Shown in pieces: positions 1-64,000 of a stretch of 64,000 nucleotides of DNA (position 1 is the first letter of the stretch; every line of letters begins with the position of its first letter). A model generated the notes under the pieces. The model was not told the DNA's origin. It worked only from the letters and a program-made list of their open reading frames with translations, and ran no database searches. The stretch is from Acidobacteriota bacterium (GTDB lineage Bacteria; Acidobacteriota; Terriglobia; Terriglobales; Acidobacteriaceae). The position numbers were made by a program, and so were the translations under genes. The stretch spans positions 32,078 to 96,077 of the forward strand of contig QIAM01000024.1 in the NCBI GenBank assembly GCA_003225555.1. Direction: 5' to 3'.

Positions 1-1248
1 CAGCAGAAACACGCCGAGCAGCGCCCCGTAGGCCACCGACGCGATCTGCAATCCAACTTCGACCACTCTTCCAACCTTGTGCAGCGACAATACCGCCAAC
101 CCAAACAGCAGCAGCGACCAGAAAAACGTCGACAATCTGGAAAGCCGCATTCGCGTCCGCTCATCGGACTGCGGACGCAGCCGCACATAGAAATCCATGA
201 TCGAGCTCGACGACAGCGAGTTCAGCGCAGCACTCAGGTTCGACATCGCGGCCGCCAGAATGGCCGCAATCAGCAAACCCGAGATTCCATGCGGCATCTG
301 CGTAACAATGAAAGTCGGATAAATCCGGTCCGGCTTGCCAAAAACCGCTGACGGCACACGATAGAACGCCCACAGCATCACACCCACGACGAGAAATAAC
401 GAAAACTGAAACAGAATAGCCACCCCACTCGAAAGTAGCGCCGTTACCGACTGTTTCTGACTTCGCGCCGCCAGCAACCGCTGCACAATCAGTTGATCGG
501 TCCCATGGCTCGCGGTAGTCAGGAATGCCCCACCGATCGCGCCCGCCCAAAATGTGTAAGGAATCCAAAAGCTGGTCCGGAAATCGAACACCTGCAATTT
601 ACCTGCACTCGCCGCCACGGCGTGAATCGCCGCCCATCCGCCCGGCACCAGCTGCAAGATCGTCGCCAACCCAACCAGCGTCCCACCGACATAGATCCCG
701 GTTTGCACCACGTCAGTCCAGATCACAGCCGCCAGCCCACCCTCAAACGTATAGATCAGCGTCAATGCCGTGATGATCGCAATCGACGCCACCTCGCCCG
801 TCCCCAGCGCAATCGACACCACAATCGACACCGCATACACGCGCACGCCCTCCGCCGCCGCCCGTGTAAGCAGGAACAGCCCTGCAGTCAAAGACCGCAG
901 CCCGCGCCCAAACCGCCGCTCAATCAATTCATAAGCTGTATAGAGATCCCCACGGAAGTAATGCGGCAGAAACACAAAGCTGATCACCACCCGCCCGACC
1001 ACATATCCCATCACCAATTGCAGGAAAGTAAGGTTCGTATCGTAGGCAATCCCCGGCACGCTGATGATGGTCAGCGTGCTGGTCTCAGCCGCCACGATGG
1101 ATAGCGCAATCGCCCACCATGGAATCTCGCGTCCCGCCAAAAAGTAGTCGCGCATCGAGCGCTGTTTCTTGCGGAAGCGCAGCCCAAACAGGGTGATCCC
1201 CGCTAGGTAAAGCCCAACAATCGCGAAATCAAGCTTATTCAGCCCCAT
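1..1248 (-). CDS. Sodium:solute symporter (SSS family), 3' end outside window
   Basis: Reading the minus strand from an ATG at 1248 gives 416 codons without a stop, running off the left edge, so the gene is partial. The start reads MGLNKLDFAIVGLYLAGI, a first membrane span, followed by RDYFLAGREIPWWAIALS and AAETSTLTIISVPG, the pattern of the SSS family (PutP/SglT fold) in which the first helices form the Na+ site. Several further hydrophobic spans follow, ending with GLQIASVAYGALLGVFLL. The family moves sugars, amino acids or other solutes with Na+ across the inner membrane. The substrate cannot be read from the sequence. It is divergent from an amino-sugar-kinase-like gene, so a sugar or muropeptide-derived substrate is possible (inference). 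The plus-strand frames in this stretch are antisense shadows. Confidence 0.85.
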   Translation of the reverse strand, partial: MGLNKLDFAIVGLYLAGITLFGLRFRKKQRSMRDYFLAGREIPWWAIALSIVAAETSTLTIISVPGIAYDTNLTFLQLVMGYVVGRVVISFVFLPHYFRGDLYTAYELIERRFGRGLRSLTAGLFLLTRAAAEGVRVYAVSIVVSIALGTGEVASIAIITALTLIYTFEGGLAAVIWTDVVQTGIYVGGTLVGLATILQLVPGGWAAIHAVAASAGKLQVFDFRTSFWIPYTFWAGAIGGAFLTTASHGTDQLIVQRLLAARSQKQSVTALLSSGVAILFQFSLFLVVGVMLWAFYRVPSAVFGKPDRIYPTFIVTQMPHGISGLLIAAILAAAMSNLSAALNSLSSSSIMDFYVRLRPQSDERTRMRLSRLSTFFWSLLLFGLAVLSLHKVGRVVEVGLQIASVAYGALLGVFLL

Positions 1249-1326
1249 GCGGAATAATTATCGCGGCAACCAAGTCATTGCACGAGTGAGACTCTGTAGT
1301 CCCCACTTAGCAGGCGAAGCGGAGCT

Positions 1327-1510
1327 CGTAGCGCCGGCATCCTGCCGGCTGTCGCGAGAGCCTGCCCTGAGCCTGTCGAAGGGGCGTCCCGCCCTCCGCT
1401 CCGAAGGCCGAAATGAAATCGCCGATTTCTTCGTTGCTGCCGGCAGCGGCGGGCGAGGACGCCCGCCGCACAGCCGCCGGGACGGCGGCGCTACCGGCAA
1501 CTGGCAACTG
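1327..1510. repeat. Family D composite repeat, copy 1
   Basis: This roughly 180-base element fills the gap between the divergent symporter and kinase genes. It begins GTAGCGCCGGCATC and ends GACGGCGGCGCTACC, holds the short palindromes GCCGGCATCCTGCCGGC and CGTCCCGCCCTCC, and contains a CCTGAGCCTGTCGAAGG segment like family C. Its reverse complement matches 49879-50045 along nearly its whole length, including the unrelated-looking middle around GAAATCGCCGATTTC. It leaves little room for the promoters of the two flanking genes. Confidence 0.75.
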
Positions 1511-1530
1511 CTCTGTGTTAGAACTAACCC

Positions 1531-2511
1531 GTGACCTACTATCTCGGCATCGACGGAGGCGGCAGCAAGACCACATGCGCCGTCGGCGATGGCGCCACAA
1601 CGCTCGCCACCTCAACCACCGGGCCCAGCAACGTCGTCCGAGTCGGAAAAGCGCAGGCACGCGAATCACTGCACCTCGGGGTGCGCCAGGCCTGTGCCGC
1701 TGCCGGAATCACCCCCGCGCAGGTTTCTCACACCTGCCTCGGTGCCGCCGGCGCTGCCCGCCCGGAGATTGCCGGTACACTCCGCCGCGCTCTGGCGGAA
1801 ATCCTATCGCCTCCCATCGAAGTCGTCGGCGATATGGATATTGCTCTAGAAGCCGCTTTCGACGCCGGCCCCGGAGTGATCGTGATCGCCGGCACCGGTT
1901 CGATTGCATACGGCCGCGACCCGCAGGGGAGCATCTCCCGTGCCGGAGGCTGGGGCTTCGCGATCTCCGATGAAGGCTCCGCTCACTGGATCGGACGCTC
2001 CACCATCATGGCCGTTCTCCGCGCCGCAGACGAATCAGCAACTCGCGACCCAGCCTCCGCAGAGATCTCACACCTGTCCCGTGCCTTGATGGAAGCGTGG
2101 TCCGCGGAATCGCTGAACGATCTTGCCGCCGCCGGAAATTCAAGGCCCCCGCCCGACTTCGCCGCGTTGTTCCCCGCAGTCCTCGCCGCTGCCGATGCGG
2201 GCGATGAGTTGGCTCAGACAGTTCTGACCCGCGCGGGAACTGAACTGGCTCAACTCGCCGACATCGCCATTCGCCGTCTGTTCCTAGACGCATCTTCGCC
2301 GTCAAAGGCCACGGAAGGAGTATCCTCCGTCCCGGACGCCGCGGTCCCGCTGGCCATGGCCGGAGGCGTCTTTCGTCATGCCTCGTTCGTGCGGCAGGTT
2401 TTCTACAATGAAGTCGTCAAGCTGCAACCGCGAGCGAAGCTGAATCCGCTGGTGGTCGATCCCGTGGAAGGCGCCCTGCGTCTAGCCCGCAAGCCGCCAC
2501 GACTCACGTAG
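1531..2511 (+). CDS. N-acetylglucosamine kinase-like protein (BadF/BadG/BcrA/BcrD ATPase family)
   Basis: A 326-residue protein starting at GTG 1531. The N-terminus has the phosphate-1 loop LGIDGGGSKTTC (residues 5-16). VIAGTGSIAYG near 118 is the phosphate-2 loop, and RAGGWGFAISDEGSAHW near 136 is the sugar-binding stretch typical of GlcNAc kinases. MAGGVFRHASF near 282 is the adenosine motif. The length fits NAGK-type ASKHA kinases (about 300-340). It should phosphorylate an amino sugar such as GlcNAc with ATP in the cytoplasm. nagZ and anmK lie 33-36 kb away on the other strand, consistent with wall-sugar salvage, but the exact substrate is inferred. Confidence 0.85.
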   Translation: MTYYLGIDGGGSKTTCAVGDGATTLATSTTGPSNVVRVGKAQARESLHLGVRQACAAAGITPAQVSHTCLGAAGAARPEIAGTLRRALAEILSPPIEVVGDMDIALEAAFDAGPGVIVIAGTGSIAYGRDPQGSISRAGGWGFAISDEGSAHWIGRSTIMAVLRAADESATRDPASAEISHLSRALMEAWSAESLNDLAAAGNSRPPPDFAALFPAVLAAADAGDELAQTVLTRAGTELAQLADIAIRRLFLDASSPSKATEGVSSVPDAAVPLAMAGGVFRHASFVRQVFYNEVVKLQPRAKLNPLVVDPVEGALRLARKPPRLT

Positions 2512-2514
2512 CGG

Positions 2515-2554
2515 CGGACGCCTTCGTCGGCCCGCACTCGGACGAAAGCGTCCG
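2515..2554. repeat. Family E hairpin (imperfect 14-bp stem)
   Basis: CGGACGCCTTCGTC is followed by a 12-base loop and GACGAAAGCGTCCG, a stem with one mismatch, directly after the stop of the kinase-like gene. No T-run follows, so it is a poor intrinsic terminator. A shorter relative lies inside uvrC at 10557-10576. Confidence 0.55.
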
Positions 2555-2593
2555 GGGCCACTTGGATTGCAAGGGTAAAGACAGGCACTGGCC

Positions 2594-3358
2594 GTGATGG
2601 AACGATCGGCTCAAAGAGTCCAGATGAATTCGGAAAGATCCGAGACCGCAGTCGACCCCGCCGGGCTTCCCGCCCAACCGACTTCCGCCGCAGTCTCCGA
2701 AGAGCAACAGCGCGTCTCTGGCCCCAGCCTCACCGAAGACCTCGCCCTGGCTCTGTTGAACGACCGAGACCTCTCGGACGAAGAAGTCGAGAATCTCGCC
2801 AAGAACACCAGCGTCACAAAATCCCGCAAGGTGCGCTTCGCCATCGCCACCCATCCCCACGCTCCGCGCCACATCTCGCTGAAGGTGGTCCGCGAGTTCT
2901 ACACCTTCGACCTGATGCAGTACGCGCTAACTCCCGGAGTCGCTGCCGATCTGAAACACGCCGCCGACGAGCTGCTAGTAACTCGTCTTCCTTCCATCAC
3001 CCTGGGAGAACGCATCTCCCTCGCCCGCCGGAGTTCCGAAAGTATCGCCGCCGCTCTCTTGCTCGACAAGGAATCGCGCGTCTGGCAAACCGCGCTGGGA
3101 AATGGACGCCTCACCGAGGCCGCCGTAGTCAGAGCGCTGCTTCGCCCCAGTGCAAGCGCAGCCTTTGTTGAAGCGGTCTGCCATCACCCGAAGTGGTCGC
3201 CTCGTCACGAAATCCGCATAGCCCTGTTACGCAACGGAAAGATACCCTTGGCCCGCGCCCTCGAATTTGCCCGCACCCTGCCGCCACCGCAGTTGCGCGA
3301 CATTCTCCACAGTTCGGACCTGCCCGAGAAAGTGAAGCAATACCTTCGCAAGTCGTAG
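2594..3358 (+). CDS. Conserved hypothetical helical-repeat protein
   Basis: Encodes 254 residues from GTG 2594 (an ATG follows at 2597). No signal peptide or membrane span is visible. The first 45 residues look disordered (Ser, Pro, Gln, Glu rich). The rest is predicted helical with short repeated units, for example SLARRSSESIAAALLLDKES and RVWQTALGNGRLTEAAVV, resembling HEAT or leucine-rich-variant repeats, which usually bind proteins. I do not recognise a catalytic motif and assign no function. It follows the GlcNAc-kinase-like gene by about 80 bases that contain a hairpin, so co-transcription is uncertain. Confidence 0.7.
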   Translation: MMERSAQRVQMNSERSETAVDPAGLPAQPTSAAVSEEQQRVSGPSLTEDLALALLNDRDLSDEEVENLAKNTSVTKSRKVRFAIATHPHAPRHISLKVVREFYTFDLMQYALTPGVAADLKHAADELLVTRLPSITLGERISLARRSSESIAAALLLDKESRVWQTALGNGRLTEAAVVRALLRPSASAAFVEAVCHHPKWSPRHEIRIALLRNGKIPLARALEFARTLPPPQLRDILHSSDLPEKVKQYLRKS

Positions 3359-3380
3359 CGCCGCCGTCGCGCCCACGCCT

Positions 3381-3433
3381 ATGTGGGGACAGCCGCCCTC
3401 GGCTGTCCGTCCGGGCGCAGCCCGGTGCTGAAG
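3381..3433 (+). repeat. Family A palindromic element, intergenic copy
   Basis: ATGTGGGGACAGCCG, then CCCT, then CGGCTGTCC form the constant hairpin 1. It is followed by hairpin 2 with stem CCGGGC/GCCCGG and loop GCA. The copy lies between the convergent ends of the helical-repeat gene and the SDR gene. Confidence 0.75.
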
Positions 3434-3447
3434 AGGATCCTCGCATC

Positions 3448-4209
3448 CTACCTCCCACCGCCCACCGCAACTATCGCCCCAGTCACATACGAAGCCGCTG
3501 GCGAAAGCAGCCACAGCACCGCCTCCGCAACTTCCTCGGGCTTCCCAGCCCGGCCCATCGGAATCGTCCCCATCAGCCGCTGCAAACGGCCTGGTTCTCC
3601 ATTGTTCGCATGAATCTCAGTATCGATCAGGCCCGGAGCGACCGCGTTCACGCGAATCCCCTCGGTTGCAACCTCCCGCGCCAGTCCGAGAGTGAAAGTG
3701 TCAATCGCCCCTTTCGACGCCGCATAGTGCACCCACTCCCCCGCTGAGCCGTATTGCACGGCGCGGGACGAAATATTCACGACAGCCCCACCAGAACCGC
3801 CGCGACGCGTGGACATGCGCCGCACAGCTTCACGCGCGCATAAGAAGGAGCCAGTGACGTTGACCGCCAGGACTTCCGCAAGCGCTTTGGCGCTCACCGC
3901 CTCAACGCGCGCAAACCCGCCAGTAATGCCCGCGTTATTTGCCAAGCCTTTGATAGGACCGAGTTCACGCTCCGCAGTCTCGAACAAGCGCAAAACATCT
4001 TCTTCGCGGCTGACGTCTCCCTGAATCGCAATCGCCCGCCCGCCGGACGAACAAATTTCGCGCACGACCTGTCGAGCCCGAGCTTCACTGCGAGCGAAAT
4101 TCACCGCGACGGCAAACCCGTATTTACTAGCGCCCTTGGCCACAGCCGCGCCAATCCCCCGCGCCGCCCCGGTAACGATGAGTGCGCCGGCTTCATTGGT
4201 CTTGGACAT
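3448..4209 (-). CDS. Short-chain dehydrogenase/reductase (SDR, FabG-like)
   Basis: A 253-residue classical SDR. It shows the cofactor loop TGAARGIGAAVA near residue 13, NNAG near 85, the catalytic serine in VVNISSRA, the YAASK pair (Tyr and Lys) and the APGLIDTEIHANN segment. NFARSEARARQ after the second strand suggests NADP(H) preference. The substrate is unknown; the closest well-known relatives are 3-oxoacyl-ACP and sugar-alcohol reductases. I chose ATG 4209 because the longer start at 4227 is a TTG without a ribosome site. No operon partner: the mscS-like gene on the same strand lies downstream after a repeat-free gap of about 115 bases that starts 4327-6183 in the same direction. Confidence 0.88.
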   Translation of the reverse strand: MSKTNEAGALIVTGAARGIGAAVAKGASKYGFAVAVNFARSEARARQVVREICSSGGRAIAIQGDVSREEDVLRLFETAERELGPIKGLANNAGITGGFARVEAVSAKALAEVLAVNVTGSFLCAREAVRRMSTRRGGSGGAVVNISSRAVQYGSAGEWVHYAASKGAIDTFTLGLAREVATEGIRVNAVAPGLIDTEIHANNGEPGRLQRLMGTIPMGRAGKPEEVAEAVLWLLSPAASYVTGAIVAVGGGR

Positions 4210-4248
4210 AGGATTCGCCGCAGACAACGAAGGAGTCTGAATTGTCTA

Positions 4249-4292
4249 GAAGGCGCAGCCGTTTTCAGGCGGAGCGAAGGATCTCCCGGGCA
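4249..4292 (-). repeat. Family C repeat fragment
   Basis: On the minus strand this reads GAGATCCTTCGCTCCGCC, then TGAAAACGGCTGCGCC, nearly the same as parts of 15951-16010 and 63480-63515. It lies just upstream of the SDR start. Confidence 0.5.
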
Positions 4293-4326
4293 TCGAACTT
4301 GGACGGAGCATTCCGACCACTGGCCC

Positions 4327-6183
4327 TCACGCCTTCACCGCCTCCCGCTTCCCATGCATCAAATTGACCACGGCCTCATACAACCGCTTGCGCATCTCAT
4401 GCCGCTCGTAAGCTCGCGTAATGTAGCGGATCTGCACTTCCACGCCATCCCCCGAGGGCATCACATTCAACGCTGGCGCAGCCGAAAACGCCTGTACGCG
4501 GTAGCGGTTCGTAGTATGCTGCCATTCCTCTTCCGCCTTGCGCGCGTTGACTTCCGTTTCCTTCGTCACCAGCTTCTGAATCCCATCGATGACGGCATAA
4601 GGATCAAGGCTCGCCGGAATCGTGACTCTCAGTTCATCCCACATCCACTGTCCCGAAGTGGTGAAGTTGAAGAAGTGTCCCTCAATGGCGAAGCTGTTCA
4701 TGAACGAAACTTTTCGCCCGGTAGGATGTCCCGCATCCGTCCAGTTGCCGGTTTCGAGCAAAACCGTTTTCAGCAGCCCAATCTCCACCACTTCGCCAGC
4801 CACTCCATTGATCTCAACCCAGTCGCCCACCCGGATACCGTTGCGCCCCATCAGCGAAAACCATCCCAGGAACGCCATGATGAAATCCTTCATCGCCACC
4901 GTCAGCCCGGCGCCCGCCAGCCCAAGGATGGTTGTGGTCTGGTTGGGCAGTCCGAAGATGAGCAGCAGGATTGCGATCGCGCCCACCGCCTGTGCGGAAA
5001 ACTTGAGCACCGCGCGCAGCGTCTCTGCTCTCTTGTTCTCCGTTTTGAGGTCGCGCGTGAAGCGCTCGATCACGCGATTCGCCAAGTACACCATTAGCGC
5101 AACCAGCAGGATCCACAGCAGTACTTCGATCATGTTGTGCAACGCCGCCCGCTGCCGGATATCGACCAGGCCAATCCACCTCGCATAGATGTCATTGCAT
5201 TTCTGCTCGTCGTGGATGCGTTTCCCCAGGTCAGCCAGATTCTTCTCGTCCAGCTGGTGGTGCTTAAGCGCACCCAGCGCCGACTGCGCCGCCGCCTTCG
5301 AGTCTTCACGGCTCGACGCCTTGCTGTTCTGCGCGAATCCCTTGGCCTGCTGCTTGGCCGACTGCCGGCTTTCGTTCTCCTGTTGGGTCTCGGCAGTCAG
5401 GGCGCTGTGCTGCTGCTTCAGGCTTTCCTGCTCGGCTGCAGACTCCTGTTGCGCCTCCTCGAGTTTCGCTTTCTTGTCGCGCAATGCCTTCCACGCACGC
5501 AACACCGACAGCAGTGTATGTGCCTGGTAGTAACCCTCGACCGGATCCGCCCCCACGACCGCGTTCGTCGCCAAGTGAGCTTCCTCGTCGTCGTGTTCCT
5601 GCTTCAGCCGCTGCACTTCAGCCTGCGGGTCGCCTCCCGCCTGCTCCAGCGCTTGCGCGGCGTCGTCCCGCTCGTCCTCATCAAGCTCCAGCTGGGCCTG
5701 GGCCACATCGAGCTGGTCCTGCAGATTTTCCTTCTGCGACTCCGGCGCCGCTACCAGCTTTCGCTTCAGCTGGTTGACGTTGTCCTGGTCCTCCTGGAGC
5801 GCTCGCTGCGCCTGATCTTTTTTATCGGCCAGCTGCTTGAGTGCGGGCGTGAGCGGCGGAGGGTTCTCCTGCGCAGCGCGAAAGGCATCGAAGAACGCCA
5901 GGTCGACTTCATGGTCCGCAACCTTCTCCGCCTGGTGCGCCAGATCTTTTTCTTCCTGCGTATATGCCAGAGTGCCAAGCCGGCGCGCCGTTTGCAGCGG
6001 GCGCTGGTTCACCAGGACATGCGGCGCCACCCGCTGATTGTTGGTGGCTGCCGGTTGACTGCCAGCAGGTGGGGCGACCTCCACGCTGGTGCCGCGACGC
6101 TGCTGCGTCCGCACCATTCCCACGATGGCCGCCGCCAACAGCAGCAGCAACACACTCGCGGTCATCCAGTGCCGAATCTTCAT
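4327..6183 (-). CDS. Mechanosensitive ion channel (MscS family) with long periplasmic coiled coil
   Basis: A 618-residue protein. An N-terminal signal or anchor helix (residues 6-22) is followed by about 250 residues rich in Gln, Glu, Lys and Ala (75-330) predicted to form coiled coils. Membrane spans follow from about 345, then the MscS pore helix GLAGAGLTVAMKDFIMAFLG near 430 and the beta domain IRVGDWVEINGVAGEVVEIG. The length is well above the 280-residue MscS core, like the MscK/YnaI-type large members. It should gate on membrane tension under osmotic downshock. The Gly/Ala pore pattern is conserved. The large plus-strand frame over this gene is an antisense shadow. Confidence 0.88.
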   Translation of the reverse strand: MKIRHWMTASVLLLLLAAAIVGMVRTQQRRGTSVEVAPPAGSQPAATNNQRVAPHVLVNQRPLQTARRLGTLAYTQEEKDLAHQAEKVADHEVDLAFFDAFRAAQENPPPLTPALKQLADKKDQAQRALQEDQDNVNQLKRKLVAAPESQKENLQDQLDVAQAQLELDEDERDDAAQALEQAGGDPQAEVQRLKQEHDDEEAHLATNAVVGADPVEGYYQAHTLLSVLRAWKALRDKKAKLEEAQQESAAEQESLKQQHSALTAETQQENESRQSAKQQAKGFAQNSKASSREDSKAAAQSALGALKHHQLDEKNLADLGKRIHDEQKCNDIYARWIGLVDIRQRAALHNMIEVLLWILLVALMVYLANRVIERFTRDLKTENKRAETLRAVLKFSAQAVGAIAILLLIFGLPNQTTTILGLAGAGLTVAMKDFIMAFLGWFSLMGRNGIRVGDWVEINGVAGEVVEIGLLKTVLLETGNWTDAGHPTGRKVSFMNSFAIEGHFFNFTTSGQWMWDELRVTIPASLDPYAVIDGIQKLVTKETEVNARKAEEEWQHTTNRYRVQAFSAAPALNVMPSGDGVEVQIRYITRAYERHEMRKRLYEAVVNLMHGKREAVKA

Positions 6184-6371
6184 GGAAACTCAATCACTTT
6201 GTAAGATGCAGCTTGCCACGCGTGACAAGTTACGGTGCATCTATTGACCGTTTGGGTTGCAGTGGCATTCGGATCACTCTAACAAGAACCACAGTCCCTC
6301 CGCGATACCTGAAAACCTATTCGGAGGCCTACTCCGGGGAGCACTTCATCAGCCAAAGGGGTCTAATATCA

Positions 6372-6391
6372 CACCGGGCTAATACCCGGTG
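6372..6391 (+). promoter_or_regulatory. Leader hairpin before the TPR gene
   Basis: CACCGGG and CCCGGTG pair around the loop CTAATA, 27 bases before the start codon and just before a GGAAGG ribosome site. It could affect translation or RNA stability; function is not established. Confidence 0.35.
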
Positions 6392-6417
6392 GGGCTTTCT
6401 CTTGGAAGGTTACTGAG

Positions 6418-7254
6418 ATGAATTGGACGCTCAGAGTTTTCGCTACTCTCGCACTTGCTCTCGCCTCGTCCACAACGTTGCTGAGCGCACAATCGGATTC
6501 TGACCGGGAACTCAACCTCGGAACCCAATCCTACAAGAACGCAAAGTACGAAAAGGCCATTTGGCATTTCGAGAAGGCAGTCGCCCTCGACCCGGAAAAC
6601 ATCACCGCTCGCATGTACTTGGCGACTGCCTACGGCTCGCAATACATCCCTGGGGTCGAGCAATCGGAGAATACCGTCCTGGGGGAGAAGGCGATTGAAC
6701 AATATCAGTACGTTCTTAACGCGCCTCAAGTTGGAGACCGTCGTCTGAACAGCGCCAAGGGTATTGCGTATCTGTATCTGAACATGAAGAAGTTTGAGGA
6801 TTCGAAGAAGTACTATCTCTTGGCCTCCGACCTCGACCCTAAAGACCCGGAAAACTATTACTCCATTGGCGTTCTCGACTGGACCCAAACGTATCAGCCC
6901 CGCATGGAGGCTCGCGCCAAGCTTGATCTGAGACCGGAAGATCACCTGAATCCGAACATTGAAGCTCAACGAATGGCGTGCGACGACCTGAGGGGTCGGA
7001 ATATGCCGATGATTCAGGACGGGATAGAACAACTCACGAAGGCGATCGAGTTGCGGCCTGACTACGATGACGCCATGGCCTACATGAACCTGATGTACCG
7101 CGAGAGGGCCGACGTGGAATGCAACGACCTCGCGGCACGCGAGCAGGACTTGAAAGCAGCCGACAATTGGGTCGATAAGACTATAGCCGTTAAGAAAACC
7201 AAGGATAAGAAAGTACGGGATCTCTCGAAGCCTACGGGATCCCATCCGGAATGA
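6418..7254 (+). CDS. Secreted tetratricopeptide-repeat protein
   Basis: Encodes 278 residues with a signal peptide (residues 1-24, ending TTLLSAQ). GGAAGG lies 8 bases before the ATG. TPR-like units are visible: NLGTQSYKNAKYEKAIWHFE, AKGIAYLYLNMKKFEDSKKY and MIQDGIEQLTKAIELRPDYD. TPR proteins are scaffolds; in acidobacteria similar small secreted TPR proteins are common and uncharacterised. No enzyme motif is seen. The DUF4440 gene follows after 99 bases on the same strand with its own ribosome site. Confidence 0.8.
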   Translation: MNWTLRVFATLALALASSTTLLSAQSDSDRELNLGTQSYKNAKYEKAIWHFEKAVALDPENITARMYLATAYGSQYIPGVEQSENTVLGEKAIEQYQYVLNAPQVGDRRLNSAKGIAYLYLNMKKFEDSKKYYLLASDLDPKDPENYYSIGVLDWTQTYQPRMEARAKLDLRPEDHLNPNIEAQRMACDDLRGRNMPMIQDGIEQLTKAIELRPDYDDAMAYMNLMYRERADVECNDLAAREQDLKAADNWVDKTIAVKKTKDKKVRDLSKPTGSHPE

Positions 7255-7353
7255 AAATATTCGTCTCGTGCGCTCCCCTGTGTCTTACGTGGCCTCGGTG
7301 GTTCGCTCTTTTTGCCGTGGAGTAGAATAGTCCGCCGAGTCAGAGGAGGTTGC

Positions 7354-7842
7354 ATGAAGACAGTTAAGTTCCTGCCCGTTCTAGCCGTTGCACTTGTGCT
7401 GGCGATAGTCGCCGTTTCCAATCTGCGCTCCGCCGCATCTCCTGCGAAAGACAGCGCTGAAACGCTGAAGCAACTCGAAGCGGAGTTCATGAAGGCCGCC
7501 GCCGAAAAGGGCTCGCAAGGATACATGTCCTACTACGGCGACGATGCGGTCGAACTTCCAAACGGCGCGCCCATTCTTCAGGGAAAAGAGAACATCGCCA
7601 AGACCATAGACTTCCTCGACAACAAGGACAACCACTTGACATGGACTCCTGTGGGTGCCGACACGTCTGCATCAGGCGATCTTGGCTACACCTACGGCAA
7701 CTACGAGTTTCGCGCCAAGGACAAAGACGGCAAGCCCATCGTCGAGCACGGCAAGTACACCAGCATCTGGAAGAAGCAGAAAGACGGAAAGTGGAAAGTC
7801 GTCCTGGACATGGGGAACGCCACTGCAGAGGCCGCGAAGTAG
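7354..7842 (+). CDS. Exported DUF4440/SnoaL-like (NTF2-fold) protein
   Basis: A 162-residue protein. I chose ATG 7354 because AGGAGG lies 5 bases upstream; the open frame extends to 7312 without support. Residues 5-25 form a signal or anchor helix. The body reads LEAEFMKAAAEKGSQGYMSY, then ILQGKENIAKTIDFLD and TSIWKKQKDGKWKVVLDMG, the pattern of DUF4440, an NTF2-like alpha+beta fold often binding small ligands. Substrate and role are unknown. A decayed IS110 begins 115 bases downstream. Confidence 0.82.
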   Translation: MKTVKFLPVLAVALVLAIVAVSNLRSAASPAKDSAETLKQLEAEFMKAAAEKGSQGYMSYYGDDAVELPNGAPILQGKENIAKTIDFLDNKDNHLTWTPVGADTSASGDLGYTYGNYEFRAKDKDGKPIVEHGKYTSIWKKQKDGKWKVVLDMGNATAEAAK

Positions 7843-7957
7843 AGTCGGAGAGAGGAAGGTTTCTAGTCCCGCGTTAAAGGCAGAACGTGGAATCAGTAGG
7901 TTAGGGGAGCCCCTGATTCAGCTCGACGAAGAATCAACAGGGTCGAAAATGCCCTCC

Positions 7958-9229
7958 TCATGCCGGAATCGCTGCAGGTTCGACTCGGTAGCCAAGGGTT
8001 CGGAGTGTCCGGATCATTCTCGAAGGGCGCACTCGTTTCGCCTTTTCGCATACTGAGGGACCGCGTTCCTCATAGCGAACGCCGTTATGCAAAATGATCC
8101 AGATCAGCTCACAGAGGCGATGTCCAATGGCTCCGATGGTTTTGTTGTGTCCGAGGCGTAGCACCAAACGACGATAGACGATCTCGAAGATGCTCCCTTT
8201 GTGTTTGACGGCAGCATTGGCAGCTTGATTGAGAATGCGGCGCATCTGACGGTTGCCCTTCGGGGAACGTTTGCTGCGGTTCACGCCTGCGCTCTCTTCT
8301 TCTCCCGGGCATGCTCCTACCCACGAGACGAGATTCTTGGCGGAAGGCAAACGTGGCTGCCTTGGCACCCACTTCGGCAATGATCTGTTGCGTCGAATCC
8401 ACCCCTAAACCGGGGACTTCCGCCAATCGTTGGACCGCGTCCTGATGTTCGCGGAGCAGACTGGCGATCGGCTGGTCCAGTTGGCCGATCTGCTGCTCGA
8501 TCAATGGCAAGTCGTCCAGTGCCAATCTTATGAGCCGACGGTAAACCGGGTTGAGCTCGGTGCAGGCGCCTAGCGCGTCGCTCAACTCTGCCGGCGTGGC
8601 GCGCAAACGCATATCCCCCAGGGCGGCCAGAGCCCCCGGATCGGTTTCTCCCTCCGCTAGCGCATGCACCTGCGACGCGCACTGGCTCCCAACAGATCCG
8701 AAACCAGACTGGACAAGTTGATATGCGCTTCTTCCAGTAACGCCTCCAGTTGATTCTGTAGACGTACTTTGTCACGCGTTCGTTGATACCTTGTGCGCGT
8801 GAGTGTCCGCCATAGACGGTGTTCGCCATCGGGCACGAAGCTCAAAGTCAGCTCCTGGGAAACCAACCGCTTCACCAAACGTTCCGCATCGCGAAAGTCT
8901 TTCTTGCGCCCGCGCCGTCTGCGATTGGACAACGCTTGCGCTAGATGGAGTGTTCCCGACATTTTCCCGGCACCTTCCCGATTCTCTCAGCTCGGTTTCC
9001 AGTACCGTTCGCGTGCGCTCCAGAGCGGTTTCCAGTATGGCGCCGTGGATTCCATCACTCCTTCCTCGACTTGCTGCTCGACCAGCCACTCGGATAGCAG
9101 TCGCAGCTGCTCCGGGTTGCTACCGTACCAGTGTCGCTCAAATTCGTATTCGTCGTCGACTTCAACGTCAGCCACAACTACGGCCAGCTTCTTTTTGTGG
9201 ACGTCAATTCCGGCTATCCTATACGCCAA
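7958..9229 (-). mobile_element. IS110-family transposase remnant, several frameshifts
   Basis: Four minus-strand pieces in different frames add up to one IS110 transposase. From 9229 comes the DEDD RuvC-like N-terminus IAGIDVHKKKLAVVVADVEV; 8657-8962 holds RKKDFRDAERLVKRLVSQEL; 8109-8669 holds the transposase-20 part LAEVPGLGVDSTQQIIAEVG; and 7958-8380 holds the Ser-containing end with SPKGNRQMRRILNQAANAA. Intact members are about 330-400 residues in one frame, so at least three frameshifts have killed this copy. IS110 elements lack terminal inverted repeats, so the outer ends cannot be set. The gene direction is toward the DUF4440 gene. Confidence 0.85.
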
Positions 9230-9759
9230 GGCTTCCTCCTGGCGGGAGCGGAGAGCGGGCCGGAGATTACATTAAGCAGGGTCTCGGGCTATCGCCGCTC
9301 CCACAGGGGGAGAGACCACGCACCATTTATTCGCTCTATCACGCACGCTCCGGATCAGACAACTTAACGGCCTCGGCTACTCCATTGTTGAATCAATCTC
9401 GCCGCTCCGAGCCATCGGGGATTATGCCTCGGCTCTGACCAATTTTCATGTGGTTTCGCGGGCCGCAGGCCCTAGATGACAACTTAGCCAACCCCTGTTG
9501 CTTTCTTATAATATCTGCAAGCTATATTCAAACGTTAGGTATGCTCCGGGGGCCGCCAGGTGCGTTCGGGGCCGGTAGGTAGGGTTGGATGCCGCGGCAG
9601 TGCTACCGTCGATCCTGGTGCCTTCTAACGCGGCAAATGGCATTTCTCGCCGCGGCGCCGAGGGCGTTTCGTGCCGCCGGGAACCGCATCATCCCCTTAC
9701 TCACAGAGCTAAATCCAATGATTTCAATCCCTCCACAACAGCTTATCCAATAGAATCAG
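9230..9759. other. Noncoding flank of the IS110 remnant
   Basis: This 530-base gap separates the transposase start from the uvrC stop. No credible gene is visible. In IS110-group elements the noncoding end upstream of the transposase encodes the bridge RNA, so a relict bridge-RNA locus may lie in roughly 9230-9540. A direct repeat GACAACTTA occurs at 9358-9366 and 9478-9486. A short AT-rich patch (TATAATATCTGCAAGC) follows near 9510. Confidence 0.4.
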
Positions 9760-11724
9760 CTATTTCCGAAAGTGATTGCGGATCGCATCGGCTTGCACCC
9801 GGGTGACGACCGCCGACAGTGCCGCCTCGTCCGCCTGCTTGACGGCCTGAAGGCTTCCGAAGTGTTCCAACAGTCGGCGAGTTGTGCTTGTGCCCACGCC
9901 AGGAATCTCCAGCAGTTCGGTCGCGCGATCCCGCATCTGCCGCCGTTTGCGGTGGAAGGTCACAGCGAAGCGGTGGGCCTCATCACGAATCAGTTGAATC
10001 AGATGCAAGACGGGGGAGTGATGATCGAGAGCGACCGGATCCTTCTCCTGGCCGAAGACGTAGAGAATCTCTTCGCGTTTCGCAATGGCGGCGAGCGGCT
10101 GGTTGATGATTTCGAGTGATTCCAGCGCTTCAGCGGCAGCGTGCAGTTGCCCCAGTCCTCCGTCGATGAGCACCAGGCTGGGCATCGGCTTCTCTTCCTG
10201 CTGCAATCGCTTGTAGCGGCGCGTGACCACCTCGCGCATCGATGCAAAGTCGTCCACGCCTTCAACCGTGCGGATGATGAACTTCCGGTAATCGGATTTC
10301 TTCATCCGCCCCTCTTCCCACACCACCATCGAAGCAACCGTCTCCGCGCCCTGGATGTGAGAGATATCAAAACATTCGATGCGTTTTGGCAGTTCGGGGA
10401 GGCTAACAACTTCCTGCAGTTCCTCCTGAATCTTGCGTGCATTCGGCTTAAGCACGCGGAAGCGCTGATCGTAAGACTGCTTTGCATTGTTGCCCGCAAG
10501 ATCGATGAGCGATCGTTTGTCGCCGCGCAAGGGGATGAGGATATGCACCCGTGTGGGGCGGACGCTCTTGTCCGCCTGCTGCTCGGAGAGCAAGTCTTCA
10601 AGAGCTTCGCGGTCCGCGAAATCGATGGGAACGTACAGGTTCCGCGGAACATAGGGCTGGCCGATGTAGAGCTGTTTCACCAGGGCAGAGAAGAACTCCC
10701 CGGGCGAAAAGGATTTGTCGGGTTGTCCCGGTTCATGTGGGGACAGCCGCCCTCGGCTAGCTTTCTCTTCGAGATCTGTAGAGCTATTAGCGAAATTCTC
10801 AGGCGAGCTTTGCTCGCCCGGACAGCCGGGGGCGGCTGTCCCCACATGTTCAGTGGTGATCTCCGGAAGGTCTTCCCAAAAGAACTCCCGTCGATCGACC
10901 ATCTTGCCCCCCCGCATGTGAAACAGATTTACCGCCACCATGCCGTTTTCATAGTGATAGCCGAAGACGTCGGCATCGTCGCCTTCGGCAGCGGCTATAC
11001 GCTGGCGCTCCTGCAACTGCTCAACTGTTGAAATCAGATCGCGATAACGCGCGGCGCGTTCGTACTCCTGCGCAGCCGCCGCCTGCTCCATGCGGGCCTG
11101 CAAGGAGCGGCTCAGGTCAGTCGGTCTGCCTTCCAGAAACAGTTTCACGTCGCGGACGGCTTCCTGGTACGCGTCGGGCGTGGTCAGTTCCTGTACACAC
11201 GGGCCGAGACAGCGCTTGATGTAATACTGCAGGCACGGGCGCGGATGGAAGCGCGTCAAATCCACTTTGCATGACGGAATCAGAAAGTTGCGGTGAATCA
11301 GGTCGACGATGCGGTACGCCAGGTTGGCAGGGAAGTAGGGGCCATAATAGGCGTTGCCGTCCTTGCGCAGGCGGCGGGTGACGTAAACACGTGGCCAGCG
11401 CTCGCCCAGGGTGAGCTTTACGTAGGGATAGGTCTTGTCGTCGCGCAGCAGAATGTTGAAGCGCGGCTTGCGCTGCTTGATCAGATTGTTTTCGAGGGCG
11501 AGCGCCTCTTTGTTGTTGGCGACCACGATGTAATCGACGTCGACCGCCTCGCGCAGTAGCGTTCCAGTCTTGGCGTCCTCCCAGCGCGCTTCGTGGAAGT
11601 AGCTCGCTACCCGGCTTCGCAGGTTCTTCGCCTTGCCAACGTAGATGACGTCGCCCTCGGCGTTCTTGTATAGATACACGCCGGGCTCGGCGGGGATAGT
11701 GCGGATTTTTGCGGGTAAGTCCAT
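9760..11724 (-). CDS. uvrC: Excinuclease ABC subunit C (UvrC) with two in-frame repeat insertions
   Basis: Encodes 654 residues, longer than the usual 600-620. Domains in order: GIY-YIG nuclease (9-95; GVYLYKNAEGDVIYVGKAKN), UVR motif (about 205-240), the RNase-H-like 5' incision domain (FDISHIQGAETVASMVVW to SLVLIDGGLGQLHAA) and a C-terminal helix-hairpin-helix (EIPGVGTSTTRRLLEHFG). UvrC cuts both sides of a lesion handed over by UvrB. Residues 292-331, between DLPE and PGEFFSALVKQLY, are encoded by a family A inverted pair (10734-10848). Residues 383-390 come from a smaller palindrome. Both lie outside the catalytic cores, so the protein may still work (inference). Confidence 0.96.
   Translation of the reverse strand: MDLPAKIRTIPAEPGVYLYKNAEGDVIYVGKAKNLRSRVASYFHEARWEDAKTGTLLREAVDVDYIVVANNKEALALENNLIKQRKPRFNILLRDDKTYPYVKLTLGERWPRVYVTRRLRKDGNAYYGPYFPANLAYRIVDLIHRNFLIPSCKVDLTRFHPRPCLQYYIKRCLGPCVQELTTPDAYQEAVRDVKLFLEGRPTDLSRSLQARMEQAAAAQEYERAARYRDLISTVEQLQERQRIAAAEGDDADVFGYHYENGMVAVNLFHMRGGKMVDRREFFWEDLPEITTEHVGTAAPGCPGEQSSPENFANSSTDLEEKASRGRLSPHEPGQPDKSFSPGEFFSALVKQLYIGQPYVPRNLYVPIDFADREALEDLLSEQQADKSVRPTRVHILIPLRGDKRSLIDLAGNNAKQSYDQRFRVLKPNARKIQEELQEVVSLPELPKRIECFDISHIQGAETVASMVVWEEGRMKKSDYRKFIIRTVEGVDDFASMREVVTRRYKRLQQEEKPMPSLVLIDGGLGQLHAAAEALESLEIINQPLAAIAKREEILYVFGQEKDPVALDHHSPVLHLIQLIRDEAHRFAVTFHRKRRQMRDRATELLEIPGVGTSTTRRLLEHFGSLQAVKQADEAALSAVVTRVQADAIRNHFRK
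10557..10576. repeat. Family E-like palindrome inside uvrC
   Basis: GGCGGAC and GTCCGCC pair around the loop GCTCTT. On the minus strand it is translated as part of ADKSVRP in a place where UvrC proteins usually have a shorter loop. It resembles the start of the hairpin at 2515-2554. Confidence 0.45.
10734..10848. repeat. Family A inverted pair inserted in uvrC
   Basis: Two family A copies face each other: CATGTGGGGACAGCCG at the left and CGGCTGTCCCCACATG at the right, separated by about 70 bases. The right copy keeps hairpin 2 with stem GGCGAGC/GCTCGCC and loop AAA. The whole 115-base segment is read through by uvrC without a stop and gives peptides such as GTAAPGCPGEQ and SRGRLSPHEPG. Confidence 0.85.
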
Positions 11725-11771
11725 GGGCGCGAGGAATGTGCTTATTCTATTGGATGGGAGGTGTGTGCGTT

Positions 11772-12875
11772 GTGTTACAAAAATGGCAGATGAGCCCCAT
11801 TTTCGTGAGTCCCGAGTTCGTGAGACCCGGGTTCGTCCTCCGGGCAGCCTTTGCCAGGAGGTTATTCCTGGCCGCGAGCCTGGCTTTGAGCGCGGTTATG
11901 TGTGCTGGTCCGAAGTATGTGTGGGCACAAGCGATTACTCCGGTGCAGTCGGATCAATCCCAGCAGCCTCAGATAACCAAGTCGCCGGAGGGAAAGAAGG
12001 AAGAGGCGGAGCGTGCCGCCGAGCGTGCGAAGGCGCACCACTTCGACCGCGTCCTGATCATCGTGCTCGAAAATGTCGACTACGAACGTGCCATCCAGGA
12101 CAAGGACCTGGCGGCACTCGCGCAGCATGGCGCCAGCTTCACCAACTTCCACGCGATGTTTCATCCCTCTTACCCGAACTATTTGGCGATGGTTGCCGGC
12201 ACCGACTTCGGCATCCACCGCCGCGGGAGCTTTCTCGGCGACAAGCAGCTGAACTTTCCCAACGACGCGGCGCACAAGACGATCGCCGACCGACTGATCG
12301 CCTCCGGGCTCGATTTCAAACAATATGCGGAGGAAATGCCGGAAGGGACGTGCCCCTGGAATATCTCTACAGAGCATGTGTCTGACAAGAGAGGCAACTA
12401 CGTGCGGCGGCACGTGCCCTTTCTCAGCTTCCGCGAGGTTCAGGAGAAGTGGTGCGACCGCGTGATCCGCGTCGATTCCGGCAAGTCCGACAACTTTTTC
12501 GTGCAGGATGCGAAGAAGGGGCTGGTGGCCTATTCTCTCTACACTCCGAACATGAACCATGATGGACACGATACAACCGCCGCCGTGGCGGGAGCGTGGG
12601 TGAAGAAGTTTCTGGATGACAGCTTCCCGGAGAAACTGCGCAAGGGCACGCTGGTGATCGTGACCTTTGACGAGTCCGGAGGCAATGCCGACAACCGCAT
12701 CTACACAGTTTTTCTGGGTGACATGGTGAAAGAGGCGAAGGAACAGGACCCGAATGCCTTAGCCAAACGGTATAACCATTACAGCGTGCTGCGCACGATT
12801 GAAGACAGCTTCGGGCTGGAACCTCTCACTGCGAACGACCGCGACGCGGCGCCGATCACGGATATCTGGAAGTAA
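11772..12875 (+). CDS. Secreted phosphoesterase (acid phosphatase / phospholipase C-like family)
   Basis: About 367 residues. The open frame begins at 11709, overlapping the uvrC start; I prefer GTG 11772, 9 bases after GGAGGT, which leaves a leader ending RRLFLAASLALSAVMCAG with a signal peptidase site after VWAQA. Family motifs are HFDRVLIIVLENVDYERA, HPSYPNYLAMVAGTDFG, MNHDGHDTTAAVAGAWV and LVIVTFDESGG, those of the phosphoesterase family that includes AcpA and non-haemolytic phospholipase C; the Asp/Glu/His residues bind metal. It probably removes phosphate from exported substrates in the periplasm or outside. The start site is uncertain. Confidence 0.85.
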   Translation: MLQKWQMSPIFVSPEFVRPGFVLRAAFARRLFLAASLALSAVMCAGPKYVWAQAITPVQSDQSQQPQITKSPEGKKEEAERAAERAKAHHFDRVLIIVLENVDYERAIQDKDLAALAQHGASFTNFHAMFHPSYPNYLAMVAGTDFGIHRRGSFLGDKQLNFPNDAAHKTIADRLIASGLDFKQYAEEMPEGTCPWNISTEHVSDKRGNYVRRHVPFLSFREVQEKWCDRVIRVDSGKSDNFFVQDAKKGLVAYSLYTPNMNHDGHDTTAAVAGAWVKKFLDDSFPEKLRKGTLVIVTFDESGGNADNRIYTVFLGDMVKEAKEQDPNALAKRYNHYSVLRTIEDSFGLEPLTANDRDAAPITDIWK

Positions 12876-12962
12876 GAGCGTTAAAGATTATGGCTGATCG
12901 GTGAATTTTGATTGTTGATTGAAGAGCACTGAGCAGCACTACAGGCACGCATTGGGGTCGCC

Positions 12963-13198
12963 ATGGCAAAGGAACGACAATTCGGTGAGACACTGACGGT
13001 CCGTCTTACTGACGAGGTACTCGTCTGGCTAAAAGAGAGTTCGCGGGTGACTGGTATACCGATTTCTCCGGCTGATTCGCGAGCACTTCGAGACCGCCCG
13101 GGCCCGGGAAGGGAAACAGCGATTCATGCGGCACTTGGGTAAGATAAGCGACCTGCCTGGTGATCTTTCTTCCCGCAAGGGGTTCTCACGGTTTTGAT
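12963..13198 (+). pseudogene. Ribbon-helix-helix antitoxin gene broken by a +1 frameshift
   Basis: ATG 12963 opens MAKERQFGETLTVRLTDEVL, an RHH strand-helix, then VTGIPIS. In that frame it ends at 13142 in a nonsense tail. Moving one base at about 13066-13069 (TCTCCGG for TCTCGG) restores SRLIREHFETARAREGKQ and the tail DLSSRKGFSRF, which is typical of CopG-like antitoxins paired with PIN toxins. No toxin gene follows before the OmpA-type lipoprotein, so this is an orphaned, probably dead antitoxin. A sequencing error is possible. Confidence 0.65.
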
Positions 13199-13489
13199 AC
13201 GCATCATGCGATATTTGAGTCCGACTGTATAAATTTTCCACCCCGGGTGTGGGCTTTGCGTTGCTAGGGGGGTGTCTGCACTTCTTTGCACGCAGGTTTG
13301 AACCCACGCAAACTATTGAAAACGTGTACACTTATATCCGTAATCTCCTGTATAGGAAACTGGCACGTGCCGTGCAAAAGTAAGCGCCGGGACTCGCAAT
13401 TGGAATCATTTCCCAGGGCCTCAAATTTCAAGGATTACCGTGCGCGCCAAGACGCGCGATGAACGAGATCAAAACTAAGGAGCTCCACT
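13199..13489. other. Leader region of the OmpA-type lipoprotein gene
   Basis: No gene is seen. The segment holds a perfect 10-base palindrome GGCACGTGCC at 13362-13371, an imperfect inverted repeat around GCACGCAGGTTTGAACC, and AT-rich patches (GTATAAATTTTCC, ACACTTATATCC) that could be promoter elements. I cannot assign -35/-10 boxes with confidence. Confidence 0.35.
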
Positions 13490-14227
13490 ATGACCCGCAC
13501 TTCGTTAGTGATTTGCCTGGCAGCCAGCATGGCCGCGACAGTCGGCTGCTCCAGCAAGAACTACGTGAAGCAACAGACCACGCCGCTGATCAACAAAACC
13601 AACGAGCTCGACGACCTGACGGCCAAGAACAGCCGCGACATCAAGGAAGTCGACGCCCGGGCGCAGGCCGGCATCCAGGCCGTGAACACCAAGACTGCCG
13701 AAGTTGAGCAGAAGGCGCAGAGCGCCGGACAGAACGCCGCCTCGGCACAACAGATGGCCGACGCAGCCAACAACCGCGTGGGCTTGCTGACCAATACGGT
13801 CGCCAACCTGGACAACTATCGTCCCGTAGCCGAGACTTCGGTGAAGTTTGGATTCAACAAAGACAACCTGACTCCGAAGGCGAAAGAGGCTCTCGATCAG
13901 CTGGCGGGAACCATTTCGAGCACCAAGGGATACATCATCACCCTGGAAGGTGGCACGGACTCGGTTGGGCCGGCGGATTACAACTATGACTTGAGCCAGC
14001 GCCGCGCCAATTCCGTGATCCAGTACCTGGCGACGAAGTACCAGGTGCCGGCGCACAAGATTTACGTGATCGGACTGGGCAAGGACAAGCCGGTGGAGAC
14101 GAATAAGACCTCGACAGGCCGCGCCGACAACCGCCGCGTGGACGTTCGCCTGATGACCAACAAGCAGGGTGAGAACGGGCAGCCGGCGTCAACGCCCGCA
14201 GCGGGGAACAATCCGTCGTCGATGTAG
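13490..14227 (+). CDS. OmpA/Pal-type peptidoglycan-binding lipoprotein
   Basis: A 245-residue lipoprotein. The signal peptide ends in the lipobox AATVGC with the lipidated cysteine at residue 20. Residues 30-100 are Ala/Gln/Lys-rich helix (NTKTAEVEQKAQSAGQNAAS), like an Lpp-type spacer. The OmpA C-terminal domain spans about 115-225, with DYNYDLSQRRANSVIQYL shortened here as YDLSQRRANSVIQYL and GRADNRRVDVRL, the diaminopimelate-binding pattern. It should sit in the outer membrane and hold the wall. AAGGAG lies 8 bases before the ATG. The gene is monocistronic: a strong terminator follows. Confidence 0.92.
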   Translation: MTRTSLVICLAASMAATVGCSSKNYVKQQTTPLINKTNELDDLTAKNSRDIKEVDARAQAGIQAVNTKTAEVEQKAQSAGQNAASAQQMADAANNRVGLLTNTVANLDNYRPVAETSVKFGFNKDNLTPKAKEALDQLAGTISSTKGYIITLEGGTDSVGPADYNYDLSQRRANSVIQYLATKYQVPAHKIYVIGLGKDKPVETNKTSTGRADNRRVDVRLMTNKQGENGQPASTPAAGNNPSSM

Positions 14228-14267
14228 CACAACAAGTTTACCCTCCTCCCCGGAGGACTTCGCCAAC

Positions 14268-14306
14268 CAGGCCGCTCGAGCCTCCCCCTGAGCGGCCTGC
14301 TTTTTT
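14268..14306 (+). terminator. Intrinsic terminator after the OmpA-type gene
   Basis: A perfect 10-bp stem, CAGGCCGCTC with GAGCGGCCTG, is followed after one base by six T residues. It starts 41 bases after the stop codon. Confidence 0.92.
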
Positions 14307-14352
14307 AGCTGCTAGCTTTCAGACTCCGATTTTTTCTAGTAGGATTTCAGGC

Positions 14353-15216
14353 ATGGCTATGCCGCCTCTTTCCCGTCGTTCGTTCCTTGCCCTGTCTGCG
14401 ATGCTGCCGTGGGCTTTTTGCGGTGCTGCATTCTCCGCGTCATCTGGCTCAATCCCTGTTGGTCTTGAGCTCTACTCTGTCCGCGACGCGCTGAAGAGGG
14501 ATCCTGAGGGTACGGTGCGTGCGGTGGCCCAGATGGGTTACCAGGGTGTGGAGTTCTATGGACCCTACTTCGAGTGGACCGAGTCTCAGACCAAGCAGAT
14601 GCGGAAGCTGCTGGATGACCTGGGCATTCGCTGCTTCTCCACGCATAACGACGAGGCCAATTTGAACGCGAAGAACATCGAACACGCCCGCGATCTGAAT
14701 CTGATTCTGGGCAGCAAGTATGTCGTCCAGGCCTGGAGTGATCCCAAGCCGTCGCTCGACGACTGGAAGGCGGTTGCGGACCATTTGAATGCAGCGGCCG
14801 AGAAGTTGGAGCCTGCGGGATTGAAGGCGGGATATCACAATCATCAGTCGGAGTGGGCCGTCACGGGCGGGCAGCGTCCGATGGAGATTCTGGCGAAGAA
14901 CACCAAGCCTTCCGTGATGCTGCAGCTGGACGTAGGCACTTGCCTGGAGGCGGGCGCCGATCCGGTGGCGTGGATTCGAGCCAATCCCGGACGGATCCAC
15001 TCGATTCATTGCAAGGACTGGTCACCGGATCCGGAGAAGGGTTACAAGGTGCTGTTCGGCGAAGGCAAAGCTGACTGGAACGGAATTTTTCAGGCCGCGG
15101 AAAGTGTCGGGGGCGTCGAATACTACCTTATCGAGCAAGAGGGTAGCCGCTTTTCGGAACTGGAGACTGTGCGCAAGTGCCTGCAGGCGTTCCAGGCGAA
15201 GCGCGCCGGGCGATAG
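14353..15216 (+). CDS. Exported TIM-barrel sugar phosphate isomerase/epimerase
   Basis: Encodes 287 residues. The leader SRRSFLALSAMLPWAF has a twin-arginine look, so Tat export is likely. The body is a xylose-isomerase-like TIM barrel: GVEFYGPYFEW, TKQMRKLLDDLGIRCFSTH, GLKAGYHNHQSEW, VMLQLDVGTCLEAG and RIHSIHCKDW, whose His, Glu and Asp residues would bind a divalent metal. The family includes inosose dehydratases and hydroxypyruvate isomerases; the substrate is unknown. The TPR protein follows after 9 bases and is probably co-transcribed. Confidence 0.87.
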   Translation: MAMPPLSRRSFLALSAMLPWAFCGAAFSASSGSIPVGLELYSVRDALKRDPEGTVRAVAQMGYQGVEFYGPYFEWTESQTKQMRKLLDDLGIRCFSTHNDEANLNAKNIEHARDLNLILGSKYVVQAWSDPKPSLDDWKAVADHLNAAAEKLEPAGLKAGYHNHQSEWAVTGGQRPMEILAKNTKPSVMLQLDVGTCLEAGADPVAWIRANPGRIHSIHCKDWSPDPEKGYKVLFGEGKADWNGIFQAAESVGGVEYYLIEQEGSRFSELETVRKCLQAFQAKRAGR

Positions 15217-15225
15217 AATAGACTC

Positions 15226-15891
15226 ATGTCACGTGTATCAGGTGTTTGTTTGCTGCTGGGGTTGAGCGCCGGGGTGTGGGCGCAGCAGCAAGGTTCAAGT
15301 TCCTCGAATCAGCGCCCCGCGGATTCATCGCCCACCAAAGCTGGGACGCCGGAGTCTTCCGGCACAACGTCCAGTACCAAACCTGCCAAGGCTCAGGCTC
15401 CAAACCTTGCGCCGCCCAGGTCCGATCGCGTGGATGCCGGTGCTTTGGGTGACCAGATCGGCGAGAGTTCCAGCAAAGACACGCAGATTGATTTGAGTCC
15501 TCCGGTAGACGATGTGCGGACCCATCCACAGAGTTCGGAGGCGGTTGCGGATGCCGAGTCTGAGGCCACGGGCGGAACCAGCGTCGGGGAGTTTCACATC
15601 TGGGATCCTCACAAGGCGGCCAAGAGCGTGGAGGTTGGGGACTTTTACTTCAAGCGCAAGAATTATCACGCGGCCGAGGATCGATATCGCGAGGCGTTGC
15701 GCTACAAGGACAATGACGCGATCGCGACGTTTCGCCTGGCGGTGTGCCTGGAGAAGCTGGGGCGTCCCGATGACGCGCGGGCGGAATACGAAAGTTACTT
15801 GAGGATTCTTCCCCACGGTCCGCAGGCGGATGAGGCACAGAAATCGATTGACCGCCTGAAGAGTGCGGCAGCGAAATCCGAGGCAAAGTAG
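15226..15891 (+). CDS. Exported TPR protein
   Basis: A 221-residue protein with a signal peptide ending SAGVWAQ, a long Ser/Thr/Pro/Gln linker (20-125) and a C-terminal TPR pair: GDFYFKRKNYHAAEDRYREA and ATFRLAVCLEKLGRPDDARA, followed by YESYLRILP. Such modules resemble BamD/YbgF-like periplasmic scaffolds, but length and linker argue against a direct match. It starts 9 bases after the isomerase-like gene, so the two probably form an operon. Function unknown. Confidence 0.8.
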   Translation: MSRVSGVCLLLGLSAGVWAQQQGSSSSNQRPADSSPTKAGTPESSGTTSSTKPAKAQAPNLAPPRSDRVDAGALGDQIGESSSKDTQIDLSPPVDDVRTHPQSSEAVADAESEATGGTSVGEFHIWDPHKAAKSVEVGDFYFKRKNYHAAEDRYREALRYKDNDAIATFRLAVCLEKLGRPDDARAEYESYLRILPHGPQADEAQKSIDRLKSAAAKSEAK

Positions 15892-15934
15892 GGAAGATAG
15901 AGGTAGTAGTGCAGGTTGGCTTTGCGTGCGGTAG

Positions 15935-16015
15935 CGATGCGCGCGAGATCCCTTCGGCAAGCTCAGGGCAGGCTCTTCGCTCCGCCTGAAAAGCGGCTGC
16001 GCTCAGGATGACGCC
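15935..16015 (+). repeat. Family C repeat
   Basis: Contains GATCCCTTCGGCAAGCTC, AGGGCAGGCTC and, at the end, GCGCTCAGGATGACG, with a CTCCGCCTGAAAAGCGGCTG segment shared with 4249-4292 and 63480-63515. It lies between the convergent TPR and TetR genes. Confidence 0.65.
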
Positions 16016-16134
16016 GGACCCTCAAACTGAACCACTGCCAGGATAAATTCGTTCTTGTTGTACTTCCCTTTTTGTTTCGAGGCTCGGTCAAGCAGACTGC
16101 GCTGTGGCGCCGGACCCGGCGCCCTCGATTCCAT

Positions 16135-16821
16135 TCACCGACGGATTCTTCGTTTGGTGAGCGCTCTCCCGGACTCGTTTCCGTCCCCGATCATCTGCTC
16201 GTGATTTGCCTTGCTCTGTTCCGCTTCTCCAAGAACCAGGGTGGACGGCCACTTCGGGCCGGATTGGGCAAAGGCCTTGCGGCGTGCCGATTCCACGATA
16301 GCGTCGAATGCGTCGATGCAGGCGTGGATCATTTGCGTGCGCAGTGCGCCCTCCATGCGTCCGCGAATGATGAGCATTACGGAGCCATGCATCAGAGACC
16401 ACAGCGAGAGCATCAACCGGTTGTGATCTCGTGGCGTCCCTCCCAGGCACTGAACGAGGCGCTCACGAAAAAGATTGAACGAGGGCCAGGGCTCTTGCAG
16501 GGAAGGGAGCTGGCCGACTCCATCGAAGAGTACCTCGTAGGCGTGGGGATGCTCGAGCGCGAACTGGAGCTGCTGGCGGCAGGCCTCCCGCAAGGTGCGG
16601 GTTCGGCGCAGCGCGGCGAAGAGTTCATTGCGGGTCTGGATGCGCAGCGCACGAAGGATGTCATCGCGATCGTGATAGCGCTCGTAAACGGTGGGAGTAG
16701 TCGTACCCGCGGCTTTGGCCACGGCGCGCATGGTGAAGGCTTTCGGCCCGCCGCGGCTCAACAGCCGGGAAGCGGCCTCGAGAATGCGCTGTTCGAGTTC
16801 AGGATCGGGATGCCGGGGCAC
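16135..16821 (-). CDS. TetR/AcrR-family transcriptional regulator
   Basis: Encodes 228 residues. The N-terminal helix-turn-helix is clear: QRILEAASRLLSRGGPKAF, then TMRAVAKAAGTTTPTVYERY and HDRDDILRAL. The C-terminal part is helical with ERLVQCLGGTPRDHNRLM and the WHG-type dimer region. The ligand is unknown. The gene is divergent from a small hypothetical gene with a good promoter between them, so it may repress itself and that neighbour. The arms ATGTTAC and GTAACAAT flank the promoter. Confidence 0.9.
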   Translation of the reverse strand: MPRHPDPELEQRILEAASRLLSRGGPKAFTMRAVAKAAGTTTPTVYERYHDRDDILRALRIQTRNELFAALRRTRTLREACRQQLQFALEHPHAYEVLFDGVGQLPSLQEPWPSFNLFRERLVQCLGGTPRDHNRLMLSLWSLMHGSVMLIIRGRMEGALRTQMIHACIDAFDAIVESARRKAFAQSGPKWPSTLVLGEAEQSKANHEQMIGDGNESGRALTKRRIRR

Positions 16822-16844
16822 ACAGCCTCCAAAACGGCGGGAAT

Positions 16845-16887
16845 GTTACCTCATTCTTTGCACGCTGTTCAAGTAACAATGTATAAT
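16845..16887 (+). promoter_or_regulatory. Sigma-70 type promoter with possible TetR operator
   Basis: TTGCAC at 16858-16863 and TATAAT at 16882-16887 are separated by 18 bases and point to the gene at 17011. The inverted arms GTTAC (about 16845) and GTAAC (about 16871) flank the -35 box, a plausible site for the divergent TetR regulator. Confidence 0.55.
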
Positions 16888-17010
16888 TCAAAACACAAGC
16901 AAAACTGAACGTCGCAAGCGAGTCCCACCGGGGCCGTGAAATCATGCAGTCCTCTCCATAAAGGCGGCCCCCGGGACAACCTGCGAAACTTGTAGAACGA
17001 GGAGCAGTGG

Positions 17011-17271
17011 ATGTCTTCCGATGCTGTCGAAAAACAGGCCCAGGTTGCGCGTCTGGTTGCTGATCTCCGAACCGCCAAAGTGGAGTTGTTGAGCGCGCAG
17101 TGCGCTGCTGATCGCCTTCGTCTCCGCTATTCTCCTCAGGATCTTATCTCCCTCGGCGAGCGCCAGACCCTGGAGCGAGCTATCGCTTCGGTGCATGCTC
17201 TCAGCCGCTATTTTTCCCAGATTGAGGCCCATCTCCGGCAGGAAGATCAAGAACGCAACCAGAACAAATAG
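17011..17271 (+). CDS. Small hypothetical helical protein
   Basis: An 86-residue protein with a GAGGAG site 6 bases before the ATG. It is almost all helix: KQAQVARLVADLRTAKVELL and ERQTLERAIASVHALSRYFS suggest a short coiled coil. No signal peptide, metal motif or known domain is seen. It is divergent from the TetR gene and follows a near-consensus promoter with a leader of about 115 bases, so it may be part of the regulator's response. Function unknown. Confidence 0.65.
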   Translation: MSSDAVEKQAQVARLVADLRTAKVELLSAQCAADRLRLRYSPQDLISLGERQTLERAIASVHALSRYFSQIEAHLRQEDQERNQNK

Positions 17272-17330
17272 AAACGCCGTTCTTGTTTACAACCACCCAG
17301 TAAGGTTCTGCCCGGAAGCAAAACGTCAGA

Positions 17331-17993
17331 TTACTTCTCCACGCGGAGAAACTCGCCTGTTGAGGCGCTCACCGCAACTCGAAGCTTGGGCCCATAGATG
17401 ACATGCCAGACTAGTTCGTTGGTGTTGTGGTTCCAATCGCAGACATAGGTGACTGGAGTGTCGGGAGCCTGCTCCAGCACCTTATCGCCGCCATGTTTCT
17501 GAGCGGTGGTGAATGCCTGGTCAGAATCGACTTTCAGAAAAAGACTGTCAAAGATCTTGGTTGAGGCGTTTGCCGGACTGTAGGAGTCCTCGGTGCCTGG
17601 ATTCACTCCGCGTGATGGGGCGTCGGGAGCGATGCTGCCGGACCACACCCAGGGCTTGGTTGCGCGCATCGAAGGGGAGCCGAAGCTGGCACGCCAAAGC
17701 GCCGCCTTGCCATCGTGTCCTTTGGCGTCCGCGGTAATATAGGATTCGATGCGATAGGGCTGTGCGTCGCGGGCCCAGCCGCGCGCGGCTGCAAACATTT
17801 TCTGGAAGGCGATGCGCCCGGTGAGGAGTTCGGTCTTGGGTTCCTCTTTCGGAGGCGGAGCCGGCTTGTTGCTCTCGGAAGAGCAGCCCGCGAGCGAGAC
17901 TAGCAGCGCGGCCGCCAGGAACCTAGTTGCGAGCTTGTTCGGCGCACACGGCTGATCGAATGCGCCTCCGTTGTGGAAGAGGATCCTCTTCAT
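17331..17993 (-). CDS. Hypothetical lipoprotein
   Basis: Encodes 220 residues from ATG 17993, preceded by AGGAAGGA; the open frame upstream of it overlaps the DUF1569 remnant and is not supported. The leader ends in the lipobox LVSLAGC, then a Pro/Lys/Glu linker. The folded part contains SYITADAKGHDGKAALWRAS, SLFLKVDSDQAFTTAQKHGG, TYVCDWNHNTNELVWHVIYG and SASTGEFLRVEK, a PepSY-like ending. No enzyme motif is evident. It is divergent from the DUF1569 remnant. Confidence 0.75.
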   Translation of the reverse strand: MKRILFHNGGAFDQPCAPNKLATRFLAAALLVSLAGCSSESNKPAPPPKEEPKTELLTGRIAFQKMFAAARGWARDAQPYRIESYITADAKGHDGKAALWRASFGSPSMRATKPWVWSGSIAPDAPSRGVNPGTEDSYSPANASTKIFDSLFLKVDSDQAFTTAQKHGGDKVLEQAPDTPVTYVCDWNHNTNELVWHVIYGPKLRVAVSASTGEFLRVEK

Positions 17994-18081
17994 CAATGGG
18001 TCCTTCCTGATATAACTTTGAATGATTTGAGATGTCGCGCAACATTCTACCCGAAGCGGCGGGAAAGATGAGTAACACATA

Positions 18082-18589
18082 ATGGACACCCACCTGAGGA
18101 AGTTAGAGCAAGCCCTGAGCGGCGCGATCGCCGGGATGTCGGCGGAAGAGTTGACCTGGCATCCCGAGGGCAAGTGGTGTGTGGCTGAAGTGCTCGAGCA
18201 TCTGTATCTGTCCTATACCGGCACGGCTAAAGGTTTTGAACGGGTCACGAAAGCCGTTAGCTACCCGACCGAGTGTTTCCCAGCGCTGGCGGGCATGGAT
18301 CGCGGTTGGGCTGGGTTATCTTCCCGAGGGGCGAAAGGCTCCGCCCGTGACGCAGTCGCGGGGTTTACTACCGGAGCGCGTGCTGTCCGAGATCATTCCG
18401 GCAATCGAACAGATGGACGAAATCATTGCGGGTTGCGAGAAAGCAATGGGCTCGGGGAAGAAACTGCTGGATCATCCGATCCTTGGCCCGCTCACGGCGA
18501 GGCAGTGGCGGGAGTTTCATCTGGTGCACGGGCTACTTCATGTGAAGCAGATTCGGCGGCTGCGGTCAGCAAGAGTTGCGACCGGCTGA
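18082..18589 (+). pseudogene. DUF1569/DinB-like gene, frameshifted
   Basis: ATG 18082 opens MDTHLRKLEQALSGAIAGMS and WHPEGKWCVAEVLEHLYLSY, the N-terminus of DUF1569, then leaves frame near 18243-18255. The +1 frame continues RKPLATRPSVSQRWRAW, LGYLPEGRKAPPV, LLDHPILGPLTARQWREF and HLVHGLLHVKQIRRL to a stop at 18589, the expected rest of the family. Joined, they give a normal length of about 165 residues. DinB-fold proteins are metal-binding four-helix bundles. This copy is broken or carries a sequencing error. Confidence 0.8.
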
Positions 18590-18601
18590 GCAGGAAAGGT
18601 T

Positions 18602-18730
18602 ATGTGGGGAGAGCCACCCGCGGCTGTCCAGGCGAGCAAAGCTCGCTTGATGTCAGCGTAACCCTCTTAGAAATCAGAAAGCACCCGAGCTTCGCTCGGC
18701 ATGAACAGCCGAGGGCGGCTCTCCCCACAT
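18602..18730. repeat. Family A inverted pair, intergenic
   Basis: Left ATGTGGGGAGAGCC and right GGCTCTCCCCACAT are inverted. Inside lie two hairpin 2 versions, GGCGAGC/GCTCGC with loop AAA and CCGAGC/GCTCGG with loop TTC. Both hairpin 1 arms carry the same AGAG change for ACAG, so the pair may have evolved together. Confidence 0.8.
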
Positions 18731-18741
18731 GAACCCCTCTG

Positions 18742-19428
18742 CTACGGTTCGCGCATGGCGGCGGGAACTCCTGCCTTGCGAGCCTCTTCCTCGAGGTCTT
18801 CGAGCTTCTGTTTGGCATCGTCGAGGGCTTTTTGCTTGTCGGCGATCTGCTCCTTGTATTGCGCGTCCTGCTTGTCCCAGTTGCCGGAGTTGCGCAGACG
18901 ATTGCCGGCGTCGGCATAGAAGGCGGCGGCGCGGATCTGATATTCACGCTGGAAGACGTCGAGTTCGCGCTGCAGCAGGTCGATCTGATTTTTTTGCGCG
19001 GTAATTTTTTGTTGCCACTCTTTCCACCTTGCCTGCCGCGCGGCTTCTTCGTCCGTGGGCTTCGGGCTCGTCGAAGGCGCTGGAGCTTTCGCTTCCGTCG
19101 CCGGAGCGGCACCCCTCGGCTGAGATGCTTTGGCAGCTTCCTCGCCCGGCTTTGCCTCGCTGGCGTTCTCCGCGGGCGGTGGCGTAGGCGTGGCCGGGCC
19201 TACGATCGAGAGCTTGTCTTCGGTGGGCAGATTGTCGTTGTCGAAGACTTTCGGCTTCGCCTTGGGTTGGGTGTCTTTGCGAACTTGACGCGCGTAGTCT
19301 CCCAGGGAAGAGCCCTGGGAAGTCTGGCTTGGCGAATTCGGCTGAGTTTGACTTTGCGCGCCAGCCCCAGGGGCCAGCAGGCCGAACGACAGCACGAGTC
19401 CGAATCCAGAGTATGCGATGCGTTTCAT
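18742..19428 (-). CDS. Exported hypothetical protein with C-terminal coiled coil
   Basis: 228 residues from ATG 19428 (GGGAG just upstream; ATG 19437 is an alternative). Signal peptide ending GAGAQ, a Pro/Ala/Thr-rich linker with RQVRKDTQPKAKPKVFDNDN (a motif seen in many acidobacterial proteins of this type, from memory), and a C-terminal coiled coil: KITAQKNQIDLLQRELDVFQ and KQKALDDAKQKLEDLEEEAR. It probably sits in the periplasm as an adaptor. The PAS/prepilin-peptidase pair lies just upstream on the same strand (27 bases), so a shared transcript is possible. Function unknown. Confidence 0.78.
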   Translation of the reverse strand: MKRIAYSGFGLVLSFGLLAPGAGAQSQTQPNSPSQTSQGSSLGDYARQVRKDTQPKAKPKVFDNDNLPTEDKLSIVGPATPTPPPAENASEAKPGEEAAKASQPRGAAPATEAKAPAPSTSPKPTDEEAARQARWKEWQQKITAQKNQIDLLQRELDVFQREYQIRAAAFYADAGNRLRNSGNWDKQDAQYKEQIADKQKALDDAKQKLEDLEEEARKAGVPAAMREP

Positions 19429-19455
19429 AGCTCCCATCCTTTTGTTCTCAACTTG

Positions 19456-20343
19456 CTAATGGGCCGGCAAGTTGCCGGCCTCGATTCTGTTATCGCAGTG
19501 CGCGGACTTTGCCAGCGCCGCCGCGGTTTGGCGCAGCCGTTTCTCCGTCAGAAATCCTCCGATGGTTCGATCCAGGCGCGCAGCTTCGGCGGCGATGTCG
19601 GCCGCGAGTTGCCGCGCTAGGTCAGGATCACGACTGCCGGCCAACTGCTGGGCATAGCCGGAGATCGTGGTCAGCGAAGTGCGCAGCTCCAGCGCCATCT
19701 CGGCGGAGACTTCTCCCTGCAGCCGCTGCTGGCGGCGAATATTTTCAATGTCGCTCAGATCATTGATCAGGCAGGCGGCGCCGAGCAGGCTGCCATCCAC
19801 TGAGGGAACCGGCGAAACTGTCAGTGAGATGTGACGCTCGTTACCTGCGGGCGTGGTATATCCGGTCTCCAACTGGCGACGATTGCTGCCTTCACGCAGG
19901 ACGGAGTGGACTTCTTCGGTCAGAGCAACGTCGCGGAAAATATCTTCGGCGCTCATTCCCGAGGGCGAAGCGAATCCAAGGATTTCCTTGGCCGCGGGAT
20001 TGGACTGCTTGACCAGGCCGTTCAATCCGAATACCAGCACGCCGCAGGAAAGGTTCGAAAGCACGGCCTGGCTAAAATTTTCGGTGGTGCGAGCGCGGCG
20101 TTGCTCCGTCTGGTTCTGTACCTGCAATTCATGCTTCTGCTGTTTGAGTTGCTGGATCACAGTATTGTAGAGATGCAGCGGCAAAGCCTCCAAAGAGGGC
20201 GTAGGCTCGGAAGAGATCTCGGCCTCCTCGCGGATATTGCGGCGCAGAAATCGCACGAAGACCAGTCCCAGGACAAAGGCAAAGCTGGCGCAAAACAGCA
20301 CTACTGCCGCGCGCAGGACGACCGGATTGGCTAGCAGCTTCAC
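19456..20343 (-). CDS. PAS-domain membrane protein with a degenerate HisKA region
   Basis: Encodes 295 residues from GTG 20343, overlapping the prepilin peptidase stop by 4 bases (GTGA), so the two are translationally coupled. A membrane anchor (10-31) is followed by a PAS domain (about 85-200; LSNLSCGVLVFGLNGLVKQS). Then comes AEMALELRTSLTTISGYAQQ, which matches a histidine-kinase H-box except that the expected phospho-accepting His is Leu. No ATPase (N, G1, G2) domain follows. It is therefore unlikely to be a kinase; it may be a sensor or scaffold. NtrY/PilS-type ancestry is possible. Confidence 0.8.
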   Translation of the reverse strand: MKLLANPVVLRAAVVLFCASFAFVLGLVFVRFLRRNIREEAEISSEPTPSLEALPLHLYNTVIQQLKQQKHELQVQNQTEQRRARTTENFSQAVLSNLSCGVLVFGLNGLVKQSNPAAKEILGFASPSGMSAEDIFRDVALTEEVHSVLREGSNRRQLETGYTTPAGNERHISLTVSPVPSVDGSLLGAACLINDLSDIENIRRQQRLQGEVSAEMALELRTSLTTISGYAQQLAGSRDPDLARQLAADIAAEAARLDRTIGGFLTEKRLRQTAAALAKSAHCDNRIEAGNLPAH

Positions 20344-21302
20344 CAGAGCCTCCCGTACCAGTGCAGGAAGTCGTTTCCGAAGAAAGCGGCCAAGACCGCC
20401 ATGCTGCCGAGAAAGACTCCGAACGGCATTTGGTAAAAGCGGTAAACCATCTGCGCCGACTGCCAGGCCCGGCGGCGGGCGGCTCGGGCATCGGCCAGGC
20501 GACGCGTGAAACGTTGGGTGCGCTTCAGCCAGACGATGAAGACAGTAGTGAGTCCAAAGAGCGATCCCACGAGCGAAGCAGTGAAGATCGTAAACACGGT
20601 TAGTTTGATGCCAAGAAACGCGCCCACCATCGCCATCAGCTTGACGTCGCCGAAGCCCATACCTTCCACGTGGCGCCAGTGCAAATAAATTGCTCCCGCG
20701 CCGTAGATGAACGACGCCCCAACCGCCGCGCCCAGCAGGGAATCGAGCAGCGAGACCAGGCGCATGGAGATATCGCCACTGAAGGGCAAGTTCAGCGGGG
20801 CGGGCAAAAACTGCGAGGCCAGATCGTTCACCGGAACCAGCAGGCTGAAGATCAGTCCCAGCGCGAGCCCGGGGAGTGTGAGTTTATCTGGCAGCAGCTT
20901 GGTTTCTGCGTCGGTAAAGATCAGCCCCAGCAGGAGAAATCCGAAGACACAGTATTTGAGTGTGGCCAACGTCATCCCGAAATACGCGTAGCAGGCCACG
21001 AACAGAGCGCCGGTCAGCAACTCGATCAACAGATAACGCGGAGAAATTGGGGCCTTGCAATTGCGACAGCGGCCGCGCAGCAACAGCCAACTCAGGACGG
21101 GAACATTGTCATAGAACGCGATCAGCCGCTTGCACTGCGGACACTTCGAACGCGGCGTGACTACGGACAAACCCAACGGCAGGCGGTAGATACACACATT
21201 CAGGAAGCTGCCGAAGGCCAGCCCGGTGACAAAAATCGCCGATGCGAGAATTGGGTCCAAAAGGTTTGTGGCCTTCTCCCCGAGTCGTGGCGTCAAACCC
21301 AC
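20340..21302 (-). CDS. pilD: Prepilin peptidase (A24 family)
   Basis: A 320-residue polytopic protein. The cytoplasmic zinc loop has two CxxC pairs (SKCPQC and GRCRNC), and the two catalytic aspartates lie in LIFTDAETKLLPD and GMGFGDVKLMAM, the GFGD signature. AFGSFLNVCIYRLP near residue 30 is also typical. PilD/GspO cleaves type IV pilin-like leader peptides and N-methylates the new N-terminus at the inner membrane. No pilin genes are in the window. The C-terminus is longer than usual by about 50 residues (Arg-rich loop, ADARAARRRAWQSAQ). Start GTG 21302. Confidence 0.93.
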   Translation of the reverse strand: MGLTPRLGEKATNLLDPILASAIFVTGLAFGSFLNVCIYRLPLGLSVVTPRSKCPQCKRLIAFYDNVPVLSWLLLRGRCRNCKAPISPRYLLIELLTGALFVACYAYFGMTLATLKYCVFGFLLLGLIFTDAETKLLPDKLTLPGLALGLIFSLLVPVNDLASQFLPAPLNLPFSGDISMRLVSLLDSLLGAAVGASFIYGAGAIYLHWRHVEGMGFGDVKLMAMVGAFLGIKLTVFTIFTASLVGSLFGLTTVFIVWLKRTQRFTRRLADARAARRRAWQSAQMVYRFYQMPFGVFLGSMAVLAAFFGNDFLHWYGRLW

Positions 21303-21396
21303 GTGATGCTTACCACGACTCTTGAGAACGCTCGTTTCCCTTCGTCTTGAGGGGATTATAAGTCGATCATGAGGGCGGGGACTAAGGTACTGAAGT

Positions 21397-21458
21397 CACT
21401 GTCCCAAAGGACAGTGCGCCGCAATTCGCTGATGGTCCGAGACTTGGAGCGAGTCTCG
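21397..21458. repeat. Two hairpins in the gap upstream of the prepilin peptidase
   Basis: CACTGTCC and GGACAGTG pair around CAAA (21397-21416). CGAGACT and AGTCTCG pair around TGGAGCG (21438-21458). No T-run marks them as terminators; they may be dispersed palindromes or end the transcript of the glycosyltransferase-like gene. Confidence 0.45.
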
Positions 21459-21500
21459 AAAGCGAGCACTCCGCCGGCCCGGCAGTGACAGATGGCACTT

Positions 21501-21977
21501 TCAGGGAAGAAGGAAACGCAAGAGTTCCCCTTCCAACGCGACAGCGGACGGATCGTGCCGCGGGAGTACGTCCTTCCAGGCCGTCCAGGTTCGGGGAACC
21601 AGCCGGGTCTGGGGAGTGGGATTTTCCACCCAGCCGTCAGGAGTCTCTTCACGAAGAAAGACGCAAAAAGCCGGGCCACTGACGTCGACTACGGACTTCC
21701 ACTCCAGCAGCGTCGCCTCCAATCCTTCAGTGAGGGACTCACTGGGGTCGAGGCAGAGAATCCAGTCGCAGCGGGCGGACTGCAGGTACGACCCGGGCGA
21801 GGTTTCCGCTTTGAACGGGAAGATATGCGCTCCATATTCGCGCGCGATCCGCGCAGTCGCATCTCGCGAGCCGTGGTCTACGATGATGATCTCATCACAG
21901 GCCCGCAACGTCTCCAGAGCGCGGCCCAGGCGCAGAGCGTCATTTTCCGTGTGCAGAACTGCTGTGACCGGGGGCAT
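21501..21977 (-). CDS. Short family 2 glycosyltransferase-like protein
   Basis: About 158 residues from ATG 21977 (a TTG lies 9 bases upstream). It begins MPPVTAVLHTENDALRLGRA and continues CDEIIIVDHGSRDATARIA, the nucleotide-binding start of GT-A/GT2 enzymes, with CDWILCLDPSESLTEGL in place of the usual DxD strand. It is only half the length of a normal GT2 and ends before an acceptor domain, like WaaE-type small members or a truncated enzyme. Function uncertain. Confidence 0.65.
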   Translation of the reverse strand: MPPVTAVLHTENDALRLGRALETLRACDEIIIVDHGSRDATARIAREYGAHIFPFKAETSPGSYLQSARCDWILCLDPSESLTEGLEATLLEWKSVVDVSGPAFCVFLREETPDGWVENPTPQTRLVPRTWTAWKDVLPRHDPSAVALEGELLRFLLP

Positions 21978-22138
21978 GGAAGCCAAACGACGTACAAGAG
22001 TGTACGCGAATGCAGCTTCTGGGGGGGAGTAGTGATTCCTTAAGGTAGGGGTGGGGGGTCAGTGTCCGGCCGTTTGTTTGCAGGAGTTTCCCCGCCGGTT
22101 TCAGTTGGGAGAGTCAGGTTTGACCGTCCCAAGGGACT

Positions 22139-24154
22139 GTGACAAACTGCTCGGGGCAATGTATGGGGCGCGGCGAAGTCCCTGAAGCCCTCCTTGTTTG
22201 CCTTGCCCTGTGCGTCCTCTGTTCCTCACTTGGGACTCCGGCACTGGCTCAGCGCGGATCTCTGTCCAACCCTCCTCTTCCCGATCCGAGGAACGCTGAG
22301 GAAGTACTGCATGATCCCCATAGAATGGATTCTGTCACCACCTACCGCACCAATCCTGGAACTGCCGTAGTGCTGGTCACCGTGTTCGCGGAGAGCACAA
22401 AGAATCGTCTAGAACGCCAAGCTGTGGTGAAACTGCGGAAGGGAGGTACGGAGACCGCCATCTGGCAAACCACGGACGAGAGGTCACTGGCTGCCTTTAC
22501 CAATATTGGTTTTGGAAATTACGAGATTGAAGTGAGTGCCGTCGGATATCTGAGCCTGCAAAAAGAGATGCCGGTCGGGGACTAGGTCCTACCCGCACAA
22601 GTGGAGATCGTTCTGCAAGGGGATCCTGCGGCAGTAAGTCTGGAGGTGGCAGCGGCGATGCCCGGGAAGGCGCGAAAAGAGACCAAGCGAGCGGTCGCAG
22701 CGCTGAGGTCGGGAAATCTGCGCGATGCCGAGAAGCACCTTGACGTGGCTTACAACCTTGTTCCTTCAAGCCCGGACCTTAATTTCTTAATGGGATACTT
22801 GTACTTCCAGAAACGCGACTATGCGCAGGCCGGAAACTACCTGGGTACTGCCACCAACCTGCGACCTCATGATGTTCAGGCCCTCACTTTGCTGGGGAGA
22901 GTGAGCCTGGAGCGGGAGGACTATCGTTCCGCCCGGTCAGCGCTGGAGCAGGCGCTGGAAGCTGATGCGGAGAACTGGCTGCCTCGGAACCTGCTTGCCG
23001 ATAGCTACCTCAGGCAGCGGAATTACGAGAAAGCCAGGGAACAAGCGGAACTCGCGATTACCAAAGGCAAGGGCAAGGCCAGTCCTGCGCAATTGGTTTT
23101 AGGACAAGCGCTGGTGGGACTCGGCCGAGATCAGGACGGGGTACGGGCACTGAATGCGTTTCTGCAGGACTGGCCGCACAATCCTCTCGCGCCGCAGGTC
23201 CGCTCTCTCATCGCGGAAGTCGAGCAGCGCAACTCAGGTCCCGTTCCAACCGCTCAAGGTAAAGTCTCCAGGCCCGTGATCGCGGTGCCAGAAGTGGACC
23301 CGCTCCGAGCTTTGGCTGAGCCCGAGTTGTCGGTGAAGCCCTGGCAGCCTGCAGGTATTGACGACGTCAAGCCGTCCTTGGCTGCCGGCGTAGCTTGTCC
23401 CATGGAGAAAGTGATCGAAGGGTCGGGTGAGCAGGTAAAACAGTTGGTCGACGATGTGACTCGGATTGCCGCGGTCGAAGACTTGCTCCACCAGTCACTC
23501 GACGAGATGGGAAACCCAATTCGCACCGAAACCCGCAAGTTCAATTACGTAGCGTCCTTTGAAGAACCTGAGCCGGGATTTATCGCGATTAGCGAGTATC
23601 GCGGGGAAGCCAACAGTTTGCAGGGTTATCCGGATGGGATTGCCAGTACGGGGTTCACAGCTCTGGCTCTAGTGTTTCATCCTCACATGCGCAACGACTT
23701 TGAAATGGTCTGTGAAGGCCTGGGTGAAAGGCAGGGGCAAGCAGCCTGGCTGGTGCACTTTCGGCAACGCGATGACCGTCCCAATCGTATTCACAGCTAT
23801 AAGTTGGGCAATCGGGTGCTTCCAGTTGGGTTGAAGGGTCGAGCCTGGATTACCGCTGACAAGTCTCAGATTTTACGAATCGAGGCTGAACTGGTGAAAT
23901 CGATGCCGGAGATTCGTCTGCTTAGTGAACATCAAATCGTCGATTACGGGCCGGTTCCATTTGCCAGGAAGAACACGAGCTTATGGCTGCCGAAGAGCGC
24001 CGAAATCTATTTCGAATTCCGAAAGCACCGTTATCACCGGCGTCACGGTTTCGATCATTACATGTTGTTCTCCGTGGACTCCCAGGAAAAGCGAAAAGAG
24101 CCGTCAAGCAAACCCACGGACAAGTCTGATAGTGCCGAGCCCGGGAAGCCGTAA
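22139..24154 (+). pseudogene. Secreted TPR protein gene interrupted by an in-frame TAG
   Basis: Two pieces lie in one frame: 22139-22582 and 22586-24154, separated only by TAG at 22583-22585. The first gives a signal peptide (ending GTPALAQ) and a carboxypeptidase-regulatory-like beta domain (IGFGNYEIEVSAVGYLSLQK). The second starts VLPAQVEIVLQGDP, the normal continuation of that domain, then TPRs (LNFLMGYLYFQKRDYAQAG, ADSYLRQRNYEKAREQAELA) and a C-terminal region with RTETRKFNYVASFEEPEPG, in all about 670 residues. An alternative first start is ATG 22163. Either a nonsense mutation or a sequencing error; the downstream part could restart at GTG 22601. Confidence 0.75.
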
Positions 24155-24252
24155 AACGGAAGCGCCTGCGAATCTCGTTTTCTTCCTCATAATTTGCTTG
24201 TCCATGCTAGGATTTGGGCCGATCAAAAGCGCTCGAGTTACGGAGAACACGC

Positions 24253-24930
24253 ATGGCGCACGTCACTACGCCCGCTCCTGTGGGGGCATTGATTGAGTCG
24301 AGCAAGGCCACACTGATTGCAAAAAGTCTGGCCTGGGTTGGAATTGTTGGCCTGGCGGTCGGATTTATCCTCAAGTACGTCTTCCACTATTACCTGCATT
24401 ACGATCAAGCATCATTCAACCCCTACTGGCCCCGGCGTGGCGGGCTGCTGCTTCACATCAGCGGCGGAATGCTGGCCTTGGTCACCGGACCCTGGCAGTT
24501 CTGGACGGGACTGCGCATGAAGCACATGCAGGTGCACCGCTGGACAGGGAGACTGTTTCTTCTGGGTGCGGCTATGGGAGTGGTTGGGGCCGCCTATCTG
24601 GCCTTCACCACGACTTTTGGCTGGGCCTTTGCGACAGGTCTGATCGGGTTGGCCTGCGCCTGGGCCGGCACCTGTGCAATGGCGTATTACGCGATCCGCA
24701 GAGGCCTAGTCCAGATGCACAAGGAGTGGATGATCCGTGCCTACGTGGTGACCTATGCCTTCGTGACTTTCCGCGTGTTCAGCGATTACGGAGCGATTTC
24801 GCGCCTGCAGCCTGCCATCGATGTGAACGTGACATTGAGTTGGGTATGCTGGGTGGTGCCGCTGTGCATCACCGAACTTGTTCTCCAATTGCGGCAGATG
24901 TGGAGGTCCGTCGCCACGGAAGCGCCATGA
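24253..24930 (+). CDS. DUF2306 integral membrane protein
   Basis: A 225-residue protein with about six membrane helices, from ATG 24253. Family-like segments are LLLHISGGMLALVTGPWQFW, MQVHRWTGRLFLLGAAMGV, LVQMHKEWMIRAYVVTYAFV and FRVFSDY. The His residues in helices 2, 3 and 5 are reminiscent of cytochrome b561-like proteins, but haem binding is not shown. Function unknown. Its stop overlaps the next gene's ATG (ATGA), so the two form a translationally coupled pair. Confidence 0.82.
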   Translation: MAHVTTPAPVGALIESSKATLIAKSLAWVGIVGLAVGFILKYVFHYYLHYDQASFNPYWPRRGGLLLHISGGMLALVTGPWQFWTGLRMKHMQVHRWTGRLFLLGAAMGVVGAAYLAFTTTFGWAFATGLIGLACAWAGTCAMAYYAIRRGLVQMHKEWMIRAYVVTYAFVTFRVFSDYGAISRLQPAIDVNVTLSWVCWVVPLCITELVLQLRQMWRSVATEAP

Positions 24931-25412
24931 GTACTGTCCCGGCCCCTCAGCCATCCCCGAGTTTTCTGCTGCCTAAGAAACGATCCAAGACCAAACGGCC
25001 GATCGCAGGTACGATGATTGGCGTCGTTGCGGTCATCGTGCTGTGGAACTGCGGCAAGAGCACGTACCACAACTATCGCTTGTCCGGCGCGGCTGTCGAC
25101 CATTTCCATCAACTCCTGAACCAAGGAGATTTCGAGACGATCTATGGCGAGACTACCGAGGGATTTCGACGTGCCGGGTCCCGCGACGATGAAATCAAGT
25201 TCTTCGCCATGGTCCATCAGAAGATGGGCAACGCCGGAACGATGAGCCCAAAGGGATTTCACATCAACTGGCAAAATGGTGTGCTGTCGGTGAACCAGTT
25301 GTTCGACACGCAGTTCGCGCGGGGGCAAGCGCAGGAAGGCTTCATCTGGTTCATCGAACACGACCAGGCTCGCTTGCAAACTTACCGCATTGATTCGCCC
25401 AATCTCCGCTGA
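24927..25412 (+). CDS. Membrane-anchored DUF4019-like protein
   Basis: Encodes 161 residues from ATG 24927, overlapping the DUF2306 stop. A basic head (LPKKRSKTKRP) precedes one membrane helix (TMIGVVAVIVLWNC). The outer part reads VDHFHQLLNQGDFETIYGET, FRRAGSRDDEIKFFAMVHQK and GFIWFIEHDQARLQTYRIDS, which resembles DUF4019/DUF3887, a small alpha+beta fold. The longer frame upstream lies inside the previous gene and is not supported. Role unknown. Confidence 0.72.
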   Translation: MSTVPAPQPSPSFLLPKKRSKTKRPIAGTMIGVVAVIVLWNCGKSTYHNYRLSGAAVDHFHQLLNQGDFETIYGETTEGFRRAGSRDDEIKFFAMVHQKMGNAGTMSPKGFHINWQNGVLSVNQLFDTQFARGQAQEGFIWFIEHDQARLQTYRIDSPNLR

Positions 25413-25460
25413 ACACAGGGCGCGTAGTATCCTAGATATTGCTTCCCGGAGATTGCTTCC

Positions 25461-26582
25461 ATGCTACTTCACGGTATTTTCCCTCCCATTACGACGCCGT
25501 TTTATCCCGACGGCAACGTGTACTTCAAAAAGCTCGAACATAACGTGGAACAGTACTCGCGCACGCCCATGGCGGGCATTGTGGTACTCGGGTCGACGGG
25601 CGAAGCGATCATGCTCTCCGATCAGGAACGCCGTGATGTCCTGAAGGTCGCCCGCGAAGCCACTGCGCCGAACAAGGTCCTGATTGCCGGCACCGGAATC
25701 GAGTCGGCCATCGAGACTCTGCGGCTTACTGAATACGCCGCCGAACTGGGATACGACGTGGCCATGGTACGCACTCCGCACTATTACAAGAAGCAGATGC
25801 TGCCGGCCAACATGCTCGCGTTTTATCGCACGGTGGCGGATCGTTCGCCGCTACCGGTGATCATCTACAACTTCCCGCAAGCAACCGGCTATGACATGCC
25901 GGCTGAGTTGGTGATCGAACTGGCCGAGCATCCCAATCTGATCGGGATTAAGGAATCGAGCGGCGATGTGGAGAAGGTCCGCAAGATGGTTGCGGCAACG
26001 CGACACGTCAAGCGCAGCGCCACGGTTACCGAGACTTTCGATGCAGTCACACCGCGGATGCTTGCCGCCGCCAGCGCAGGTTCCGAGAATGGGCACATGG
26101 TCCCAGTGGGAGTCTTGGCAGGGAGCGCGGAGTCGCCCTCGTTGTCCCGCAACGAAGGGGGTAACGCTGGTCGACCCAGTACTTCGAAGGCGTCCTCTTC
26201 TGTGGTGACGATGGTCGGGAGTCTGAAAACGCGGCAAAAAGACGTTGGCTTCCAGGTGTTGGTGGGAGCGGCGCACAAGCTGCATCCTTCGCTCGATGCG
26301 GGTTCAGTGGGCGCAATCCTCGCCTTCGCCTGCGCAGCTCCAACGGCCTGCTATGAGATTTACGCCGCCTGCAAAGAGGGCGATGCAGAACTAGCCAGTC
26401 TGAAACAGGAACGTATTGCTGCTGCGGCGCAGCGCGTCGGTGGCGAGATGGGGATTCCCGGCCTCAAGCATGCCATCGACTTCAACGGCTACTTCGGCGG
26501 CCCGGCGCGGCTGCCCTTGCTGCCGCTGACCGCGGATCTGAAGGCGGAAGTTGAGAGCCTGCTGGCGGACATTCGAAACTGA
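25461..26582 (+). CDS. DapA-family aldolase/synthase with a 50-residue insertion
   Basis: Encodes 373 residues; typical DapA-family proteins are about 290-310. Core motifs are FPPITTPFYPDGNVY, VVLGSTGEAIMLS (substrate GST), VIIYNFPQATGYDMP (Tyr) and LIGIKESSGDVEKV, whose Lys forms the Schiff base with pyruvate. The family covers dihydrodipicolinate synthase, sialic acid lyase and sugar-acid aldolases; no dap partner is nearby and the acceptor is unknown. Residues about 205-260 are an insertion rich in Ser, Gly and Asn, holding a CCCTCGTTG/CAACGAAGGG palindrome. The MFS gene follows after about 90 bases, so a transported sugar acid is plausible. Confidence 0.88.
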   Translation: MLLHGIFPPITTPFYPDGNVYFKKLEHNVEQYSRTPMAGIVVLGSTGEAIMLSDQERRDVLKVAREATAPNKVLIAGTGIESAIETLRLTEYAAELGYDVAMVRTPHYYKKQMLPANMLAFYRTVADRSPLPVIIYNFPQATGYDMPAELVIELAEHPNLIGIKESSGDVEKVRKMVAATRHVKRSATVTETFDAVTPRMLAAASAGSENGHMVPVGVLAGSAESPSLSRNEGGNAGRPSTSKASSSVVTMVGSLKTRQKDVGFQVLVGAAHKLHPSLDAGSVGAILAFACAAPTACYEIYAACKEGDAELASLKQERIAAAAQRVGGEMGIPGLKHAIDFNGYFGGPARLPLLPLTADLKAEVESLLADIRN

Positions 26583-26669
26583 AGCCCGGGACCGGACTAG
26601 TTTCCTAGATACGGTCCTTATTCCTGACCATGCCAAGTGCCTGGTCCGGCATGCTATATTCGCTCGACC

Positions 26670-27911
26670 GTGGCCTCCTCCGACCTTCATCCTCGCTCCG
26701 CGCTGATCGTCCTAACCGCGCTCAACCTGCTGAACTATGCGGACCGCAACGTGCTGTTCGCGGTGCAGCCGCTGGTGCAAGATGAATTCCATCTGACGAA
26801 AGAGCAGATCGGATTCCTCACCAGCGCCTTCCTCGGGTTCTACGTGCTGGCTGCTCCGTTCGTCGGCCCGCTCGCCGATCGTTATTCCCGCAAGCTCATC
26901 ATCGCGCTCGGAGCCATGTTCTGGAGCGGCCTGACGCTGCTCACGGCAGTCACGCATAACTATACGGAGCTGCTGGTTCGGCACACTCTGGTCGGTGTCG
27001 GCGAGGCCACATTCGTCACCATCGCGCCGACCTTCGTGGCCGATCTTTTCGCGGAAGACAGGCGTGGGCGCATTCTGGGCGTTTTCTACCTGGCGATTCC
27101 GGTAGGATCGGCGGCGGGATACTTATTGGGAGGCTATCTGGCTCCGCACCATGGCTGGCGCTTCCCGTTCTATATCGCTGCTGTTCCGGGCTTCCTGCTG
27201 GCGATCGCGGTGCTGTTCCTGAAGGAGCCGGAGCGCGGGCAGTTCGACTCTCTCGCGGAGACTCCGGAGCGCGGCACGATTCTGGGCATAGCGCGCAACC
27301 CGGCGTTCCTCACGGCAACCCTCGGCATGGCCGCGATGACGTACTCTCTCGGCGGTATCCAGGTATGGATGCCTCAGTTCTTGTACAGCGAACGCGGCTA
27401 TTCTCTGCAAGCGGCGAATCTCACTTTCGGGATGGTCATCGTGATCGATGGGATCGTGGCCTCGCTGGCGGGCGGCTGGCTGGGCGACTATCTGTTGCGG
27501 CGGATGAAAGGCGCCTACTACCTGGTTTCCGCCGCCAGCATGCTGCTGGGGGTTCCGGTGATGATTGTGGCGCTGTTCGTGAAAGGAAGTATCATGCTGC
27601 CCGCGATCGGGTTGGCAGCTTTCTTTCTCTTGCTGAACACAGCACCGCTGAACGCGGCAGTCATCAATTCGGTTGGGGCCCACATCCGCGCGACCGCGAT
27701 TTCGGTAAACATCCTCGTGATTCACTGTCTCGGCGACGTGCTTTCGCCCACGATGATGGGATGGGTGGCCGACAGGCGGTCGCTGCAATCTGCTTTCGTG
27801 CTGCCAGTGATCGCCATGGTCATCTCTTCTGCCATACTGTTCTACGGGATGAAGTTTGCGCCGCAAATACAAATCGGAGCGCGCGCCCCAGTCGAGGCAG
27901 GGAAGACCTAA
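26670..27911 (+). CDS. MFS transporter (Spinster-like)
   Basis: About 413 residues from GTG 26670, with 12 predicted membrane helices. The loop GPLADRYSRKLIIALG between helices 2 and 3 is the MFS signature, LLNYADRNVLFAVQP near the start is typical of the Spinster/ExuT-like group, and RRGRILGVFYLAIPVGSAAG follows. Substrate unknown; the dapA-like gene upstream suggests an organic acid or sugar acid. The glycosyltransferase gene begins 6 bases after the stop, so the run 26670-30305 is probably an operon. A start at 26637 is possible. Confidence 0.9.
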   Translation: MASSDLHPRSALIVLTALNLLNYADRNVLFAVQPLVQDEFHLTKEQIGFLTSAFLGFYVLAAPFVGPLADRYSRKLIIALGAMFWSGLTLLTAVTHNYTELLVRHTLVGVGEATFVTIAPTFVADLFAEDRRGRILGVFYLAIPVGSAAGYLLGGYLAPHHGWRFPFYIAAVPGFLLAIAVLFLKEPERGQFDSLAETPERGTILGIARNPAFLTATLGMAAMTYSLGGIQVWMPQFLYSERGYSLQAANLTFGMVIVIDGIVASLAGGWLGDYLLRRMKGAYYLVSAASMLLGVPVMIVALFVKGSIMLPAIGLAAFFLLLNTAPLNAAVINSVGAHIRATAISVNILVIHCLGDVLSPTMMGWVADRRSLQSAFVLPVIAMVISSAILFYGMKFAPQIQIGARAPVEAGKT

Positions 27912-27917
27912 GGCCGG

Positions 27918-29138
27918 ATGCATTACTTTCACTGGATCGCGGGCACGATTCTTGCTCTTGCTTGGTTTTCTCGCATTGTTGACGCCGCTCTCGGCATGCC
28001 CCACGTTGCCGATGTTTCCCGTCCGGAATGGGACCGCAATCCCGTGGCTCCCAGTGGGAATCCGCGGGTTTCGATTATTGTCCCAGCACGGAATGAGGAA
28101 GAAGCTATTGAGCAAGCCCTGGGCACTCTACTTGCGCTCGATTACGACAACTACGAAGTGATCGCGGTCAACGACCGGTCGACCGATCGCACGGGCGAGA
28201 TTATGGAACGGATCGCGCAGAATCCCCACTTCTCGCAAAAGACGCGAGAAATGGGGCACCCAGGCTCGAATTTGGGGGGCCCGATCTTGCAGGTGATTCA
28301 TCACGACGAACTGCCTTCGGGATGGCTGGGGAAGACTCACGCTATGTGGACGGCTGCGAATCAGGCCACCGGCGATTGGCTACTCTTCACCGACGCGGAT
28401 GTGCTATTCAAGCCCGACTCGCTGCGACGTGCTCTCGTCTATGCGGAGTCAGTTCCCGCCGATCATGTTGTCTTGTTTCCGCAGATGATCATGAAGCGTC
28501 CGGGCGAGTCCATGATGATCGCGTTCTTCCAGACTATGTTTACCTTCGGACATCGCCCCTGGAAGGTTGCCGACCCCAGCACCGACGATCACATGGGAGT
28601 AGGCGCGTTCAACATGATCCGACGCAAGGTCTACGAATCGGTCGGTACCTATGAAGCGCTGCGCATGGAAGTGCTCGACGACATGAAGCTTGGCAAGGTG
28701 GTGAAGAAGGCGGGCTTCGCCCAGCGCAACGTCTTCGGCGGTGACCTGATTTCTCTGCGCTGGGCGCATGGCGCGATGGGCGTGGTGAACAATCTCACTA
28801 AGAATTTCTTTGCGGTGCTGTCATTTCAGTGGCCGCGGACGGTTGTCTCGGCTGTGGGACTGGCATTCCTTAACCTCACGCCGTTTCTAGGAATCTGGTT
28901 CGCTCATGGTTGGGAACGCGTTCCCTATGCCATCGCCTTACTCTCCATATTCCTTATCTATCTGGGGATGTCGTGGCGCTCGGCGGTTCCGATCTATTAC
29001 TTCTTTCTGCATCCTGTCAGCTCGGTGCTGTTCATCTATACCTTGCTGCGCTCCATGCTTCTGACGCTTTGGAACGACGGCATTGTCTGGCGCGGGACGA
29101 AGTATCCGCTGGAAGATTTACGCAAGGGTATGGTGTGA
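27918..29138 (+). CDS. Family 2 glycosyltransferase (CrtQ/HpnB-like)
   Basis: Encodes 406 residues. An N-terminal membrane helix is followed by the GT2 domain: PRVSIIVPARNEEEAIEQAL, VIAVNDRSTDRTGEIM, WLLFTDADVLFKPDSLR (DxD) and EVLDDMKLGKVVKKAG (ED acid base), with a conserved VGAFNMIRRKVYE. Two to four C-terminal helices follow. CrtQ and HpnB decorate carotenoid or hopanoid lipids; a lipid acceptor is the inference. Residues 102-115 (NPHFSQKTREMGHP) are encoded by a family B palindrome and interrupt the loop before LQVIHHDELPSGWLGK. Confidence 0.9.
   Translation: MHYFHWIAGTILALAWFSRIVDAALGMPHVADVSRPEWDRNPVAPSGNPRVSIIVPARNEEEAIEQALGTLLALDYDNYEVIAVNDRSTDRTGEIMERIAQNPHFSQKTREMGHPGSNLGGPILQVIHHDELPSGWLGKTHAMWTAANQATGDWLLFTDADVLFKPDSLRRALVYAESVPADHVVLFPQMIMKRPGESMMIAFFQTMFTFGHRPWKVADPSTDDHMGVGAFNMIRRKVYESVGTYEALRMEVLDDMKLGKVVKKAGFAQRNVFGGDLISLRWAHGAMGVVNNLTKNFFAVLSFQWPRTVVSAVGLAFLNLTPFLGIWFAHGWERVPYAIALLSIFLIYLGMSWRSAVPIYYFFLHPVSSVLFIYTLLRSMLLTLWNDGIVWRGTKYPLEDLRKGMV
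28223..28262. repeat. Family B hairpin inside the glycosyltransferase gene
   Basis: CCCCACTTCTCGC and GCGAGAAATGGGG pair with one mismatch around the 7-base loop AAAAGAC and are followed by CACCC, as in the other family B copies. It is read through in frame. Confidence 0.8.
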
Positions 29139-29168
29139 GCAAATCATTCATCGTTGTAGGCTTCTGCG

Positions 29169-30305
29169 ATGGCCATACCCACGCACGATGTCTCTTTCAT
29201 TTTCGTTGAACTGGGCGCGGCCATCGTGGGCCTGGCGATTCTGGCCAGACTGGCGAACCGCTGGGGCTTTTCCGCAATCCCTCTCTATTTGATCGCGGGT
29301 CTTGCTTTCGGAAACGGTGGCCTCGCGCCTCTCCACTTCAGCTCAGAGTTTATTCGGGTCGGCGGCGAAATCGGTGTGCTCCTGCTGCTATTCATGCTGG
29401 GCATGGAGTACAGCGGGGACGAACTGAAAACCAGTCTTCGGCGGGGCCTTACCGCGGGCCTGTTGGATTTTGTGCTGAACTTCACGCCCGGACTGGCTGC
29501 CGGCTTTCTTCTCGGTTGGTCAGCACTGGCCAGCATGCTGCTGGGTGGCGTCACTTACATCTCATCCTCGGGAGTCGTCGCCAAAGTGCTTTCCGAAGTA
29601 GGGCGTCTGAACAATCCAGAGACACAGCTGGTCCTCTCAGTGCTGGTGCTGGAGGATCTGGCGATGGCCGTCTACCTGCCGCTCGTGGGTGTGCTGCTTC
29701 TGGGCGGCGGACCGGGCAAGATTGCAATTGCGATCCTGATTGCCATCGTCACGGTCGCTATGGTGCTGATCGTAGCGGTTCGTTATGGCCATTCATTGAG
29801 CCGTTTCGTCGCTCACGAGTCCGACGAGATTATTCTGCTTACAACGTTCGGAACTGTTCTGCTCGTGGCGGGTATTGCGCAGCGCCTGCACGTTTCGGCA
29901 GCAATCGGCGCGTTTCTGGTCGGAATCGCCGTATCCGGTCCGATTGCCGAGCAGTCGCGACGACTTCTCGCCCCGCTCCGCGACTTGTTCGCTGCCACGT
30001 TCTTTTTCTTCTTCGGCCTGCAGATTGCGCCAAGTTCACTGCTCCCTGCTGTGCGTATGGCTGCCGGACTGGCGGCAATCACAGCTGCGACCAAGGTCCT
30101 GGCCGGATATCTGGCGGGACGCAGCGCTGGCATTGAGAGCAAAGCGGCTTTGCGAGCAGGAATAATCCTGGTTCCACGGGGCGAGTTCTCCATTGTGATC
30201 GCAGGTCTGGGGGCTGCGATCGAACCTGCGCTGGGTCCGCTCTCAGCTGGCTACGTGCTTCTGCTGGCGATCCTCGGCCCATTGCTGGTGCGCATCGTGA
30301 AATGA
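29169..30305 (+). CDS. Cation:proton antiporter (KefB/CPA2 family), transporter domain only
   Basis: Encodes 378 residues in about 12 helices. Motifs are LAILARLANRWGFSAIPLYL, GVLLLLFMLGMEYSGDEL, YISSSGVVAKVLSEVGRLNN, LVLSVLVLEDLAMAVYL (ED/ND pair for ion exchange) and GRSAGIESKAALRAGIILVP with RGEFSIVIA. It lacks the C-terminal RCK/TrkA-N regulatory domain of KefB/KefC, so it is probably an ungated Na+ or K+/H+ exchanger. It lies 30 bases after the glycosyltransferase on the same strand. Confidence 0.9.
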   Translation: MAIPTHDVSFIFVELGAAIVGLAILARLANRWGFSAIPLYLIAGLAFGNGGLAPLHFSSEFIRVGGEIGVLLLLFMLGMEYSGDELKTSLRRGLTAGLLDFVLNFTPGLAAGFLLGWSALASMLLGGVTYISSSGVVAKVLSEVGRLNNPETQLVLSVLVLEDLAMAVYLPLVGVLLLGGGPGKIAIAILIAIVTVAMVLIVAVRYGHSLSRFVAHESDEIILLTTFGTVLLVAGIAQRLHVSAAIGAFLVGIAVSGPIAEQSRRLLAPLRDLFAATFFFFFGLQIAPSSLLPAVRMAAGLAAITAATKVLAGYLAGRSAGIESKAALRAGIILVPRGEFSIVIAGLGAAIEPALGPLSAGYVLLLAILGPLLVRIVK

Positions 30306-30330
30306 GCCACCCAGGTCGAACAGCGTTGGC

Positions 30331-30804
30331 TTACTCAGGCGGGTTGTCGCCCTCGACGTTGTTGCCGTAGGTCGCGCTGGTCGACCGTTTGGCCTTGTGC
30401 TTCTTTGGTTTCCGGGATGGGTGCAGGCGTCCCGCGCTGTAGTGCCCGCGATTGTCGACGTCATAGTTCTTGGGCAGCGGTGGAATCATGGCGGCTCCGC
30501 CTCTGAGCTGCGAAATCCGCTTCAGGATGATCTCCGGCCTCCCGTCGTAGAGCTTTACGGCTCCGTTAACTTCGATTGTGCGGCCTGCCAGTTGGCGTAC
30601 GTCTCCGACATCCTTCAGGTCAGAAGGGAAGACCACAACAGTAAACGGGCACGCCGCATGATCTTCACAGAAGTCGACGAAGTGAACGCCCTTGTTTCCG
30701 ATCTTTACTCGCAAAACTTTGCCGGTCACGCATTTGGTTTCCCCGATATGCTGGCTGGCTTCGTGGATGGGAATACAGTCAGAGGCGGCGGAGAGAACAG
30801 ACAA
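30331..30804 (-). CDS. OB-fold-like hypothetical protein, probably exported
   Basis: 157 residues from TTG 30804. An OB-fold pattern is visible: SQHIGETKCVTGKVLRVKIG, VHFVDFCEDHAACPFTVVVF, AGRTIEVNGAVKLYDGRPEI and ILKRISQL, as in DUF5666-like and bacterial OB-fold proteins. The C-terminus is basic (KPKKHKAKRS). Upstream, in frame, lies LLLVVAVCGLSVLSAAS, a good signal-peptide core, but no ATG or GTG precedes it before the stop, so the true start is unclear; a CTG start or a frameshift is possible. Convergent with the antiporter gene. Confidence 0.6.
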   Translation of the reverse strand: MSVLSAASDCIPIHEASQHIGETKCVTGKVLRVKIGNKGVHFVDFCEDHAACPFTVVVFPSDLKDVGDVRQLAGRTIEVNGAVKLYDGRPEIILKRISQLRGGAAMIPPLPKNYDVDNRGHYSAGRLHPSRKPKKHKAKRSTSATYGNNVEGDNPPE

Positions 30805-30953
30805 TCCGCAAACCGCGACAACGAGTAGCAGATTCTGTCCCAGCTTCTCATCCGGTCATTCTACGAACGCGACAGCGATGAGCCTGTGACGAAATGCAAG
30901 AATCCTGCAAAGAGTCCCAATGTGAAACTCCCCGTCACAATTCCGGCGACACG

Positions 30954-31322
30954 CTATGGGCAGACAAGGCGCGCGGAAGCGGTGAGCATTTTGGTCGAGG
31001 AAGTTGAGCCCGTGCTGGGAGCACTGGAATTCGCGGGCGCCATTGCGATGATTAGATCCGGGCTAGGCCCCGAGACGGTGCACTGGACCACCATCGGCTG
31101 AGGCGAAAGACTGTACCGCGGAGCCGGCGGTGCGCCCGTCCAGAAGACCGGAAGCGGGCTTACGGTCGTCGGTGCGGAAGAAAACGTTCCTGTCGCGACG
31201 AACTGAGCCTGCTGCCCGGTCATGGTCTGGGTGATGGAAATGGATTGAAGCCGCCGACCGCTGCCGCAGGAGATGGTAAGAGAGGTGACGCCCAGAAGAA
31301 GAAGAGCCCAGGACTTCCGCAT
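30954..31322 (-). CDS. Small hypothetical lipoprotein
   Basis: 122 residues. A lipobox VTSLTISC marks the lipidation site, followed by GSGRRLQSISITQTMTGQQA and QFVATGTFSSAPTTVSPLPV, a pattern I associate with Ig-like (BIG2-type) acidobacterial lipoproteins, then SSTKMLTASARLVCP at the end. The domain is short. No role can be assigned. The small plus-strand frame over its end is an antisense shadow. Confidence 0.7.
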   Translation of the reverse strand: MRKSWALLLLGVTSLTISCGSGRRLQSISITQTMTGQQAQFVATGTFSSAPTTVSPLPVFWTGAPPAPRYSLSPQPMVVQCTVSGPSPDLIIAMAPANSSAPSTGSTSSTKMLTASARLVCP

Positions 31323-31448
31323 GGAATCCTCCTAGTTCTGCCATTAACCCGAAGAGCGGGTAGAAGTTGCTAGGTCAGGCCCAATCTTGGAGCCGCCTTG
31401 CCCACCTCCCGCGGAAAGAGGGCGAGAAGTGGGGCGTTCGATAGAGTC

Positions 31449-31793
31449 TTACTTGAATGACTTTACCGCCGCCGCCTCGTCATCCTTCACGTCGAAGACG
31501 GTGTACAGCTTGGTGATCTGCAGCAGATCGTTCACCTTCTTGGTCAGCTTCAGCAGCTTCAATTCGCCGCCTTGATTCTTGGTCGTGGTAAAGGCGCTGA
31601 CCAATTCGCCGATGCCTGAGCTGTCAATGTAATTCACATCCGCCAGGTTCAACAGGATCTTCTTATTCCCCTTGGAAAGCAGGTCGCGCACCGTGTCGCG
31701 CAGGATGACGCTGCCTTCGCCCAGGGTGATGCGTCCGCTGCAATCCACGATCGCCACACCATCCACTTGCCGAGTTCCAACCTTCATCGTCAC
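31449..31793 (-). CDS. STAS-domain anti-sigma factor antagonist
   Basis: Encodes 114 residues, one STAS domain. The key site is NYIDSSGIGELVSAF near residue 56, whose serine is the usual phosphorylation target of an RsbW/SpoIIAB-like kinase. GRITLGEGSVILRDTV and LKLTKKVNDLLQITKL match the family. The RsbW-like kinase gene lies immediately upstream on the same strand and overlaps by 4 bases, so the two form a partner-switching module. The sigma factor they control is not in the window. Confidence 0.92.
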   Translation of the reverse strand: MTMKVGTRQVDGVAIVDCSGRITLGEGSVILRDTVRDLLSKGNKKILLNLADVNYIDSSGIGELVSAFTTTKNQGGELKLLKLTKKVNDLLQITKLYTVFDVKDDEAAAVKSFK

Positions 31794-32242
31794 TGGGAAG
31801 CCTCCTTGTCGCCCGCGGTTGGCCCGTGGACGTGCTTGATCAGTTTCAGTTCCGTGCCCGTCTTGGACGGGCGAATCTCCACCACATCCATGAACGAGCG
31901 CATCAGGAAAATTCCGCGCCCGGACGTTTTGAGCAGATTCTCCGGAGCCAGAGGATTAGGAATCTTGCTCAAGTCCATCCCCTTACCCTGGTCGCGAATG
32001 GTGATGACCAGCTCCTTATCCGTCCGCTCAAAGGCCAGCGTCACCTTCTTGTCCGACGCATACTCGTTCCCGTGCAGGACGGCGTTGACTGCGCCCTCGC
32101 GCACGGCCATGGAAATCTGCATAACTTCGTCATCGCCGAACCCTAAATCTGTAGCTATGCGGGTGGCCTTTTCTTCCGCGCTATCCACCGTGTCCAAAGT
32201 GGAGTCGAGCGTGTAAGAGACCCGTTGCTCGGTCATGGCCAT
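31790..32242 (-). CDS. RsbW-like anti-sigma factor serine kinase (GHKL ATPase)
   Basis: Encodes 150 residues from ATG 32242 (or 32236); the long upstream extension in the same frame is not supported. GHKL motifs: N-box ISMAVREGAVNAVLHGNEY, G1 VITIRDQGKGMDLS and G2 GRGIFLMRSFMDVVEI. It should bind a sigma factor and phosphorylate the STAS partner encoded next. The stop overlaps the STAS start, so translation is coupled. Promoter not identified. Confidence 0.9.
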   Translation of the reverse strand: MAMTEQRVSYTLDSTLDTVDSAEEKATRIATDLGFGDDEVMQISMAVREGAVNAVLHGNEYASDKKVTLAFERTDKELVITIRDQGKGMDLSKIPNPLAPENLLKTSGRGIFLMRSFMDVVEIRPSKTGTELKLIKHVHGPTAGDKEASQ

Positions 32243-32411
32243 AGACGAACGAGAAGTATGCTTAAGGGCCCGCCACCAGTCTCTGCATGGATTCAATCGG
32301 CTGGCAAGCTCTCGCCGGAAGCGTTTTCCGGCGAATGCGGTAGTGTGCCTGTCGGAGGCGGAATTGTCAACGCGGGGATCGCTGCAGTCGCTGCAGACCC
32401 AGTCAGCAGAA

Positions 32412-33956
32412 CTACCTAGCCGCCGCCACCTGCGGAACCAGTTCAGCCGTCCGCAGGAAATCATAGTTCCCCGCCGGATTCAGCTTCAAGTTGGCCACGC
32501 GGCGGTTGTGGACCAGAACGTTATCCAGATACCACAGATTCACGTAGGGGACATCGGTCGCCAGGATACGCTGCACCTCTGCATACAGCGGCTTGCGTAG
32601 CTTGGGATCGATTTCACGCCGCGCCTGGTCGATCAGGGCGTCCACGCGGGGATTCGAGTAGAAGACGCGATTGGCTCCATTTGGCGGAAACTTCGCGGAA
32701 TGACACGAATATTCGAAGATGTCCGGATCTTCGTTCCCTCCGATCCAGCGTAGCCCATACATCTGGAACGCCCCGTGCGTCACGTCGGAGAAAAACGTGG
32801 CGAACTCAAAGGTACGAACGTCGAGCGCGATCCCCACCTCGCGCAGTTGCTGTTGTATTACAGCGACCATCAGCCGCGTATTTTCGTCGGTGGAGGTCTT
32901 CATCGTGATGTGGAAGCGTACGCCATTGACGAGTGGATGGCCCGCGGCATCGAGCAGTTGGTTGGCGCGATTGGGATCATGATCGTAGCCAGGGACATCC
33001 CCGTTGTAGGCCCAGCTCTGCGGCGGAAGCAAACTGCGGGCGGGTTGCGCCTGTCCTCGCCACAAATATTCGACCATCGGCTGCCGGTCGAGAGCATAGG
33101 CGATGGCCTGCCTCACTCGCGCATCTTTCAGGATGGGATCGCGCGTGTTGAATCCCAGGTAAGCCAGCCTGGTGCCGGCCCCACGTTCGACGGCAAGGCG
33201 AGGCTCGCGTCGCAGAGTGATCACGGTATCGGGTGGGTAGGACGCGTTGATAGCAACGTCGGCACTGCCCTTGCGAAGTTCGAGAGCCTGCGTAGTCGCA
33301 TCTGGCACTATTGCGAATCGCACCCGAGCGAGCTTCGCCTTCTCGCCCCAATACTCGTCGTTGCGTTCGAGGATGACGTCTCGATCAGTTTCCGCGCTGA
33401 GAAACTTGAAGGGCCCGGAGCCGATCGGATGCCGCGTCATTTCATCTCCACTGCCGTAGGGCACGATTCCGATGGCAGCATCCGCCAGATTCCAGAGCAG
33501 CGGTGAGTCCGGCTCCTTCAAGTGAAATACCACGGTAGAGTCGTCCGGCGCATCGATCCGGTCCACAAAGCGATAGTTGGCGGTCTTGGTGCTGCGAATC
33601 TTGCCTTGCAGCAACGAGTCGAAAGTCCACTTCACGTCGCGTGAGGTCAGCGGCCGGTCATCATGAAACTTGACTCCATGATGCAGATGAAAGATGTAGG
33701 TTAGCGGATCGGGAATGTCCCAGCGCTCGGCCAGATCGGGCACAACGTTCAAGTTATCTCCGCGCGCCAGCAGCCCGTCAAAGATCAAGGCGTCTATGCG
33801 CGCCGATTGCGCATCAAGGCCCACCCGAGGATCAAGATTCGTAGGACTCGATTCGATGATCATCACGAGTGTGCCAGGATCGGATTTGCCGGAACACGAC
33901 ACCAGGGAGACGAGCAATCCGAGCGCGACGAGGACCACGAAAGCCCGAAGCACCAC
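32412..33956 (-). CDS. Extracellular solute-binding protein (peptide/nickel family, DppA/OppA-like)
   Basis: About 514 residues from GTG 33956 (33953 is equally possible). The frame continues upstream into a family A repeat and the DUF1697 gene and is not used. The lipobox is LVSLVSC. Family segments are SSPTNLDPRVGLDAQSARID, GVKFHDDRPLTSRDVKWTFD, HPIGSGPFKFL, YLGFNTRDPILKDARVRQAI and TMKTSTDENTRLMVAVIQQQ. It should capture peptides or similar solutes for an ABC importer, but no permease or ATPase gene is adjacent. The family A copy lies only a few bases before the start. Confidence 0.9.
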   Translation of the reverse strand: MVLRAFVVLVALGLLVSLVSCSGKSDPGTLVMIIESSPTNLDPRVGLDAQSARIDALIFDGLLARGDNLNVVPDLAERWDIPDPLTYIFHLHHGVKFHDDRPLTSRDVKWTFDSLLQGKIRSTKTANYRFVDRIDAPDDSTVVFHLKEPDSPLLWNLADAAIGIVPYGSGDEMTRHPIGSGPFKFLSAETDRDVILERNDEYWGEKAKLARVRFAIVPDATTQALELRKGSADVAINASYPPDTVITLRREPRLAVERGAGTRLAYLGFNTRDPILKDARVRQAIAYALDRQPMVEYLWRGQAQPARSLLPPQSWAYNGDVPGYDHDPNRANQLLDAAGHPLVNGVRFHITMKTSTDENTRLMVAVIQQQLREVGIALDVRTFEFATFFSDVTHGAFQMYGLRWIGGNEDPDIFEYSCHSAKFPPNGANRVFYSNPRVDALIDQARREIDPKLRKPLYAEVQRILATDVPYVNLWYLDNVLVHNRRVANLKLNPAGNYDFLRTAELVPQVAAAR

Positions 33957-33959
33957 GGC

Positions 33960-34010
33960 ACATGTGGGGACAGCCGCCCCCGGCTGTCCATTCGTCCCGA
34001 AGGGACGAGG
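33960..34010 (+). repeat. Family A copy at the start of the solute-binding protein gene
   Basis: CATGTGGGGACAGCCG, loop CCCC, CGGCTGTCC, followed by hairpin 2 with stem TCGTCCC/GGGACGA and loop GAA. It abuts the GTG start of the minus-strand gene, so it occupies the expected ribosome-binding region. Confidence 0.8.
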
Positions 34011-34042
34011 GGTTCTCTGCTTCCCTGTGCACCGCGCAAGCA

Positions 34043-34591
34043 TCACTTGCAGTCCAGGCACATCTGATGAATGGCGTTCACGGTTCTCCAATTGCGCGTC
34101 GTAGTCACCACGGCGAGCGCCTTCTCCCACGGAACTTTCCACAGGCTGCTGCCGGAGAATCCGTTGGGCAAGTGTAAAAAGATGTCCCTGCCTACACACC
34201 GCGACTGATCGGGAGCAACGGTAAACTCAGCCAGCCTCTTCAGTGCAGGTGCCGCGGGAATCTCCGACAGAAAGGTGACATGAAGTTTCTCCAGGTCAAT
34301 GCCACGCTGTTTCAGGAAGGGATTGGCAGCAACGATCTCGCCCAGTTCAGCACTCGTTCTAACAATCACCGAAGCAGAGAAACCAAAGTCGCTGACAATC
34401 CTGTCCTCGATTTTATTGCCCAGCGCCGCGGAGGAACCCTTGCCGGCCTTGAACACCACGTTCCCGCTCTGGATGTAAGTCTTCACCTGGTCGAACCCCA
34501 GCCCTTCGAACGACTTTCGCAAGTCATCCATCTTGACTCGCTTGTGCGGGCCAATATTGATTCCGCGCAGCATGGCAACATAGATAGGCAT
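34043..34591 (-). CDS. DUF1697 protein
   Basis: 182 residues from ATG 34591. It begins MPIYVAMLRGINIGPHKRVK, then DDLRKSFEGLGFDQVKTYIQ and SGNVVFKAG, the hallmark of DUF1697 (two-domain alpha+beta proteins of unknown function, widespread in soil bacteria). NPFLKQRGIDLEKLHVTFL and SSLWKVPWEKALAVVTTTRN match the second half. Family function unknown. A family A copy with a nested segment lies just upstream, between it and anmK. Confidence 0.88.
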   Translation of the reverse strand: MPIYVAMLRGINIGPHKRVKMDDLRKSFEGLGFDQVKTYIQSGNVVFKAGKGSSAALGNKIEDRIVSDFGFSASVIVRTSAELGEIVAANPFLKQRGIDLEKLHVTFLSEIPAAPALKRLAEFTVAPDQSRCVGRDIFLHLPNGFSGSSLWKVPWEKALAVVTTTRNWRTVNAIHQMCLDCK

Positions 34592-34600
34592 AGTTGACTC

Positions 34601-34665
34601 ACGTAGGGACAGCCGCCTCTTCGGCAAGCTCAGGGCAGGCCTCGGCTGTCCGGTCGGCGCAAAGC
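34601..34665 (+). repeat. Family A copy interrupted by a family C-like segment
   Basis: GTAGGGACAGCCGCCT and CTCGGCTGTCCGG are the two halves of family A hairpin 1. Between them, at about 34618-34640, lies CTTCGGCAAGCTCAGGG plus CAGGC, the family C motif. Hairpin 2 is degenerate here. The nesting shows that C entered after A. Confidence 0.75.
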
Positions 34666-34672
34666 GAGCCTA

Positions 34673-35923
34673 CTAGACAAATGAAATCTTTCCCAGTACC
34701 GCCCCGCGTTTCGCGCCTGTGGCTGACGGAACATTCGCAGGCCGACGATGCCATGTCTCATACGCCAACACCGCAAAAGCCACAGCCTCCTTCGCTTCGG
34801 AAGGCAACCCGAACTCATCCGAGAATCGGATCTGCACTCCCAGTGGCGTCACCTCGTTGGATAACATCTTGACCAGCGCGGCATTCCTTACTCCGCCACC
34901 GGAAACAATCATCTCCTGAAATGTGGGCACAGCGGCCCCCGGCCGTGCGTTCGCCGCAGAGCGGCGAGGTGTAGCGATCCCTTTCAGCAGAAACCGCCCA
35001 ACCGCATCCGCGATGGACTTCGCGGTAAGGGCAGTCGCCGTGGCCACTACATCCTGCTTGCGTGCACCGCGACAGTTCCGAAGAAACTCTCCCACGAACT
35101 CCCGTCCAAACTGCTCGCGCCCCGCGGCCTTCGGAGGCGGTTTGCGAAAGAATGGTCGCCGCAATAGTCGCTGCAGTACCGGCTCTAGGACTCTCCCTGA
35201 GGCCGCAATCTTCCCACTGCGATCGAAAGGCTTGCCGAACAATTTCTCCGTCACCGCGTCGATCACCATGTTTCCCGGACCAGTGTCAAAGGCGACCACA
35301 TCGCTCGCGTCCGCTCCCGCTGGAATGGCAGTTAGATTAGCAATGCCGCCAATGTTCTGCACGATCCGTCCCACCTGCGGATCGCCGAACAGCAGATAGT
35401 CAAGATAGGGCACCAGCGGCGCGCCTTTGCCCCCCGCCGCCATGTCTGCGGGACGGAAATCGGAAACCACCGGCACGCCCACTCGCGCCGCGATCACAGC
35501 CGCCTCGCCCGTCTGCCATGTCGCCGCTACCGAGCGCCCGAGAAACCGTGCGGCTTCGCCCTGGTGATACAGCGTCTGCCCGTGGCAGCCGATCAGATCC
35601 GCCTTCGATTTGAAGCGTCTCTGGGTCGCGAGCACCGCGTCCGCATAAAGCTCGCCAAGCAGAAAGTTAAGCCGCGCCAAATCCGCCACGCTGGCCCGGG
35701 AAGCATTCATCGCCGCCAGCACCTCCGAACGAACTCTTGCCGGATAAGGATATTCCGCATGCGCCACCAGTCGAATTGTGTGGGACGGACACTCTTTTCC
35801 GCCACTGCCGGAAGTCACGCCGGAGGCGTCGCGCGAACCTGATTCGGCCGGCTCACCAATCCGCACCAGCGCTACATTGATCCCATCCGCCGACGTCCCG
35901 CTCATAACGCCTGCTACGATCAT
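34673..35923 (-). CDS. anmK: Anhydro-N-acetylmuramic acid kinase
   Basis: A 416-residue ASKHA kinase. Signature regions are VAGVMSGTSADGINVALVRI, GCHGQTLYHQGEA, SVAATWQTGEAAVIAARVGV, PVVSDFRPADMAAGG, IVQNIGGIANLTAIP and VAFDTGPGNMVIDAV. It turns 1,6-anhydro-MurNAc from wall turnover into MurNAc-6-phosphate. It lies downstream of nagZ on the same strand, a natural pair for muropeptide recycling; murQ is not present. Residues 318-335 (ATPRRSAANARPGAAVPT) come from a family A repeat and interrupt the region before MIVSGGGVRNAALVKML, where AnmK proteins normally have a short loop. Confidence 0.94.
   Translation of the reverse strand: MIVAGVMSGTSADGINVALVRIGEPAESGSRDASGVTSGSGGKECPSHTIRLVAHAEYPYPARVRSEVLAAMNASRASVADLARLNFLLGELYADAVLATQRRFKSKADLIGCHGQTLYHQGEAARFLGRSVAATWQTGEAAVIAARVGVPVVSDFRPADMAAGGKGAPLVPYLDYLLFGDPQVGRIVQNIGGIANLTAIPAGADASDVVAFDTGPGNMVIDAVTEKLFGKPFDRSGKIAASGRVLEPVLQRLLRRPFFRKPPPKAAGREQFGREFVGEFLRNCRGARKQDVVATATALTAKSIADAVGRFLLKGIATPRRSAANARPGAAVPTFQEMIVSGGGVRNAALVKMLSNEVTPLGVQIRFSDEFGLPSEAKEAVAFAVLAYETWHRRPANVPSATGAKRGAVLGKISFV
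34920..34972 (-). repeat. Family A copy inside anmK
   Basis: ATGTGGGCACAGCGG and CCGGCCGTGCG are a mutated hairpin 1. Hairpin 2 is intact as TCGCCGC/GCGGCGA with loop AGA. It is read through without a stop by anmK on the opposite strand. Confidence 0.75.
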
Positions 35924-35939
35924 GTTTGTACTTTCAACC

Positions 35940-36059
35940 TTGTCATCCTGAAGGAACGAGTTTCGCGCGAAGCGCGGAACTCCGACTGAAGGACCTATGC
36001 AAGAGCTGTCCGCTCTTCACAAAGTACACAGGTCCTTCGCCATGCTCAGGATGACAAGA
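35940..36059. repeat. Family C long inverted repeat between nagZ and anmK
   Basis: TTGTCATCCTGA at the left and TCAGGATGACAAG at the right are inverted, enclosing GGTCCTTCGCCATGC and the internal palindrome TTTCGCGCGAAGCGCGGAA. The element fills most of the nagZ-anmK gap, so both genes could still be on one transcript with a large hairpin between them. Confidence 0.65.
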
Positions 36060-36072
36060 CCTTCTTGCCAGT

Positions 36073-37155
36073 TCAGGCTAATCTCTCCAGCCGCACCTGC
36101 TCGCCAAACTCCCACAACGTCCGAGACAGCTTCTCGATCGTTGCGACCGCGGGGGATTTTGATTTCCGTAGAAGCACAGCCGCTTTCTTCTTAAAGGTCA
36201 GCACCCGCTGCGCCGACTCCGCAACCCGCCGTGCGAATTTCGAATCGCGCTCCGCAGTCTTGACCAGCTGTTCGTAGGCCTGCGCGATGTAGTCCCCACG
36301 GTGACAAATCAGGCACAGATCTCCACCCGCGCGGATAAACTCGACCGCGGCCTCGCCGATCGGAGCGGCTGACAGAACGCCGCCCATTTCCAGATCGTCC
36401 GACACGATCAGCCCGCCATAGCCGATGCGCTTGCGCAGAATGTCCGTGATCCAAGTCTTGGAAAGCGATGCGGGAATCCGATCATGCGTGACCAGGGGAT
36501 ATGCCGCGTGCGAAATCATCGCAAACGGCAATTGTCCCCGCAGCCTGCGGTAGGGAAGCAGATCCTCTACCCAGAGCTTTTTCATCGGCTTCTTGATCAC
36601 TGGCAGTTCGTGATGGCTATCAAGCTTGCCTTCGCCCAAGCCCGGGAAGTGCTTACCGCATCCCATCACTCTTGCTGCCCGCAAACCGGCAAGAAACTCG
36701 CGGGCGTATGCAGCCGCTTGCCGCGGATTCGCCGAAACCGCCCGCGAACCCATCACGCTGCGCGACGTCTCAAACGCCAGGTCCAGTGCGGGCGCGAAGT
36801 AGACATTGAATCCCAGCGCCCGGCAGTTCTCTCCAATCACCTGCCCATGCTTACGGAATAGCTTGCGATCGCCGGTCGCGAACACGTCCGCCGCCGAGGG
36901 CGTTGCGCCGAGCACCTCGCGGAAGCGGTCAACGCGCCCGCCTTCGAGATCGACACAAGTGAATAACGGCGTCGAGACGCACTTCTGGCAGTCGCGTAAC
37001 AGCCGCCAGTTCTGCTCCGGGCTCTTGATGTTGCGTGCGAACAGGATCACGCCTGCCGGCTGCAGCCGCTTGAGCAGGGAATGGAGACGCACCGTCATCT
37101 CTGTGGCGTCGAAGCCGATGATTAGAAGCTGGCCGACATCTCCGCGCTTCCCCAA
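36073..37155 (-). CDS. nagZ: Beta-N-acetylhexosaminidase (GH3)
   Basis: Encodes 360 residues from TTG 37155. It shows the GH3 NagZ pattern: QLLIIGFDATEMTVRL, GVILFARNIKSPEQNWRLLR, FTCVDLEGGRVDRFREVLG, MGCGKHFPGLGEGKLDSHHE (loop with the His general acid) and YGGLIVSDDLEMGGVLSA with the catalytic Asp. It removes GlcNAc from muropeptides. It follows two tiny membrane-protein genes and mutS, and precedes anmK. No signal peptide, consistent with a cytoplasmic enzyme. Confidence 0.92.
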   Translation of the reverse strand: MGKRGDVGQLLIIGFDATEMTVRLHSLLKRLQPAGVILFARNIKSPEQNWRLLRDCQKCVSTPLFTCVDLEGGRVDRFREVLGATPSAADVFATGDRKLFRKHGQVIGENCRALGFNVYFAPALDLAFETSRSVMGSRAVSANPRQAAAYAREFLAGLRAARVMGCGKHFPGLGEGKLDSHHELPVIKKPMKKLWVEDLLPYRRLRGQLPFAMISHAAYPLVTHDRIPASLSKTWITDILRKRIGYGGLIVSDDLEMGGVLSAAPIGEAAVEFIRAGGDLCLICHRGDYIAQAYEQLVKTAERDSKFARRVAESAQRVLTFKKKAAVLLRKSKSPAVATIEKLSRTLWEFGEQVRLERLA

Positions 37156-37163
37156 GGAGAGAC

Positions 37164-37442
37164 TCAGCTCTCACCCCCCGGCAGTTCAGAGGGACGACCC
37201 CAGCGGATAACAGACCTGAGCCACTGAGCTAGTGCTACACAGAGGGTGGTCAGGGCGATCTGTCTCAGGGCCGATCCGCTCACTGCTGCAATGTGTCGGA
37301 CACTAGGAGAAATGCGAAAGCAACTCAAAAGAACGAAGCCGGCAAGGTTGATACCCATCAATAGGGAAGCAATTTTCACGGATTTCCTAGGGAACTCGAA
37401 CGCAAACATAAAACAAAGAATTGCGGCGATGGCCTCAAACAC
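37164..37442 (-). CDS. Small hypothetical membrane protein
   Basis: 92 residues from GTG 37442 with three hydrophobic helices (AIAAILCFMFAFEFP, VKIASLLMGINLAGFVLLSC and LRQIALTTLCVALAQWL). No known family. It ends 8 bases before nagZ, and starts 6 bases after the next small gene, so the three form a tight run. No soluble domain is visible. Confidence 0.5.
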   Translation of the reverse strand: MFEAIAAILCFMFAFEFPRKSVKIASLLMGINLAGFVLLSCFRISPSVRHIAAVSGSALRQIALTTLCVALAQWLRSVIRWGRPSELPGGES

Positions 37443-37448
37443 CTTGTT

Positions 37449-37640
37449 CTAAATGCTCCAAAAGCTTCTGTGGAGAGCTACTGGAAAGCTGAAGCGACCC
37501 CAAATGAAATGGCCGATCTCCCTAACGAGCAGCAGACCGGACACAACAAAAAGCGCTGCGGCCCCTAGCGTGGTGAACCAGTCACTATCCACGGTGATTT
37601 CCCAGATGCGAGGGGATCGATTCTTCGGCTGAGTATTCAC
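37449..37640 (-). CDS. Tiny hypothetical membrane protein
   Basis: 63 residues from GTG 37640, overlapping the mutS stop (GTGA), so translation may be coupled to mutS. One hydrophobic helix ([20 protein letters not shown]) and a basic start. No family recognised. Its reality rests on spacing and the hydrophobic helix. Confidence 0.45.
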
Positions 37641-40315
37641 TCGATTTCCCCTTTCAACGCCGCCAATAGATTCAGCGCCTCCAGCGGCGTCAGCCGGTTT
37701 AGGTCCACTTCGCGCAGCTTCTCCAGCACCGGCTGCGACAGCGGCGTAAAGATCGTCAACTGTGTATGCGGGAGCGATACTCCCGGCGACAAATGTCCTG
37801 TCGCCACCCGCTCGGCGGATTCATGCTCGGCCAAGACGTCGCGCGCCCGCTCTACTACCTCGTTCGGCAAGCCCGCCAGCTTCGCGACCTCGATGCCGTA
37901 GCTGCGGTCCGCCGCGCCCGGTTCGACCTTGCGCAGAAAGACGATGCCTCCGCCCGTTTCTTTTACCGACACGTGGTAATTCTTCACGCCCGAAAGCTGC
38001 TCGGCCAGTTCGGTCAACTCGAAATAATGTGTGGCGAACAGAGTCTTCGCTCGCACCCGCGCGTGCAGATATTCAACCGCCGCCCAGGCAATCGCCAGCC
38101 CATCGTAAGTCGCCGTCCCACGCCCGACTTCGTCGAGCAGAATCAAAGACCGAGCCGTCGCGGTGTGCAGGATCGCCGCCGTCTCGGTCATCTCCACCAT
38201 GAAAGTCGAACGCCCGCGCGCCAGGTTGTCGCTGGCTCCGATGCGGGTGAAGACACGGTCCACGACGCCCAGCCGCGCCGATCGCGCCGGAACGAACGAG
38301 CCCATTTGCGCCATGATGACGATCAGAGCGGCCTGCCGCAAATAAGTCGACTTCCCGCCCATATTAGGCCCGGTCAGCAACAGAATGGTATGCGTGGTCG
38401 AATTCAGATACAAATCGTTCGGCACGAAGCGCTCGCTGCCACCCGCCATCTCTTGCTGCTCGATCACGGGATGCCGACCTTCGATAATTTCCAAATCGCC
38501 AGCCCCGGTTGTCTGCGACTCGACAAACTGTGGCCGGCAATAATTCCGCAGCGCCGCAATGTGCGCCATCGAGGCCAGGACGTCGACTTCAGCCAGCGCC
38601 AACGCGGTCTGCCGGATTCGCTTCGCCTCCGCCGCAATCGCTGTCCGAAGCTCCGTGAACAACCGACGCTCGATCTCGACAATCTTTTCCTGCGCGTCGA
38701 GGATCTTGGCCTCGTACTCCTTCAATTCCGGCGTGGTGAAGCGCTCTGCCCCGACCAGCGTCTGCTTCCGCTCATAATCCTGCGGCACGAGATGCAGGTT
38801 CGCCTTCGACACCTCAAAGTAGTAGCCAAAAATAGAATTGAACTTGACCTTCAGCGAGGAAATACCCGTCCGCCCGCGTTCCCGCTGCTCAATCTGTGCC
38901 AGCACCTGCTTGCTGTTGCGCGAAAGTTCGCGCAGTTCGTCCAGTTCGCGATCGACGCCTGCCGCAATCACCCCGCCATCGGCAAAACTCAAGGGTGGCT
39001 CGGGCACAATCGTCTTCTCGATGCGGTCACGCAGATCACTCAGCTCATCCAGCGCAGCATGAAGCACTCTCAGCCGTTCCGCGGCAAGACGTCCCACGGC
39101 CGCCTTCACCGCCGGAATCTTTCCCAACGAAGCCACCAGCGCGAGCACGTCCCGCGGGTTCGCCGTCTCGAGAGTCACCCGGCTGAGCAGTCGCTCCAAA
39201 TCCAGCACCCCATCCAGCGCCCGCCGCAACTCCTCCCGCGCTATCAGATCCTTGACGCCCGCCTCGACCGCGTCCAGTCGCGCGTTGATCTCAACCAACT
39301 CCAACGAAGGCCGCAGCAACCACGACCGTAGCAACCGCTTTCCCATCGGCGTGACTGCGCAATCAATCGACCGAAACAGAGTCACACCAGCATCCGTGCC
39401 GGCAAACAGCGGCTCGATCAATTCCAGATTTCGCACCGTGACCGCATCCAGCACCAGGCACTTCTGCCGCTCGTACCAGCCGATGCGGTCCACGTGATCG
39501 AGCGACCCGCGCTGCGTCGAGCGTACGTAATAAAGGATCGCTCCAGCCGCCGCCGCAGCGGCCGTGCGGCCCGCGAGCCCAAATCCCTCCAGCGACAAAA
39601 CCCCGAAATGATTCTCGAGCAAAGGAATGGCATGATCCGGGGAGAAAATCCAGTCATCGAGAGGAGTCTCGGTCCAGCGCGAAGGTCCCTGTGGGGACAG
39701 CCGCCCTCGGCTGTCCGGCCGAGCGAAGCTCGGCAGCTTTTCCCTCGGAGCACCTGCGCCCTCGAACAGCGGCGCCGCCGAGCCATACAGCAACTCCCTC
39801 GGCCGCAACTGCTCCAACTCCTCCTGCACCCTCCGCAACGCCCCGTCCCCCACGAACTCCGTAGCCCGAAACTCCCCGGTAGACAAATCCAAGGCCGCGA
39901 ACCCAACTCGCTCTCCCACCTGCGCCAGCGCCGCCAGAAAATTGTTCTCCTCCGACCCCAGCGATGAATCCGCCGCCGTCCCCGGCGTCACCACCCGCGT
40001 CACTTCCCGCCGCACCAGCTTCTTCGCCAGCCGCGCATCTTCCATCTGCTCGCAGATCGCGACCTTAAATCCCTTGCGAATGAGCTTGCCGATGTATCCC
40101 TCCGCCGCGTGGTAGGGCACTCCGCACATCGGCACCGCGATGCCTTTCTCTTTGTTCCGCGACGTGAGCGTGATCTGCAGTTCTTTGGACGCGACAATCG
40201 CATCATCAAAGAAAAGTTCGTAGAAATCTCCCAGACGAAAAAACAGCAACGCTGTAGGGTGCTCTTTCTTGACCGCGGCATATTGCCGCATCAGCGGAGT
40301 GGACGGCTCGGTCAT
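37637..40315 (-). CDS. mutS: DNA mismatch repair protein MutS with an in-frame repeat
   Basis: An 892-residue protein, slightly above the usual 850-870. Mismatch-recognition domain: [15 protein letters not shown] with the FYE wedge. Levers and clamp follow, then the ABC ATPase: Walker [18 protein letters not shown], Walker [19 protein letters not shown] and the signature region [16 protein letters not shown]. MutS finds mismatches and recruits MutL, which is not in the window. Residues 194-209 ([16 protein letters not shown]) are the translation of a family A repeat in the connector domain, a place of low constraint. The large plus-strand frame over mutS is an antisense shadow. Confidence 0.97.
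39689..39737 (-). repeat. Family A copy inside mutS
   Basis: TGTGGGGACAGCCG, loop CCCT, CGGCTGTCC, then hairpin 2 with stem GCCGAGC/GCTCGGC and loop GAA. It is in frame and gives DSRGRLSPQ on the coding strand. Confidence 0.85.
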
Positions 40316-40435
40316 TTCGGAGGCTTCGAGCGCGGATTATAACAAAGCGCACCGCCCACCTTCTGCGGCAGTGGTCACACCGTCCCGGTGGAAATCGCAG
40401 TTGACGCACCTTCTCCCGCAGTGTTTACCTATCCC

Positions 40436-41425
40436 ATGGAACTCCGCAAGGATCCCATCACGCGCTCCTGGGTCATCACCGGAGACGATCCCACCGGGCC
40501 ACGCGTTGAATCCGTCTGCCGCTTCTGTCCCGATGCCGCCTCCGCTCCCCAGGTCATAGCCACCATGCCCAACACCGGAGGCGTTCCCTGGTCGGCTCGC
40601 GCGCTAGTGCATCCCACGCCGCTCTATCACATTGAAGGCGAGCCCGGACGCCGTGGCGATGGCCTCTATGACCGCATGCACTCCGTCGGAGCGCACGAGG
40701 TGTTGGTCGAGAACTCGCGCCATGACCACCATCTTTGGAATGCCAGCGACGCGGAGATCGAGTGGTTCTTTCGCATGGCCGCCGAGCGCATTTTCGATCT
40801 CAAGCGCGACCCCCGCATCAAGTACGTCAGCCTCTTCAAGGACTACGGCGGGAGTGCCGGGCAGGAATTCAGCCATCCCACGTCACAGATCACTGCCACC
40901 ATGTTCGTGCCGCGCCGCGTACTCTACGAACTCCGCGCCGGCCGCGAATATTTCCTGACCAAGGAACGCTGCGTCTTCTGCGACATCATTAACCAGGAAG
41001 AGCGCCAGGCCCTTCGCGTGATCGAAAGCCGCGGAGACTACATTGCCCTCTGCCCCTACGCGCCCCGCGTTCCCTACGAAGCCTGGATTCTCCCCCGCAA
41101 TCACGACGCCGCCTTCGAGCACACCGCGCTCGTGCGCCAGGGCCAACTCGCCGACCTCGCGGCAATTCTTCGCCGCACACTGCAACGCGTCCGCACGTTC
41201 ACCGAGGAATTCCATCTTGTTCTGCACACTTCACCCAGCAGCCAGCATCCCTCGAAGACTCTCGGCTACTGGAAAACGATTGACGACGACTATCATTGGC
41301 ACATCGAACTCTTGCCCGTGCTCGGCTCAAAGGCCCGCTCCTATACCTTCAAAGAGGTCTACTATTCGCCCGTAAGCTCGGAAACCGCCGTGAAACAATT
41401 GCGGGAGGCAAAGATCGATGGGTGA
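40436..41425 (+). CDS. GalT-like nucleotidyltransferase (HIT superfamily)
   Basis: Encodes 329 residues from ATG 40436 (the frame opens at 40388 GTG). It starts MELRKDPITRSWVITGDDPT, then SVCRFCPDAASAP with a CxxC zinc pair; a second pair is KERCVFCDI. The family core gives YHWHIELLPVLGSKARSYTF, an HxHxE form rather than the HPHxQ of classical GalT, as in variant members. The usual role is transfer of UMP between sugar 1-phosphates. The glyoxalase gene overlaps its end by 8 bases, and the nucleoside hydrolase follows, so an operon is likely. Substrate uncertain. Confidence 0.8.
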   Translation: MELRKDPITRSWVITGDDPTGPRVESVCRFCPDAASAPQVIATMPNTGGVPWSARALVHPTPLYHIEGEPGRRGDGLYDRMHSVGAHEVLVENSRHDHHLWNASDAEIEWFFRMAAERIFDLKRDPRIKYVSLFKDYGGSAGQEFSHPTSQITATMFVPRRVLYELRAGREYFLTKERCVFCDIINQEERQALRVIESRGDYIALCPYAPRVPYEAWILPRNHDAAFEHTALVRQGQLADLAAILRRTLQRVRTFTEEFHLVLHTSPSSQHPSKTLGYWKTIDDDYHWHIELLPVLGSKARSYTFKEVYYSPVSSETAVKQLREAKIDG

Positions 41426-41801
41426 ATCCACGAATGCGAAAGTCACCGGCCTGATCCCCATGGCGCACGTGGCCGACGTGCAACGCTCGGTAGAGTTCTA
41501 CAAAATGCTCGGCATGGAACTGCGCGCCAGCCTGAAGGGAAGTACGAACGGCCTGCAGTGGGCTCACTTGGCTTGCGAAGGCGCACACTTGATGTTCGCG
41601 CGCGCCAGCGAGCCCGTGGTCGCCAGCCAGCAGGCGGTTCTGTTTTACTTGTACACACCCGACCTGGTTGCCTTGCGCGACCACCTGCTCACCTCCGGAG
41701 TGCGCGTTTCGGCCATCACGTATCCCGACTACATGCCCAAGGGCGAAGTGTGTGTTGAGGACCCTGACGGCTATTGTCTGCTCATCGGCCAAGCAGGGTG
41801 A
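41418..41801 (+). CDS. Glyoxalase/VOC-family protein
   Basis: 127 residues, one VOC fold (two beta-alpha-beta-beta-beta modules). LIPMAHVADVQRSVEFYKML opens the first module, and EVCVEDPDGYCLLIGQ closes the second. Conserved metal-binding His and Glu candidates are H in PMAH and E in GEVCVEDPDG. Substrate unknown; VOC proteins include bleomycin-resistance-like binders and dioxygenases. It overlaps the galT-like gene by 8 bases and precedes the nucleoside hydrolase by 16. Confidence 0.85.
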   Translation: MGESTNAKVTGLIPMAHVADVQRSVEFYKMLGMELRASLKGSTNGLQWAHLACEGAHLMFARASEPVVASQQAVLFYLYTPDLVALRDHLLTSGVRVSAITYPDYMPKGEVCVEDPDGYCLLIGQAG

Positions 41802-41817
41802 TGCGGATCTCACATCG

Positions 41818-42762
41818 ATGGGTAAATTCCATCTCGATACCGACCTGGGAGGAGACATCGACGATTTGTGCGCGCTGGCCATGGTCCTGAATTGGCCGGA
41901 GGTTGAGCTGGTCGCGGTCACTACAGTCTCAGACGATCAAGGCAGGAGAGCTGGCTATGCACGGTACGCGCTCGACTTGGCTGGACGGCGAGATGTTCCA
42001 GTTTGCGCCGGAGCTGACGTTTCGGACGGATATTACCACCCTTTGCGGCCAGGTTTTGCCGACGAAAATGCCTACTGGTCGAAAGCTATCCAGCCACTGC
42101 CGGGGCCGGCCGATGATGCCATCGCGCTGCTCAAGCGCAGTGTCGAACAAGGTGCAACCATTGCGCCAAGCGGGCCTTTAACGAATCTTGCGCTACTCGA
42201 AAGACGATGGCCGGGCGTATTACGCAACGCTCACGTAGTTTTGATGGGAGGACACGTGGTTCCTCCCCGGAAGGGTTTCCCGCAGTGGGGCCGTGATATG
42301 GACTATAACCTCCAGGTCGATGTCAGGTCGGCCGAGTACATCCTTCGAAATTCAAGCCCGACGCTGGTTCCACTTTCGGTAACGGTCGAGACGGCCCTCC
42401 GAAGGGCTTATCTGCCAACCTTGAGAGAAGCCGGACCGATGGGGCAACTTTTGGCGAGACAGGCAGAAGCCTTCGCCAAGGACGAAAACATGGAGACACG
42501 ATTCGGCCGAACCTGTGATGGTCTGCCGCACGACATCATCAATTTCTTGCACGATCCGCTAGCGTGCGCGATCGCACTGAGCTGGAACAAGGGTGTGGAG
42601 ATCCGTGAGATTCCGGTGAAATCGGAAATCATGGATGGGGCGCTCCACCAGACCGTTGACAGCAGAGGCAACCCCACCAAAGTGGTAACGAGTGTGAACG
42701 GGTCCGAGTTCAGCGATTTCTGGCTCAGCGCGGTCACGCGAAGCGAGAAGCCCAATTTGTAA
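41818..42762 (+). CDS. Inosine/uridine-preferring nucleoside hydrolase
   Basis: 314 residues from ATG 41818; the frame upstream overlaps the glyoxalase gene and is not supported. It starts MGKFHLDTDLGGDIDDLCAL, the DTDxGxDDxxAL calcium-binding motif, here with the changed spacing DTDLGGDIDD. APSGPLTNLALLERRWPGV and VVLMGGHVVPPRKGF follow, then HDIINFLHDPLACAIAL (His/Asp). It would cleave N-glycosidic bonds of nucleosides. The Gly-Ile insertion in the motif differs from many members and may lower or shift specificity. Confidence 0.85.
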   Translation: MGKFHLDTDLGGDIDDLCALAMVLNWPEVELVAVTTVSDDQGRRAGYARYALDLAGRRDVPVCAGADVSDGYYHPLRPGFADENAYWSKAIQPLPGPADDAIALLKRSVEQGATIAPSGPLTNLALLERRWPGVLRNAHVVLMGGHVVPPRKGFPQWGRDMDYNLQVDVRSAEYILRNSSPTLVPLSVTVETALRRAYLPTLREAGPMGQLLARQAEAFAKDENMETRFGRTCDGLPHDIINFLHDPLACAIALSWNKGVEIREIPVKSEIMDGALHQTVDSRGNPTKVVTSVNGSEFSDFWLSAVTRSEKPNL

Positions 42763-42871
42763 ATGTGGTGGCTGTGTGTGGATTGCGTTCAGATTTGTCT
42801 CACACCCCAGCGTATGGCGTAATTAGCGGCTTCACGCCCTGCTACAATCCGAGCCCAAGGAGATCCTGCCA

Positions 42872-43807
42872 TTGAAGCATTTCATCTGCTTCATGTTGTT
42901 CCTTGCCACCGCGTTCAGCCAAACGCCAAGCGCCGCCTCCGCGTCCCCATCATCCGAAAAGCGCCAGGTTCTATGGCAGAAACTTGAATCGACCATTCGT
43001 GACGTGGATTCTCATCTCGACGGCGTAATGGGCGTAGCCATCGAAGACCTCACCACCGGAGACCATTTCTTCCTCCACGAAAATGAAGTCTTCGCCCAAG
43101 CCAGCTCCATCAAAATCACGGTTCTCGCCCAGCTTTACCAGCAGGCGCAACAAGGAAAGTTGAAGCTCACCGACCTCTACACCGTGCAGGCCTCGGATCT
43201 CGTTCCAGACAGCGACATCATGGGCGGACTCACGCCCGGGGTCACCCGCATCACCCTGCGCGATCTCGCGACCATGATGGTCGCGGTCAGCGACAACTCC
43301 GCCACCAACGTCCTGATCGACCGCGTCGGCATGGACAACGTCAACTCCATGCTGGACTCCCTCGGCCTCTCCCACACCCGCCTGCGCCGCAAAATGATGG
43401 ACCTCAAGGCCGCCGCGGAAGGCCGCGAAAACATTTCCACTCCCAGCGAAATGATGACCCTGCTCGAAGCCATCCACCACGGCAAAGTCCTCAACAAGGA
43501 ATCCACCGCTGATTTCTTCAAAGTCCTCAGCACAAACAAGAGTTCGTGGATTCCCCGCGACCTCCCCGCCGATCTGAAGATCGCCAACAAGCCCGGCTCA
43601 CTCGAAGCCGTCCGCAACGACTCCGGCATCGTATTCGTTGAAGGACACCCATATGTGATCTGCGTCATGACCAGTTTCCTGCGTAACGAGCGTGATGGAG
43701 AGGACGCCATCAGTAAGATTTCCCTGGCCGCGTGGCGGATGTTCGACCGCCTGAGCCGCGCCTCCGAGTACGGACGCGTAGTGTCACCCGGCAACGGCGC
43801 CCGCTAA
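42872..43807 (+). CDS. Class A beta-lactamase-like serine hydrolase
   Basis: 311 residues from TTG 42872, with AAGGAG 9 bases upstream. Signal peptide (1-22). Serine hydrolase motifs: SSIKITVLAQLY (SxxK), AVSDNSATNVLIDR (SDN) and ANKPGSLEAVRNDSG in the KTG position. The expected Glu of the omega loop is not obvious, so penicillinase activity is uncertain; many such proteins are esterases or wall enzymes. It ends with a strong hairpin. A short second copy of its last 71 bases lies at 46262-46332. Confidence 0.86.
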   Translation: MKHFICFMLFLATAFSQTPSAASASPSSEKRQVLWQKLESTIRDVDSHLDGVMGVAIEDLTTGDHFFLHENEVFAQASSIKITVLAQLYQQAQQGKLKLTDLYTVQASDLVPDSDIMGGLTPGVTRITLRDLATMMVAVSDNSATNVLIDRVGMDNVNSMLDSLGLSHTRLRRKMMDLKAAAEGRENISTPSEMMTLLEAIHHGKVLNKESTADFFKVLSTNKSSWIPRDLPADLKIANKPGSLEAVRNDSGIVFVEGHPYVICVMTSFLRNERDGEDAISKISLAAWRMFDRLSRASEYGRVVSPGNGAR

Positions 43808-43813
43808 GGTCAT

Positions 43814-43865
43814 GTGGCAGGAGTAATGGCCGCATTACGATACGACACCCTGCCACTTGTTTTGT
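43814..43865 (+). terminator. Likely intrinsic terminator after the serine hydrolase gene
   Basis: Outer arms GTGGCAGG and CCTGCCAC enclose an inner hairpin GTAATG/CATTAC with loop GCCG. TTGTTTTGT follows directly. The start is 7 bases after the stop codon. Confidence 0.7.
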
Positions 43866-44006
43866 CTGCTTTGAAATCTCCTGGGCTGGAAGGCTGCCCA
43901 TCGGTTAGAGAAGGTCAATGAGAGGCGATGTTACGCCACTGACGCAATCACAGCCCACCAGCAAGTCCGCCGGTCCATCGAACGGTCGTTTGCAATCCGA
44001 GAACAC

Positions 44007-44937
44007 CTACTCCGAGATCATCCCAATCGTCGCAAGCCACGTCTCCACTAACTGAGCCCATCCCCTAATCGGAAACTTCGTGCGACGCAGCCCAAACCCG
44101 TGTCCCCCGTGGGCATACAAATGCATCTCCACCGGAACCCCAACTTTTCTTAGCGCACCGTAGTAAACCAGCGAGTTTTTTACTGTGTCGATTGGGTCAT
44201 CCTCCGCCTGCAGCAAAAACGTAGGTGGCGTCTGCTTGGTTACCGGAATATACGGATTCAACTCGAAATCTTTCGAGGTATTCTCCCGCATATGCCCCGG
44301 ATAAAGAGCAATGCCAAAGTCCGGGCGGCAGGTTTCTTTGTCGGCGGCATCGAGAGCCGGATACAACCGCTTAGCAAAATTCGTACTGATCGCTGCGACC
44401 AAGTGTCCGCCTCCGAAAAACCAAGCACGCCAATCTTGTGCGAATTGATATGCACTCCGCAGCGTGCAAGCGCACCAAGCCAATCGTCCTCTGGGCATCT
44501 TCCAACGCCATCGGTGATTTTGGGTACGCTCCTGATCTCGGAGACAGGTGTTCTCCCGGCACGCGATACTTCAACAACACACATGTGATTCCCTTGGACG
44601 TCAGCCAGTCACAGACCTCCGTGCCTTCAAGGTCCATGTACAGAACCCAATAGCCCCCGCCAGGAAACACAACTACGGCAGCACCCGTGTTCCTTCCCGT
44701 CGGCGAATAAACAGTTATCGAGAGCCGCGAGACCTTGCCCACCACAACGGCACCCGGCGGATCCTCACCAACCGTCTGCGTGTACTCCGGCCCCGCGACA
44801 GCCTGGGCATTAGGCGGCGTGCCCGGCCATATCGGCACTTGCGTATGTTCCGGCGATGGCCGCCACGAGAGCGTCTGTGCGCACAAAACGGCAAACCCAG
44901 AGATAACACAAAAAGCAACGATCAAAGGCTTTATCAC
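44007..44937 (-). pseudogene. Secreted alpha/beta hydrolase (acetyl-esterase-like), two frameshifts
   Basis: Three minus-strand frames make one esterase. Signal peptide plus VVVFPGGGYWVLYMDLEGTE (oxyanion region) and GITCVLLKYRVPGEHLSPR come from 44371-44937. Frame 2 gives GVHINSHKIGVLGFSEAD, where the nucleophile elbow GFSxGG should be. Frame 3 resumes GGGHLVAAISTNFAKRLYPA and ends HGGHGFGLRRTKFPIRGWAQ, the His end. A missing base at the elbow (about 44408) destroys the GxSxG motif. A second shift is near 44480. Intact length would be about 310. Broken or mis-sequenced. Confidence 0.82.
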
Positions 44938-45183
44938 AGTTCACCTCGTTCATAACTGGGATTGCTGAGGCCAGCAGTCTAAGAGGGTTAGCTTCTTGTC
45001 GCAACGAGGGAATCTAGATAGTCAAACAGTCTGGGTGCAATTTAAACTCTTGGCGAGTCACAGGCGGACCGGGGTTAAAGTCAGTTGTTGTTAACAGCGT
45101 TTACACTCACAACTAGGCTGAGTACAGCTTGATCAAAACGAGCCCCTCCCGGCCCTCATACTCTTTGCAGTACAATCCCTCGC

Positions 45184-46212
45184 ATGTCGATCCGACCCTA
45201 CCCCTTCTGCGCCTTAATTCTAACGGTGGTCGCTGTGCCAATGTTTTCTCAGGAGATTCAAAAGCTCGATCCCGCTCTCGACAAGATTGTCGGACCCGAC
45301 TCAAGACTCGAGCGCGTAGCCACCGGCTTCAACAAGTGGACGGAGGGCCCGGTGTGGACGCGCGAAGGCATCCTCCTCTTTGCGGAGATTCCGGCAAACA
45401 ACATCATCCAGTGGACCCCCGGCAAAGGCGCCAGCGTCTTCATCCACCCCAGCGGCTACGAGGGTTCGGAACCCTACAAAGGACCAGAGCCCGGCTCCAA
45501 CGGAATGACTCTGGATGCTGATGGACGAGTCAGCGTGGCGGGCCACGCCCGACGCAACGTCTGGCGCATGGAGTCCGTCGATCCCAAAGCACAAATCACG
45601 ATCCTCGCTGACTCGTATCAAGGCAAGAAGCTGAACAGCCCCAACGACCTCGTATACAAATCCGACGGGTCGCTCTACTTCACCGATCCTCCCTACGGCC
45701 TGCAAACTCAGGGCGACGACGACCCGCAGAAGGCGCTGAAAGTCAACGGTGTGTACCACCTGCCCGGAGCGCGGCAACACAAGCCCGGCGCGCCGCCCGA
45801 CCGCGACCAGTTACAACTCGTGATCAAGGACCTCCCCCGTCCTAACGGCCTGGCATTCTCTCCGGACGAGAGGTTCCTCTACATCGCGGACTCCGGGAAA
45901 AGACAGTGGCTGCGCTACCGTATGCAGGACGACGGCTCCGTGACTGATGGCAAACTGTTTCTCGATGCCTCCACCGACCCAGCCAAGGGCAGCCCCGACG
46001 GCATTCGGGTCGACAAAGAGGGAAATATCTACGGTTCCGGCCCGGGCGGCGTCTGGATCATCTCGCCCGATGGCAGACACATCGGCACCATCAAAGTTCC
46101 CGAGGTAGTGAGCAACGTAGCGTGGGGTGACGCGGATGGCAAGAGGCTCTACATCACGGCCAGCACCAGCCTGTTCCGCATCCAGTTGAAAGTTCCCGGG
46201 GTAAGAAACTGA
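45184..46212 (+). CDS. SMP-30/gluconolactonase-family beta-propeller
   Basis: Encodes 342 residues with a signal peptide (1-22). Family segments are NKWTEGPVWTREGILLFAEI (metal Glu), GSNGMTLDADGRVSVAGHAR, LNSPNDLVYKSDGSLYFTDP (Asn-Asp) and PNGLAFSPDERFLYIADSG. A calcium-dependent lactonase or hydrolase acting on sugar lactones in the periplasm is the family expectation; the substrate is inferred. A remnant copy of the serine hydrolase tail lies 50 bases downstream. Confidence 0.9.
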   Translation: MSIRPYPFCALILTVVAVPMFSQEIQKLDPALDKIVGPDSRLERVATGFNKWTEGPVWTREGILLFAEIPANNIIQWTPGKGASVFIHPSGYEGSEPYKGPEPGSNGMTLDADGRVSVAGHARRNVWRMESVDPKAQITILADSYQGKKLNSPNDLVYKSDGSLYFTDPPYGLQTQGDDDPQKALKVNGVYHLPGARQHKPGAPPDRDQLQLVIKDLPRPNGLAFSPDERFLYIADSGKRQWLRYRMQDDGSVTDGKLFLDASTDPAKGSPDGIRVDKEGNIYGSGPGGVWIISPDGRHIGTIKVPEVVSNVAWGDADGKRLYITASTSLFRIQLKVPGVRN

Positions 46213-46261
46213 GCATCTCGGACGCCTGCCGGGCACAGCTTGCCGGATCGGGAGTGCTAGT

Positions 46262-46332
46262 GCCATCAGCAAGATTTCCCTGGGTGCCTGGCGGATCTTC
46301 GACCGCCTAGGCCGCACCTCCGAATACGGACG
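46262..46332 (+). pseudogene. Duplicated 3' tail of the serine hydrolase gene
   Basis: These 71 bases match 43706-43776 with about nine mismatches by eye, and translate AISKISLGAWRIFDRLGRTS for the original AISKISLAAWRMFDRLSRAS. No other part of the hydrolase is present around it. It is the trace of a second copy of the gene, most of which was lost or replaced. Confidence 0.8.
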
Positions 46333-46394
46333 GGTCACTTGCCGTCAAGTACGTCCGAAGCGCCGTGGGGACTGGTTCCGAGTCGCTGAAATAA

Positions 46395-46415
46395 CCCGCC
46401 CTGAGGGAGGGCGGG
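46395..46415. repeat. Perfect 8-bp hairpin
   Basis: CCCGCCCT and AGGGCGGG pair around GAGGG in the gap between the remnant and the response-regulator remnant. No T-run. Confidence 0.5.
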
Positions 46416-46570
46416 CCAGAGGACGAACGGGTGCCTTTTCCCAACAGCGCCAATTCTCCCTGGAACATTTTGTGAGAGCCGCGCGCAGTCGGCCATTGCA
46501 CTGATGGCGAATCTGTTCTTCTTTCGTGGAGGATGGGCCTTACATTCGTGCTGCGTGACCGTACGAAAGT

Positions 46571-47023
46571 TTAGGCCTTTGCAACCGGGATTCCGATTTT
46601 CTCCGCCATTCTTACTAGCTCCGGTAGAGAGTCCGCACCCATCTTTCGTATGAGTTGGCTGCGGTGGACCTTTACTGTAGTTTCGCTGGTACCAATTTCG
46701 GCGGCGATCTGCTTATTGGGTAGGCCGGAAACTACCAGTGGCAAGACCTCTCGCTCACAAGGCGTCAGCGATTCAAAGCGCTCCCACAGTGCGGCAATTT
46801 CTGTTTCTCGTTGCCGTCGGGTCCGGTCGCGCTCCAGGGCTACTTGAATCGCATCCAGCAGATCCTGGTGGCGGAAGGGCTTGGGAAGAAACTCGACCGC
46901 GCCCGCCTTCATGGCCCGAACCGACATTGGGATGTCACCGTGCCCGGTGATAAAGATGATCGGAATGGGAATAGCCGTTCCTGATCGTGTTGGCTGCCGA
47001 CTCCAGAACCCGCCATGTCCCAT
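46571..47023 (-). pseudogene. Truncated FixJ/LuxR-type response regulator
   Basis: The open frame has only the second half of the receiver domain (IIFITGHGDIPMSVRAMKAG, with Thr and Lys of the switch in LPKPFRHQDLL) but a whole LuxR helix-turn-helix: FESLTPCEREVLPLVVSGLP and NKQIAAEIGTSETTVKVHRS. The phospho-accepting Asp is missing because the 5' part was replaced by the end of the PAS gene (junction about 46972-46985). It overlaps the PAS frame. Probably inactive or constitutive. Confidence 0.8.
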
Positions 47024-47372
47024 CTTTGTGCCGGATACGATACTCCAGCTTCTCTCCCACTCCGGTCTGCCGTGCCTCCCGCGACGCCGCCAGCACCTTG
47101 AAGCGATCGTCGGGATGAATCTGTTCGAACGCCGAAGTCTCTCCCAACTCCGCCGGTGAGTAGCCCAGGATACGCTTGTAAGCAGGGCTGTTATACAATC
47201 GTCGCCCCTTCACATCGACCAGCGCGATCATGTCCGCCGCGTTCTCGGAGATGATCTGAAACAGCTCCTCCCGCTTTTTGGCACGCCGTCGAATCAGGTA
47301 GATCGCCAGTTGTTGTCCGACCGCAGCGACCGCCAGCCCAACCGCGATCCATCCCTGCCAATCTGCCATCAT
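46935..47372 (-). pseudogene. Membrane PAS sensor fragment, 3' part deleted
   Basis: 145 residues: one membrane helix (WIAVGLAVAAVGQQLAIYLI), a PAS domain (ENAADMIALVDVKGRRLYNS, RILGYSPAELGETSAFEQIH) and its C-terminal strand KDGTWRVLESAANTIRN. After Asn the reading frame runs into response-regulator sequence and stops (YSHSDHLYHRAR). The histidine kinase part is absent, so a deletion joined sensor and regulator. Start 47372 (minus) is an ATG. Confidence 0.75.
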
Positions 47373-47486
47373 TTTGCCCTGTCAGAAGACACGCATTCCT
47401 CTGAGAGTAGATCGGCCAATTCTGTCCCGAGATTGAGTGACTCCAGCATTGTCGTGCCACCAACCGCAGAAATCTAGAGAATGCGG

Positions 47487-47527
47487 GTGCCCCTCGCGTT
47501 GTTTGCGAGAGGGTGGGGGTTTTGTAG
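47487..47527 (+). repeat. Family B copy, shortened
   Basis: GGTGCCCCTCGC, 7-base loop GTTGTTT, GCGAGAGGGTGGGGG and TTTTGT. The left arm lacks the ATCCTT part of other copies. Immediately upstream of the GloVer gene leader. Confidence 0.6.
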
Positions 47528-47658
47528 CCGCGAAGCTCCGTCGCAAGAGACTTTGTCAAATTTACGCCAATCTGGCTCTAAGCCGCCTTTTCAGTGCTAT
47601 AGTTCCAACCCGCGGGGCTACCGCAACCTCATTGCCCGGCTCCGCGACGGAGGGGGAA

Positions 47659-48894
47659 ATGGGAAGCAAGCGACTTTCGAAGTCCACGACCACCATTCTG
47701 GCCGTCATCACAGTCGTCGCAATCCTGTCTAGCATCTCCAGCGCCGCCAGCACCACGAAGCTGGTCTACAGCTTCGCCGGAGGCAGCGACGGCGAGTACA
47801 CCGACACGGACCTAGTTATGGATCAGGCGGGCAACATCTACGGGACGTCCGTGCAAGGCGGTCTCTACGGCGGCGGCACCGTTTTCCAGGTCACGCCCGC
47901 CGGCGTTCACACCGTCCTCTACAACTTCACTGGCGGCACCGATGGCGGAGAGCCCTACAAGGGCGTCACGCTTGACCCCAAAGGCAACCTCTACGGCACA
48001 GCTGTAACCGGAGGCGGAGGATCCTGCGAGGGCGGTTGCGGCACAGTATTTCAGCTAGCCAAGGCGGGTGGCGGAGTCTGGAACTTCAGCGTGGTCCATA
48101 CTTTTACCGGAGGCAGCGATGGCTCCGGCCCGGGCGCGCCACTAGCGATCGACAAGTCCGGTAACATCTTCGGGATGGCGCCCACCGGCGGCGCGTTTGG
48201 CGTCGGGACGGTTTACCTTATTCAACACGGAACGAGCGGCTGGACCTTCAGGCTCATCCACACGTTCACCGGTGGCAGCGATGGCTTGGGAGGATCAGCC
48301 GGACGCATGATCTTTGATTCGGCCGGACACGTCTTCGGTACCTCCACCGTGGGTGGCCTCAACGGCCTGGGCGTAGTTTTCCATCTGACGCCGACTTTGA
48401 CCGGGGAGTGGCAGTTCACTTCGCTGTACGATTTCAAGGGTTCGCCCGATGGAGCACTCCCGTACGGCGGCCTGGTTCGCGACAGCGCCGGACATCTCTA
48501 CGGTACGACCTACTATGCCGGAGCGAACGACCTCGGCACGGTCTACGAACTGGTACGGAAGAACGGCACCTGGAATGAGCGCGTCCTCTACAGCTTCAAG
48601 GGAGGAACGGACGGCGGCAATCCCATCAGCACGCTTGTAGCCGACAGCGCCGGCAATCTCTACGGCACCACCAGCGAGGGCGGCGCCTCGGGATGCGAGT
48701 GCGGCACGATCTTCAAGCTGAGCCGCAAATCCGGCGGAGGCTGGACCGAAACCGTACTCTACGGTTTCCCGGGCACACCGGGTCCCGGCTTCGCCTACAA
48801 CGGCCTGGTCTCCGATTCCAAAGGAAATTTCTACGGCGCCACCGTTCACGGCGGCGACACCAACGATGGCACAATCTACGAGCTGACTCCCTAA
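47659..48894 (+). CDS. Choice-of-anchor tandem repeat protein (GloVer type), secreted
   Basis: 411 residues from ATG 47659, with GGAGGGGG upstream; the longer frame is unsupported. A signal peptide (ending SSISSAAS) is followed by about nine repeats of 40-45 residues such as GNLYGTTSEGGASG and GTVYELVRKNGTWNERVLYS, the GloVer pattern likely forming a beta-propeller or solenoid. Such proteins are common and expanded in acidobacteria. Role unknown; surface binding is plausible. Family B copies lie on both sides (47487 and 48919). Confidence 0.9.
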   Translation: MGSKRLSKSTTTILAVITVVAILSSISSAASTTKLVYSFAGGSDGEYTDTDLVMDQAGNIYGTSVQGGLYGGGTVFQVTPAGVHTVLYNFTGGTDGGEPYKGVTLDPKGNLYGTAVTGGGGSCEGGCGTVFQLAKAGGGVWNFSVVHTFTGGSDGSGPGAPLAIDKSGNIFGMAPTGGAFGVGTVYLIQHGTSGWTFRLIHTFTGGSDGLGGSAGRMIFDSAGHVFGTSTVGGLNGLGVVFHLTPTLTGEWQFTSLYDFKGSPDGALPYGGLVRDSAGHLYGTTYYAGANDLGTVYELVRKNGTWNERVLYSFKGGTDGGNPISTLVADSAGNLYGTTSEGGASGCECGTIFKLSRKSGGGWTETVLYGFPGTPGPGFAYNGLVSDSKGNFYGATVHGGDTNDGTIYELTP

Positions 48895-48918
48895 AATCAA
48901 AGTCTGCCTTAACTCTAG

Positions 48919-48966
48919 GGTGCCCCATCCTTCTCGCGTTCTTCGCGAGAGGGTGGGGCTTTTGAT
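48919..48966 (+). repeat. Family B copy 3
   Basis: GGTGCCCCATCCTTCTCGC, loop GTTCTTC (7 bases), GCGAGAGGGTGGGGC and TTTTGA. Direct copy at 49670-49718. Confidence 0.8.
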
Positions 48967-48973
48967 TTGTGAT

Positions 48974-49624
48974 TTATTTCGACGAGTCCTTCGAGTACTC
49001 AGGCCCCAGTCCGTTAAATATCGGATTCCTCCGCAAGTGCTCCGGAAAATCTCGCTCATACCTCGCGAGCCCGGGACAGATCAAATGATGCGACCGTGCG
49101 AAGCCGAACTGTTCCATCTCCTTTCTCGCCTCATGCGCCGACCATCCTTCCAGCGCCATGCGGTACGCCGCGACCATCATTCCACCTCGGTCATCCCCAA
49201 GCCGGCAGTGCACGAAAACTTTCTTGCCAGGATTCCCTTTGATGACCTGCAGGAACCGCGCAAACACCTCATCCCGCGGAAAAGGACAGTGCCACGGAAT
49301 CGATACATACTTCATTCCCAGCCGCTTGACCTCGCGTCCCTCTCCGTTGCGTTTCGTCCCGCGCACATCGACCACAATGCCAATCCCCATCTTCGCCAGC
49401 GACTTGAAGCCTGCGTGACTGGGTTGTGCCCCGCGATAAAGCGTCGGCGTAACTTCCGCGAAATCGCCCACACCTTCCAGCTTCAACTTGCGCCCAAAAG
49501 CATGCTTGGAGTGAGGGACGGTAAGGTCAGACGCTCGCTGCCCTCCCGCTCCTGTGCCCACCAGGAGCGCAACCACAACTAATCCTCGAAAGACATCCGC
49601 CCAAGCCAATGTATTCACAGGCAA
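48974..49624 (-). CDS. Dual-specificity/tyrosine phosphatase-like protein, exported
   Basis: 216 residues. A leader with RGLVVVALLVGTGAGGQ suggests export. The body has LYRGAQPSHAGFKSLAKMGI, a typical DSP start, and the catalytic loop KKVFVHCRLGDDRGGMMVAA, HCxxGxxR with Cys and Arg. It probably removes phosphate from proteins, lipids or phosphosugars. The gene is flanked by two direct family B copies 8 bases and 46 bases away. Starts at TTG 49624 or GTG 49618. Confidence 0.82.
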   Translation of the reverse strand: MPVNTLAWADVFRGLVVVALLVGTGAGGQRASDLTVPHSKHAFGRKLKLEGVGDFAEVTPTLYRGAQPSHAGFKSLAKMGIGIVVDVRGTKRNGEGREVKRLGMKYVSIPWHCPFPRDEVFARFLQVIKGNPGKKVFVHCRLGDDRGGMMVAAYRMALEGWSAHEARKEMEQFGFARSHHLICPGLARYERDFPEHLRRNPIFNGLGPEYSKDSSK

Positions 49625-49669
49625 AAGAAAGACGCCGGTTTAGCGAGGAAGGATGCCCAAAAATCGTCA

Positions 49670-49718
49670 AGGTGCCCCATCCTTCTCGCGTTCTTTGCCA
49701 GAGGATGGGGCTTTTGAC
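49670..49718 (+). repeat. Family B copy 4
   Basis: GGTGCCCCATCCTTCTCGC, loop GTTCTTT, GCCAGAGGATGGGGC and TTTTGA. Same orientation as 48919-48966. Confidence 0.8.
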
Positions 49719-49737
49719 TCGTAGCAGGAGCAATGCC

Positions 49738-49790
49738 CCATGTGGTGACAGCCGCCTCGGCTGTCGACGCAAGCTCCACGAACCCGGGGT
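49738..49790 (+). repeat. Family A copy, degenerate
   Basis: CATGTGGTGACAGCCG and CCTCGGCTGTC form hairpin 1; hairpin 2 is decayed (GACGCAAGCTCC). Part of a 533-base gap (49625-50157) that holds only repeats. Confidence 0.55.
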
Positions 49791-49878
49791 GTACAAGAAA
49801 TTGTCGACGCCAATTGCCAGTTGCTACTTCCTGACGAATGGTCATTGTCACTGGGGCGTTTATCCCCGTGCCGCGACA

Positions 49879-50045
49879 GTAGCGCCGCCGTCCCGGCGGC
49901 TGTCCGGCGGGCGTCCCGCCCGCCGCGCCAGCAGCAACACAGAAATCGGCGATTTCAATTTAGCCTTTGTGGCCGAGGACGGGGGTGCCCCTTCGGCAAG
50001 CTCAGGGAGGGCCCTCGCGACAGCCGACAAGATGCCGGCGCTACG
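49879..50045. repeat. Family D composite repeat, copy 2
   Basis: Starts TAGCGCCGCCGTCCCGG, holds GGCGGGCGTCCCGCCCGCC, GAAATCGGCGATTTC and CTTCGGCAAGCTCAGGG, and ends GATGCCGGCGCTACG. It is the reverse complement arrangement of 1327-1510. No gene in 49719-50157. Confidence 0.75.
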
Positions 50046-50157
50046 CGTCGACTGCGACCTGGGTCTCTACAAAGAAATTGGTTTGGACTCCAGCAGGTAA
50101 GGTTGGGAACAGAACTTAAGCAATGTTCTGAAACAATGGGTTCAGTCCACTAACCGA

Positions 50158-51369
50158 TCACTGGCTCAGCTTGATCGCCAGCTGCCGCTCGGGCTGCGTC
50201 ATCTGGCTCCATAAGCGCTGCAGATTCTCCTGCAACGGCTGGTTATCCGGCTGCTTGCGCAACGCCAGCGCAAACCATCGGTAGGCTGTCGGCAAATCCC
50301 GCGGAGTGCAAACTCCCGTAGTGTACAGCGCACCCAGCGAAATCATGGCCCGCGGATTCGCCTGATCCGCTGCCGGGCGCAGCATCCGCAATCCGTGATC
50401 GCAATCCTGCAACGCTCCCCCGCGCCCGTAAATGTATTTCTCCGCCTCACTCACCGGATCACGCGCTGTTGCCGGAGTAGGCTTCGGAGTAGCGCGGGCC
50501 CGCTCCGGGCGCTTTGGAACCGATGCCGCTCCGGAAGGTGCCTTGTTCGGATCGGACTCCGCTGCGGCGGCGTCACTTCCCGCACCAGGAGATTCGTCTT
50601 TGGTCGTGCCCCCAGGCGCTGCCTCAGTGGTTGCTGGTGGAGTCGTGCCGGGCGTCGTTGCCGCGCTCCCCGAGCCGGAAGACGTCGCATCCGTACTCGC
50701 GGAAGGCGCGTTGCCGGAAGTCGCATTACCCGATGCTGGAGCGGCAGCAGCATCCGGAATCGCCTGGATCGCGGGTTGCGACGACGCTCCCGGCGGATTC
50801 GCATTCGAACCAGAGCCGGCATCCGTTCCACTCGAGGGCGCACCATTCGAAGCAGCCTGCCCCGAATCCGCGTTCGGCTGCGTGACCGCAGGAGATTTCT
50901 TCATCCCCGACATCAGCGACGATAACCCTTCGTGCCGAAAGCGCAAATATCCGAATCCAACTGCCAGCGCCAGAGCGACAAGAATCAGAAAGATCTTTGC
51001 CGCGCCGCCACTTCGCGGCTCTTCATCGTCTTCCAGCAGATAGTCGAGGCTGCCTGAACTGCGATCCGAACCGTGTCCAAGGCTCGATTTGCGCGCAGAG
51101 GGCGCGGGCTGATTGAGCCCAAGAAACGAAGGTCCAGAAATGGAAGGGGGCTCCACGGGAACCCGGACGGTGGCTCGCGGAGAGGAAGCAGCACCAACGG
51201 GGGCCACCACCTGCGCCGCAGAATCGCGTGCAGACTCGCGCACGGCCGCCTGGATTGCACCTTCACCCCTCACCGGAGCCGGAGGCTCGGCGGGCAGCAA
51301 CGTTGCCCCGCACATTCCGCAGAATCGGTTCGTGCCCGGATTTTCATTTCCACACCGGCTGCAGCGCAA
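50158..51369 (-). CDS. Zinc-ribbon, Ala/Ser/Gly-linker, Sel1-like repeat protein
   Basis: 403 residues from TTG 51369, with AAGGAG upstream. N-terminal zinc ribbon (MRCSRCGNENPGTNRFCGMC, two CxxC pairs), a linker of about 90 residues, one membrane helix (KIFLILVALALAVGFGYLRF) and a very long low-complexity linker of Ser, Gly, Ala, Thr and Pro (about 155-300). A TPR/Sel1-like end (CDHGLRMLRPAADQANPRAM, ALYTTGVCTPRDLPTAYRWF) follows. It may anchor in the inner membrane with both halves binding partners. Function unknown. Confidence 0.78.
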   Translation of the reverse strand: MRCSRCGNENPGTNRFCGMCGATLLPAEPPAPVRGEGAIQAAVRESARDSAAQVVAPVGAASSPRATVRVPVEPPSISGPSFLGLNQPAPSARKSSLGHGSDRSSGSLDYLLEDDEEPRSGGAAKIFLILVALALAVGFGYLRFRHEGLSSLMSGMKKSPAVTQPNADSGQAASNGAPSSGTDAGSGSNANPPGASSQPAIQAIPDAAAAPASGNATSGNAPSASTDATSSGSGSAATTPGTTPPATTEAAPGGTTKDESPGAGSDAAAAESDPNKAPSGAASVPKRPERARATPKPTPATARDPVSEAEKYIYGRGGALQDCDHGLRMLRPAADQANPRAMISLGALYTTGVCTPRDLPTAYRWFALALRKQPDNQPLQENLQRLWSQMTQPERQLAIKLSQ

Positions 51370-51646
51370 TATGGCTCTCCTTGCCTATAGCTTACGACAT
51401 TCAGGGAACTGGATGCACGGCTGCAAAAGTTGGGGGCCATGTCTTAAATGACGTGTTGCAGGTTATTAGGGGCTTGCTTTGGCTCCAGCGAATTTGCTTT
51501 CAGTCGATGTTCCTTGCACTCGATCAGGTTGTTCAGTTCATGCACCAGTTACATAACCTTATGGTGGTCTTTTTTCCACTGCGATCTGCTGACACGGCCG
51601 CCCATGCATTCGTTCGCGTTCTTCGGCCCGAAAATCGTGAGAGCAG
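51370..51646. other. Gap between zinc-ribbon gene and cation-efflux remnant
   Basis: 277 bases with no convincing gene, repeat or promoter. The first part is the leader of the TTG-started zinc-ribbon gene. No hairpin of note was seen. Confidence 0.4.
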
Positions 51647-52248
51647 TCAATCGCAGCACGTCTCGCCCCTTATCGCCTCCGCCCCTTCCTTCGCAATAAG
51701 AGGGACCATGATGAGGGCAGCAGCCGGATCGGCCCACCACCATCCCAAAGCCGCATTTAAGGACCAGTCCCAACAACAGAATTGCCGACAAGTAGACACA
51801 AAAATCAGTTTGCTTGGCATCGGCGTGCATGGCCGAGCTTCCGAGGTCGTTGGCCACCTGCTTCTTAGCCCGTGATAGAAGTGGCATGACGATGAGGGAA
51901 ACGCAGGCAAGAATGATCCCTGGAATGCTGTGCTCAGGAGCTTTTGTGCTGATAAGGTCGGAAATGGACTCGTAAGCGACGTAAGCGGCCAACCACAAGA
52001 CGCAGGTCCGCATCAACCGACATTCTCCATAGCAGTACAGTGCCCGACGTCACCTCTATGACACTATCGATCCCGAAGCCAAACAGAGAGATGCTGCCAG
52101 CGAGTGCCCCTGCGACCACTGCGACCAGACTTTCCAAGGTGTTCCAGGCGATCGTGAAATATTCCAACCGTTTCCCGCGTCGAGCAACGGCGGGGCGATT
52201 TAAGACTGTTTCCACTACAGGAGAATACCAAACAGAAAAAAAGCCCAC
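51647..52248 (-). pseudogene. Cation diffusion facilitator-like transporter, frameshifted
   Basis: Three minus-strand frames complete one cation-efflux protein. 51934-52248 gives RLEYFTIAWNTLESLVAVVA, GALAGSISLFGFGIDSVIEV, then shifts at about 52016. 51549-52016 gives WLAAYVAYESISDLISTK, PGIILACVSLIVMPLLSRAK and ALLLGLVLKCGFG (helices with His/Asp: MHADAKQTDFCVYL). It shifts again near 51750 to WWWADPAAALIMVPLIAKEG and ends AIRGETCCD. Length about 200. CDF proteins export Zn, Co or Cd; this one is dead or mis-sequenced. Confidence 0.8.
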
Positions 52249-52268
52249 TCGCCCGAAGGCGAGTGAGC
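52235..52268 (-). terminator. Intrinsic terminator of the BNR-repeat gene
   Basis: On the minus strand CACTCGCC and GGCGAGTG pair around TTCG, followed by GGGC and seven T residues. It starts about 25 bases after the BNR gene stop and lies in the 5' part of the cation-efflux remnant. Confidence 0.85.
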
Positions 52269-52293
52269 CTCAAACACTGCGCGATGAGCAAAC

Positions 52294-53802
52294 CTACGGG
52301 AGCGTAAGTCCACCCACCTCATCCTGGGAGACGCCGCTGCGCGTATCCATCCAGGAGGCATAGAGCGAGTTCTTTATCCAGGTATTCCCGGTATAGTCGC
52401 CCATGAAGCCGCCGCCGAAGCCATCGTTATTCGGATCCGACTGCACCGTGGCGATGCTCTTGTTGATGTAGGTTAAGCCGCCATCTCTCGACACGCCCGC
52501 GAATGCCAGATACTTCAAGTTGTTTGGATCACCGCGGCGATCGAGGAAGGTGACGCCTACCAGCCCGCGCGAGCTGACGTTCACCCAGGGGAAGAACTGG
52601 TCGTGGGTGTCGGTGGAGGGTGCGACGGTGTGCTGTGCGCTCCACGTTGTGCCGCCGTCGCTGGAACTGACCACACGTACGCTCATGAACGTTCCGGTCC
52701 AGTGGTAGAACGCGATGTACAAATGTCCGGCGTTTACGCCAGAGCTGTTATCCACGGCGATCACCGGAATGTCGCTGACACGTTCGAACGTGTTCGGCAA
52801 GCATCCATAGTAGGCGCCGCAGCTATCGGGGGCTAGAGTGGCAGTGGTCGCGGTGACAGGCGTGCTCCACGTGACCCCACCATCTGTGGACTTGGAGACC
52901 AGAATGGTGGCGGTGGTGCTGCCGCAATCGCCAGTCGGACCCGTGCCGGGACAAAAGATGTAGCTGACATATACCGTGCCATCCTTCGCCACTGCCAGGT
53001 CAGAGAATTGGTTGACCGCCGGAACACTCGTTTGCGATCCGATTTTGGCGGTCGAGAATGTAGCGCCGTTATCGGTGGAGCGCGAAACCGTGATTTGCGA
53101 TTTGCTGGTGGATGAGAAATCGGTGAGCGAAATATAAATCGTACCGGCATGGGGACTGCTTGTGTTGGTGTCGATTTCCATCCACTCTTTGTCCGTCAAA
53201 CCGCTGAACTGACTGGTGACCGCGGTGTGGGGAGTTGGGAAAGTCACTCCTCCATCGGTGGACTGCGCGATCACAATCTGTCCAGTCGCGCACCCTGAGC
53301 CGCAGTCAATTCCTGTCACGTAAACGTTGTTGTTGAGGTCATAGGCGACGCCCGGGTCACCCGCACCTGATTTGCCGGCAAGGGTCTTCAGGCAGTTCCG
53401 AGTGAACGTGGTTCCGTTATCGCTGGTGGCGAAAAAGCCCTGCAGTGAGGTGCAATTGTAGTCGTTGCCGCCAGTAATCCACTGCGACGAATTGTTGGGA
53501 TTGGAAGCGATCGGATCTTCATTGACCGGATTGGAGCCGCCTTCCGCCGCATCGACGTTAGGTAGAACGCAAGGTGCCGGGCTGCAACTCACCGCCGGTG
53601 TCGCGGCCGATGGCTGAATCCGTGCGGCTGGCAGATGGACTCTGCCCGCGGCAATCGCCCGCGCCATCAACACGCCTCCTGAATGCGGCAGACGCTCCAG
53701 CACCGCCGGACTCTTCTGTGCACCACCGGCCATTACCGCTAGCAGCGTTCCTAGTGTGACAAGAATGGTAAGACAAGCCAATACACGAAATGCTCGTTTC
53801 AA
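52294..53802 (-). CDS. Exported BNR/Asp-box repeat protein (sialidase-like fold)
   Basis: 502 residues from TTG 53802, with AGGAGG 8 bases upstream. Signal peptide (1-28) then a six-bladed propeller pattern: Asp-boxes TSDNGTTF, STDGGVTF, STDNGATF, STDGGVTW, SSDGGTTW and SRDGGLTY. YGCLPNTFERVSDIPVIAVD and DRRGDPNNLKYLAFAG are also typical. Catalytic residues of true sialidases are not clear, so it may be a non-enzymatic binding protein. A TTGACA/TACTGT promoter lies 84 bases upstream and a terminator follows, so it is a single-gene unit. Confidence 0.88.
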   Translation of the reverse strand: MKRAFRVLACLTILVTLGTLLAVMAGGAQKSPAVLERLPHSGGVLMARAIAAGRVHLPAARIQPSAATPAVSCSPAPCVLPNVDAAEGGSNPVNEDPIASNPNNSSQWITGGNDYNCTSLQGFFATSDNGTTFTRNCLKTLAGKSGAGDPGVAYDLNNNVYVTGIDCGSGCATGQIVIAQSTDGGVTFPTPHTAVTSQFSGLTDKEWMEIDTNTSSPHAGTIYISLTDFSSTSKSQITVSRSTDNGATFSTAKIGSQTSVPAVNQFSDLAVAKDGTVYVSYIFCPGTGPTGDCGSTTATILVSKSTDGGVTWSTPVTATTATLAPDSCGAYYGCLPNTFERVSDIPVIAVDNSSGVNAGHLYIAFYHWTGTFMSVRVVSSSDGGTTWSAQHTVAPSTDTHDQFFPWVNVSSRGLVGVTFLDRRGDPNNLKYLAFAGVSRDGGLTYINKSIATVQSDPNNDGFGGGFMGDYTGNTWIKNSLYASWMDTRSGVSQDEVGGLTLP

Positions 53803-54177
53803 AGGTGTCCTCCTGGGCTGGTTCCTTTGGGGGCAGGTTGGCTTCGGCTCGATGAGGGGAAGCTCGAATCCGCCAGAACAAGCGCGGTGCGAACAGTAGT
53901 ACTAGACAAGGTAGTTGTCAACCTGCAGGAATCTGCACACTGCCCGCCAGACGGGCCATTTGAGCGGGTTTTCGAAGCCCGCGGACCCAATTGTAAAAAC
54001 TTTGTTAAATCTTTGAAGGCGAGAGCCGCCGCGCCGCCCGGCCGCCGCACCGCGTCGAGTTGCGCTGGATCAATTGTTTGCTTCATCCGCTGCTCCCGAC
54101 ATTGTTTTGGCGGAACTGCCCGGCTATGGCGGGGAGGGCTTTGCGGATTTGCTCGCGGACTTGTTTTCGGACTTCGG
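53803..54177. other. Leader and gap between BNR gene and Cys/His gene
   Basis: 375 bases. The left part is the leader and promoter of the BNR gene (TTGACA/TACTGT). No other gene is supported; several C-rich and G-rich stretches are present and a poly-C run near 54205 belongs to the next gene. Confidence 0.4.
53893..53921 (-). promoter_or_regulatory. Sigma-70 type promoter of the BNR gene
   Basis: On the minus strand TTGACA (53916-53921) and TACTGT (53893-53898) are 17 bases apart. The predicted start is about 80 bases before the TTG start codon. Confidence 0.6.
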
Positions 54178-55065
54178 TCAGGTTGACTTCTCTGGTTGTG
54201 ACACGGGCGGGGGGGACGCTTGCGCGTGGGTGGTGCGGTTGGGGGGATTATGGCGCGTCCGGCGGGGGTGATGGCGGGAGTGTTCTTGGTGCTGGCAGCC
54301 TGGGCGTCCTTGTTGGCCGCAGTGGTGGTGGGGGATGGTGTAAGGTCCCCTTCGGCGCGCTTCGCTTGCTTCTGGGCAGGCTCTCCCCTTCGCGTTGCTC
54401 AGGGTCGGGATGACATCACGCTCGGGAATGCTGCTGCTCGGGATGACATCGGCCTTGGGTGGGTCGAGCTCGTAGCGGCGGATCATGGCGGCGGTTTCGG
54501 CGGCGCGCTGGCGGGAGGCTTCGCGTTCGCGGGCGCCTTCCTCCATGAGGCGTTGGGCTTCGGCGTCGGCCGATTGTTCGCGTTCGGCTTTCTTCCGGGC
54601 TTTGCGGCGGGACTCCTCGAGGGCTTCGGCGCGCAGAGTTTCTTCGTCTTCTTCCTCGGTGGTGAAGTCGGAGTCTTCCCAGATGTGGGCGCCTAGGGGC
54701 GTTTCGCGGACGGCGGCGGGATCGAGGATCACGTTGTGCATGCGGGGTTCGAAGGTGGTGCGTGCGAGGTTGAGGGTGGCGGTCTGGAGGGCGTAGAGGA
54801 GGAGGCCGGCGATCTTGCCGTCGATCTGTCCGGCGACGAGGAGGCGCATGATCTGCAACAGGGAGACCTGGATGGAGTTGGCGTCCTCGAGGACCGGCAG
54901 CTCGACGATGGCGGGACGGCGGCGGGCGCGGTCGACATTGAGCTGAATGCGCTCCTCGTGGTGGCGTTTGTGGAAGTAGCAGAAGCGGTTGCGGCGGAGG
55001 GCGGGGCATTCGCACTGGGTACCGTTGACCTTGATGTGCTGGCAGCGATTTGGGAAAGAAGCCAT
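54178..55065 (-). CDS. Hypothetical protein with an N-terminal Cys/His cluster
   Basis: 295 residues from ATG 55065, with GGAGGT 6 bases upstream. The start reads NRCQHIKVNGTQCECPALRR, then NRFCYFHKRHHEERI, a Cys/His arrangement that may bind zinc. The middle is helical (VLEDANSIQVSLLQIMRLLV, IDGKIAGLLLYALQTATLNL), then an acidic and a basic coiled coil (DSDFTTEEEDEETLRA, RRKARKKAEREQSADAE). Residues 214-241 are the translation of a family C repeat (VIPTLSNAKGRACPEASEAR). The tail is low-complexity His/Arg/Pro. I recall similar acidobacterial proteins but no known function. Confidence 0.72.
   Translation of the reverse strand: MASFPNRCQHIKVNGTQCECPALRRNRFCYFHKRHHEERIQLNVDRARRRPAIVELPVLEDANSIQVSLLQIMRLLVAGQIDGKIAGLLLYALQTATLNLARTTFEPRMHNVILDPAAVRETPLGAHIWEDSDFTTEEEDEETLRAEALEESRRKARKKAEREQSADAEAQRLMEEGAREREASRQRAAETAAMIRRYELDPPKADVIPSSSIPERDVIPTLSNAKGRACPEASEARRRGPYTIPHHHCGQQGRPGCQHQEHSRHHPRRTRHNPPNRTTHAQASPPPVSQPEKST
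54345..54425 (+). repeat. Family C copy inside the Cys/His gene
   Basis: Contains CCCTTCGGCGCGCTTCGC, CAGGCTCTCCCCTTCGCG, TTGCTCAGG and GGGATGACATC, the family C motifs. Read in frame on the minus strand without a stop. Confidence 0.6.
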
Positions 55066-55453
55066 GGTGGTACCTCCGGGAGCTAGCTTTTAGCTCTTGG
55101 CTTTTGGCCTTTAGCTGACTGCGAAACCTTGCCATCCCTCCCCCTGAACTAATAGAATCATGGGTTTGGCGGGAATTTATTGATTTGATCCTAGAGCTGC
55201 AATAGGTTAGGGGCAAAATCTTGAGCCCCAACGGGTTAAGGGAGTTCAAAGGCATGTTGCTTTGGGCTATGTGTTCAGTATTGGATATTGCGGAAAGATG
55301 AGTCAAGGTTGGATGAACAGGAAGGTGTGGAAATCGTCGAAAATGGCAGAGTGGCGATGGAGGGGACATCCCCACCCTCGGCGGTTTTGGGAGGGTGCGT
55401 TCCACGGACGCGTACAGAAAGCGGACAAGAGGCCACGGTATCCGCCAAAATCT

Positions 55454-55496
55454 CCACCCTGTCGCAAAGAGCGCGACAAGGGTGGGGCACCCTCAA
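55454..55496 (-). repeat. Family B copy 5
   Basis: CCACCCTGTCGC, loop AAAGAGC, GCGACAAGGGTGG and GGCACCC. Stem sequence changed from other copies but pairing kept. Confidence 0.75.
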
Positions 55497-55594
55497 TTTT
55501 TTTAGGGTGGTTGGTTAAATCGCAGCGGGAAAGGGAACAACGTGTTGAAAGATCATAGCCAGCCCGCCCGAGTATTTGAGCACAGTGAGGAGAT

Positions 55595-55636
55595 CCCATG
55601 TCTCGCGAAGGAGGCGAGACATGGGGCACCCGGCTA
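55595..55636 (+). repeat. Family B copy 6
   Basis: A perfect 12-bp stem, CCCATGTCTCGC and GCGAGACATGGG, around the 7-base loop GAAGGAG, then GCACCC. Confidence 0.8.
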
Positions 55637-55749
55637 CCTGGGCCGTTGACGGTCGACACGATAAGGATCATCATGTTGGCGCCCGGCCGGTGTCGGTTTG
55701 TGGCGACCTTGCCCGCCTGCACCCAATTGATCCTTCCTTGGAGGTCACC

Positions 55750-56835
55750 ATGGCTGTCCCAGTTCAACCAATTCTGGTCGACGAGGCGAAACAGGGAGCT
55801 TTTATCCAGAAAATACTCGATGACACAAGCGGCACCATGACTACGCTTTTGGCGATCCTTGGTGACCGGCTTGGGCTTTTCAAAGACCTTGCCGCCCACG
55901 GGCCATCAACTACGACCGAGCTTGCCAACCGCACTGGCATCCAGGAACGCTATGCGCGCGAATGGCTGGGCGGGATGGTCACTGCTGGATATTTGGAGTA
56001 CCACCCTGAGACCGGACGCTTCGTGCTTCCGCCCGAGCATTGGGAGGCGCTGGCGCACGAATCAGGTCCGTTCTTTTTCGGTGGCGTGCACCAGATGCAA
56101 GGTGCGCTCGCCCAAGTGTTGGATCAGGTTGCGGAAGCTTTCCGCAAAGGTGGAGGAGTGAAGCAGGCACAATATCCGCCGGTATTCTGGGACGGATTGG
56201 AACGCTTCACTGCTGGTTGGTTTGAAAATCTGCTGATCCAGCAGTGGCTTCCCGCTATGCCGGATGTTGAAGCCAAACTGCGCGCAGGCGGTCTCGTGGC
56301 GGACATAGGCTGCGGCCGCGGCCGCGCGCTGGTAAAGCTGGCGCAGTCGTTCCCGAAATCAAGTTGCATCGGTTATGACGTTTACCCGCCGACTGTGCAG
56401 CAGGCCGAAGGGAATGCGCGCGCCGCCGGCGTTGGGGACCGGGTCCGCTTCGAGGCACGTGATGTCGCTGGCCAGGGACTTCCGCAAGAGTTCGATATCG
56501 TTTGCACGTTTGACGTGGTGCACGATGCCGCCGATCCGCAGGGTCTATTGCGCTCCATTCGGCAGGGGCTGAAGCCGGATGGCATCTACATCTGTCTGGA
56601 CATTAACTGCTCCGACAAGCTGGAAGAAAATATTGGCCCGTTGGGCGCTTTGTTCCACGGTTTCAGCGTCCTGTACTGCATGACGACGTCACTGTCTCAG
56701 GGTGGCGTGGGGTTGGGCACAGTTGGATTCCATGAATTGAATGTCCGCAAAATGTCAGAGGAGGCGGGCTTTAGCCGGGTGCGTCGCCTGCCGCTGGAAA
56801 ATCCATTTAACAATGTGTACGAGATAAGGCCATAA
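55750..56835 (+). CDS. SAM-dependent methyltransferase with N-terminal winged-helix
   Basis: 361 residues from ATG 55750 with GGAGGT upstream; longer frames run through repeats. Winged-helix dimer domain (GDRLGLFKDLAAHGPSTTTE, LANRTGIQERYAREWLGGMV) then a class I methyltransferase: motif I GLVADIGCGRGRALVKLAQ, VRFEARDVAGQGLPQEFDIV and the later DVVHDAADPQGLLRSIRQGL. It resembles O-methyltransferase/UbiE-type enzymes acting on small molecules. The substrate is unknown. It has no partner on the same strand before the RHH gene. Confidence 0.86.
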   Translation: MAVPVQPILVDEAKQGAFIQKILDDTSGTMTTLLAILGDRLGLFKDLAAHGPSTTTELANRTGIQERYAREWLGGMVTAGYLEYHPETGRFVLPPEHWEALAHESGPFFFGGVHQMQGALAQVLDQVAEAFRKGGGVKQAQYPPVFWDGLERFTAGWFENLLIQQWLPAMPDVEAKLRAGGLVADIGCGRGRALVKLAQSFPKSSCIGYDVYPPTVQQAEGNARAAGVGDRVRFEARDVAGQGLPQEFDIVCTFDVVHDAADPQGLLRSIRQGLKPDGIYICLDINCSDKLEENIGPLGALFHGFSVLYCMTTSLSQGGVGLGTVGFHELNVRKMSEEAGFSRVRRLPLENPFNNVYEIRP

Positions 56836-56857
56836 CTGTTTTCTCCCCACCAGATGC

Positions 56858-56875
56858 ACCAAATTGGTGTATACT
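56858..56875 (+). promoter_or_regulatory. Possible operator and -10 box of the RHH gene
   Basis: CACCAAATTGGTG is a near-perfect palindrome, followed by TATACT (56870-56875). The start codon is only 10 bases after it, so the transcript may be leaderless. A third ACTGGTG half-site follows. An autoregulating RHH antitoxin-type site is plausible. Confidence 0.45.
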
Positions 56876-56884
56876 GGTGCAGCC

Positions 56885-57166
56885 ATGCCAACACCCAAGC
56901 GAGCGCGAAAACAACCAGCCACAAGGCACGTCCGCCGAAGCGTCACTTTGCCTCCAAGAATTGCGAAACAGGTCGAGACCCTGGCCCGGCAGCACGATCT
57001 CAGCGATAACCGTGTTCTGGTGGAACTCATCGAGCAGGGAATCGAGGCCCGTCAGCAAAAGGAAAAGGCATTCTTCCAGTTGGCCGAGCGCTTTCGATCA
57101 GCCAGTGATCCCGAGCAGGTGAAGCAATTAGGCGATGCCCTTGGCCGCTTCGTTTTCGGTGAATGA
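56885..57166 (+). CDS. Ribbon-helix-helix (antitoxin-like) DNA-binding protein
   Basis: 93 residues from ATG 56885 (a GTG at 56864 is in frame). TRHVRRSVTLPPRIAKQVET and LARQHDLSDNRVLVELIEQG form the RHH strand-helix-helix, followed by a helical tail (KEKAFFQLAERFRSASDPEQ). Such proteins act as dimeric repressors, often antitoxins. It is followed, 15 bases later, by an 81-residue protein of unknown family, so the pair has the layout of a toxin-antitoxin unit. The palindrome just upstream is a likely operator. Confidence 0.82.
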   Translation: MPTPKRARKQPATRHVRRSVTLPPRIAKQVETLARQHDLSDNRVLVELIEQGIEARQQKEKAFFQLAERFRSASDPEQVKQLGDALGRFVFGE

Positions 57167-57181
57167 CAAACTTGGTGAGGA

Positions 57182-57427
57182 ATGCCCCAGATTGAAGCCT
57201 GGTCTCGCCTTCCTGCTGCCCTTCGTGGACACCTAGTCGAGCGCATGCACGACCGCCACATTGGTCTCGAAGACTTGAACCGCTTGCGGGTCTGGATGGA
57301 GACAAAGCCAGACGTTCCGGAAGCACCGTGGTTCAAAGACGTCGGATCATTCAAGCTGTGCGGCGAAGGCAAATATCCAAAGACGTTCCTTCTTCCCGGC
57401 CAAGCGGCTCGCGGTGGAGAGCTCTAG
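57182..57427 (+). CDS. Small protein of unknown function, partner of the RHH gene
   Basis: 81 residues from ATG 57182. It reads PQIEAWSRLPAALRGHLVER, MHDRHIGLEDLNRLRVWMET, PDVPEAPWFKDVGSFKLCGE and YPKTFLLPGQAARGGEL. It is soluble, helical then beta. The end GSFKLCGEGKYPKTFLLPGQ looks conserved (I recall similar ends but no annotation). It does not resemble PIN, RelE or MazF toxins. Function unknown; the neighbour suggests a regulatory or toxin role. Confidence 0.6.
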   Translation: MPQIEAWSRLPAALRGHLVERMHDRHIGLEDLNRLRVWMETKPDVPEAPWFKDVGSFKLCGEGKYPKTFLLPGQAARGGEL

Positions 57428-57549
57428 CTCACTCGCCGCCCGACGTCGGAGGTCCGATGCCCGACGCCGACTTTACCCCCGCAAGTCCCCGTGATACTCT
57501 GTAAACGTCACAACGACAATCGATTAAAAGACAGGAGTGCACCAGGTTA

Positions 57550-57816
57550 GTGCTAGCCAGAGAGCAAAAGAAATCCCTCATTGACCAGTACGGTACGCAT
57601 ATTACGGACACCGGGAGCCCGGAGGTCCAGATCGCGTTGATCAGCGAACGGATTGGGCAATTGACGGAGCACTTCAAGACGCACCAGAAAGACCACGGCT
57701 CGCGCCGCGGCCTTCTCATGCTGGTCAGCAAGCGGCGTCGCTTGCTGAATTACCTGAAGAAATACGATTCCGAGCGCTACAAGACCGTCATCGGCAAACT
57801 CGGCATCCGCAAGTAG
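57550..57816 (+). CDS. rpsO: 30S ribosomal protein S15
   Basis: 88 residues from GTG 57550, starting [20 protein letters not shown] after the initiator Met. Characteristic parts are [20 protein letters not shown] and [21 protein letters not shown]15 binds 16S rRNA and helps assemble the 30S platform. The SD (AGGAG) is 13 bases away. pnp follows 393 bases later, the classic rpsO-pnp order. A weak TTTACC (57472) and TACTCT (57495) pair may be the promoter. Confidence 0.97.
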
Positions 57817-58209
57817 CTACTTGTCCCGGGTCGTCCATCTTCGCGCCGAAGCGCCATGAAGGAAGATGGAAGGCGGATCGAATCGCCAAGCGCATGTCCG
57901 CCCACGCTCCGGGTATTTCTGAGACACCGTCAGCAACGGTCCAGCATTGAGGAACTTTCCATCCGTGCATCTTTTAGAGCAACCCTCGTCCCTCCCTTCC
58001 CGGGAGGGCCAGAACGGGAATGGCACGACTTCGAGTCGAGCCGTTCACGGCGTCGAGCATTGGGGCCATCATCCCCGAGGGCCAATGTCTCCCTTATCAC
58101 ATCTCTGTCGCGCACAAGCCTGGGCCAGGAACATAGCCCATAGCCCATCAGCCAGTGAGCTGAGAGCTGATAGCTGACAGCTGAGAGCTGTCTCCCAAAG
58201 GACTGAATC
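57817..58209. other. rpsO-pnp intergenic region
   Basis: 393 bases with no gene. The last part holds tandem AGCTGA-type repeats (GCTGAGAGCTGATAGCTGAC then AGCTGAGAGCTG) just before the AAGGACTGA ribosome site of pnp. No clear RNase III-type hairpin was recognised, though one is typical of this spacer in other bacteria. Confidence 0.45.
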
Positions 58210-60657
58210 ATGAAACCAGAAGCAACTAGCATTACAGTCGACCTCGCCGGCGGCAAACAACTCACCTTCGAAACTGGAAAATTAGCCAAGCAGGCGCATG
58301 GATCGGCGGTTGTCCGCCTCCATGACAATGTGGTGCTGGCTACGGCCACCGCCAATCCCGATCCGCGCGAGGGCATCGACTTCTTCCCGCTCACCGTCGA
58401 CTATCGCGAATATACCTACGCCGGCGGACGCATCCCCGGCGGCTTCATCAAGCGCGAAGGACGTCCCAGCGAGCGCGAAATTCTTACCAGCCGGCAGATT
58501 GATCGTCCGGTGCGGCCGCTGTTTCCCGAAGGCTTCAGGTGCGAGACCCAAGTCATTGCCTTCGTGCTCTCAGCTGACACTGATAACGACCCCGACGTGA
58601 TGGGCATCAACGGCGCATCGTGTGCGCTGACGCTTTCCGATATTCCGTTCATGGGACCGATCGGGGCGGTGCGGGTTGGCTTGGTCAATGGACAGTTCAT
58701 CGTCAATCCCACTTACACCGAGATGCGCGACAGCTTGCTGAACATCATGGTGGTCGGCACCGCCGAAGGTATCGTGATGATCGAGTCGGGCGCGAAGGAA
58801 GTGAAAGAAGAGACCGTCGTTGACGCCATCGAGTTCGGCCACACCGAGGTCAAGAAGATCTGCGCTGCCATCAACGAGCTGCGCGCGAAAGTAGGCAAAC
58901 CCAAGCGCGCCGTTGAACCCGTGCAATTCGACGAGGCTTACTACAATGATCTCCAGAAGCGCATCGGCGCTGACCTCGCCGACCGCGTCGACACGCAGAA
59001 GCATCCCAAGGCGGAAAGCTACACGCTGGTTAAAGATCTGAAGAAGCAACTGCTCGCGGCGATTCCAGAAGACGACGACGACGCGCAGCTAAAACTCAAG
59101 CACTACTTCGAAACGCTGCGCGAGCGCATCTTCCGCGAGCAGGTCATCAATCAGAAGCATCGCCCGGACGGCCGCGCCTTCGACGAAATTCGCCCCATCT
59201 GGATCGAAGTAGGAGTCCTGCCCAGAACCCACGGCAGCGCCATCTTCACCCGCGGCGAAACCCAGGCACTGGTCACGACCACTCTCGGCACCAGCGACGA
59301 CATGCAGCGCATCGAGGCCTTCGAAGGCGAAGCCAAAAAGCGCTTCCTCTTGCATTACAACTTCCCTCCGTTTTCGGTGGGGGAGGTGGCGTTTCTGCGG
59401 GGGGCGGGACGACGGGAGATTGGGCACGGGGCTTTGGCGGAGCGGGCGATTTCGGCGGTGTTGCCGGCGGAAGAGCAGTGGCCTTACGCGATGCGCGTGG
59501 TTTCGGACATTCTGGAGTCGAACGGGTCGTCTTCGATGGCTACGGTTTGCGGAGCTTCGCTTTCGCTGATGGATGCTGGCGTTCCGCTGAAGGCTCCTGT
59601 TGCCGGTGTCGCGATGGGGTTGGTGAAGGAAGGGAATGACTACGCCATCCTGACCGACATTGCGGGCGCGGAAGATCACTACGGCGACATGGACTTTAAA
59701 GTTGCCGGAACTCGCGATGGGATTACCGCGCTGCAGATGGACATCAAAGTTGCGGGCATCACGGCGCAGATCATGCGGGAAGCGCTGGCTCAGGCGCAGC
59801 GTGGACGGCTGCATATTCTTGGCAAGATGGAGGAAGTGATTGCCAAGGAGCGGGAGAAGATCTCGCAGTATGCTCCGCGCTTCTATACGGTACAGATTCC
59901 TGTCGACAAGATTCGCGATCTGATCGGGCCGGGCGGCAAGATGATTCGCAGCATTGTGGATCAGACTGGCGTGAAGATCGACGTGGAAGATTCGGGAATC
60001 GTGAAGGTTGCTTCTAGCGATGAGGCTTCGGCGGCTAAGGCGCTGCAGATTATTGGTGACCTGACGGCGACTGCGGAAGTTGGGAAGACTTATCTTGGCA
60101 AGGTGACGCGGCTGGCGGATTTCGGGGCGTTCGTCGAGATCATTCCCGGGACCGATGGGTTGCTGCACATCAGTGAAGTGGCGGAGCATCGCATCGGCGA
60201 TATCCGCGATGAGCTGAAGGAAGGCGATCAAGTGCTGGTGAAAGTGCTGGCGGTGGAAGGCAACCGCATCCGGCTGTCGCGCAAGGCGATTCTGAAAGAG
60301 CAGCGCGCGAAGATGGGTGGGGGAAGTGGAGATGCGGGTGGGGGAAGCGGCGATGTATCCCCTGTTCCAGAGGGCGAGGGTGCGCCAGCGGGAGCGTTTG
60401 TGATTGAAGGCGGAGGCGATTTTCCGGATGAGCCCTCGAACGAGCCCAATTTCAATCGCGAGGGTGCACCGTACGCTGGGGGGAATGATCGTCCTCGTGG
60501 GGACCGTCCGCATGGAGGAGATCGCGGCGGTCGAGGAGGGCGTCCTGGCGGCGGTGGTGGACGCGGGCGCGGTGGACGCGGACGTAGCGGCGGGGGTGGC
60601 GGCGGCCGCGGGCGTGGGGGTCCGGGTGGCGGCCACGGCGGCGGCGGGCGGCACTGA
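58210..60657 (+). CDS. pnp: Polyribonucleotide nucleotidyltransferase with a long RGG/Gly tail
   Basis: 815 residues, about 110 longer than usual. Two RNase PH domains (1-220 and 315-545), linked by an all-alpha part, with FTRGETQALVTTTLGTS and HYNFPPFSVGEVAFLRGAGR (phosphate loop). KH domain: IRDLIGPGGKMIRSIVDQTG (about 575). S1 domain: VGKTYLGKVTRLADFGAFVE (624-700). Residues 701-815 are Gly/Arg/Asp-rich with RGG boxes (GGDRGGRGGRPGGG, GRGRGGRGRSGGG). PNPase degrades RNA 3' to 5' with phosphate. The tail may bind RNA. Codon choice changes near 59360 (C-ending to G-ending codons). Confidence 0.97.
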   Translation: MKPEATSITVDLAGGKQLTFETGKLAKQAHGSAVVRLHDNVVLATATANPDPREGIDFFPLTVDYREYTYAGGRIPGGFIKREGRPSEREILTSRQIDRPVRPLFPEGFRCETQVIAFVLSADTDNDPDVMGINGASCALTLSDIPFMGPIGAVRVGLVNGQFIVNPTYTEMRDSLLNIMVVGTAEGIVMIESGAKEVKEETVVDAIEFGHTEVKKICAAINELRAKVGKPKRAVEPVQFDEAYYNDLQKRIGADLADRVDTQKHPKAESYTLVKDLKKQLLAAIPEDDDDAQLKLKHYFETLRERIFREQVINQKHRPDGRAFDEIRPIWIEVGVLPRTHGSAIFTRGETQALVTTTLGTSDDMQRIEAFEGEAKKRFLLHYNFPPFSVGEVAFLRGAGRREIGHGALAERAISAVLPAEEQWPYAMRVVSDILESNGSSSMATVCGASLSLMDAGVPLKAPVAGVAMGLVKEGNDYAILTDIAGAEDHYGDMDFKVAGTRDGITALQMDIKVAGITAQIMREALAQAQRGRLHILGKMEEVIAKEREKISQYAPRFYTVQIPVDKIRDLIGPGGKMIRSIVDQTGVKIDVEDSGIVKVASSDEASAAKALQIIGDLTATAEVGKTYLGKVTRLADFGAFVEIIPGTDGLLHISEVAEHRIGDIRDELKEGDQVLVKVLAVEGNRIRLSRKAILKEQRAKMGGGSGDAGGGSGDVSPVPEGEGAPAGAFVIEGGGDFPDEPSNEPNFNREGAPYAGGNDRPRGDRPHGGDRGGRGGRPGGGGGRGRGGRGRSGGGGGGRGRGGPGGGHGGGGRH

Positions 60658-60708
60658 TTCGCATGGGCAGGATTCGCCGCTGAACGGGATGGATCAAGAA
60701 ACAAGAAA

Positions 60709-60735
60709 GGCCGCGACTCAGGTTGCGGTCTTTTT
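60709..60735 (+). terminator. Intrinsic terminator of pnp
   Basis: GGCCGCGAC and GTTGCGGTC form a 9-bp stem with two G-T pairs around TCAG, then five T residues. It begins 51 bases after the stop codon. Confidence 0.9.
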
Positions 60736-60784
60736 CACTTAGGCGCGCCCGCATTTGTGGTTGTAGCGGACCTCAAAGCACCGG

Positions 60785-60830
60785 GCCGTGCCCGGTCGGA
60801 CAGCCGAGGGCGGCTGTCCCCACACGAGCT
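60785..60830 (-). repeat. Family A copy upstream of the cupin gene
   Basis: In reverse orientation: hairpin 2 ACCGGGC/GCCCGGT with loop CGT precedes GGACAGCCG, AGGG, CGGCTGTCCCCAC. It lies 40 bases before the cupin start; the longest cupin frame would begin inside it. Confidence 0.8.
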
Positions 60831-60871
60831 CCTTCGTTCAGCAAACCTTATCGAGTTACGCGGGAGGAAAT

Positions 60872-61231
60872 GTGTACGAGGTCATTCTCAAGCGGTTTGA
60901 ACAACCGGACGAAGTGCGGACTTTCGAGAAAGGAAAGTTTGAGCTAGTGAATGTGGGTGGGATGACGATTGGGCGGGCAACCTATGAGCCGGGGTGGAAG
61001 TGGTCACTCCATGTGGGCAAGGCCGCCGGCGCGAAGAGTTGTGCGGTCGAACATGTTGGCCTCGTGTTGTCGGGGCGCGCGACTGCGGCCATGGACGATG
61101 GGCGCATCATCGAAATGAAGGCGGGAGATCTTTTCTACATTGCGCCGGGGCACGACAGCTGGGTGGTGGGGGACGAGCCTTACGTGTCGCTCCATTTTCT
61201 CGGAGCGAACGAATACGCGCGGCAGAAATAG
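60872..61231 (+). CDS. Cupin-domain protein
   Basis: 119 residues from GTG 60872, with GGGAGGAA upstream. A single cupin: RTFEKGKFELVNVGGMTIGR, ATYEPGWKWSLHVGKAAGAK, CAVEHVGLVLSGRATAAMDD and IIEMKAGDLFYIAPGHDSWV. Metal-binding His/Glu candidates lie in EHVG and H of GHDSW. Cupins are broad; function unknown. The N-terminal extension in the long frame is translation of the family A repeat and is rejected. Confidence 0.82.
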   Translation: MYEVILKRFEQPDEVRTFEKGKFELVNVGGMTIGRATYEPGWKWSLHVGKAAGAKSCAVEHVGLVLSGRATAAMDDGRIIEMKAGDLFYIAPGHDSWVVGDEPYVSLHFLGANEYARQK

Positions 61232-61297
61232 GCGGATTTGATCGGCTCACATCTTCGAAGTTGAGGCGTCTGCAGGTTATGAAGAGTTTGAGAACCT

Positions 61298-62555
61298 GTG
61301 TCTGCTACTCTCTGGCTCGTTCTGCTCATCGCTAGGAGTTTGGTTTCCGCGCAGGTGTCAGGTCCATCCGCGAGGCAGCAGTTTGCGGAGTTACGGCACT
61401 CCCTTCCCGTGAGGCACGGGACAAGAATGACTGGGAGACCTACCGTACAGGTGCCGAGGTGTTGAGAACGCTTCTGAACGGCTCAGCGAATGGGCTATTA
61501 GAGGTGGCTCGTGCGGACCTCAAGCTAGGGCGTACTGCGGAGGCGCGTACCGAAATCCAGCACTTGCTTGACATGGGGCAAGCGGACGACGCACTGACCA
61601 CGGCACCCTTCGACGCATTTCATGATCTCACCGCAAGCATCGCGGCCAATCGCGCTCCTGTATCGCGCGGCTCGTTGGCGTGGGAAATTCCGGATACAGC
61701 CTTACTTCCTGAAGATCTCGACTACGACGCCGCAACTCATCGCTTTTTTGTCACGAGCGTCCTAGAGAAGAAAATTGTCGTAATGGATAGTGCCGGGAAG
61801 ACGACGAATTTCGCGACCGCTCCGGATGGCTGGCCAATGCTTGCTCTAAAGATTGACACGAAGCACCGACGCGTATGGGCGAGCGAGGTTGCCCTGGAAG
61901 GTTTCACCATGGTCGCGAAGTCGGATTGGGGGCGCTCAGCCCTCGTCTGCTATGAATTGGACAAGGGCACGCTGTTGCTGAGGATCGAGGGGCCGGAGCA
62001 CAGCGCACTGGGAGACATGATTCTGTCGCAAGATGGAACAGCGATCGTCTCCGACGGCCGAGCGGAGGTATCTACTGGACGCGCGATGGCAAGAGACTGG
62101 AGCGCATCGATGGGGGAGAGTTCATTTCTCCACAAACTCCAACCCTTGACGCCAAGGCAAGACACCTATTCGTACCGGACTATCTGCGCGGCATCGGTGT
62201 TTTGGATCTGTCCACGCGGCAAGTACGTTGGCTGCCCAGGGATGACAAGTTCGCTCTCGACGGAATCGATGGCCTCTACCTCCGGCACAATACCCTTCTA
62301 GCCGTGCAGAACGGAGCTTCTCCCGAGCGAGTTACGGCCTTCGAACTCGACACCGCTCATCAAAAGATCGTGTCACAGAATCTGTTCGAATCTGCGACGG
62401 CCAGCTTGGGCGACCCTACGCACGGAGTCATCGTGGGATCGGACTTCTACTACATTGCCAACTCGGGTTGGGACACGCTTGATGAGCATGGCGAGCGCAA
62501 GTCCGACGCTAAGGCCACACCAGCGCGCATCATGCGGGTGCAACTGTCGAACTGA
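61298..62555 (+). pseudogene. Secreted SMP-30/NHL-like beta-propeller, two frameshifts
   Basis: The gene can be rebuilt from GTG 61298: signal peptide (TLWLVLLIARSLVSAQVSG), then a shift near 61400-61420, then EVARADLKLGRTAEARTEIQ, a TPR, and the propeller (DYDAATHRFFVTSVLEKKIV, PEHSALGDMILSQDGTAIVS). A shift near 62055-62065 leads to GGIYWTRDGKRLERIDGGEF and VLDLSTRQVRWLPRDDKFAL, ending SDAKATPARIMRVQLSN. About 415 residues intact. Each part fits the next, so frameshifts broke a normal gene. Confidence 0.8.
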
Positions 62556-62814
62556 CCCACGGTGCGAGCAAATTCTGCTCGCCCGTGTCAGCAGCGCAAA
62601 GGGACGCCTCAGCTGATCGCGTACAGGCTTCGCTGTATTCTCGGGGAAAAGAATCCGAACCTGGCGCTGGAAAATGGGGCATTGCTCTTCGCTATCTCCT
62701 TCCAATCGAACAGGTAACCGTCGGGCTGAGAAAGACGTCTGCGGAAAACGGGATTTTTTGGCAGGTGGGTTGCTGGTGTCCAACAGAAGAGCGCCCCGTC
62801 TTTTGGAGGATTTT

Positions 62815-63264
62815 GTGAAAAAACAGCTCCACTCTGTTTCGTACCTTGCCACCCTCGCAGTACTTTTCGGCATAATTTCCTGGGGTGGATTGCTTCACGC
62901 GCAGCAAACGTCCCCGGATTCGCAACCGCAGACGCAACAGCCACCAACGCAGCCCTCACCCGACGCGCAGCCGCCGGCTTCGCGGCAGTCGCCGGACCAG
63001 CCCAGCCAGCAGACTCCAGATCAGTCCACACCGAGCCAGGGCACCGGGCAGCAGGGATCGCAGGCACAGCCTACGGATCAGGCTGGCGGACAGACCTTTA
63101 CTGGAACGGTCGTAAAGCAAGGGGACAAGTATGTGCTGCAGGACGCGGCCACGGGCACGACTTATGACATCGATCATCAGGACGAAGTGAAGAAGTTTGA
63201 TGGCAAGAAGGTCCGGGTGCGCGGAACCCTGGACGCAAGCGGGAAGATGATTCACGTGCAATAA
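62815..63264 (+). CDS. Exported DUF5818 protein with Gln/Pro-rich linker
   Basis: 149 residues from GTG 62815 (GGAGG upstream). Signal peptide (ending WGGLLHAQ), then about 65 residues of Gln, Pro, Ser and Thr. The C-terminal domain QTFTGTVVKQGDKYVLQDAA, TYDIDHQDEVKKFDGKKVRV and GTLDASGKMIHVQ is DUF5818, an OB-like fold frequent in acidobacteria. Function unknown; periplasmic. Confidence 0.85.
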   Translation: MKKQLHSVSYLATLAVLFGIISWGGLLHAQQTSPDSQPQTQQPPTQPSPDAQPPASRQSPDQPSQQTPDQSTPSQGTGQQGSQAQPTDQAGGQTFTGTVVKQGDKYVLQDAATGTTYDIDHQDEVKKFDGKKVRVRGTLDASGKMIHVQ

Positions 63265-63571
63265 GTGAGTCGAAAAGATCGCTAACCACAGGGGGCACTG
63301 AGGACGCCGAGGAAACTCTTCGGCGAACCTCAGGCCCCTTTGTTCATTGACGGCTGGACGCGCTGGCGGTCCGCGCGCAGGATCCCTTCGACTCGCTCAG
63401 GGCAGCGGGTTCCCTCACTTCGTTCGGGATTTCGGCTGCGGGCTCCCGCTTCGCTCACGCCCGCAAAACGCCTCAACTTCACTCCGCCTGAAGAACGGCT
63501 GCGTTCAGGATGACGCCCCTAATCTATTGTATAGGGACGATTCTTAAAGCGATTGATTGAGAGAGTCCGCT
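63265..63571. repeat. Family C repeat-rich gap
   Basis: 307 bases with no gene. GATCCCTTCGACTCGCTC, AGGGCAGCGGGTTCCC and GCGTTCAGGATGACGCC are family C motifs; CTCCGCCTGAAGAACGGCTG matches 15982-16000 and 4255-4275. Confidence 0.55.
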
Positions 63572-63763
63572 CTAGCAGATACGGCGGTCGAACGGCTGGG
63601 ACAGAAATGCAGATGGGGAGCATTCGAGGTACTGCGAGAGGGCAGCGATGGCTTCGGCGGCGATGGTCTGGGAGTCGCGATCGCTGCCGTGGAGTACCTT
63701 CCACAGTTCGATAATCCAGGCTACATCGAGGCCGTCGGCGATCAATGGGTCACGAGTGGGCAT
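63572..63763 (-). CDS. Small hypothetical protein
   Basis: 63 residues from ATG 63763, with GGAGG 10 bases upstream. It reads PTRDPLIADGLDVAWIIELW, KVLHGSDRDSQTIAAEAIAA and LSQYLECSPSAFLSQPFD, with an even helical composition. No domain recognised. Convergent with the DUF5818 gene. Confidence 0.5.
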   Translation of the reverse strand: MPTRDPLIADGLDVAWIIELWKVLHGSDRDSQTIAAEAIAALSQYLECSPSAFLSQPFDRRIC

Positions 63764-63891
63764 GAAGCTTTGTCCTCCACAGAATCGTGCGCCGGAGAGG
63801 GAAAACGTTTCTGACGACTAATTAGCACAGCGGACTTGTGTCTTGGCTCAGCGTGAAATGGAGAAGCGGCGTTCTCCGTTAGTGTAAGATT

Positions 63892-63914
63892 CCGCCCCTT
63901 CGGGGCGGGGATTT
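63892..63914 (+). terminator. Possible terminator at the right edge
   Basis: CCGCCCC and GGGGCGG pair around TTC and are followed by GGATTTTC. The T-run is short and no gene is seen immediately upstream, so it could instead be a dispersed hairpin. Confidence 0.45.
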
Positions 63915-64000
63915 TCAAGGCATGGGGGTCTATCGTCCGATGACCCTTCTGTTGCTGGGAACAGCGCGAGAGGATTGGCTCCCGCGCTGCTAAACATCGG

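What the first reader, a model, noticed from the sequence alone, without database searches (positions are those of the whole stretch)
3381..60830. Family A: constant hairpin 1, covarying hairpin 2, no stop codon in six frames
At least ten copies (3381, 10734 pair, 18602 pair, 33960, 34601, 34920, 39689, 49738, 60785) share hairpin 1 (GGACAGCCG, short loop, CGGCTGTCC). Hairpin 2 follows with different sequences but kept pairing: CCGGGC/GCCCGG, GGCGAGC/GCTCGCC, CCGAGC/GCTCGG, TCGTCCC/GGGACGA, TCGCCGC/GCGGCGA, ACCGGGC/GCCCGGT, each with a 3-base loop. Compensatory change implies selection for structure in RNA or single-stranded DNA. The core reads open in all six frames, which explains why it can sit inside genes on either strand. 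I could not decide if this family is already named.
Basis: seen in the sequence. Interest (0 to 1): 0.88.

Follow-up and report, generated by a model that had tools for sequence, protein, structure and literature searches.

The report
Two-hairpin REP repeats in Acidobacteriota
This Acidobacteriota genome carries about a hundred copies of a 44-base repeat built of one constant and one variable hairpin; in related genomes the repeat flanks a REP-type transposase gene that likely moves it, and its hairpins largely stay base-paired between species even where a copy lies inside a DNA-repair gene.

Summary
The window holds 11 copies at 9 sites, consensus GTGG + hairpin 1 (GGACAGCCG-N3-4-CGGCTGTCC); 8 of 11 have an intact hairpin 2. 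A covariance model gives 112 matches in the genome, matches in 25 of 25 genus members and 0 of 16 others. Hairpin 2 covaries above chance. It is a REP: 7 of 7 RAYT transposases at 63-100% identity to the G020 RAYT are flanked on both sides by this hairpin type, against 0 of 10 examined at 54-61%, which carry other hairpins. The own, 86%-complete genome shows no intact cognate RAYT. New features: a REP whose first hairpin is fixed and whose second varies; inverted pairs (REPINs) whose ends usually carry different hairpin-2 classes (17 of 21, classes drawn after looking); in-frame copies in mutS, uvrC and pcrA. At the orthologous pcrA site both hairpins covary between species although the copy is fixed in a coding gene, and mismatches show no clear G.T bias, so 'compensatory change implies selection' does not follow: template-switch repair or conversion fits as well. 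Kind known (REP/REPIN/RAYT); variant new.

The parts
3383..3426 (+). element copy: GTGG + hp1 + hp2 CCGGGC/GCCCGG (loop GCA), intergenic
10737..10758 (+). truncated copy (hp1 3' arm lost), left half of an inverted pair inside uvrC
10802..10845 (-). element copy, hp2 GGCGAGC/GCTCGCC (loop AAA), right half of the pair inside uvrC
18604..18647 (+). left end of REPIN, hp2 class A (GCGAGC)
18684..18728 (-). right end of REPIN, hp2 class A (CCGAGC); a like-class pair, against the A|B rule
33964..34008 (+). element copy, hp2 TCGTCCC/GGGACGA, near the 5' end of a solute-binding-protein ORF (true start uncertain)
34603..34651 (+). degenerate copy (GTAG tag), an insert in the hp1 loop, hp2 broken
34923..34967 (+). 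diverged copy, hp2 TCGCCGC/GCGGCGA, inside the anmK ORF
39691..39734 (+). element copy, hp2 GCCGAGC/GCTCGGC, in frame inside mutS; orthologous site followed in 19 genomes
49742..49766 (+). degenerate copy with hp1 only
60780..60823 (-). element copy, hp2 ACCGGGC/GCCCGGT, downstream of the PNPase-like ORF
9760..11724 (-). uvrC ORF with UvrC domains on both sides of the inserted pair
37637..40315 (-). mutS ORF carrying an in-frame copy
34673..35923 (-). anmK ORF carrying a copy towards its C-terminus

Best explanation
The repeats are two-hairpin REP elements that in related genomes flank a REP-associated tyrosine transposase (RAYT) gene, which likely recognises GTGG plus the constant hairpin 1 and moves the element as single-stranded DNA, while hairpin 2 is likely read by shape only. 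Shown: the 44-nt anatomy, copy numbers, covariation, flanking RAYT genes with HUH and Tyr motifs, and an inverted-pair (REPIN) arrangement with tags outward (spans 104-145 nt within the range searched). Inferred: that this RAYT cuts and copies it; that the REPIN is the mobile unit and single copies are its remnants; that hairpin 1 is held constant by recognition; and that hairpin 2 stays paired at DNA level, probably by template-switch repair or conversion together with loss of badly folding copies from the mobile pool. In folding predictions the two hairpin-1 arms of a REPIN zip together and, when the two hairpin 2s differ, both usually remain as side hairpins at the inner end.
For: RAYT flanks: 7 of 7 RAYTs at 63-100% identity to the G020 protein carry GGACAGCCG-type hairpins on both sides (G020, G004, G001, G015, G010, G023, G011), against 0 of 10 examined at 54-61% (16 matches in that band were listed), which carry heads such as GGGCGGACG, GCGGCGGACG, CCCGGACG, GACCGGGTC or GCGCGGGCG; two of these 10 have a copy over 1 kb away. 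NCBIfam REP_Tyr_transpos over its cut-off in 3 of 4 (fourth 79.4 against 80). Nearest solved structure by sequence is E. coli TnpArep 4er8, E=1.2e-4. Conserved DHVH, WQ and Y..[EDQ]NP motifs in the cognate clade. Exact-copy number is higher in the 5 genomes with a RAYT of at least 71% (142, 79, 75, 46, 4) than in the other 20 genus members (Mann-Whitney one-sided p=0.011; counts). Of 39 neighbour pairs under 260 nt, 30 are inverted with tags outward. Covariation. Predicted ssDNA fold; 22 REPINs.
Against: No intact cognate RAYT in the own genome: 4 partial Y1_Tnp matches of other kinds, best match to the cognate RAYT 34% over part of its length; the genome is 86% complete. No movement or cleavage was observed. 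Presence/absence is seen at the mutS site, but no near-identical strain pair gives an exact insertion junction. The GTRG tag is absent at the hairpin beside the G011 RAYT (GCAG), and one flanking copy at the G023 RAYT is degenerate. 41 of 209 exact hairpin-1 copies pair at 4 or fewer of 6 positions in hairpin 2.
Confidence: 0.78

Rival explanations
1. The covariation is mutational, not selected: quasi-palindrome correction (template switching) or conversion by other copies rewrites one arm from the other, so pairing is kept even in copies with no function.
For: At the in-frame pcrA site, in 11 in-register species, both hairpins keep 90.9% paired cells with 5 pairs changed on both sides (shuffle mean 2.1) and 11 double-change cells (2.7), 0 of 500 shuffles reaching either, although this copy sits in a coding gene. 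No clear G.T over A.C preference. Hairpin-1 forms at that site resemble other REP heads of the genus, as conversion would give. Mechanism described in PMC8794818 (abstract and opening seen).
Against: Related species inflate such counts, and the number of further pair types is not unusual (152 of 500 shuffles as high). Hairpin 1 hardly varies within the genome, so something constrains its sequence. Badly unpaired copies exist. Hairpin-2 mismatches lean slightly to G.T (15 against 9).
Confidence: 0.5
2. The hairpins act in RNA, as terminators or mRNA stabilisers or processing sites, and selection on transcripts keeps the pairs.
For: Hairpin 2 is followed, a few bases on, by a weak T-rich stretch (T in about half of copies at three positions); REPs elsewhere are thought to act in RNA (PMC3733652, abstract passage).
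Against: No clear wobble bias; copies lie in both orientations inside coding genes; no Rfam family at gathering score in the window. Gene orientation and termination were not tested.
Confidence: 0.15
3. Hairpin 2 is not part of the element but a pre-existing target hairpin beside which hairpin 1 inserts.
For: Other families join degenerate REPs to unrelated stem-loops (PMC3733652, section 16 read).
Against: Hairpin 2 starts 0-2 nt after hairpin 1 in 133 of 140 copies that have it, recurs beside RAYT genes with the same stem in three species (GCTGGGC), and both ends of most REPINs carry it.
Confidence: 0.07
4. The inverted pairs are MITEs of a DDE transposase rather than REPINs of a RAYT.
For: Units of roughly 104-145 nt with identical inverted ends.
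Against: RAYT genes flanked by the same ends, hairpin head tracking RAYT identity. DDE genes were not searched for.
Confidence: 0.05

Closest known systems
REP sequences and REPtrons (RAYT/TnpAREP), e.g. E. coli, Stenotrophomonas, Marinomonas
   Same: GTRG tag at the foot of a palindrome, high copy, cognate HUH-Y1 RAYT flanked by copies (PMC8266576 and PMC6006769, passages read)
   Different: two adjacent hairpins per element, the first fixed and the second variable; the E. coli REP is one hairpin with a bulge in its stem
REPINs of Pseudomonas fluorescens
   Same: inverted REP pairs; compensatory changes reported as common on either side of the REPIN hairpin (PMC3116915, passages read)
   Different: here pairing is local within each end's hairpin 2, and the two ends mostly carry different hairpin-2 classes
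TIRtrons/TIRYT including an Acidobacteria group (Koribacter, Terriglobus, Granulicella, Acidobacterium)
   Same: same phylum; some TIRs share a GGGGWSAS motif that GGGGACAG fits; some TIRs are 'double palindromic' (PMC3733652, section 16 with legends read; figure not available)
   Different: sequences could not be compared; within-genome covariation of the second palindrome is not described in what was read
Rickettsia palindromic elements and other intragenic REPs
   Same: in-frame copies in genes, DNA-repair genes prominent (PMC3733652, abstract and passages)
   Different: the RPEs are described as CGTC-tagged, and CGTC repeats as not associated with transposase genes; here GTGG and a RAYT

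Membership tests
REP / REPtron | GTRG tetranucleotide at the foot of the hairpin | tested here: met
   a tag-free search gave 5 exact hairpins in the window, all 5 with GTGG at one foot; exception GCAG at the G011 RAYT. Later copy counts required the tag, so they do not test it
REP / REPtron | short palindrome at high copy number | tested here: met
   112 model matches at E<=0.001 in the own genome, matches in 25 of 25 genus members, 0 of 16 others (at most 150 candidates scored per genome)
REP / REPtron | RAYT gene flanked by the same hairpin | tested here: met
   7 of 7 relatives' RAYTs at >=63% identity; not found in the own genome
REP / REPtron | transposase with HUH and single catalytic Tyr, RAYT family | tested here: met
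   by sequence only:
REP / REPtron | ssDNA binding, cleavage and strand transfer by the cognate RAYT | not testable with these tools
   needs protein work
REP / REPtron | mainly extragenic | tested here: inconclusive
   15 of 44 rows lie in ORFs with at least 60 codons on both sides, a few being double-counted palindrome strands; gene calls not made
REPIN | two REPs in inverted orientation as the prevalent higher unit | tested here: met
   30 inverted, 8 tandem, 1 divergent among neighbours under 260 nt; most of the 282 copies in the fetched loci are nevertheless single
Rickettsia palindromic element | CGTC end tag | tested here: not met
   tag is GTGG in the exact window copies
known RNA family (Rfam 15) | match at gathering score | tested here: not met
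   0 matches in the window
Acidobacteria TIRtron | TIR sequence and TIRYT clade identity | not tested
   published figure and additional files not readable here

The most novel reading that the evidence does not exclude
Hairpin 2 is an end code. The mobile unit is an asymmetric REPIN whose two ends share one transposase-binding hairpin but are told apart by unlike fold-only hairpins (class GAGC against class GGGC/GGGCC), which stops the ends zipping fully and leaves a branched tip for the transposase. In the fixed copies the pairing of both hairpins is kept by arm-to-arm rewriting of the DNA itself, so covariation is produced without any RNA function.
Probability: 0.28. Interest if true: 0.72.

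Novelty: new variant of a known kind. Interest (0 to 1): 0.52.

Why it matters
Covariation is usually taken as proof of RNA structure. Here it appears in what is likely a mobile DNA element, including a fixed copy inside a coding gene, so it offers a natural test of whether template switching or conversion makes covariation without RNA selection. A REP with one fixed and one free hairpin also separates what a RAYT would read by sequence from what it would read, if at all, by shape, and the genus holds many RAYT/hairpin families side by side for testing co-evolution.

Tried and rejected
First Y1_Tnp loci: none of the 29 relatives' loci fetched first (L069-L097) was flanked by the element; of 40 further RAYT loci fetched, four were. 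The Y1 remnant about 300 bp from a copy at G000:C73 looked like a partner but belongs to another, IS200-like type with its own palindromes. Exact empty sites: element flanks in relatives are only about 69-87% alike where they align, so most intergenic sites give no clean junction; G011 lacks copies at several window sites. A RNA reading through G.T excess found no clear bias. My first counts of degenerate copies (498, 504, hairpin-1 mismatches) double-counted palindromes on both strands; one search replaces them (282 copies); the exact-copy sets (187, then 209 after more loci) require a tag and are little affected. REPIN hairpin-2 classes were drawn after inspection; of 29 REPINs in hand, 7 with a broken hairpin 2 and 1 unclassifiable were left out, leaving 17 unlike of 21 (expected 10.8, p=0.009). 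Two of the 17 REPINs (G020:C542, C632) had no locus and are not. Like-class pairs exist, among them the window's own REPIN, and 4 pairs beside RAYT genes (L243, L250, L266, L283) are A|A but too widely spaced for the pattern. In one search, 14 of 17 unlike, 1 of 4 like and the 1 unclassified pair keep both hairpin 2s local. The pcrA alignment A1 holds 11 of 20 genomes, the ones in gap-free register; the other 9 have indels, decay or no recognisable element. No structure prediction or database-wide protein search was run.
Full report
What is there. The window (59% G+C) is part of a 4.42 Mb, 114-contig, 86%-complete assembly. The repeat reads AT-GTGG-GGACAGCCG-NNNN-CGGCTGTCC-(0-2 nt)-hairpin 2. 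In 187 exact copies the base before GTGG is T in 171 and the one before it A in 140; of 140 with a good hairpin 2, 90 have a 7-bp stem and 128 a 3-nt loop. Loops in 168 good copies are GAA 94, GCA 29, AAA 21. C-GAA-G is the core of the very stable DNA mini-hairpin GCGAAGC; that is recalled, with only a search listing behind it. The window has 11 copies at 9 sites, 8 with an intact hairpin 2.

Number and spread. The exact pattern GTGGGGACAGCCG-N4-CGGCTG occurs 49 times in the genome. A covariance model from 20 own copies gives 112 matches at E<=0.001 in the own genome, matches in 25 of 25 genus members and 0 of 16 others; at most 150 candidates per genome were scored with stricter filters, so counts are floors. 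The exact full hairpin occurs in 23 of 25 genus members and 0 of 16 others, and in 10 of 399 genomes drawn from the class: all 6 of the genus, 3 others of the family (1, 6 and 1 copies) and 1 elsewhere. It is essentially a genus-level family. No Rfam family matches in the window.

Covariation. In 20 aligned own copies, chosen in one register, hairpin 1 hardly varies (8 of 9 pairs constant), while hairpin 2 has both-side changes at 5 of 7 pairs with 97.1% of cells paired; double-change cells 24 against 6.2 in shuffles and covariation score 0.227 against 0.083, none of 500 shuffles as high; the number of doubly changed pairs (5) is reached by 20 of 500 and the number of pair types by 65 of 500. 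Without that choice, 209 exact-hairpin-1 copies give 130 with 6/6 pairs against 24.1 with re-dealt 3' arms and 0.4 with shuffled bases. Other GTRG families in the same loci serve as a contrast: GCGCAGCGC-type 0 of 25, GACGGACA 0 of 8, GCGCGGGC-type 1 of 26 with a 6/6 hairpin 2; GACCGGGTC 4 of 8, GGACGGCCG 4 of 5 and GGGCGGACG 4 of 12 do have one.

The mobiliser. Y1-type transposase genes are common among relatives (33 of 41 genomes searched). Of 40 further loci fetched, four were immediately flanked by the hairpin, and a protein search added three. All 7 RAYTs with 63-100% identity to the G020 protein have GGACAGCCG-type hairpins on both sides; 10 examined at 54-61% have other heads. Hairpin and enzyme thus change together, as reported for REPtrons (PMC6006769, passage). 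The proteins match NCBIfam REP_Tyr_transpos (3 of 4 over the cut-off), Pfam Y1_Tnp (4 of 4) and, weakly, the E. coli TnpArep structure 4er8; they keep DHVH, WQ and Y..[EDQ]NP. Beside the RAYT the 3' copy has the same hairpin-2 stem, GCTGGGC, in G020, G004 and G015. The own genome has no intact cognate gene.

Units. Among 282 distinct copies in fetched loci, neighbours within 260 nt are inverted with tags outward in 30 of 39 cases. A pattern for complete inverted pairs gave 17 REPINs in 6 of 41 genomes. One end usually has a hairpin 2 ending GAGC before the loop, the other GGGCC or GGGC: 17 of 21 classifiable REPINs in hand are unlike, 10.8 expected, p=0.009, with classes defined after looking and copies not independent. 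Folded as ssDNA, hairpin-1 arms of the two ends pair with each other in all 22 REPINs tested; both hairpin 2s stay local in 14 of 17 unlike pairs, 1 of 4 like pairs and the one unclassified pair. Four RAYT-flanking pairs are like-class, which goes against a strict rule.

Copies in genes. The window's inverted pair lies inside uvrC, one copy in mutS and one in anmK. Elsewhere in the genome two copies lie in pcrA/uvrD between the helicase and Tudor domains. At the mutS site 22 genus loci were fetched, own included, and 19 could be anchored (not G005, G009 and the partial G022); lengths between anchors run from 55 nt (three genomes with no trace of the element) to 157 nt and are all equal modulo 3, 19 of 19. 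At the pcrA site 20 of 20 genomes agree modulo 3. Intragenic REPs, often in repair genes, are already known (PMC3733652), so this is confirmation.

A correction to the finding's inference. At the pcrA site hairpin 1 differs between species (GGACGGCCG, GGACGGGCG, GGGCGGACG, GGACGGACA) with its pairing kept, while hairpin 2 is often the same GCGGGGC-loop-GCCCCGC; in the 11 in-register species of 20, 90.9% of cells pair and 11 cells have double changes against 2.7 in shuffles (0 of 500 reach it), though the number of pair types is not unusual (152 of 500). This copy is fixed in a coding gene. Single mismatches in hairpin 1 (34 copies) are A.C 13 and G.T 8, in hairpin 2 (44 copies) G.T 15 and A.C 9: no clear wobble bias. 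Pairing is therefore likely kept, at least in part, by something that needs neither RNA function nor mobility; template switching (PMC8794818) or conversion between copies would do it. I cannot separate these two from selection on folding in ssDNA, nor exclude selection on the mRNA of pcrA.

Known or new. REP, REPIN and RAYT are established (PMC3116915, PMC8266576, PMC6006769, PMC3733652; passages, and section 16 of the last, read). TIRtrons with a GGGGWSAS motif and some double palindromic TIRs, with an Acidobacteria group of transposases, are reported (PMC3733652), and the present GGGGACAG fits that motif; their figure could not be compared. Searches for the sequence and for two-hairpin REPs found no description of this family (open-licence papers only, capped listings). 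I call it a new variant of a known kind.

Noticed in passing
window 34603-34651; mutS site of G019 and G023 (L315, L316); pcrA site of G013 (L356): A second repeat (CTGCCCTGAGC...GCCGAAGGG-like) sits inside the hairpin-1 loop or the element, in several species; it seems to insert into hairpin loops.
   Followed up: no
L319 (G020 mutS site), L266:2836: Another insert (CCGGGGTCCCC...) follows the 5' arm of hairpin 1 at two unrelated places.
   Followed up: no
L243-L294: The genus holds many RAYT/hairpin families side by side (heads GGGCGGACG, GACCGGGTC, GCGCAGCGC, GCGCGGGCAC, GACGGACAC and more), many RAYTs having their own flanking head.
   Followed up: partly
uvrC site, G011 (L221-L224): At the uvrC site where the window has an inverted pair of this element, G011 has a different inverted repeat (TCATCCTGAGG...); by my arithmetic the gap differs by 39 nt, a multiple of three. 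The site looks like a hot spot.
   Followed up: partly
L031-L033, L070-L085: IS200-like single-domain transposases (Y..NQ/Y..EQ-like motifs) with their own palindromic flanks; partial copies in the own genome.
   Followed up: no
pcrA site 1 across species: Hairpin 1 differs between species while hairpin 2 is largely kept, the reverse of the pattern between copies of one genome; possible exchange of hairpin 1 between REP families in place.
   Followed up: partly
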